This document shows positions 1 to 64,000 of a DNA stretch of 64,000 nucleotides, piece after piece (the stretch's first letter is position 1; each line of letters begins with the position of its first letter). Source of the DNA: Nannobrachium achirus (lineage: Eukaryota > Chordata > Actinopteri > Myctophiformes > Myctophidae); assembly GCA_963921795.1 (NCBI GenBank), contig OY997652.1, positions 56,265,338-56,329,337 on the forward strand, read 5' to 3'. The notes under the pieces were generated by a model. It did no database searches. It was not told the origin of the DNA and was given only the letters and a program-made list of their open reading frames with translations. Made by a program: the position numbers and the translations under genes.

Positions 1-70
1 GGTTCGAATATTAAACCCCTTCTTGAATCAGTTTCATGAAATCAAACTGGAATGGAAATGGTTGACAATG

Positions 71-492
71 GACGAGTACCGGCTCCGCCCCCTCCAAAAG
101 CTGCCTCCGCCACTATCACAGCGCGCCGCTACTGGCTTCATTCACTTCAATGGGAAATACGGCGGATTGTACACACATTTTACACATTAAATACTAATTC
201 AGTGTTGGACCCAGCTTCGAAATCTCTTCCTGGTCCGTCGGCAGGGCAAGGCATGCGTTGGAGGAAGGTGTCGTAGCCTACACGGCTAATGGAACAAAAT
301 TATGGAACAAAACCGCAGAGGAATATTTGGGGAAAAAAAGAATGAGGACGCCCCGGCCTGTCTGTTGGACCACAGATCGCCGTTTTTTATATAAAAAAGC
401 CGATTTAAATATGAATACACTGTGTTGGCTAAAAGGCCATTGACCCATGACTACAACACCTTATTTGTTATGTAAAATAGCTACTGATAAAG
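71..492 (+). repeat. Left arm of an inverted repeat
   Basis: This arm is matched in inverted orientation by 1449-1818. Shared blocks include GACGAGTACCGG at the outer end, a middle block reading as ASKSLP in both copies, and an inner block around TTAAATATGAATACACTG followed by CTTATTTGTTATG. The left arm carries extra sequence at about 100-185. Together the arms enclose about 950 bp, consistent with a long-TIR or foldback DNA element. No transposase was seen. Confidence 0.7.
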
Positions 493-644
493 TAGCCTAA
501 TGATGAATGATAACAACGCGAAGTGTATTTCTGACATGAAGCAGGATGTGTGCACTGTGCAGGTGCGTCACAAGAGGGGGGAGAGGGACTGAGTTACTAA
601 GGCCCATGGTGGAAGGGCCTTAATTATTTTATACTTTAGCTATT

Positions 645-708
645 GAAAAATAGCAGATATATAAACTCGAGAGTGCCGCGCTGCGAGCTTGTACATCTGC
701 TATTTTTG
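645..708. repeat. Short palindromic hairpin, GATCTGCTATTTT family
   Basis: AAAAATAGCAGAT at the left pairs with ATCTGCTATTTTT at the right around a GC-rich centre. This is one of at least ten copies in the window. Confidence 0.6.
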
Positions 709-1408
709 AAATCCCTGGCCCAGATGAAGAACATTCATGTGGGCCCGCAGTGAATCCTTGTACTCAGGGCCCAGAATTTGGTGCGACGACACCCTTGCTC
801 GTTTAGTGACTCGCGCGGCTAAAACTTTTCGGAATCGAGACGTTTTAACGCCAGAGATATCAAATGTTCTAGATTTATAAGCAATCGGCATGATAAGAAA
901 CATGTAGGCCTAGCCTACATTTGAAGCAGTTTATTCTGGTTGTTGTGAAATAAGAGAAATAGACAGAATAGGATACTGCCTTGTCTGCCTACCTCATTCG
1001 TCGCTAGGCTGTTTAAACACCATCATCACAGATCAAATAAATACATTAACACGCCGTTTAGGCGTCAAATTCACTGGTAGGTATATTTATTATATTTATT
1101 TGTTGTCTTTCTTACCTTATGTACACAACTGTCCAGTCCAGTGATAAGTTGCTTTATATCAGATGAAGTAGCCTATTCCTTGGTGCTTCTTCATATAAAC
1201 ACATACAATGTTTGTGTTGGTATAAATGAGTAGCCTACACATATTTTCTCAGTTCATATGACTTGATGAAAGTAACTCATATTCCGCCCCGGTCAATAAC
1301 ACTAATCATTATAATGGCATGAATCGATCTAAACAAATAAAGTCTGTGCTGATAATGATGATGGTAGTATGCTTATGGCTTATGTTAGGCAGGCCACTTA
1401 ATAGATAT

Positions 1409-1445
1409 ATAGATAGATAGATATCTTTATTATCCCAAGGGGGAT
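1409..1445. repeat. GATA-type microsatellite and retroelement-like tail
   Basis: Short ATAGATAG repeats are followed by CTTTATTATCCCAAGGGGG. This resembles the repeat-tailed 3' ends of fish non-LTR elements. No coding part was seen. Confidence 0.35.
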
Positions 1446-1448
1446 AAT

Positions 1449-1818
1449 CAGTAGCTATTTAACATAACAAATAAGGTGTTGATGTTATAGTCATGAGCCA
1501 TTTAGCCAATACAGTGTATTCATATTTAAATCTTTCCGAGTCAGTGTAAAACGGCTCTGAATCCAGCAGAGAACTTCTGTATTCTCTGCTGCTTTGTTTT
1601 AATAGGCCTACATATTTTTCTAATTTCATGCCAGGTCTTGTTGACGGATTTGGAAGAGATTTCGAGGCTCTGGGTCCAAAACGCGACATGCAGTGTGTCT
1701 GTGTGTGACATTCTCCTCCATCGTGCTGACAGTGTTGTTGAATGACTGAGTGAGGGCTGTCGGACTTCAAAGCAGTAACGTGGAGGGAAAGGTGGGGGCG
1801 GAGCTCCCGGTACTCGTC
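1449..1818 (-). repeat. Right arm of inverted repeat 71-492
   Basis: This is the inverted match of 71-492. The outer end (1811-1818) abuts the last recognisable codon of the BFAR-like RING exon. The arm is open in one minus frame (1459-1848), but the left arm does not preserve that frame, so I treat it as non-coding. Confidence 0.65.
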
Positions 1819-2108
1819 TTTGGGAATCCCTCCCACTTCTCTCGACACTCAGGACACTCATTCTTGCGTGAAGACTCCCACCACAGAGCCAGACAGTGAC
1901 GGCAGAAGTTATGACCACAGTTCAACGTTGTGGGGTTCACTAGTATGTCATAGCAACAGTGACACGAGAACTCGTGGTCTGAGATGATGGTGCTGCTGGC
2001 ACGGGTGGTCAGAGAGGATTCTGATGAATGGTCATTAGTTAATTCTGACGAGTGGTCATCGACTATAAATCCTGGACCGTCATTGGGTGAATCTCTCTCC
2101 ATCTGTCG
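1819..2108 (-). pseudogene. bfar: BFAR-like RING-finger exon, truncated
   Basis: BFAR (bifunctional apoptosis regulator) is an ER-membrane RING E3 ligase that restrains apoptosis. The minus-strand frame gives an acidic, Ser/Thr-rich leader and then a C3HC4 RING core: CHCCYDILVNPTTLNCGHNF, then CRHCLALWW and CPECREKWEGFPK. This is nearly identical to the vertebrate BFAR RING as I know it. A start at MERDSP follows CGACAG, which could be an acceptor; an in-frame ATG also lies slightly upstream, at 2118-2120. After GFPK the expected VSILLRDAI-type continuation is absent and there is no GT donor directly after the Lys codon; instead the reading enters the repeat arm at 1818. No SAM or membrane domain was found. 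It may be a truncated or captured exon, or a real first coding exon with a displaced donor. Identification of the domain is firm; functional status is not. Confidence 0.75.
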
Positions 2109-2331
2109 ATGATGCAACATTTCAGGTCCGCAGGTGAAAACATAATGTGGACAGACACTGTCATTAAAGGAGGAATGGAGAGGGATTAGTCTTACAAAAT
2201 ATAGATTAATGTATAGAGATTATATTATAGAGATTAATATTATAGGCCTATATTTTCTTGGGTAATATTTGTTAAAGTTACAGATCTAACATAACTAGCA
2301 GAAGAAGTTATATTAACGTGTTTTTTTTCAG

Positions 2332-2480
2332 GCCAAAACGCACCAATGCAACTAGTCGCAAATCTAACAAAACCGTTTTAGGCCATGTCACACCCCAATG
2401 CAACTCCTTGCAACTGCCATTGAGGATAATGGTTGCAAGTATTAGCATGTGGCAAGGAGTTGCATTGGTGCGGTTTGGCC
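2332..2480. repeat. Small MITE-like inverted repeat
   Basis: The terminal inverted repeats are GGCCAAAACGCACCAATGCA on the left and TGCATTGGTGCGGTTTGGCC on the right, with an internal second copy of the CAATGCAACTCCTTGCAACT block. Length is about 150 bp. No clear TSD was seen. Confidence 0.65.
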
Positions 2481-2489
2481 TTTACTCCG

Positions 2490-3180
2490 AGAGTGTTGCT
2501 TGCTATAACCCAAAAGACAAGGTTCCTACTTCCTAGTTACCACAGAGAGCCTAAATAGACTGGAACCTGCAAGGGGACCTGCACTTAGCAACATAAACAA
2601 TTCTAAATGTGTCCAAGTTTATTTCCTGTTGCAGTGTTTGAATATCAGTAAGGTTAGCTGACACTGACAGGAAATACATTTGGACCCAAGCTGTTCCCCA
2701 GCAATACAATTCCAATGACAATGTAATAAGATATATCATTAAGCCATTTAATTCTCAAAGTGAGGTCCAGGGCAGGGATCCCCAGGGTTCCTTGCTTGAG
2801 GGGGTCCAAATAGACCCTAACAAGACAAGTCTGGAACTCAGGTCACGATCATTTGGATAGAGACCCTCAGACTCTTCCGGAGGTCCTTGAAATTAAAAAG
2901 CTTGAGAGGCACTGCTTGTGCTTTCGTTTGAAGCTGGGCGTGGCGTAGTGCCTACTTGGTAAAGGTAAACGAAACTGGAAGACAACGTCATTCGCCCTCA
3001 TCAACAGTAGTTAATGCTTACCTTAATAGGAACTGCTCTTGAGCGGGGATAATCTGGAGGAACACATAACTATATTATCTAACTAAAGTACAGTATGCTT
3101 CGTGTAGAGTCTGTAGACCATCGCTAGAGCATAGCAAATCGCCAAATTAACCTTATCGCAGACAGAAACAGACAAGTGTA
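2490..3180. other. Unannotated stretch
   Basis: AT-rich anonymous sequence. No exon, RNA gene or repeat boundary could be supported. Confidence 0.5.
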
Positions 3181-3224
3181 CAACTGTCGGCCGCCATAGC
3201 TGCGCACTCTGCTTTGAAATGGAG

Positions 3225-3515
3225 AGCCCCCACGTACGACGGCGTGAATCAAAACACCATCCCGGTTCCAACCATGGACCAAGGGCGGAGCGAGTCGCCG
3301 TGTCGAGCGTTGCGAGGGTCGCATGAGCCGACTCAGCGCCGTTACCGACTTATGTGCCGTTATGGACAATAGTAAATCTTCAGCCCCCCGACTTTCGGCA
3401 CCTCCGCGCGGTCCAGGCGAACTCAACGGAGCGCTCCCTACCTCTGGTTCAGCCAATCACAAGCTTCCACTGCTGGAACCGGGATGGTGTTTTGATACAC
3501 GCTGTACGACCCAAC
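3225..3515. repeat. Foldback element
   Basis: The left block ATCAAAACACCATCCCGGTT (about 3247) is the inverse of AACCGGGATGGTGTTTTGAT (about 3478). Flanking GTACGACG and GCTGTACGAC blocks extend the pairing. The short ORFs in this segment overlap on both strands and follow from the symmetry. Confidence 0.6.
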
Positions 3516-3785
3516 TCTATGCGTACGACGCACACACGTAACAGCCTGTCACGAGGGCAGAGAGCTGCTCTCCTCATTGGCTAGACTCTTCAATGAAGAC
3601 CACGCCTACGAGATGAGAAGCCTGGGAACGAGCACGAGCAGCACATGAACGATCATAGTGAGTTACCCGCAAGCGTCGTCGACTCGTCGATATTTCGAAT
3701 AAATATCAAATAAAAATAATACAATTATTATTAGCCAAAAAAGTAGTACTGATGGTGGACAGTAAATAATTACATTGATTCTTTG

Positions 3786-3789
3786 ATTG

Positions 3790-3820
<31 letters not shown>

Positions 3821-3995
3821 AAATAGGCCTGCTTTATTAGAAGTTTGCATAGGAATTGATTGAAGAGTTTGTAATTGAAAAAAGAACAGTTTCATGACAG
3901 CACAAATCACTGGCACAAGGTCAACTAAAATCTCATATAACATTGAAAGACAGACAGACGGATAGAACATAGTAGGCTAATTTACATAGGATAAT
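3786..3995 (-). mobile_element. LINE 3' end fragment with (TCAA)n tail
   Basis: The sequence TTTATTAGAAGTTTGCATAG, then CAGTTTCATGACAG and ACTGGCACAAGGTCAACTAA, recurs at 8.7 and 32.1 kb. The element lies on the minus strand and ends in a GATTGATTGATT run, read as a (TCAA)n tail. The coding C-terminus is visible only in the 8.7-kb and 32.4-kb copies. Confidence 0.6.
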
Positions 3996-4429
3996 ATCAA
4001 TTAGCCTACAAAAGCAGAAAATGGGGAGAAAAAAGGGGGATTGGAACCATAGAGTTGATTGGAACTCGTAAATATTTTTTTTCTCTTTAAGATATCTAGC
4101 CACCTTTACCTTAGAGATGGAACTAAGGATTTAAATTAGGCGGTAGTTGCCAGGGTCAAGTTTACTACCTTTTTTGTGGGCCCAAAATGTGGGCCTATAT
4201 ACAGAAAGTAGGCTACAGTAACACTGATACATGGTCAATTTGAGTAAGCATTTTAGTTTTTTTTTTCTTTTTCTTCTTCTTCTTCTTCTTCCTTTTTTGC
4301 AAGACATATGACGTTGTACTCGATCCATTGCATTTCTAGGAAGGGATGTGGGACCCAAAACTTAAAAATATATTGTGAATTAACCACTTAAGCCTGATTT
4401 CAACAATCTTACAATACAAAGTGAAATTC

Positions 4430-4473
4430 ATCACATCGAGATGCACTTTGAGCTTGTAGATCTGCTATTTTCA
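4430..4473. repeat. Hairpin family, right half only
   Basis: TTGAGCTTGTAGATCTGCTATTTTCAC matches the family consensus in two adjacent blocks. The left half is absent. Confidence 0.5.
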
Positions 4474-4869
4474 CTATTTGAATATTTGTACAATAACAAT
4501 ACATTGAATCAATGCAACCATGGATGGTTAATCAATGCCATTGATTAACCAACCATGGTAGAACTGCACAAGCTATGAGATTGTTAAACAATCAGACAGG
4601 CTGTATACTGATGGCTCATCATGGCCGCTATAGGACCTGGGGATCGAACTGGAACCTTCCAAATGACAGCCATAAATGGTCCCATAATGTTCATTATAAG
4701 ATCACCATTTCTGCCTCACTTTGTGTCTTATAGAGGAAGGTCATGGACAGATCAGAACATCAGATCATCAAACACGATTTCAACCTTTTTTATGATATTC
4801 TTTTTATTAATGCAAGAGCAATGTCTTCTGTATGGTATGCTCTTACATTACAAAATGTAAATAAAATAA

Positions 4870-5140
4870 AAGGTTGAAATCTTTTTTGACGAAACCTGCT
4901 TAACGATGATGTAACTGACTGGTAGGCAGGTTTCTGAACTGTTCACAGTCCTCCTCTGAGACACAGACCAACACCTGTAGACAGAAATGGGGTTGCACCA
5001 GTGGAGTCAATGGGACAGTGAATATACAAATGGCCATAACTTTTTTTGCGATGTTTCCGGCAGAGCAGGCCTGTCATTCTGTGGACCTTAATGACCAAAC
5101 TAATAGATAAAACAGAAATAAAAAGTGCGGCAAAACATCA
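4870..5140. repeat. MITE-like repeat related to 25525-25860
   Basis: Shares CTGAACTGTTCACAGTCCTC and a following GAGACACAGA with the 25.7-kb copy (CTGAACTGCCCACAGTCCTC). The termini are diverged. Confidence 0.4.
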
Positions 5141-5929
5141 CAGGTTAAACCCTATTCCTTGAGCTTTTGGGCCTGTGGGTCCCCGACTAATATGGGGAGT
5201 TGTGTCAGGACCCAAGGAATCCAGTCGGTGAGAGGATTTCTTATTAGAAATATATTACCTCTTGTGTCAGTATGCGTTTGCAGGGTGTTGTATAATATGT
5301 GGACGTGGTATCTCGATAAGAGATAATTCCACACACTCTTGCTCATTTCTAAAAAGAAATACCACATATTGACTGTCTCGTATCCTATCCTAAGAAATCT
5401 GCCGGCTGTGAGCCGGCCTGGCTAGGAGGAGGAGGGAAAGGAGTGGAGATGGACCTTATTGGAAAGCTTTGAGCTGAAACACGAGTCCCCTGTATTCTGA
5501 GTAATATAGTGGAGATGAGCACTAAATGAAAAAGCCTTAGCGCTTGAAGACACGAATCCCCTTTATTTTGAGTAGACACTCACCCTTACTTATAACTACG
5601 TTCAAATCTGATAACTCACTGGCCTGTTGGCCCTTATGCCCCTCCTTAAGTTTGTTTCTCGTGTGTATAGTGAGTTATCGGATTCACTCGAGCTGACGCC
5701 TCACCTGTCCCCTGTGAAGAGAAGTAACGTTCATACTCACCGAGACCCTGTAAAAGCAAAGTATTGTTATTCTCCTTGCCCTGTGGAAGAAGAGTAACTT
5801 GCCCACCTACCTGCAAGAGAAAGCCCTATTCTGAAGCGTTCCACTCACCTTTTCTCTTAAAGGAACAGTCTGCTAAAACCCCTGAATCTACCTGCTCTGG
5901 TGAGCTACCTGAACGTTGCCCTATCTTAA

Positions 5930-5953
5930 AGGGGGGGGGGGGGGGGGGGGGGG
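5930..5953. repeat. Poly-G tract
   Basis: About 24 consecutive G residues. This is a likely assembly-length uncertainty. Confidence 0.8.
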
Positions 5954-6200
5954 AAGAAAGACTCTAGTATATGCCTCTGTGAAAAGAAGAAGACTATTTC
6001 AGTTTGCCTTTACTCTGAACATTTTATTTGACATTTGCACCGCTTCTTTCATTCTGTAAACAATACTGTGAATAAACGCACCTTATGGCTTGCACCTGCA
6101 ACTGTGTTGTGTAATGGTTTGGTCCAGTTAAACCTGTATTTGCCACAAATAGCATAATGGATCTGCCTGTCTGCCATTCATTGTTCATGTTCTTGTAGCC

Positions 6201-6590
6201 CCCACAGTTAGTACCAGCCATGAACCAGCGACAACAGCCCTGCTAATCGGGCTCAGCCCTATTAGCACGACTGGTTGTGTGTTGGACTGGCGAGTGGGAG
6301 TCCCGGGATCAATCCCCGCTTCCGCGCATCACTACAATCTGGCATTGTCGGCAGGATGAGGAGCGTGATATCCTCAAGTGAGGGACAGTTCCACGTCGTG
6401 TGAGGCGGTCCGCGGCGTGAAGTGTGAAGCGCGAGGGCGCGCTCTAAAGATCAGGGGGGTGATTGTATCCCCCACAGTTAGTGCCAGCCATGAACCAGCG
6501 ACAACAGCCCTGCCAATCGGGCTCAGCCCTATTAGCACGACTGGTTGTGCGTTGGACTGGCGAGTGGGAGTCCCGGGTTCAAAAGTATGC
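6201..6590. repeat. Tandem ~270-bp repeat with tRNA-like segment
   Basis: The block CCAGCCATGAACCAGCGACA starts near 6214 and again near 6484, a 270-bp period. Each copy continues into GTTGGACTGGCGAGTGGGAG and TCCCGGG(A/T)TCAA. This has the look of a tRNA A/B-box arrangement (a SINE-head relic). The second copy ends in a CA microsatellite. Confidence 0.55.
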
Positions 6591-6679
6591 CTTCAAAGCC
6601 ATCACCCAGAGCAGTTTGACACACACACACACACACACTCACACACACGCACACACACCTCTGCATAGACAGATGTCTG

Positions 6680-8560
6680 ACTTGTCCGTGTGCCTTTATT
6701 CCAAATAACGCAGCCATGCCCATATATGGCAGCCATTTTGCTACTAAGTTAATGAAATTCCACCCCGTTGCCACCACATTTCTTCAAGCTAAACGCCAAA
6801 ATGGTTTAAAATAAATGCGTTTATAAAGCGGATGTCTTGCCCGGGCCCCCCCACTTTCCTTTGCAGTCAAGTGAATAAGTCCTACTGTAAATCGAAATTA
6901 GTCAAAGCTTATCTAAGTCAGTTTCAGACTCTTATGGCATTTGAAGATTGTGGAAGAAAGAGTTGTCAGGCTTGAGTCTTGCCCACATATTGAGATCTAC
7001 CTCCTCCTCCAAGTCTGATAACGGGTACTGCACTAAGTATTTTGTCAACTGATACTGCAGCTTAAAATAAAACATGGCTTTAAGTTGCCTTCAAATTGCA
7101 TGAAAAGGCCCAGATAGAGGACTCTGGCGGACTGTAATCAGTGGCCTATGTTCCAGGAAAAGGAGCGATAGGCTAGTAAGTAAGTACATGAATACGTGCT
7201 TTGGAGGGTTTGTGCACTTGTCCAAGAATATATTTAGCCAAGAAATTATAACTAATCAAAGCCTTGAAATAACAAATATTGGCATACAATTAGTAGACGA
7301 ACAAAATAGGCCAATTTAAAGGGCCTTCATACAATATCTAAAAAGAAGGAGAAAATTGAAGAAGGACTGGTTATATTAGTTACCAAAACGTTGATCTTTT
7401 AGTGCAGAGGTGATTCAGTGTGTGATTCATTTTAATTACTTTTTAGGTGTACTTTTACTCTCTTTTGTACCACAGAAGAGAAAAGAGAGTAATGCAATTT
7501 GATATGTTGCTCTCAACTTCCCTTAATACAATCTACATCTGCCATAATCTGTAACACCGGCTTGATGGTCAGGACCATTTAGGGGTTTAGTGTCTTAATA
7601 TGATTAAAGAGGTAGGCTACTGTATATCAAACATTTGAAACAGACGGCAAAAAAATGATGGGCATACTGGCCCTAGCATCACCTATAGATTTGTACATTC
7701 CTGTTTTGAAGCGGAGAGAGTTCGACAAGTGACCGTTGCCATCTTTGATAGGGATGCCGCCAATGCCGCCATCATGGATCTCTGTGTCCAATTCTGTGTC
7801 CATATTTAAGAGGGTGGCGCTGGTGTTATACATATTGCCATGCCTCTATCCTGATTGCTGTGGTACTTTATTATCTATTTTACTTTAAATGGGACCATCA
7901 TTTACACACACTACATAATAAGTTAAATTAAGTATTTAGAACATTTTCATAAAGACAATGTTTTTTAGTGGGAAAGAGTGAGTGAGTACAATTATCTTCC
8001 CATAGACTATACAATCACACCTCTGAGCAATCAGTGCCTTCTCCTGTTGGCAATTATTAGATAGAATAGTTGGCTTAATTTTTCAGACTGGAAGCTGGAT
8101 TTTGACCTCTATGAGTGACAGACTGCACCATGAAATTCCAGTCTTAAAAGATGAGGCAAACACTTACAGCAGTCAAGATGTTGGTGAGGAAATGTAAGAA
8201 AAAACTAATCACACTTAATGCTGGTTTTGAGTGTATTGTGAAATACTTGGTGACGTTTGATCGACGACTGAGCAAAGAAATGTTTTACAGTTTTAAGGTA
8301 CAATATATAAAAAATATACAAATATGTAATTTCAAAACTGTAGGGAATAAAGATAATAAGAACAACTTTTTTCCAGTTTGGTCCAGATTGTGATGTGTCA
8401 AGTTGGAAACTTTAACTGTTCCGCCAGTTTCTAAGAAATCCTGCAGAAGTATAATCCTAACAAACCATATTATACAATGAATTGGCCAAACCTGTCATAC
8501 AGTGAAATAAACATAATAACTATAGAATGTGGAAAGGTTTTAGCATTTGTGGCGGCCCAG
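6680..8560. other. Unannotated stretch
   Basis: No supported gene. A minus-strand open frame at 7627-7833 has unremarkable composition, no homology I recognise and no splice context. The rest is AT-rich anonymous DNA. Confidence 0.45.
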
Positions 8561-8570
8561 GACTGGACAA

Positions 8571-8638
8571 TGAAGCTTATACCTAGTACCTAACAGGTAC
8601 TAGGTATAAGCTAGTAACAGCTTATACCTAACAGGTGC
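8571..8638. repeat. Short palindrome, repeated GCTTATACCTA
   Basis: AGCTTATACCTAGTACCT pairs with AGGTACTAGGTATAAGCT immediately downstream. A third GCTTATACCTAACAGGT copy follows. Confidence 0.65.
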
Positions 8639-8677
8639 ATCACTTTAAAGTATACAATACTTGCCATGTTTGTAGCT

Positions 8678-9045
8678 TGATTGATTGATTGAAGAATTTA
8701 TTAGAAGATTGCATAGGAAAAAGTTTCATGACAGTACAAATGACTGGTACACGGTCAACTAAAAGGAGATCCTAGTAAGCTTTTCAGCTTATTTACACAG
8801 AAACCACATTATGTTCATATTGAAAGACAGACGAATAGAACACAGTACTTTGCATAGGATATCATCAATTACGAAAAAATAAAAATAAAAGGTAAATAAA
8901 ATAATCATAAGAAGCAGATATTTACAGTGGAAAAGGGGAGGTGAGTTTTGAGTAGCAGCCGTCTGTAGGTGACTTTTCAGATTGATTTTGAAGGAGGTTA
9001 TGGATTTACTCTCCTTTAGGGCTTGCGGTTGGGTGTTCCACATGT
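8678..9045 (-). mobile_element. LINE 3' end fragment, ORF2 C-terminus
   Basis: The minus-strand frame 8789-9043 starts MWNTQPQALKESKSITSFK and continues INLKSHL. This is the usual last motif of CR1/L2/Rex-type ORF2 proteins (W-N-x-L-P ... F-K-x-x-L-K-x-H-L). Shared non-coding sequence and a (TCAA)n tail follow at 8678-8695. Homologous fragments lie at 3786-3995 and 32067-32462; the latter also preserves MWNALPQALKES. It is 5'-truncated, with no reverse-transcriptase domain. Confidence 0.7.
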
Positions 9046-9240
9046 TAGTGGTATAGCAAAAGAGCCAAAAAAAGGCTGAACGTGATTAGTGGAGCTGGTA
9101 CAGATACCTTTGAGCAAAGAATAATACATTGCTGCTTAGACCTCTTAGAAAAAAATCGAAAAGAAGTTTTGAAAAAGGAAAAGGTGACCGGAACAACATG
9201 TTGCTCTGGTCACCCCCTCTCTCCCAGGGTCAATGATTGC

Positions 9241-9690
9241 TCAGTTGATGACATCGGACTGACGAATCCTCCACTCCACATTGAAGCCCTTTGAGTTGTT
9301 AGGATTAGGACCACGGGGCTGCCTCACAATAACAAGGCGGGGACCACTGGCTTTGTCCAGGATGGTGCTCTTGACTCGATTCACCAAGCGATCAGGGCGT
9401 GGGGTTGCCACCAGACGATCGGGACACGGGTTCGCACATGGCCGATCAGGATGTAGGGTCGCCACCAGCTTCACTCTGTTGTCTTCATATGCAACGACCC
9501 CTGACTAAAGATCAGCTGACTTCTCCTTTCCCTTGCTAGGACTGGTATTCTTGGTGGAGGCTGCCACCACTTCCTTCTCCACTACACCTGCAGAACTGTC
9601 CTCCAACTGTGTGTGAAAAGACACAGTGCCCTTAGGCAGCTTCTTGATGCGCACTGCATGGTCACACTGCATGGTCAGCGGCCAAATCAA
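9241..9690 (-). pseudogene. csde1: CSDE1 (UNR) retropseudogene, internally deleted
   Basis: CSDE1 is a cytoplasmic RNA-binding protein with multiple cold-shock domains and a C-terminal SUZ-C motif. The minus strand reads DHAVRIKKLPKGTVSFHTQL and, a little later, SPSKGKEK, matching the middle of CSDE1. After an in-frame TAG at 9505-9507 the same frame continues [12 protein letters not shown], also CSDE1. It then jumps to the extreme C-terminus: [18 protein letters not shown], then RQPRGP and IRQSDVIN with the natural stop. Most sequence between the middle domain and the C-terminus is missing, and the VATxRPDRLV block is locally duplicated. The uninterrupted fusion of distant parts without introns suggests a processed copy with a later deletion. 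The identification rests on remembered human CSDE1 motifs and is strong; function is very unlikely. Confidence 0.85.
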
Positions 9691-10127
9691 GTTGGGCTCC
9701 CATCGACTTTAGTGATGAAAAGTGATGAGTCAGAGTTTTGTGGGTGCTGTGGTGACCCCGAAGGTCGCCGACTCGGGCGCCCTAGCTAAATCATTAGAGC
9801 ATGCCCTGAGCTACATCTGTGCAAAATGTTGCACTTTTAGACTGATTAGCACGAGAAAAAAAACCCTAAGGCCTCCGACTAACATGAATACTCACCCATA
9901 CGTGTATTGTTTTCTGAGGCCATTTCTAGCCCACGGAATGTTTTTTGTGCAAAACAAATGCCTGCAATGGATTCAGCATCATGACAAACCCCTAGTTAGA
10001 CCCCTCACATCCTCCTTAAATACCCAGAAAAAAAATCTTTTGGATTTCTTGTGTTTCAGGCATTAAGGGGTTAATAATAAAAAATGCTCAATGGATATCA
10101 CTGGTCATCATCTTGAATCCTTAAGAG

Positions 10128-10720
10128 GTGACCCCAAGCTACAAGAATCAGTTGAGAAAAAAACTTTTACAGGCGAATCCACGTTCACCCCCACGGCTCC
10201 CGGACTATAAGTCTCACCATGTCCACTCCTGCTCTCACCAGGTCCTGCGAAAGCTGGACCCTGACACCCACCCTGCAGAAGTACCTGGATGGTTGCTACA
10301 CCAGAATGCTACGAGCTGTTCTCAATGTGGACCAGAACATCCACATTACCAACAAGGACCTGTACAGGCAACTGCCGAGGCTCAGCAAGAAGGTAGCAGC
10401 TAAAGGAGGATGAAGTTGGCCGGCCACTGCCACAGACATTGGGAGCTACCGGCTCCTTTGGGAACCAACGCGCAGGCATCGATCGTGGACGCTCCGCGTT
10501 AACATATCCTGAAGAAGGATGCAGGAGCTGAAAGCTCTTCGGAGCTGGCCGGGAGTATGGAGAACCGGAAAGATTAGAGACTCCGATAGCTCGTCTGAGG
10601 ACGACCGAGAGAGAGGACATGTGCGTTGCACCAGACTTCAGCCCCAGACATTTCACTCAGGAGTGGTGGATTCTTGAGCCGCAATGGTACTGCAGGCTCT
10701 ACCTGGCCCAACAGTACTGA
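10128..10720 (+). mobile_element. Non-LTR retrotransposon ORF2 C-terminal fragment
   Basis: The frame 10219-10413 reads CESWTLTPTLQKYLDGCYTR, then MLRAVLNVDQNIHITNKDLY and LPRLS. The next frame continues as RRMKLAGHCHRH-like residues. This is the conserved region after the reverse transcriptase in many non-LTR elements (CETWTLT...LDG.YTRMLR...LY..LP). Frameshifts separate the pieces. A second, shorter copy lies at 28590-28960; both are followed by the 3' end of an Ig gene copy, so the element was carried in the segmental duplication. Confidence 0.75.
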
Positions 10721-11191
10721 AAGAACAAGTCACCTTTTACACGCTGGATTATCATGGCAATAGAAAAATAAAATAAAATAATGAACAATGAAAAAATACA
10801 TTCTTTAAGTTCGCGTGCACCACAACTTAAGTAACAAAAACATCTGGCTTGTCAAAATTTCATACGTTTTATCTTAAATAAAAAAGCCATGTTACAATCA
10901 ATGTGGTGTACAGATATTTGTTTCTTCTTGATTTAATATAGGGCTCGACTTGTGTGATACCACCTTACAATGATCTACTCCCATCTACTCCCCAAACATG
11001 TAAATCATATCTGATTGTCTGATTTACATTACAGCTTAAATAAATATTTTAAGGATAATATTATTAAACAAAATATTAAATATTTAAGAATACATTAAGA
11101 CAGTGGGCAGACCTTCTCCTTCTCTACAGTGCTGTACCTATTGAAGATCCAAACCATCACATGGCTACTTAAATATTTAACATTGATCTAT

Positions 11192-11553
11192 TAACCTCGC
11201 CCACCAGGCTTTCTGAGCCTGGTGTTCGTTCACAACAGGCCGTTTGGTTTCCGCCTAATGCGCGGAAACCACTAGAAGAAGCGGCGTCGCTTTGATTTGC
11301 TTCCCTCCATTTGTTTCCCCAATCCCTATTACAATGCTCGAGTAGCCTAGTGTAGTCTTGCCAGTAGCTACGAGTTGGAATAAAATATGCATATCCCAAA
11401 CAAATTTTTCAAAAGCAAAATTACTCCGCATCAAGGAGTTTATTGGGTAGGCCCTAAAAGTATGTCCTTGAGCGCACGAGAATTATTTTGGGTTAAAACT
11501 GTTTCCGGTGGATAGTTCCGGCCAAATTGTAGTCTTTGAGTGATCCCAGACTA
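11192..11553. mobile_element. hAT-like MITE (TAACCTCGCC family) with TSD
   Basis: The element starts TAACCTCGCCCACCAGGC and ends GATCCCAGACTA. It is bounded by TTGATCTAT on both sides (11183-11191 and 11554-11562). The paralogous segments at 29.66 kb and 32.95 kb have the uninterrupted empty site ATTGATCTATTGGTACTTCG. Related copies are at 31622-32041 and about 59080-59850. Confidence 0.8.
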
Positions 11554-11574
11554 TTGATCTATTGGTACTTCGTA

Positions 11575-11762
11575 AAGTAAGCCTTGCCGACCCCCTGGAC
11601 ATGACGCTAGTATGTCGCAGGGACTTACCCCCAATCCAACCCTTGATGCTGAGTGCCAAGCAGGGAGGCACTGGGTCCCTTTAGTATGACACGACGAGGT
11701 TTGAACCCCGATCTCCCAGTCTCAGGGAAGACACTCAAACCACTAGGCCACTGAGCTGGTAC
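11575..11762 (-). mobile_element. tRNA-derived SINE with TSD
   Basis: On the minus strand it reads AGTGGCCTAGTGGTTTGAGT (A box region), then GGGGTTCAAACC (B box). A conserved body follows, with GCTTGGCACTCAGCATCAAG and GGTTGGATTGGGGGTAA, as in teleost V-SINE type elements. It is flanked by ATTGGTACTTCGTA on both sides (11561-11574 and 11763-11776). Paralogous copies at 29.7 and 33.0 kb have the empty site. Confidence 0.85.
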
Positions 11763-12475
11763 ATTGGTACTTCGTACTGCATAGTTTTTAGATTCCCTGA
11801 AACATGGGGTGGCTCATCTCTCATATACAGTTTAGGGCAAGTCACAGAACATGGTCCAACAAAGAACAGATTTCATTGTATGCAGTGATCTTACTGTAAG
11901 TGCACTGAATCTTGGATCGCAGTGGTTCCCAATCCCAACCTTTTCTGGACCAGTCCAGGGCCCACTTGACCCCCCCCCATTCTAGGAGGAGACCTGCATG
12001 CATCTTTTGAGACTATCAGCAAACGGATCATTGCAATGCATAATATTCTATGATTTTTCAAAGGTACCAGAAGACACTGGGATTTGCTGTCAAGAGCAGC
12101 TATAGCCACTGTTTTAACGCTGGCAGTTACAAAGTTAAGTTGGCCTGCCATTATAAGAATTACTTCTGAGAATGTTTTACACTAAGCATTGGGTCTCATT
12201 TACCAACATTCTTAAGATGTGGGCCAACCGAAGAAATCCGTTAAGACGATTTTGGCAGAGAATGAGTTCTTAACTTAACTGAAATGTTTCAGAATCACTG
12301 CTTTTGTTTTCAATGGGCCGAAAGATTACCCGAACAGGCCTGTGAGTTGAAGCCCAAGCCCAAAATCAAAATGAATGAATGAAAATGTATTACAAATCTA
12401 GATTTTAACATCCATTCAAGTCCTTCAAAACAGTTGCATCACTGTTCTGCAATGCTGGTGCTTGCTGATCTCGGG

Positions 12476-17697
<5,222 letters not shown>

Positions 17698-17738
17698 CTT
17701 AAAACAAAACAAAACAAAAGGGCTTTAGCATAGTGATA

Positions 17739-18026
17739 TCTATACTATAATTTTGCGAATGTCTGAGTGAGTGAGTGAGTGAGTGTCTGTCTGTCTGTCT
17801 GTCTCAGCGTTTCTCCTCAGTGGCTGGAGCAATTGATCTGAAATCGCATCACCATCAGCATATGAACACACCTGACATAACTGTGAAGCCCGTTTGTCAC
17901 TTTCACAAATCGTATGCTGTATATTAGCATTTTTATGGTGTATCTATATTAGCCTACAGTACCTTTTGTGACCACACATGTTAAGGGAGGGGCGCTGTTG
18001 TTCAGGCCATGCACAATCACACACAA

Positions 18027-18090
<64 letters not shown>

Positions 18091-18343
18091 GGGGGGGGGG
18101 GGGGGGGGGTGGTTCTGGCCCTGTTACAGATGTTGTCCAAAAATCATGCAGATCGGTACACAGTATCTCTGTAGCCGTTAAATGGAACGGGTATTTCTTA
18201 CATTGATGCTCCTACATATTAGCATGCAAGCACCAGTTAGAGTTACTTTCCATCCCTCATATACTGTGTGCACAGTGCACATCCCATAACCCACACACTG
18301 CACATCATTTCGGAGCTCATATCTTTGAACGGGTAAGGGCTAG
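17739..18343. mobile_element. Non-autonomous Helitron, copy 1
   Basis: It starts TCTATACTATAATTTTGCGA and ends GGGTAAGGGCTAG (CTAG terminus), inserted between A and T. Gene 2 has the matching empty site (AGTGATA then TTAATCT, junction 53413/53414). It contains CA and poly-G tracts (18031-18110) that expanded after insertion. No Rep/helicase is present. Confidence 0.85.
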
Positions 18344-19766
18344 TTAATCTTAATTTAGACAAAATGCATGCTGTTTGTTTGCTCACAGTTTAATAACACA
18401 CATTCAACAAATGTTCATTAATCATTACCCTTTTGGTAGTTATTTGTGACATCACAAAAGCATCTGATGACAGATTTCAACTGTAAATCCATTTCACCAA
18501 TAATAAAGTAGTAAAGTAAAGTATTAAACAATGCAATCAGCATATTAAGTTATCTACAGATGATAACTTAATAAATGGTTATTTTATGTTGTTATAATAT
18601 AGCTCTATATTTTATATACTGTAGCTTTATTTATGACAATTAGTAACACAAATCTGACACCACAAACAAACCACAATACCACAATCAGTCTCATCCTGAT
18701 GTGCCAATGCCATAACTGTCAGCCAATACTTTATCTGGGTGTTTTATGAAAAAAAGAAGAAAAAAAATATAATAATAATAATAATAATATATAATAATAA
18801 TAAGATCTACAAGCTGAAAAAAAGGATATACGTTGTGGCTGCCTTAACTGTTATTTTTTACATTTTATTTTGCATTTATTTTCTAAATAAATGTTGCGTT
18901 CATGGCTTCATGTCATTTCCGGTCTATGACCATATATGGCAACTGTCAGTCAGCGTGGTGCAGTTGACAAGGTTTGTTCTGTGAACCGCGTCAACGTTTA
19001 CACTTTTGAAGTAATTATTTAAGTTGTATGTTTTATTTGTTTATGAGTTTAATTGATGGATTTGTAGGCCTATTTATATTTTGTTTCAGTTTGTCCATTT
19101 GTTTGGGACTTGGACTTCCACTGCATTCACAGTGAAGTCATGACGTGACTCGCTCATCCCCTGGTTCCACGGAAGTAATTCTCTATGGAGAATAACATTG
19201 GGTCATCTTAAATCGTATCATAAGCATTGTGGTCCAAAAATAAACAAACGGTCTTTGCGATATTGTCGGCGAGGTGGCTCTGTATGGTTTATGATAGTCA
19301 GTCGTGATAAAGCCTGTTTCTAGCGAAATTTTAACTAATTCGGTGACAGTAACATTAGCGTTTTTTCATCATCAGTTTATTCTTCATATCCATATGAGTC
19401 AAACCGCTGAGATAGATCATTTGACGCGATATGAAAATGGTCTATGGGAATTCAGAATGGGGGAAGAAAACCGCGAACCAGGTAGGTAGGATGCGTAAAT
19501 TACGTCACACTTCACTACTGAGCATCGCAGCAGAAGTGGTTTACTGGTCCCACTAAAAGAAATCTCCCATTGATTTTCCCCATAGACTTTTACACAAATA
19601 TTTATAAACACTTATGTTAAGCAAACGCTCCCGACGCTACATAGCGCCTATTGTGAGGGAGCCATGTGTCGCTGTGCTGTTACGGTGGCTGTCAAACACT
19701 CCCCACTCTGCTGCTATCCTGCTCGTCTCCTGTCACAGTCACACACGAGCAAACAACACTGTGGCG

Positions 19767-19850
19767 TGTGGCAGTGGTTTTCAACCTTTTTCATGTCAAG
19801 GTCCATTATTTTTTTAGCGGAATTTTAGCCACGGACCACCATTAATGAGA
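19767..19850. mobile_element. hAT-like terminal fragment
   Basis: CAGTGGTTTTCAACCTTTTT followed by TGTCAAGGTCCATTATTT and later CACGGACCACC, typical of the same terminal family as 15957. Only one end was seen. Confidence 0.45.
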
Positions 19851-20834
19851 TGAGATGTAGCTCCTCTCAGACCCAAAAACCTTGTTGTCGTTGGATACGA
19901 TTTGTCCACATGCTAGGGCTGCCAAGTACCCAGGGGGCAAACCAGCCTTTTTTTAGGAAACCTGCATTTGCCCCGACATACAAAGTTGTCCACCAGAAAT
20001 ATTATCTATGACCCAGTAGGATCACAACCTATATGGACAACCCGGTCAATTTGTACAACAAAGTCCCAATATGGCCGCCTCAATATTAGCCCCTAGTTTT
20101 AATGGGGGGTGAATAGGGCAAAATTTTAAACTGAGGGATATTTCCACGAAACTTCACAGGTTGATCAATGGTATACATATGAACATTTTTTGTATTGAAA
20201 GTTTCCATGAAATCCAATATGGCCACCACAATATGGCCGCCATAATGTAAGGACCCAGAAAATAGGCCTATAACTTCTGAACCAGATGAGCTAGAAACGC
20301 AAACTTGGTGTCTATTTCATGGTGTCTGACCATGGGAGACTCAATGGAATAGCTAATTTTATTATTGGGTGTGTCTGGACCTATATTGTGCATATTTGCA
20401 AGATGGTGGACTCCCAAAATAGAGCTTTAACATAATTTCTACCATGATTGTTGACTGCTTTTGCAAATACAAGCAATATGAATCCATTTGCTAAGATTTA
20501 TGGCACAGAAGGGACTTATACCTGTATTATTCTTGAGTTTGCATGTTGTCAAAATGGCTGTAAACGAGATATTATATTTCCTGTCCGATTCTACTGTATG
20601 TAGTTGTAGCAATGACTTCAGATAAAATCAGAGACCAAAACAATGTATCTTAGAAATTATTTTTTAATTAAAAAAAAAGAAAAAAAAGAGAGAGATTATC
20701 TCAATGAAATGAATGCAACTGCTTTTTTGGGTCTTTCACACATAGACATGCACATGCTTTCCAACAACTTCAGCTTCAGGGAAATTATAATGAACACATG
20801 ATTAAAACAGGCTGCATTATAATGCAAATAATTG

Positions 20835-21877
20835 CTAGTCACTATCACTGTCATGTGTACCTATCCTGCTGCATCTTGTCTCCAGTCCTTGGCAACGACA
20901 CCCCAAGTAGCATGCAATTCCCTTCTTCGCACATGAACAGTTTTTCTGGCAGCCTTTGATACAGCTACATGATATTGCCTTGTCCATTGATATAGGCCAG
21001 GCTGGCTCTGTAGATGGACAGGGGACTGCCTTCCCATCACTGAGAGACCATCTATATTCAGTGAAGCAAGGGATGTCTGGCTTCGCGATGTGTGCAGTTT
21101 TATCTATTATGGCTGCTAGAGCAGCTCTTTTCAGGTGTAGGCCAAAGGCATTTTCTGTAGGTGGCAGCAGCTTCAACAGCGTTGATCGGTTATTTAGGAA
21201 CTTGTACACTCTCAGCTTTGCCAGGTCAAAGTCCTCCGAATGGTCAGCTTTTGATGCATATAGAGCTATTGTGAGGTCTCTAGCCTGATTCTTGACATCC
21301 TCTGAGAGGGAATAAGAGGAATTTTCACCAAACTCCTGAAGTGCAGGGAGATCTAGACCCATGCTGGTCTTGAACCATGCCTTCTTTCCAGTGAAAAGGG
21401 GATAGCTGGTGGTATCTCTGCCACTCAGGCTGTGAATAAAGGGCAGGGCACGACACTGTGCGAGTCCAAGGGCTGAGACCATGTGATGGATAGGAAGATA
21501 TGCATCCTGCTCTGTTCTCACCCACAGCTCTGGAAGGTCTAGGAGGTGGGTGGCAGCATGATATAGGCACATGATGATGATGTCTGTGTCATTAGCATGG
21601 ATGACAACTCTGTCAACTTTGTGAGCCTGGACACTGTAGATGGTGTGTAGAATTACCCTTGTGTCGGCCTCCTGTTGTGTTGACTCTAGTGCAGGGACAT
21701 CAACAACACACCCCTCCTTGATCACCACACTCCTTGTCTCTTCTTTAAATCCTCCACTCAGGTAAAGATTGGTTGTACCAAGAGCAGACTTAAGTGTCTC
21801 ATTTTGACACCATTCTTCACAGAGGAATCTTAGAAGGTTTGCTTTGTTTTCAGAGACAGCAAAAAACTCTGCCCTGC
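20835..21877 (-). CDS. CXC-domain mobile-element-like protein, 5' truncated
   Basis: Open for about 345 codons without a usable ATG at its start, so it is 5'-truncated. N-terminal part: ENKANLLRFLCEEW; then QQEADTRVILH, VIHANDTDIIIMCLYHA, FIHSLSGRDTTSYPLFTGKK. C-terminal part: a Cys-rich CXC (tesmin/TSO1-like) block CSCIKGCQKNCSCAKKG, then CYLGCRC. The D-T-D and G-R-D-T-T-S motifs are spaced like an acidic-residue nuclease fold (PIN/FEN-like), which is only an inference. Repetition in inverted copies and lack of introns fit a multi-copy mobile element ORF rather than a host gene. I do not recognise a named superfamily. Confidence 0.6.
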
Positions 21878-22795
21878 CCTTTATTCACAGCCTGAGTGGC
21901 AGAGATACCACCAGCTATCCATTTTTCACTGGAAAGAAGGCATGGTTCAAGACCAGCAAGGGTCTAGATCTCCCTGCACTTCAGAAGTTTGGTGAAAATT
22001 CCTCTTATTCCCTCTCAGAGGATGTCAAGAATCAGGCTAGAGACCTCACAATAGCTGTATATGCATCAAAAGCTGACCATTCGGAGGACTTTGACCTGGC
22101 AAAGCTGAGAGTGTACAAGTTCCTAAATAACCGATCAACCCTGTTGAAGCTGCTGCCACCTACAGAAAATAGCGAGTTTAAGCTAGATAGTTTTCAATAC
22201 GGCAACGCCAGGCGGACTACGGCTGCTATGACTTAATCGCCGTAGCGATCAAAATGGTTAAGCAAAGCCTTGGCGGTGACGGGTTCCCACCCCTTTCACT
22301 GAACGCTTTGGTTCCCATGGCGACGCGTACATGCAGCAGACGGAGTAGGCGCTACGTGGGAAGGGACCTTCTGCCGTAGTAGAGACGGCCGCGGCGACGG
22401 CAGGTTGATCTATCGAGCGCGGATCATTTCCGATTACCGTTGTCATCTGCCGTTGCCGTAGCGAGCTTAAACTCGCTAATGCCTTTGGCCTGCACCTGAA
22501 AAGAGCTGCTCTAGCAGCCATAATAGATAAAACTGCACACATCGCGAAGCCAGACATCCCTTGATTGACTGAATATGGATGGTCTCTCAGTGATGGAAAG
22601 GCAGTCCCCTGTCCATCTACAGAGCCAGCCTGGCCTATATCAATGGACAAGGCAATATCATGTAGCTGTATCAAAGGCTGCCAGAAAAACTGTTCATGTG
22701 CGAAGAAGGGAATTGCATGCTACTTGGGGTGTCGTTGCCAAGGACTGGAGACAAGATGCAGCAGGATAGGTACACATGACAGTGATAGTGACTAG
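21873..22795 (+). pseudogene. Inverted, broken copy of the CXC-domain ORF
   Basis: The frame starts at LPFIHSLSGRDTTSYPFFTG and follows the minus-strand copy closely (differences such as KGLDLPALQKF). It is interrupted by a 309-bp inserted element after the PPTEN codons, then resumes as AFGLHLKRAALAAI. A TGC codon has become TGA just before TEYGWSLSDGKA. The C-terminal CXC block is intact to the stop. It is non-functional. Confidence 0.8.
22169..22478. mobile_element. MITE inserted in right palindrome arm
   Basis: The termini are AGCGAGTTTAAGCT and AGCTTAAACTCGCT, with subterminal ACGGCAACG also inverted. It is bounded by AAT on both sides, a 3-bp TSD, as for PIF/Harbinger-type or similar elements. 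The left arm gives the empty site exactly (ACAGAAAATGCCTTTGG). Confidence 0.85.
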
Positions 22796-23878
22796 CAATT
22801 ATTTGCATTATAATGCAGCCTGTTTTAATCATGTGTTCATTATAATTTCCCTGAAGCTGAAGTTGTTGGAAAGCATGTGCATGTCTATGTGTGAAAGACC
22901 CAAAAAGGTAGTTGCATTCATTTCATTGAGATAATCTCTCTCTTTTTTTCTTTTTTTTTAATTAAAAAATAATTTCTAAGATACATTGTTTTGGTCTCTG
23001 ATTTTATCTGAAGTCATTGCTACAACTACATACAGTAGAATCGGACAGGAAATATAATATCTCGTTTACAGCCATTTTGACAACATGCAAACTCAAGAAT
23101 AATACAGGTATAAGTCCCTTCTGTGCCATAAATCTTAGCAAATGGATTCATATTGCTTGTATTTGCAAAAGCAGTCAACAATCATGGTAGAAATTATGTT
23201 AAAGCTCTATTTTGGGAGTCCACCATCTTGCAAATATGCACAATAAAGGTCCAGACACACCCAATAATAAAATTAGCTATTCCATTGAGTCTCCCATGGT
23301 CAGACACCATGAAATAGACACCAAGTTTCTAGCTCATCTGGTTCAGAAGTTAGAGGCAAAACCTATTTTCTGGGTCCTTACATTATGGCGGCCATATTGT
23401 GGCGGCCATATTGGATTTCATGGAAACTTTCAATACAAAAAATGTTCATATGTATACCATTGATCAACCTGTGAAGTTTCGTGGAAATATCCCTCAGTTT
23501 AAAATTTTGCCCTATTCAACCCCCATTAAAACTAATAGGGGGTAATATTGAGGCGGCCATATTGGGACTTTGTTGTACAAATTGACCGGGTTGTCCATAT
23601 AGGTTGTGATCCTACTAGGTCATAGATAATATTTCTGGTGGACAACTTTGTATGTCGGGGCAAATGCAGCACACCTTCCTTTGCCCCCTGGGTAAAGCTT
23701 CAGTAAAAGTTTAGGAGTGAGACTTTTGGGGAGCGGGGGGACCCAGCCTCCACCCCTCCTACTGTCCCTGATCATACCGTGCGACAAGATTACCTTTCTG
23801 TTTTTAATCTATTCCCCTAACAACACAAGATCATCATCATCATAACATAAAAGACAGATAAATCATCCAATAACTCAC

Positions 23879-23962
23879 CGATCCCGGCGGCTGAGGTGCA
23901 CAGCAGCGAGAAGTGGAATAAAAGCCCTAGCCTAGGAATGACTTTCTCCGAAAACGCAAATA
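23879..23962 (-). CDS. Candidate signal-peptide exon lacking ATG
   Basis: The minus strand reads VIPRLGLLFHFSLLCTSAAG and then a phase-1 donor GTGAGT, the pattern expected for the signal exon of Ig gene 1. The frame continues upstream to an ATA (IFAFSEK) and then a TAA, with no ATG. It could be a decayed start, part of a two-exon signal, or chance. Confidence 0.25.
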
Positions 23963-24392
23963 TCTCGGCATTTTACAAGCAAAAGCAACGAAACCCCACT
24001 GTCTTTCAGGACAACCAGTGGTCTATGTAGGCCTACAGATGGGCTAGATTTAAAAAGAAAAAAAAAATCCTGTTGCAATTAGATTATCCTTTTTTTTAGC
24101 CCAAAGATTGAAAGAGCTATCCCTCAGCTCCGTGACCGTGATCCATGCACAGGGAGCGATTATGAATAATAGCGCACGGCGACCGGTCCCCAGCGCGTTA
24201 TAATAAAGGGGAAGTGAACTCTGCGTGTTTGCGTGCGTGTGTCGGTGTGTGTGCCATAGCATTGTGACGAGAATGTGTATGTGTATGTAGTATGCATACT
24301 GGAGCAGAAAGATGATCCCCGCTAACCGCTGTCTGCATACTGGAGCAGAAAGATGATCCCCGCTAACCGCTGTCAGGCTACAACCGCTGTCA

Positions 24393-24394
<2 letters not shown>

Positions 24395-24447
<53 letters not shown>

Positions 24448-24579
24448 CCGCTAACCGCTGTCTTGTGACGAGAATGTGTATGTGTATGTTCAGTGTTGCC
24501 GTGGTCTTGGGTCGCACGCCCCCGACGACCCATATCTTTTCTGAGCCGGGGTCTCTCTCTCTCTCCGTGGCGCGCGCAC

Positions 24580-24640
<61 letters not shown>
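24395..24640. repeat. Two CA microsatellites
   Basis: CA runs at about 24393-24444 and 24579-24639. A ~40-bp direct duplication (GGAGCAGAAAGATGATCCCC) lies just before, at 24301-24366. Confidence 0.85.
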
Positions 24641-24641
<1 letters not shown>

Positions 24642-24659
24642 CAAGCGGGCCGGCATTAT

Positions 24660-25300
24660 GTCGGCCCCGCCCACTTTTTCCTTCTCTCAGGATAGAGAAG
24701 GAAAGAACTGCTGCGTCAGCGTCACATCTCCGTTGAAACTGGAGTTTTATTTAGCTAAGTTTGTCAACTCCATTCTTCAACATTTCCTTCATTCTGGAAG
24801 TAAGGTAAGGTTCTTTCGACTTTCAACATGTTTTAGTTAGACGTTAGAATGTTCCACTGCCATGCAGAACGAGCAGTAGTTATGTGTTTGTTGTGACAGC
24901 CAGGGCAGAGGGAAGAGACAACATTACTGTTGGTTAGCTGTTAGCTGCAGCTGCTAATTCAATTGACTGTTTTAGCTGAAAGCTAAGAAGGCATGTAGTT
25001 GAACTTTGATGTAAACTTGCTTAAAAGTCAAGTTTAGTAAAGTTGTTGAAGGCATTTTGAGTAATGTGTGGTCTGTGAAGGCATGTAGTTGAACTTTGAT
25101 GTAAACTAGCTTAAAAGTCAAGTTTAGTAAAGTTGTTGAAGGCATTTTGAGTAATGTGTGGTCTGTGTTATTTAAATGACAGGTCAATGTGTGTTTAAAA
25201 AGAGGGGGAAATTGACTTTAGCTCTGTATTTCCTTCCAGAACGTGTGCTGGCAGCAAATGAATACAAGATGTGCTGTGAGAAAGTAAGTTATCCTGTGGA

Positions 25301-25342
<42 letters not shown>

Positions 25343-27900
25343 AATGACACATCCACACAAGATAATGGCACAAAATAATTAAATGTCAGTAATATGGAAA
25401 ATTCTGTGTTTTTAGATTATAATTTATGTACTGTATGTTTTATATCAATGGTGAAATCGATGTTTGAAAAGTATTGGACTAATGTTAAATATAAACATTT
25501 TGTTGACCCTACTGTACATTAAAGGACAACTTCACCACTTTTCAACCTATCTTCATTTAATTGGTCCTCACTAATGTTCATGATAAAATAGCAAAATTCA
25601 TAAAACTCCGTCTACCAGTGACATCATCGATGGGGAATCAAAACAAATAGAAACTAGGCTTTCTATTCTTGGAAAGTTGCAATGTTATAATGGAAGCCAT
25701 TGTTTTCACTATAATAAAAATATAAATATAAAAAAAAAGAATCTTCCAAACAATGTCAGTGGTAGATGGATTTCTGAACTGCCCACAGTCCTCCTATGAG
25801 ACACAGAGTAGAGACAAAATTGCGAGCTTTAATGAAGATGGGTTGAAAAGTGGGTCATCATCATCAAAAGTGGTAATTAAGGTTTATGCAGTATAAGATG
25901 ACTTAACTCATTGAGTGCCAGCCTATCACCACTAGAGGGCGCCCAGTGACCAGAGAATAATAGAGATATGCTGGTAATGCATGCCCAAGCCCTGGAGCCC
26001 AAGCCCAAGCCCTACTTGCCTGAACACTTTCCTTTGTGCATGTACAGGAAGAGGATGAAGTTAGCTTGAAGTTAGCTATTGGCTACCAAGCATTTTAGAA
26101 GCCTTATTTTCGTCAACTTAGCCATGATTAAACCTTGCACACCTCATGCATGGGAAAAAAACAGAGAAGAATGAGCTCTAAAAAATCCAATGCAATCCTG
26201 GATTGCATTGGAGTGGATTTGTGCAGTTTGTTCACAGCTTTCAAACAAAAAAATCCGATTGGAAATAATCGCCATTATGTTTTACATGTAATGTAAACAA
26301 AAATGGCTGCCCTGTATGTTAGATGGGGTTGTATGGGGGTGGAACATGCAAAATCGCGATTGAAATCATGTTCACCAGATTTGATGGGGTCCAAAAAAAA
26401 ATCAAAAAAAAAAAAAATTTTTTTTTTTTTTTTTTAAAAGCCGAACTTGTTCGGGATCGGCACTCTACGATACGCTAATAAAGCCGAACTAGTTCGGGAT
26501 TGGCACTCAATGAGTTAAAAGGTTTACATATATACAATTCTGAAAATTTAATTTACATTTTAAAAGAATGAATGCAGAATTTTTTATTTTTTAAATCATT
26601 TGGTTTTTGAACCGCTGTTATTCTGGTTTATCCCCAGCATCATGCAGGCATCATCCTTTTGCACATACTGTCTTTTACCCACAATAATTGTGTGTGTGCA
26701 TGTGTGTGTGTTGCAGCTGTATTGGTAGCAGTGACCGTATGGAACCAGAAAGGCAGTCGTCCCTCCTGAGCACGAGAGCTTGGAGGATATCAGACAAAAC
26801 ATCCTCGACTACAACGTTCTGTATACAAAAGGTATTGGCATAAAAGTAAACATTTTAGAATCATATAAAGTATTTGTATCATGACATTGGATGTTGGATA
26901 TGGGACACAGACCCCAAAAGGGCTGAGAAACTGCACTAGATGCATTGAAATCAGATTGGAGCAATCTGTTTCCTCAATTGTAATTCTAATTGTAAACACT
27001 AACAGGATAATAAATGCACTAATTGTGCATGCACACATGAATCACATACAAGGTTCATTTTAGTATTGATGTCAACTCAGAAATGTTAACTCAAGCCTAG
27101 TAAGACATCTTTTTGGCCCCAGAAAGAGAAAGTGAACATTTAGAACAGTAAAAGACTGGAGGTGCTGTTATTCCTATCGTCTATCATCCACACAAACCTA
27201 CTGCTAACCATTTTCCATTTTGTATGAAAAGGATAGACTTAACTATCTTAAATGTGACTAACTGAACCCCTCTCCTTCTTCAGAACGCGTACGACAGTGT
27301 CCCCTGTGCTCCAGCCTGTCCCAGTCGTCCACTCAAGTCCTCCCATGGCTCCTAGGAGGATGTGCACCCGGCTGGCTTCTCCTGCAGCAGCTTGGGCGCC
27401 CTGTACCTCAGCATTCCCCACCACCATCACCACACGGCAAACAGCAGCTGCACTAGTTGTGACGCTGCTTACGACGCCAACAAAACCGGCCACGGCACGA
27501 GCGGGGACGTGAACGACGCAGGCTACGTGGATGTCGCCCAGGCAGGACGGCAGTCCCACGTCGACTTCAAGAGCTATGTGGCGGCGGTGGCGCGCACTGC
27601 TTCAGCAGTGTTGGGTTTGGAAATCTCATCAAAGATGATGCACAACCAACAGTCAGTGACTTGTCCCTTCAAGAACTTCCAGTGAACTTGCAGGCTCATT
27701 TTAAGAACTTGGAGGTACCCATTGCTGTTGATGAGAAGCTCTGGAAGAGTAAACACATTGTTTTGAACTCTGTCAAGTATGCGGCTGGAGCCTGTATGAG
27801 GTGGACTTGCTTTGTATTCTTATTTTTTACTTGCACAGCACTTAAGAGATTTAAATGTTTTGAAACTGTTGTACTGATGTTGAATTTTGATTAAATGATG
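24660..27900 (+). CDS. Possible multi-exon gene, unrecognised
   Basis: Four segments have plausible splice sites: about 24684-24804 (donor GTAAGG), 25240-25284 (acceptor TTTCCTTCCAG, donor GTAAGT), 26716-26831 (acceptor TGTGTTGCAG, donor GTATTG), and 27283 onward (acceptor CCTTCTTCAG). Joining exons 2-4 gives an open frame from an ATG (MNTRCAVRNCIGSS...) of about 70 codons to a TAG. The last segment is GC-rich and also open in other frames (HHHHHTANSSCTSCDAAYDA; LSLQELPVNLQAHFKNLEVP), suggesting decayed or alternative coding sequence. I recognise no family. It may be a pseudogene or non-coding transcript. Confidence 0.25.
24987..25168. repeat. Tandem duplication, ~91-bp unit x2
   Basis: GAAGGCATGTAGTTGAACTT begins each unit; the copies differ by about one base, so the duplication is recent. 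Confidence 0.9.
25305..25340. repeat. (GT)n tract
   Basis: About 36 bp of GT, shortly after a GTAAGT donor-like site. Confidence 0.85.
25525..25860. repeat. MITE-like repeat with CACCACTTTTCAACC end
   Basis: CACCACTTTTCAACCTATCT at the left is mirrored by GGTTGAAAAGTGG at the right. The same termini occur at 57335-57530. Confidence 0.65.
25907..26513. mobile_element. piggyBac-type MITE with TTAA TSD
   Basis: TTAA then CTCATTGAGTGCCA at the left; TGGCACTCAATGAG then TTAA at the right. An exact TTAA duplication with 14-bp TIRs fits piggyBac-like elements. The interior has an A/T homopolymer and two GCCGAACT(T/A)GTTCGGGAT palindromes. No transposase. Confidence 0.75.
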
Positions 27901-27999
27901 ATTTGATTAAATTCAAAGAGTTATAACTAATCTCGTGTTCATCTTTTCCAACAAATCTGATATATTTTAAAGTGTAGTGAAACATGTATTACCCTAAGA

Positions 28000-28322
28000 A
28001 CCACTTTTTTAGCTGAAACATTTTTTTTAGCTGAAGAACCATTTTTTTTTGCTGAAGAACCATTATAAAGACCATTTTGCAAAAGGTTCTTCAGAGAACC
28101 TTTTTTGACATGGTTCTTTGAGGAACCAGAAATGGTTCCTCAAAGAACCATTTTTTGATGGTTCTTTGAAGCACCTTTAATGGTTCTTTATCGAACCATT
28201 CGAATAAATGGTTCTTTAAAGAACCTTGGTGAAAAAGGTTCTTTGTGGAACCAAAAATGGTTCTTCTATGGAATCGCTCTGAAGAACCATTTTTGGTTCC
28301 AGTTGGAACCTTTTTTTTTCTG
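28000..28322. repeat. AGAACC/GGTTCT palindromic array
   Basis: Alternating AAGAACC and GGTTCTTT motifs recur in both orientations, more than a dozen in about 320 bp. Each pair can form a short hairpin. No coding content. Confidence 0.85.
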
Positions 28323-28589
28323 TGTGTATGTAGTATGCATCCCAGTAAACACCAGCCGTCATCTAGACCTATGGTCTAGGGTTAGCCCTCATTTGAACCG
28401 TCTATCGTTAGTCTGTCTATAGACCGATTGTAGCTGATTACATTTAATCCATTATTCCATACTTGTTGATTACAAAAACAGCTTTAATATGCACACCTGG
28501 GTTTCAAATATTGGACTAAAGTAATTTTAAGAGCCAATTTCACTATATAGTCTAGTTTAGTTGTAGCGCCAGTTGCCCATGTATGAGCT

Positions 28590-28960
28590 AGGAGGATGAA
28601 GTTGGCCGACCACTGCCACAGACATCGGGAGCTCCCGGCCAGCAGGCTCGTCCTGTGGGAACCAACGCGCGGGCATTGATCGAGGATGCTCCGCGTTAAC
28701 AAATCCTGAAGAAGGATGCGGCAGCTGAGAGCTCTTCGGAGCTGGTATGGAGAACCGGAAAGATTGGAGACTCCGATGGAAGCTCGTCTGAGGACCTCAG
28801 ATGAGCTTCCATCGGAGTCTCCAATCTTTCCAGAGAGAGAGGACATGTGCGTTGCACCAGACTTCAGCCCCAGACATTTCACTCAGGAGTGGTGGATTCT
28901 TGAGCCGCAATGGTAGGCTACTGCAGGCTCCACCTCGCCCTACAGTACTGAAAGAATTTT
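28590..28960 (+). mobile_element. Second copy of non-LTR ORF2 fragment
   Basis: Homologous to 10400-10720 (GAGGATGAAGTTGGCCG, then CACTGCCACAGACAT). It contains an extra local inverted duplication: AGCTCGTCTGAGGACCTCAG is followed by the inverse of GATTGGAGACTCCGATGGA. Confidence 0.75.
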
Positions 28961-29249
28961 GAATTTTTTTTGGACCCAGTATTTATCATCACTGCACAAA
29001 AACCCATCATCATCATCATAGCCTGATGTCTATTCCTGTTTCATAAATTATTTGTAGTTAATAGTTGTAAATAATTTAAACAATTCTATAATGTTATCAG
29101 TGTGCACCAATCTCACAGACAAATTCCTCACAACATACAGTACATGGCAATACAAAATAATGCACCGACCTCAGACAAATTCCTCATGTGCAAAACATTC
29201 AGGGCAATAATTGCCAAGGAAATACAGTATGTGTAAGGTATGAGAATCA

Positions 29250-30280
29250 CAAGTCACCTTTTACACGCTGGATTATCATGGCAATAGAAAAATTAAAAAT
29301 AATGAACAATGAAAAAATACATTCTTTAAGTTCACGTGCACCACAACCTAAGTAACAAAAACATCTGGCTTGTCAAAATGTCATACTTTTTATCTTAAAT
29401 AAAAAAGCCATGTTGTTACAATCAATGTGGTGTACAGATATTTGTTTCTTCTTGATTTAATATAGGCTCAACTTATGTGATGCCACCTTACAATGATCTA
29501 CTCCCATCTATTCCCCAAACATGTAAATCATATCTGATAAGATTTACATTACATTTAGCTTAAATAAATAAATATTTATTCTCTACAGTGCTGTACCTAT
29601 TGTGCAACTCTTGAAGACTACATGATCCAAACCATCGCATGGCTGCTTAAATAATTAACATTGATCTATTGGTACTTCGTACTGCATAGTTTTTAGATTT
29701 CATGACACATGGGGTGGCTCGTTTCACATACAGTATAGGGCAAGGCACAGAACATGGTCTAACAAAGAACAGATTTCATTGTATTCAGTGATCTTACTGT
29801 AAGTGCACTGAATCTTGAATCGCAGTGGTTCCCAATCCCAACCTTTTCTGGACCAGGGCCCACTTGAGCGCAATTACAATCCAACCCGAACAGACCCATG
29901 AGTTGAAGCCCAAGCCCCCCTAAAATCAAAATGAACGAATGAAAATTCATTACAAATCTAGATTTTAACATCCATTCAATTCTTTCAAAGCAGTTGCATC
30001 ACTGTTCTGCAATGCTGGTGCTAGCTGATCTAGGGTCATGTCTCCGTCAGGACGGCTGTGAGTGCAACATGTGAGAATAGAAGAAAAATAAAATGATTGT
30101 CATAGAACAAGATTCAGTTACAAATGCAATCAAAAGCCACAATGTGTGCACTGACTTCTTTATGCTGCCTTTTCGCAACACAAGTAGAATTCCCTGTGAC
30201 AGCCGTGAAATCTTTGCAAAGCTAGTTTCTATATACTGTACTCCCATGTTAATCAATATGCATACTTGCATACACATATA
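29250..30280 (-). pseudogene. Third Ig copy: isolated 3' end
   Basis: Homologous to the 3' end of Ig genes 1 and 2 (10728-12693 and 32466-33826), but the match ends at about 30280. No V, C or transmembrane exon follows upstream. The tail coding segment is present at about 30050-30094. Its acceptor reads TTCTCACATG instead of TTCTCAGATG, so the AG is lost, and the codons include a TGA within the tail. A non-functional duplicate. Confidence 0.8.
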
Positions 30281-30687
30281 GGGGTATACAATTACAGTAG
30301 ATGTCTGGTCCTCCCTCCACCTTCTCTTAACTTGAGACAACTGGACTGAGTCCGTCACCTCACCTTTCTCAGGGGGTAGACAATGTCCCGTTATCTGTGG
30401 AGGGCGTGTTCCGCGCTGCTTAAAACATGCCCCCAAAAAGCCCCCGCTCAATGAACCCCTTTGAACGTGTGCTCCTCTCCTCTCCCCACCCACGAAGTCT
30501 GTCTGTGCTTTTGTTTTTACCCGATGAGTCACCCGTCACAGACACGACCATGGGGTGTAATTGTAAATTACACACTCTGTCACTCAACATAAACACAAGT
30601 TTGTTGACAGCAGACAGGGTTCTGAGGCAGTTACCTGGCTGAAGTAGCCTATCCACATCAAAGAGAGAAATTATACTTATATTAGGC

Positions 30688-30690
<3 letters not shown>

Positions 30691-30718
<28 letters not shown>
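30691..30718. repeat. Short (CA)n
   Basis: About 28 bp CA repeat. Confidence 0.8.
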
Positions 30719-30722
<4 letters not shown>

Positions 30723-30797
30723 GCTGAATCAAGGAGGGTAGGGTAGACTCACTGCCTCACCTTGATGGCCTCAAATGTCTAATATCTCCCTCGGGTC

Positions 30798-30890
30798 ACA
30801 GGGATATCCCTTTGGTCTTGTGGTTAAGATGTTGGACTTTCACACGGACAAGGGAGACCTGGGTACGATGTTGTGACCCGGATCAGGTTT
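30798..30890 (+). repeat. tRNA-like SINE relic
   Basis: GGTCTTGTGGTTAAGATGTT (A-box-like), then AGACCTGGGTACGATGTTGT (B-box-like) with about tRNA spacing. Degenerate. Confidence 0.4.
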
Positions 30891-31117
30891 GCCCATGGGA
30901 GGATGTCAAGCAGTGTATAGCAGGCAGCAGAGTGACTCATTGCCTCAGCAGCCTGATGGCCTCAAAAGTCATCCCGGGCGTTAGGTCTAGGCCTACTAAT
31001 AATTCAACAGAAGATCTTGCACTGATTTGCAGACACAGCAATGTAATGTAGACCTGTAGGCCTACTGTAACTAAAAGCCGAATGTATACTTCGTCGCACG
31101 ATGATGTCGCACACACC

Positions 31118-31174
31118 AGAAAATAGCATAGATCTACAAGCTCACAACGCGACTCGCCACCTCGTTGTGAGCTT
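31118..31174. repeat. Hairpin family copy
   Basis: AAAATAGCATAGATCTACAAG and CTCACAAC pair with GTTGTGAGCTTG across a GC-rich loop (GCGACTCGCCACCTC). Confidence 0.65.
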
Positions 31175-31621
31175 GACCCCAATGTAAACAAGCTGTTGGA
31201 TTTAAATCCTATTAGTAGATTTAACTTAACCCTGAAAATGTATCAGAACCACAGATTTAGTTTTAAATGGGCCTAAAAATTACAATCCAACCCTAACAGA
31301 CCCGGTGAGTTGAAGAAATCCAACCCTAACAGACCCAGTGAGTTGAAGCCCAAGCCCCCCGTAAACTCAAAATGAATTAATCTACTATAGGACCGGGTGA
31401 CCCGGACAGTGGACCATGTGCAAATGTCTTGTGCACGCTGCCAGTGGGTAAGAAAGTACTTCCATGCAATCTTTTCACGTTTATATTTTTTTATTAGACA
31501 GTCATGATTTGGAGGTTTTGTGGCATATTTTACAGTGTATTTACAAGTGTATTCTGCATCATAAAATAAGGAAATAAAGAAAATCACATTAGCTGCCAAA
31601 GAATTACAGTAAGTGTACGGT

Positions 31622-32041
31622 TAACCTCGCGCCACCAGACTTTCCACCTCGGAGGAAAGCCTGGTATTCGTTTACAACGGGCCGTTTGATCCGGTCTAGG
31701 CAAAAACCACAAGCAGAAGAAGCGGTGTCGCTTTGTTTTGGTTCCCCCCCGTTTGTTTCCCCAATCCCTATTAAAATGCTTGAGTAGCCTAGTGTAGTCT
31801 TGCCAGTCGCTACGAGTTGGACTAAAAGATGCATATACCAAAGCAAAATTATGCTGCATCAAGGGGTTTATTAGGTAGGCCTTAAAAGTACAGTATATAC
31901 TTGAGCGCAGGGGAATTATTTTGGGTTAAAATTTAATCCGGTTTGATATTTCCGGCCAAATTGTAGTCATTTGAGTTTGAGGACTACAAGATGACGCTCC
32001 CGACCGGATCAAACCCCGAAATTGGAAGCGATCCCAGGCTA
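31622..32041. mobile_element. hAT-like MITE (TAACCTCGCC family), copy 2
   Basis: Begins TAACCTCGCGCCACCAGAC and ends GATCCCAGGCTA. Flanked by GTGTACGGT on both sides (31613-31621 and 32042-32050). Homologous to 11192-11553 with the same ends, which fixes the boundaries. Confidence 0.85.
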
Positions 32042-32066
32042 GTGTACGGTATACAGAGCATGACAT

Positions 32067-32462
32067 GTTTGATTGATTGAATTTATTAGAAGTTTGCAAT
32101 AGAAAAAAGTACAGTTTCATGACAGTACAAATCACTGGTACAAGGTCAACTAAAAGGAGATCCTAGAAAGCCGAGGCTTATTTCCACAGGAACCACACTT
32201 TAAGTATCTCATATAACATTGAAAGACAGACGGATAGAACATAGTACTTTATCTAGGATAATATCAGTTTCAAAAGCATAACATCAATTACAAAGGCAGA
32301 AAAAAAAAGAAAAAAAAAGGGGGGGGGGAGCATGGGGGCTTAGTCTATTTACAAGTCACGGGTAGTAGCTGTCTGAAGGTGTCTTTTCATACCAATTTTG
32401 AAGGAGGCTAGGGAATAGGATTTGCTCTCCTTTAGGGCTTGTGGAAGGGCGTTCCACATGTT
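32067..32462 (-). mobile_element. LINE 3' end fragment, copy 3
   Basis: Shares the 3' tail and non-coding body with 3786-3995 and 8678-9045; the minus strand preserves MWNALPQALKES at 32425-32462. It directly abuts the 3' end of Ig gene 2. Confidence 0.7.
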
Positions 32463-33619
32463 GATGTCACCTTTTACACACTACATTATCATGGCAACAG
32501 AAAAATACAACTTTTAAACACAATAATAATGAAAAAAATAAATTCTTTAAGTTTGCGTGCACCACAAGAAACCAAAACGTCTGGCTTGTCAAGATTTCAT
32601 ACGTTTCATCTTAACTATAAAAGCCATGTTGTTACAATCAATGTGTTTCTTCTTGATTTAATATAGGCTCAACTTGTGTGATACCACCTTACAATTATCT
32701 AAACATGTAAATCATATCTGATATGATTTACATGTGTGGGGGACCTGACAAAGGCTGCAGAGAATAAAACATTACATTTACATTACAGCTTAAATAAATA
32801 CATATTTTAAGAATAATATTAAATATTAAATATTTAAGAATACATTAAGGCGGTGGGCAGACCTTCTCCTTCTCTACAGTGCTGTACCTATTGTGCAATC
32901 CTTGAAGACTACATGATCCAAACCATCGCATGGCTGCTTAAATAATCAACATTGATCTATTGGTACTTCGTACTGCATAGTTTTTAGATTCCCTGAGACA
33001 TGGGGTGGCTCATCTCACATATACAGTATAGAGCAAGTCACAGAACATGGTCTAACAAAGAACAGATTTCATTGTATGCAGTGATCTTACTGTAAGTGAA
33101 CTGAATCTTGGATCACAGTGGTTCCAAACCTTTTCTGGACCAGGGCCCACTTGAGACCTGCATGCATCTTTTGAGACTATCAGCAAACGGATCATTACGA
33201 TGCATAATATTCTATGATTTTTCAAAGGTACCTGAAAACACTGGGATTTGCTGTCAAGGGCAGCTATAGACGCTATTTTAACTCTGGCAGTTACAAAGTT
33301 AAGTTGGCCTGCCATTATAAGAATTGCTTCTGAGAATGTTTTACACTAAGCATTGGGTCTCATTTACCAACATTCTTAAGAAGATGTGGGCCAACCACAG
33401 ACATCTGTGAAGACAATTTTGGCAGAGAATCAGTTAACACTGAAAATGGGCCTAAAAATTACAATCCAACCCGAACAGACCAGTGAGTTGAAGTCAAGCC
33501 CCCCTAAAATCAAAATGAACTAATGAAAATTCATTACAAATCTAGATTTTAACATCCATTCAATTCTTTCAAAGCAGTTGCATCACTGTTCTGCAATGCT
33601 GGTGCTAGCTGATCTTGGG

Positions 33620-55458
<21,839 letters not shown>

Positions 55459-55543
55459 CGTGTTAAACAAACGTATGTAAACGACGTGTAAACTGACAGC
55501 AGAATGTTCACATTCACGCGTCGCGCTGCCTGTCGCACTCTGC

Positions 55544-55664
55544 TATTGGTGCTCAGGTGGTGCTCCTGTCCAATCCCCCTCATCTCCCGGCCCGGGGAAA
55601 ACAAACGAGACGGAAACAAACGAGACCACAGCGTTTGTTTTCCCCGGGCCGGGAGATGAGGGGG
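55544..55664 (-). promoter_or_regulatory. Ig gene 2 upstream region: CCAAT box and perfect hairpin
   Basis: A CCAAT on the minus strand (55544-55548) lies about 90 bp upstream of the ATG. Just beyond it, perfect 32-bp arms 55575-55606 and 55633-55664 (CTCATCTCCCGGCCCGGGGA within the arm) enclose a 26-bp loop. The promoter role is inferred from position; no TATA box is evident. Confidence 0.4.
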
Positions 55665-55699
55665 AGGAGCACTACCCGAGCTAGGGCTCTGCACCCGAG

Positions 55700-56900
55700 C
55701 ACCTTCTGTTGTGTGTGAACGTCAAACGTCATATCCGTTTTCAACGTCGTGCAGGCAGTACGGCAGTTCTACAAACGACGACAAGCTCACAACTGCTGCA
55801 TCTGCGACGCGACGTGAGCTTGTAGGTCTGTGTTTTTGGAAAAACGCGTAAAACATCAAAGCATCGACGATAGGCAGGCACCATATAGTCTACCTCCGCT
55901 TCGACGGAGAAAGTAGATCCTTTCGTCTAGAAACAAGTTGTCGTTCATTCATTCGTCTTAAACCGTGGGGCTTTGTTTTCCTGGGTGATCACTGACCAGC
56001 CCAGGTCGAATTGTCAAACTTGTCACAATTAATTGAATTGCGACACAAATAGACCTGCACTTTACATATGAGGTTCTTTTTCCTGTACTATAGTTTTGAG
56101 AACAAACGCTTAATAGCCAAAGTAACTGCAAAAGACTGCGGCTATTTGTTTCAAAAAGGCTTCATACCCTGAGACTTAATCGAGTTTGATATTGTAAAAA
56201 TAGCTGACAATAGGCCTAGCTCCAACTGTTTTTTATTATGTTGACGCTTAATTGCCTTCTTTGGCAAAGTATTCTCATTTGATTATAGGCTATTCTACCG
56301 GGTTAATAGGTGGAATAGCCTACAACATTATGTTTATGATGTTGTTAATCTAGCAAGCTAGTTGTGTTGAACTTTGAAAAGCTGAATGCTGACTGAGGAG
56401 ACATTATTTACTGAGGAGAGGAGACAGTATAGGCCCTATAGGCCTATTCCTCCCTTGTGTTAACTGGGTGGATAGTTTAGCTGTGCAAGGCTACATTTCA
56501 ACACCCCTTCAACAAAAATTGTTGCTAAATCCGCCCACGCTTGGCCTTCCTATATCTTTCATTTCTACAGTGTGTGTGTAGACTATTTCTAGTGTCTTGC
56601 ATTCGGTGGGTGGACAACAGAGACTCCTCTTCACAAAGCATTTTCATGGGAACTCTGCCTCGACCTCCATGCTGGCTTAGTCTAGTGGAATTTCTGAAAA
56701 ATCATGTGATTGTTAGGGGCATTTTGGGATAAAAGTTGGGAACCCGTCTATTTTACACAATTCAAGGGTGTTGAATCTGAAAAAAAGATCTTGCATAACA
56801 AAATAGCTGCCGAATTGTCAATTTTAAACTATTTCTTCAAGGGATATTTCACTTTCAAAACACCTTTAGTAATTTTATCGTCTAATCAAGCGTTTGGGAA
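55700..56900. other. Mostly unannotated
   Basis: Apart from one hairpin copy (55776-55837), nothing supportable. Confidence 0.45.
55776..55837. repeat. Hairpin family copy
   Basis: GACAAGCTCACAACTGCTGC pairs with ACGTGAGCTTGTAGGTCTGT; the loop contains CTGCGACGCGAC. Confidence 0.65.
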
Positions 56901-56902
56901 CA

Positions 56903-57938
56903 CCCAGGACAGTTTTTGAGTTGTTTGATTCAGTTTAGATTTAGACATTTGATATTCATTTCATCAGACACGCCCCCTTTCTATACAAACCCATTGTAAC
57001 TTCAAACTTTAACCTGAACATTTTAACCTGGATAGATTTAATGAAAACACCCGTCCTTTTTTTCTGGCGACTCCTGTCCTGACATCCTCCTAATATGTGA
57101 GCAGGTTGTGTTTTGTCAATAACATTTTTCCTTTTTTATATTTATAATTTCTTAATTGTATTTTTTTCTCCCAAATAATTATAGAAAATAAACTAAAAAG
57201 GTTATCGAAAGAACACTGCATATTTGTGTATTAAAAGGGCATCAGGAGTCACCAGAAAAAAAGATGGGTGTTTTCATTGAATCTATCATGGTTAAAATGT
57301 TTTATTTTTATTTAAAAGGGATATTTCACTTAAAGGAGTAGTTCACCACTTTTCAACCTGTCTTCATATAATAGGTCCTCACTAATGTTCATGATAAAAT
57401 ATCACAATTTTTTTCTACTCAGTCCAAGTCTGACCTGCCCACAGCCCTCCACTGAGAAAAAAAAAAGAAAAAATATATTTTTGAGTACCAATTATATGAA
57501 CATAGGTTGAAAAGTGGTGGAGTGCCCCTTTAAATACAAAAACATTGAAACCATGTTAGATTCAATGAAAACACCCATCCTTTTTTCTGGTGACTCGGAC
57601 TCCTGACGCCCTCCTAATACATGAACAGGCAGTGTTTTTTCGATAACTTTTTTAGTTTATTTTTTCATAATTATTTGGGAAAATGAAAAATAAATAAATA
57701 TAAAAAATTAATTAAAAATAAATGAAAGGAGTTATCGAAAGAACACGACCTGCTCACGTATTAGGAGCGCGTCAGGAGTCACCAGAAAAAAAGGATGGGT
57801 GTTTTCATTAAATCTATCATGGTTAAAATGGAGTTTGAAGTTACAATGGGTTTGTATAGTAAGGGGCGTGTCTGATAAAATGAATATCAAATATCTAAAT
57901 CTAAACTGAATCAAGCAACTCAAAAACTGTCCTGACCT
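56903..57938. repeat. Compound foldback element
   Basis: The outer arms match in inverse (AGGACAGTTTTTGAGTTG at 56908; CAACTCAAAAACTGTCCT at 57920; GATTTAGA(C/T)ATTTGATATT). Within them lie two smaller palindromic units (57017-57300 and 57540-57830), each with ATGAAAACACCC and GGGTGTTTTCAT ends, separated by a MITE at 57335-57530. Confidence 0.85.
57335..57530. repeat. MITE at the centre of the foldback
   Basis: AAAGGAGTAGTTCACCACTT at the left and AAGTGGTGGAGTGCCCCTTT at the right; related to 25525-25860. Confidence 0.75.
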
Positions 57939-57939
57939 A

Positions 57940-59060
57940 TAACTTCTATTTTTACCATATCAGAGGGAACTGAGCCAAACAAAATGTAATGCCTCAACAG
58001 TCCTCGTTTTCAAGATGATTAACCTTTGATATTGTGGATGTTTTTGGTTTGTTTTTCCTTCATCTTCTAGAAAACGATGCATTTATCACTGACGTGTGTG
58101 GTTCTCGTCATCACACATTTCACAGTGCAACTGTAAAAGAAAGGTAATTTGCAGAATAGCCTACATTCCCGAGGTATGCTACTGTAGTACGTTCTAGCTC
58201 TGAGTCTGAGCTCTTTATAATAATGAAAAAGTCGGAGACTGTCGCATACAGATGTATGCTGCCGCCTGCCTGCCTGTTTGCTGAATGTGAATGAAAAGCC
58301 GGGAACAGCAGTACAGCACATGCGCACACACCTGGAAGCTAGCAATGTTCAAGAACGCAAACCATACAGCCTATCGTTAAAGGGTTGTTAAAAAAGTGTT
58401 AACGTGTTGATTTGTAAATGTGTTGATCCTTTTAGCAGCCAAACCCATTGCGAGCTAATTTGCGTTTGCTTAGCCTACGTCTATGTATGTCTATAGGCCT
58501 ATAGCCTGCATAAAATACATTTAACCGTTACTAACTTCTGCTGGGGTGTGTTCAACAACGGTTAAACCAGTGCGTTGGTAGCGTTGTTAAATGAATAATC
58601 CAGGTTTATTTGTCACTACAACACAATTTGTCCTCATTGTAGGTACTAGGCCTATATTGCCTGCTACAATACTAATAAAAAGCAAAACGTAATAGGCCTA
58701 TGAGGGGAAAACGCATCAGCATGGGCATAGAGTAAAACATTAATATCGTTTGTTAGAAACGTTACCTGATCTGTGATTCACTCCGGTTTGCAACACTCCT
58801 ACTCCAACAACACTGATATATATTGGGATTATATAGCTAATATATAACAGCGATCCTAGAAGCAACTTTTGCTGTTAAACTGAGCCGTTGGTTCGGGGTG
58901 AGAGCCGTTGGAAAAGCCCGGTGTGCCGTGTGGTGCAAATGTGCCCGCCCGGGCTTCAGACTTCAGAGTTTAGATTGTGAGCTCCAATCAAAAGCCGCGT
59001 GAAAGCGAATACGCCCCTCTACCCAGTGAATATACGCTTGGTTTATTCAGAACCTCCCCC
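57940..59060. other. Unannotated stretch
   Basis: No exon or repeat supported. Confidence 0.45.
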
Positions 59061-59079
59061 TTAGACTTTTCTCTCCCCC

Positions 59080-59850
59080 TGGCCCAGGCTTTCTCCCGGG
59101 AGAGAGCCTGGTGTTCGTTCACAACTAGTCTCGCGTGGCCAGACGGTTGCCTCCGCGATTTGGTCAAATGCTCCCGGCATACAGTCTGGCAAACCGGGGA
59201 AGAAACGATGAGTGGCGAGATGAAGCGGAAGTGAAGCCCCCACGTCACTTCCGTTTCAGTCTCACATCACAAATATTTATCATTATATAAATAAAAATCA
59301 TATAAACATGTTTAGCTTGCTGCTTAGCAGAAATGACATTTTAAAATATATTCTTTTGAACGGTAATGCCCGTTTCCGATACTCGCCGTTCGGGAGCTGC
59401 TGTTCCAGACTCTATATAGCATTCAGAGATTGTGGAATAGTTGTCTGGCTACGCGAGACTAGTTCACAACAGACCGTTTGGTTTCCGCCTAAAGCGCGGA
59501 AACCACTAGAAGAAGCGGTGTCGCTTTGATTTGGTTCCCACCGTTTGTTTCCCCAATCCCTATTAAAATGCTCGAGTAGCCTAGTGTGGTTTTGCCGGTC
59601 GCTAAAAGTTGGACTAAAACATGCATATACCAAACTAATTTTTCAAAAGCAAAACTACTCCGCATCGAGGAGTTTATTAGGTAGGCCATAAAAGTATGTC
59701 CTTGAGCGCAGGGGAATTATTTTGGGTTAAAATGTTTCCGGTGGATAGTTCCGGACAAATTGTAGTCCTTGAGTACTACAACATGACGTTTTGTGGTTTC
59801 CGCTCCAGACCGGTTACAAACCCGAAAAGTGAAGTGATCCCAGACTAGGC
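59080..59850. mobile_element. TAACCTCGCC-family MITE, copy 3, interrupted
   Basis: CCAGGCTTTC ... GGTGTTCGTTCACAAC, then (after the 59126-59470 insertion and its TSD) AGACCGTTTGGTTTCCGCCT to GTGATCCCAGACTA. Colinear with 11192-11553. Confidence 0.8.
59126..59462. mobile_element. hAT-type MITE, 337 bp, exact TSD
   Basis: Ends TAGTCTCGCGTGGCCAGAC and GTCTGGCTACGCGAGACTAG. TSD TTCACAAC at 59118-59125 and 59463-59470. The uninterrupted relative at 11215-11245 gives the empty site. Confidence 0.92.
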
Positions 59851-60442
59851 CCCCGCTACTATCTATGGTCTGGTCTCACGTCTCAGCATTAACACCAGCA
59901 GATCATAGACACTGATCATCTGATCATCATACTCCTTCAATCTGCACCATCTGTTTGAAATGTGTTAACAATATCAGTCAAAGATATGTGCTTGTAGCGT
60001 GGGATAGGCTTAGATCCTCCTTGAGTAGTGCTATTTCCTCTACCGTTACATCTCAGAGCCAATTCAGCCAAATATATTGCTACCCCATGGATCTTGTCAA
60101 GATCCCCAAAAAATGATCTGAAAATGATCTGGCCACTTAAAATATTAATAGTAGCCTGAGTAAAGTAATGTCCAGATTATATGTAATAATAGCTTTATTC
60201 AGTTTTGACAAAATGCATCGAACAAAACTTGTTTGTCAAGAAATCAAATGTAGCCTAATTACACACAAACACCTTGAAAAGAACCAACACATCTACGATG
60301 GTACAATAATTATGAATAGTGTTAAAATGTGCTGCAGGAACACTTTTTGCCTTAATTGCTTTCAAATTACATTTAGGACATTCTGTGAATTCTCAATGTT
60401 ACAAAGTGATAAAATGAATTAAACAAAATAGATGGCTTAAAT

Positions 60443-60917
60443 TAGGGATGTCCCGATACCACTTTTTTGCTGACCGAGTACAAGTACGAGTACTTCATTT
60501 TGAGTACTCGCCGATACCGAGTACCGATACGAGTACAATTAATAATACAAAATGTCTTTAAATTACGTTTCTTTTTTTTCTTTTTTTTTATCAGATGTTC
60601 CTCACTTTCTGGCTGTATATAACACATTAAATTGCATTGCTTTCCCAGAACATGGAACAACTGCCACACATTTCATTTTTTTTTTCAGGTTTAGCCCATG
60701 GAAATTCCTGTACTGTGCATGATCTTCTAGATCTGCTATGCTCAAACATTTTGTATTTTTACTTTTGATACTTTAAGAGAGAGAGAGAAAGGCGAAGTGG
60801 CGGAACACACAGGGTACTCGGGCGCTTTGTGAGCAGTATCTGACGAGTACCGATACCGCAAAATAGGCCGGTATCGGGGCGAGTACCGATACCACGAGTA
60901 CCGATACCGCATCCCTA
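60443..60917. mobile_element. hAT-type MITE, 475 bp, exact TSD
   Basis: Starts TAGGGATGTCCCGATACCA and ends CCGATACCGCATCCCTA, with many GAGTACCGATAC internal repeats. TSD GCTTAAAT at 60435-60442 and 60918-60925. Confidence 0.92.
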
Positions 60918-61254
60918 GCTTAAATATCACTATCTTAGTGTGTACCTAACAATCTCCATCCAGCCTGGATCTCTCAGCCAGGAATCTCGATGAGTAATTC
61001 TACAGTATGAGTAATTCCACATGAAAAAAACTAAAAAAGCTAAAAAGCCACTCCAAAAAAAGCCAATGAATACGTCGCACTCTTTGGTTTAATTTATATG
61101 TAGTCGGACAACTTGTCACACAACCCTTTTGACAATTCCAACCATCTCTCCATGTAGAATTTATTGGGTAAGTGCGATATTTGGCCACACGGGGATGCTG
61201 TAACATAGAACAAAATGATGACTATATGACATTATTGCATACATCCAATATACA

Positions 61255-61574
61255 TACCACACTGGCAGCCCATCCATCTATCCATCCATCCATCCATATA
61301 CATCCATCCATCTTCAACCGCTTATCCGGAATCGGGTCGCAGGGGTAACAGCTCCAACTGAGATTTCCAGGGTTCCCTAACCTGACCAACTTCCTCCACT
61401 CCAGTGTGGAGATACAGAATAATCCTTCCATCTGGTCTTTGGTCTGCCGCGGGGTCTCCTCCCAGTGGGATGTGCCTCGAGGATCTTCCTAGGAAGGCGC
61501 TCAGGAGGCATCCGTATCACTTTTAATTGCAAAATAAATAAATAAATCCCATTAATGTTAATGGGGAGATTCAT
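61255..61574 (-). mobile_element. RTE/Rex-type LINE 3' end
   Basis: The minus frame has RMPPERLPRKILEAHPTGRR and PRGRPKTRWKDY, the terminal motif of many non-LTR ORF2 proteins. It ends in a (TGGA)n tail at 61264-61310 on the minus strand. 5'-truncated. Confidence 0.7.
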
Positions 61575-61599
61575 ACTTTTTGCTAAAAACTCAGTTCCA

Positions 61600-62680
61600 A
61601 CTCTACAACATTAGGCCTACTTAGGACACCTCGGCTTATTTGATTATTAAAAAATATATATATATTTCACTTTTAATTGCTAAACAATCCCATTCATTTC
61701 AATGAGGAAATGCCATTTAGTGTTATTTCTGGATAATGACCGATGAGCTCAATAACAGACCAGATCAAAGACTCAGAGCACTTGCAGCACTGCATGAATG
61801 TTATATGCCGTAGGCTACATGCCAACATGACAGCCATGCAAACAAACAAAGTGTCAACAGAATGTTGCTCTCAAGAATGTTTTTGAAAACATTTGAAGAT
61901 GCAGTAACCAAAATCGGATTCTATTTGATCAACACTTGAACCCACAGCTCGGTACACACAGCGCAGTGTTGCATTCATTTTCAACATGGTTATTATTATG
62001 TTATGAAAAGTGCTGTTTCTATAGAAGTGTGGCCGTTTACTGAGAAGGCAAGAGGGGCATCCCCTAAGCGCCTGCACATATACAGTATGGGCCATTGGCC
62101 CACCCACCTTCTCTTTGCACACTACCATCTGGAAGGAGGTTTCAGACACATAGGCCTACTGTATATGTTATGCATGTGACTTACTTGTGCACCGTATATT
62201 TATACACAATATAATTAAATAAGTAATATTTTAAACTTCAATTAAACTGGTGATTTAAATCAAGAGGGATTTGGTGCTTTGCATGTTGTAGATCCATTAT
62301 GGTGGTTTCTGTTAGTATGTGTGTGTGTGTGTGGGGGGGGGGGGGGGTCTTACCACATAGGAAATGAAAGCAGAGAGGTCTATAAAACTCTATGGTCTGT
62401 CCCTCTGTATGTGACAATGAACAATGTACTGTAGCTGTTAGCTGTCACTTTCAGTTGTTCATTTTATTTGAAGGATGACATTTGCATCAACCTATATAAT
62501 ATTATGTGAGTATTTTATTTAATTATGTCGTATTTAAAACAGTATTTTTTCCTTAGCACAGCATCAGAACACAAAATGTTAATTATGAAAGTGCTGGGGT
62601 TTAGTGTTTTTATCTGGAGTGAACAGAAGCCCATGTTGAAAATGGATCGTGAGTTTTAGATTTAATGTTATATTAGTCAA
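61600..62680. other. Unannotated stretch
   Basis: A GT/G microsatellite at 62318-62347 only. Confidence 0.45.
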
Positions 62681-62694
62681 CCTGGCTTTAAGTT

Positions 62695-62770
62695 GGGTAG
62701 CCATAGCTGAATGGGTAGACACTAGACAGTTCACCTGGGAAGCTGAAGATCTCAGGTTCAAGAATCATAT
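62695..62770 (+). repeat. tRNA-like relic
   Basis: GTAGCCATAGCTGAATGGGT (A-box-like) and CTCAGGTTCAAGAATC (B-box-like) with tRNA spacing. Probably a SINE head or tRNA pseudogene. Confidence 0.35.
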
Positions 62771-63138
62771 TTAATTAAAAAGTGCTCCTCAGAGCACAGG
62801 TCTCTGCCAGGTCAAGGAGGTTATATTTAGGAATCATGACTATAGATATCATTAGTACCAATTTGCATGCTGTTTGGATAAAATCTGTAGAAGTAATATA
62901 AAAATGGGCAATGTTTATTGAACTTTGCAAAGGGAAGGATTATTGAAATGAAAACTTAAAATCAAATGAACTGAACTATGAAATGAACCACTGACTAAAC
63001 CAAACTGAATCAAACTGAATCTATTAACATGAATACGAATAACCCTATAGTTGAGATGAGATCTATAGTGTTTCCCAAACACAACTTGGGACTCATTCAA
63101 ATTAGAATATTTCATAAATGTATACAACTTAAGAAATA

Positions 63139-63176
63139 GTGAAAATAGCAGATCTATATACAAACTCACAACAGGT
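63139..63176. repeat. Hairpin family, left half
   Basis: GTGAAAATAGCAGATCTATA then TACAAACTCACAACAGG; diverged, right half absent. Confidence 0.55.
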
Positions 63177-63199
63177 TCTATCTTTCTCTCTCTCTCTAG

Positions 63200-63241
63200 T
63201 GCTGCATCTCCTTGTATGTTGTGGACCTGCTCAGACTGATG
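63200..63241 (+). CDS. Candidate signal-peptide exon fragment
   Basis: After a CT-rich acceptor ending CTCTAG the frame reads LHLLVCCGPAQTD and meets a phase-1 GTGAGA donor. It has the shape of the second half of an Ig-gene signal peptide. No ATG exon or Ig domain was found in the rest of the window. Could be chance. Confidence 0.2.
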
Positions 63242-63964
63242 GTGAGACAACTTCAATGCATTGAATTATGGGTATAGTGTGAGACAAACCATCCAGACAA
63301 ATACCATCCAGTTAATAATTACACAATCAACTTTATTCAGGGGTTTTCAAACGCCACCAGAATGTACCTCTACCGGTACATACATTAGCCTATTTTATGT
63401 ATTAATAGAAAGTCACACCCATATTTTTGTACAGAACTTGCTGAGAACCGAGCACTCTTGTGGTTTCTATCCATGATGCATGCTTAGCTGTGATTTTAAA
63501 ATGCTGTGGTTGCTACAGCGACTTTTGGTTACTGATGTACTAAACTGCAAGACTTTCTGTCTGAGTCTGGTCGTGCAAACAGCTGGACTGATTAGCCCCA
63601 AATGTCTTGTGCATGCTGCCAGTAGCCAAGAAAGTGCTTCCATGCAATCTTTTCACATAATGTTTTATATATTATATATCATATTATAATATTTATCTTT
63701 AATTGTATAGAATACTCAAAGGCAACCACTGTTGTTCTTCTTTCATAATGGAACTGATCACAGGATAATATTTTCATGACCATAAGTCATAAAAAAGAAA
63801 AAGAATCTTGAATTGCAATGTTTAAGGTATAAAATAAATATATGACAACCCTGAATTAGGAGTAGTGGGGGATCCTCACTGCAGGTCAGCCAGTAGGTTT
63901 AAGGGTACAACAGAAGTAAGTAGTGGGAGAATTTAATATAGGATGCATCTCTCCATCTTATGCA

Positions 63965-64000
63965 TTTTCTTTTCTTTCTTTCTTTCTTTCTTTCTTTCTT
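63965..64000. repeat. (CTTT)n microsatellite
   Basis: TTTC/CTTT repeat running off the window end. Confidence 0.9.

What the first reader, a model, noticed from the sequence alone, without database searches (positions are those of the whole stretch)
645..63176. Recurrent ~55-65 bp palindromic hairpin, possibly an undescribed mini-element
A shared core, AGCAGATCTACAAGCTCACAAC paired with GTTGTGAGCTTGTAGATCTGCT and flanked by AAAA/TTTT, recurs at 645, 4430 (half), 16077, 31118, 34650-35000 (x3), 43611, 48004, 49798, 50952 (half), 55776 and 63139 (half). The loop differs but often holds GC-rich CGCATC/GCGACGCG. Copies lie inside and outside hAT elements and in both Ig genes, so they were not all carried by one larger repeat. 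The stem is conserved while the loop varies, as expected for a hairpin-propagating or fold-selected unit. I know of no named family with this core.
Basis: seen in the sequence. Interest (0 to 1): 0.8.

Follow-up and report, generated by a model that had tools for sequence, protein, structure and literature searches.

The report
Palindrome shared by many hAT transposons
A palindrome of about 71 bases that can fold into a hairpin occurs at an estimated half a million or more places in this animal genome, mostly as an inner part of several different families of small cut-and-paste (hAT) transposons; how one palindrome came to sit in so many unlike transposons is an open question.

Summary
The hairpin is real: 23 arm matches in the window score 15 or more, simulated windows at most 14. 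It is not special to the window: the 1.66-Gb genome holds 747,678 arms within 3 mismatches (control 91), and 200 kb of evenly chosen sequence holds 72 loci, about 0.6 million by extrapolation. The unit is a palindrome of about 71 bp with a 3-4 nt loop and sharp edges in 80 flank types.

It is not part of one transposon, nor shown to move alone. It sits inside at least seven families of non-coding elements with different ends; five show hAT-type ends and 8-bp duplications, one imperfect. The hairpin shows no target duplication of its own. Hairpin-less copies are mostly deletion remnants in F4 and C and ambiguous in F1. Hairpin divergence equals that of the flanks in F1, but is lower in F3 and F4, where sampling is biased.

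Best reading: a passenger palindrome spread by transposases acting on its hosts' ends. How unlike families acquired it is unexplained.

The parts
647..706 (+). hairpin, both arms, inside an F2-type element (about 560-798, degenerate ends CAGGTGCGTCACAAG / GGTGCGACGACACCC)
   Evidence: left flank type shared with other loci
4450..4471 (-). single arm; host element not identified
   Evidence: no repeated flank found in the 288-kb set
15960..16308 (+). host element A/F5, hAT-like ends CAGTGGTTCTCAACC ... GATTGAGAACCACTG; no target duplication seen
16077..16129 (+). hairpin in element A/F5 (variant ACATGCTC on both arms)
31120..31175 (+). hairpin, right arm cut short; flank found at only 3 places; a paralogous locus about 90 kb away (L072) also carries it in decayed form
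34657..34692 (-). hairpin 1 of a tandem array in element B (left end at 34562; likeness to Tol2 ends is recalled)
34803..34847 (-). hairpin 2 of the tandem array in element B
34958..35002 (-). hairpin 3 of the tandem array in element B
43611..43663 (-). hairpin in an F1-type element (F1 end at about 43675-43714, - strand)
48005..48070 (+). hairpin in element A/F5 (left end 47873); right arm interrupted by a Helitron-like insertion, TTTTCACAA follows at 48635
48071..48634 (+). Helitron-like insertion (TC...CTAG, between A and T) splitting the hairpin's right arm; second copy from about 17740
49586..52125 (+). host element C, TIR TAGGGCTGGGGCGGTAT (10 of 12 matched), 8-bp duplication GTTGTCTC, nested in hAT-like 47534-52622 (TIR 12 of 12, duplication CCGGTAAG)
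49799..49860 (+). hairpin in element C; of 40 scored C copies, this one included, 38 have the two flanks apart, 34 of them by exactly 62 bp
50955..50995 (+). half hairpin in a B-type element
55780..55837 (-). hairpin, left arm cut short; host element not identified
63142..63172 (+). single arm with a 4-base insertion; host element not identified

Best explanation
The hairpin is an old palindromic module (about 71 bp, longer in some families) built into several non-autonomous hAT families. It has no detectable means of moving on its own. Its copy number comes from hAT transposases acting on the outer inverted repeats of the host elements (shown: host ends and 8-bp duplications; inferred: mobilisation in trans). 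After insertion the palindrome decays and is shortened or lost by deletions at its apex or across one arm (shown in a few copies). How the same palindrome got into families with unlike ends is inferred: an ancestral hAT acquired it, and it passed to others by recombination or template switching during repair of hAT excision gaps.
For: Seven host families with distinct ends: F1 CAGGGGTCTTCAAC, F2 CAGGGGCGTCAC, F3 CAGGGGTTCCCAAAC, F4 TAGGGCTGTCAC, F5/A CAGTGGTTCTCAACC, B CAATGGTGGAAAAG, C TAGGGCTGGGGCGG. 8-bp duplications: exact in F1 (GTCAAGAG, TCCTAGTC), F3 GACTATAA, F4 CCTTACGG, C GTTGTCTC; 7 of 8 in F2. 84 of 104 hairpin loci in 288 kb have a match of 90 bp or more within 60 bp of the hairpin elsewhere in that set. 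Family variants are inherited: F2 inner stem AGCGCGGCAC/GTGCCGCGCT, F3 AGCACACAAC/GTTGTGTGCT, A ACATGCTC/GAGCATGT. F4: of 8 joined-length hits 6 were read; 5 keep hairpin remnants with different end points, 1 has an A-run there. C: 2 of 40 scored were short, one keeping AGCAGAT, one lacking flank too. F1 hairpin divergence equals its flanks. 150 scored hAT dimerisation-domain matches of 1,653 candidates.
Against: The conserved unit ends sharply at AAAAT/ATTTT in 80 flank types, as a mobile unit would. Seven of nine hairpin-less F1 copies read share the clean joint TTTGCTAAA and lie scattered in a poorly resolved, star-like tree, so they could be pre-insertion sites. The TIR-plus-8-bp test finds hosts for only 6 of 104 loci (5 elements) against 10 of 400 random places, and the window scan gave no more candidates around hairpins than at random places; only the exact pairs are taken. 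None of 4 coding hATs fetched shows the hairpin in the element, so no autonomous source is shown. 20 of 104 loci have no repeated flank in the set. Hosts A and B show no target duplication. Hairpins of F3 and F4 are more alike than their flanks (biased set).
Confidence: 0.6

Rival explanations
1. The 71-bp palindrome is itself a minimal mobile element, moved in trans, that inserted into hAT elements and other DNA many times and then rode along with their amplification.
For: Sharp symmetrical edges in 80 flank types; very high copy number; hairpin-less F1 copies with one clean joint, scattered in the F1 tree; exact 3-bp direct repeats at the edges in 9 of 49 hairpins against 1.9 expected.
Against: 49 full hairpins show little excess of direct repeats of 4 bp or more (6 against about 4.4 expected), and at least 7 of the 9 exact 3-bp repeats are F2 copies. 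No clean empty copy among those read in F4 and C. Unselected F1 copies mostly read GCC...GGC around the palindrome, so the clean joint also fits slippage between two GC. The hairpin at 31118 is older than a local duplication and gives no empty site.
Confidence: 0.22
2. The palindrome is a functional part of hAT elements (promoter operator, transposase or host-protein binding site, or a block to gap repair), kept by selection on source elements.
For: Stem changes on both arms between families (two-sided changes above all 200 shuffles at pairs 21, 25, 26, 28 and -4, -5, -7 among others); in B and F2 a TATAAAATA lies some 20 bp beyond the hairpin; hairpins more alike than flanks in F3 and F4 (biased set).
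Against: 0 of 4 coding hAT loci show it in the element; its distance from the detected left end varies (158 and 222 bp in F1, 192 in F3, 223 in F4, two hairpins per F2 element); shuffles ignore relatedness, so two-sided changes may be few events or quasi-palindrome correction; no excess conservation in F1.
Confidence: 0.13
3. Ordinary consequence of one long hAT lineage: all host families descend from one hairpin-bearing element whose ends and flanks diverged beyond recognition.
For: F1 and A have similar ends; F1, F2 and B share some sequence beyond the hairpin by eye.
Against: Ends of F4, C, B and F2 are unlike; the arms compared differ by at most 3 of 18 bases (as selected) while their flanks show no likeness, and in F1 hairpin and flank diverge equally.
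Confidence: 0.05

Closest known systems
hAT non-autonomous elements (MITEs)
   Same: Short, non-coding, terminal inverted repeats starting CAG/TAG, 8-bp target duplications
   Different: Several families with different ends share one internal palindrome
Angel inverted-repeat element inside Tol2 (fish)
   Same: A palindromic element nested inside a fish hAT; PMC8151067 (one figure-legend passage seen) places Angel inside autonomous Tol2
   Different: Letters were not compared here; from recall Angel is longer and unlike this core. Here the palindrome is in at least seven families
New inverted repeats formed during Ds (hAT) excision, PMC1978519
   Same: Passages seen propose that an atypical cut and hairpin processing next to a transposon end make a new inverted repeat; a possible origin of a first palindrome
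   Different: Does not explain the same letters in many families
REP/REPIN palindromes of bacteria (recalled)
   Same: Short abundant palindromes spread across a genome
   Different: Bacterial, moved by a Y1 transposase; nothing of the kind was tested or seen here

Membership tests
hAT superfamily (host elements) | terminal inverted repeats | tested here: met
   F1, F2, F3, F4, C by search; A by eye; B only the left end clear
hAT superfamily (host elements) | 8-bp target-site duplication | tested here: met
   Exact in F1 (2 copies), F3, F4, C; 7 of 8 in F2; not found for A and B
hAT superfamily (host elements) | mobilised by a hAT transposase | not testable with these tools
   hAT domains abundant in the genome; no partner identified
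independent MITE (the hairpin alone) | sharp constant ends | tested here: met
   80 representatives of 93 flank clusters
independent MITE (the hairpin alone) | target-site duplication of constant length | tested here: not met
   49 hairpins
independent MITE (the hairpin alone) | precise empty sites | tested here: inconclusive
   None clean among the 6 F4 and 2 C short copies read; F1 has a clean joint in 7 of 9, explained as well by deletion
Angel | sequence identity to Angel | not tested
   no Repbase/Dfam copy on hand; difference is recalled only
known structured RNA or miRNA family | match to an Rfam model | tested here: not met
   no match at gathering score in the window
Helitron | TC 5' end, CTRR 3' end, insertion between A and T (recalled rule) | tested here: not met
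   The hairpin lacks these by inspection; a separate Helitron-like insertion splits one copy

The most novel reading that the evidence does not exclude
A vertebrate counterpart of bacterial REP palindromes: a 71-bp perfect palindrome that propagates as such, without target duplication, through a hairpin or single-strand route, and has colonised at least seven hAT families and other DNA to more than half a million places.
Probability: 0.17. Interest if true: 0.88.

Novelty: new variant of a known kind. Interest (0 to 1): 0.6.

Why it matters
If the estimate holds, about one hairpin per 2.8 kb makes this one of the commonest short palindromes known from an animal genome (comparison from recall). 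Long palindromes are usually unstable, so so many copies caught at stages from perfect stem to remnant give a natural data set on palindrome deletion. Its sharing by unlike hAT families also makes a testable case of how non-autonomous transposons exchange internal parts.

Tried and rejected
Core in papers: none of the held papers holds any of three 14-mers and one 13-mer; topic searches listed no description of a palindrome shared by hAT families (listings only, except passages in PMC8151067, PMC1978519 and PMC5953449; PMC5953449 held nothing relevant). Rfam: none. Viral contigs: a 19-mer 0; an 18-mer 8 contigs, none with the exact second arm within 90 bases, taken as chance. Prokaryote contigs: 20-mer 0.

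A 5-bp duplication CAGAG at 43611 looked like the hairpin's own target duplication; rejected when the copy proved to be an F1 element and no general excess appeared. A 9-bp duplication TTTGCTAAA in F1 looked likewise; doubtful, because copies not chosen by that search mostly read TTTGCC...GGCTAAA. Promoter-operator idea: 0 of 4 coding hAT loci (only one of the four elements, in L065, was delimited; it has an arm outside its ends, the other three 5-kb stretches have none). Angel: set aside from recall, not tested. Segmental duplication as the cause of copy number: excluded. In one search the alignment of the two A copies is random outside about 15960-16150. Flank clusters (93) overcount families, since diverged members of one family can fall apart.

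Ascertainment: loci L009-L016 and L037-L040 came from exact hairpin matches; L017-L036 are evenly chosen (5.00-5.01 Mb of contigs 1-20). In one search, 4 of 7 F4 copies, 1 of 3 F3 copies and 3 of 7 F1 copies come from the exact-match loci. Joined-flank searches favour hairpin-less copies and score only 40 candidates (of 361, 1,105 and 1,077), so they give no frequency.
Full report
The window is 64 kb of a 1,658,514,493-base assembly in 564 contigs.

OBSERVATION. A full copy reads, from the outside in, AAAATAGC AGATCTACAAGCTCACAACGCGTCGC, a loop of about 3 bases, and the reverse complement. Of 32 arm pairs in 200 kb, 24 have exactly 25 bases between the 18-nt arms. Single-stranded folding of two complete copies is extreme (DNA -37.8 and -45.9 kcal/mol, z -12.0 and -15.7 for L024 and L032; RNA -56.2 and -68.0) and weaker for four window copies (DNA: 49786-49872 -19.8, z -4.9; 645-708 -15.1, z -5.6; 48004-48071 -23.9, z -8.3; 31119-31174 -12.3, z -4.8).

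ABUNDANCE. A 17-mer of the arm with up to 1 mismatch occurs 238,087 plus 237,491 times, control 0 and 1; a 20-mer with up to 3 mismatches 373,660 plus 374,018 times, control 44 and 47. In 200 kb taken at 5.00-5.01 Mb of contigs 1 to 20 there are 104 arms (3 mismatches or fewer), in 32 pairs and 40 singles, so 72 loci, or about 0.6 million by extrapolation; the sample is small and clustered. Perfect inner stems CACAACGCGTCGC-N0-8-GCGACGCGTTGTG: 3,388 places, control 0. The window's density is ordinary for this genome.

HOSTS. In 288 kb (sample, L009-L016 and window) there are 170 arms with at most 4 mismatches against 2 in reversed sequence, in 104 loci; 84 of these have a match of at least 90 bp within 60 bp of the hairpin elsewhere in the set, 20 do not. 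The flanks fall into families with different outer ends: F1 CAGGGGTCTTCAAC, about 440 bp; F2 CAGGGGCGTCAC, about 555 bp with two hairpins; F3 CAGGGGTTCCCAAAC; F4 TAGGGCTGTCAC; A/F5 CAGTGGTTCTCAACC; B CAATGGTGGAAAAG; C TAGGGCTGGGGCGG. A search for inverted repeats plus 8-bp duplications found hosts for 6 of 104 loci, against 10 of 400 random places: F1 TCCTAGTC and GTCAAGAG, F3 GACTATAA, F4 CCTTACGG, all exact, and one F2 element, 7 of 8, counted twice as it holds two loci. Other duplication lengths (5, 6, 7, 9, 10) gave 2, 1, 2, 0, 0 of 104 against 4, 3, 8, 3, 0 of 400. Statistically this is a weak enrichment; the individual elements are convincing. C in the window has GTTGTCTC (whose overall number of candidates was not above random). 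In the window, 643 is F2, 16077 and 48004 are A, 43611 is F1, 34.6-35.0 k and 50952 are B, 49798 is C. Four sites, 4430, 31118, 55776 and 63139, are unassigned. The flank of 31118 was found only at itself, at a 90%-identical locus about 90 kb away and in one 38-bp match (the tool warns that common words are skipped); the paralogue also carries a decayed hairpin, so it is no empty site.

IS THE HAIRPIN ITSELF MOBILE? For: taking one arm from each of 93 flank clusters (80 with an arm within 3 mismatches), conservation runs ATTTT outward from the core and then drops (information 0.81, 0.33, 0.05 at positions 5, 6, 7), so the unit ends sharply at about 71 bp. Against: among 49 distinct full hairpins, direct repeats of 4 bp or more near the edges number 6 against about 4.4 in shuffled pairings; exact 3-bp repeats are in excess (9 against 1.9), but at least 7 of the 9 are F2 copies. 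Hairpin-less copies were sought with joined flanks. F4: of 8 joined-length hits 6 were read; 5 keep hairpin remnants with different end points and 1 has an A-run there. C: of 40 scored candidates 38 have the flanks apart, 34 by exactly 62 bp and the others by 57, 60, 65 and 67; of the two short ones, one keeps AGCAGAT and one lost 8 bases of flank as well. F1: of nine read, seven have the joint TTTGCTAAA (one aligned with a shift), two are remnants. That clean joint could be a pre-insertion site or slippage between the two GC of TTTGCC...GGCTAAA, the form of most F1 copies not chosen by this search. A tree of 24 F1 copies is star-like; the hairpin-less copies need 6 changes against 6.2 in shuffles, and one origin is not ruled out by well-supported branches. 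F1 stays ambiguous.

SELECTION ON THE FOLD? In 38 distinct complete hairpins, several stem pairs show more two-sided changes than all 200 shuffles, mostly because each family has its own symmetrical variant; shuffles ignore relatedness, so this counts few events, and other pairs (such as 8) pair no better than shuffled. Some families extend the palindrome outward with their own letters (6 of 49 by 8 or more bases, 2.3 expected). Mean pairwise identity, left flank, hairpin, right flank: F1 (7 copies) 0.889, 0.881, 0.876; F4 (7) 0.849, 0.947, 0.871; F3 (3) 0.862, 0.907, 0.854 (gaps ignored). F1 shows no extra conservation; F4 and F3 do, but 4 of 7 and 1 of 3 of their copies come from loci picked for exact hairpin matches. 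Quasi-palindrome correction or selection on source elements could explain the symmetry between families.

SOURCE. hAT dimerisation domains are plentiful (150 scored of 1,653 candidates). Four coding loci (5 kb each) were fetched; three have no arm at all, the fourth (L065) has one outside the delimited element 1381-4828 with duplication CTACTTAT. No autonomous carrier is therefore shown.

CONCLUSION. Shown: a very abundant palindrome with sharp edges, carried by at least seven families of non-coding elements, five of them with hAT hallmarks, eroding by substitution and deletion. Inferred: amplification by hAT transposases, passage between families by recombination or gap-repair template switching. 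Open: the original source and whether it ever moved on its own. Literature searches listed no account of it, in an open-access library only.

Noticed in passing
window 48071-48634 and from about 17740: Helitron-like element (TCTATACTATAATTTTGCG...AAGGGCTAG) inserted between A and T; at 48071 it splits a hairpin arm exactly.
   Followed up: partly
window 47534-52622: 5.1-kb hAT-like element (duplication CCGGTAAG) containing an A element, a Helitron-like element, a C element and B-type pieces: a nest that gives relative ages.
   Followed up: partly
window 411-1523: Inverted repeat ATGAATACACTG...CAGTGTATTCAT flanked by ATTTAAAT on both sides, enclosing the F2 copy at 643.
   Followed up: no
L012:595-737 and L071 (C1:3,708,000): The hairpin arm has become a tandem repeat: 25-bp units with AGCTTGTAGATCTGCTGTGACTTAC and 45-bp units with AGATCTACAAGCTCACATCATGTCAGTGTGTGC.
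   Followed up: no
window 36304-38811 and 38802-41303: Tandem duplication of 2.5 kb at 98.9% identity.
   Followed up: no
window 12897-13921 and 41880-42936: Duplicated stretch at 92% identity.
   Followed up: no
window 49868-49881: GTTACCATAGTAAC, a palindrome close to an RFX/X-box site (recalled), beside the C-element hairpin.
   Followed up: no
window 28101-28315: Cluster of GGTTCTTTGAGGAACC palindromic repeats.
   Followed up: no
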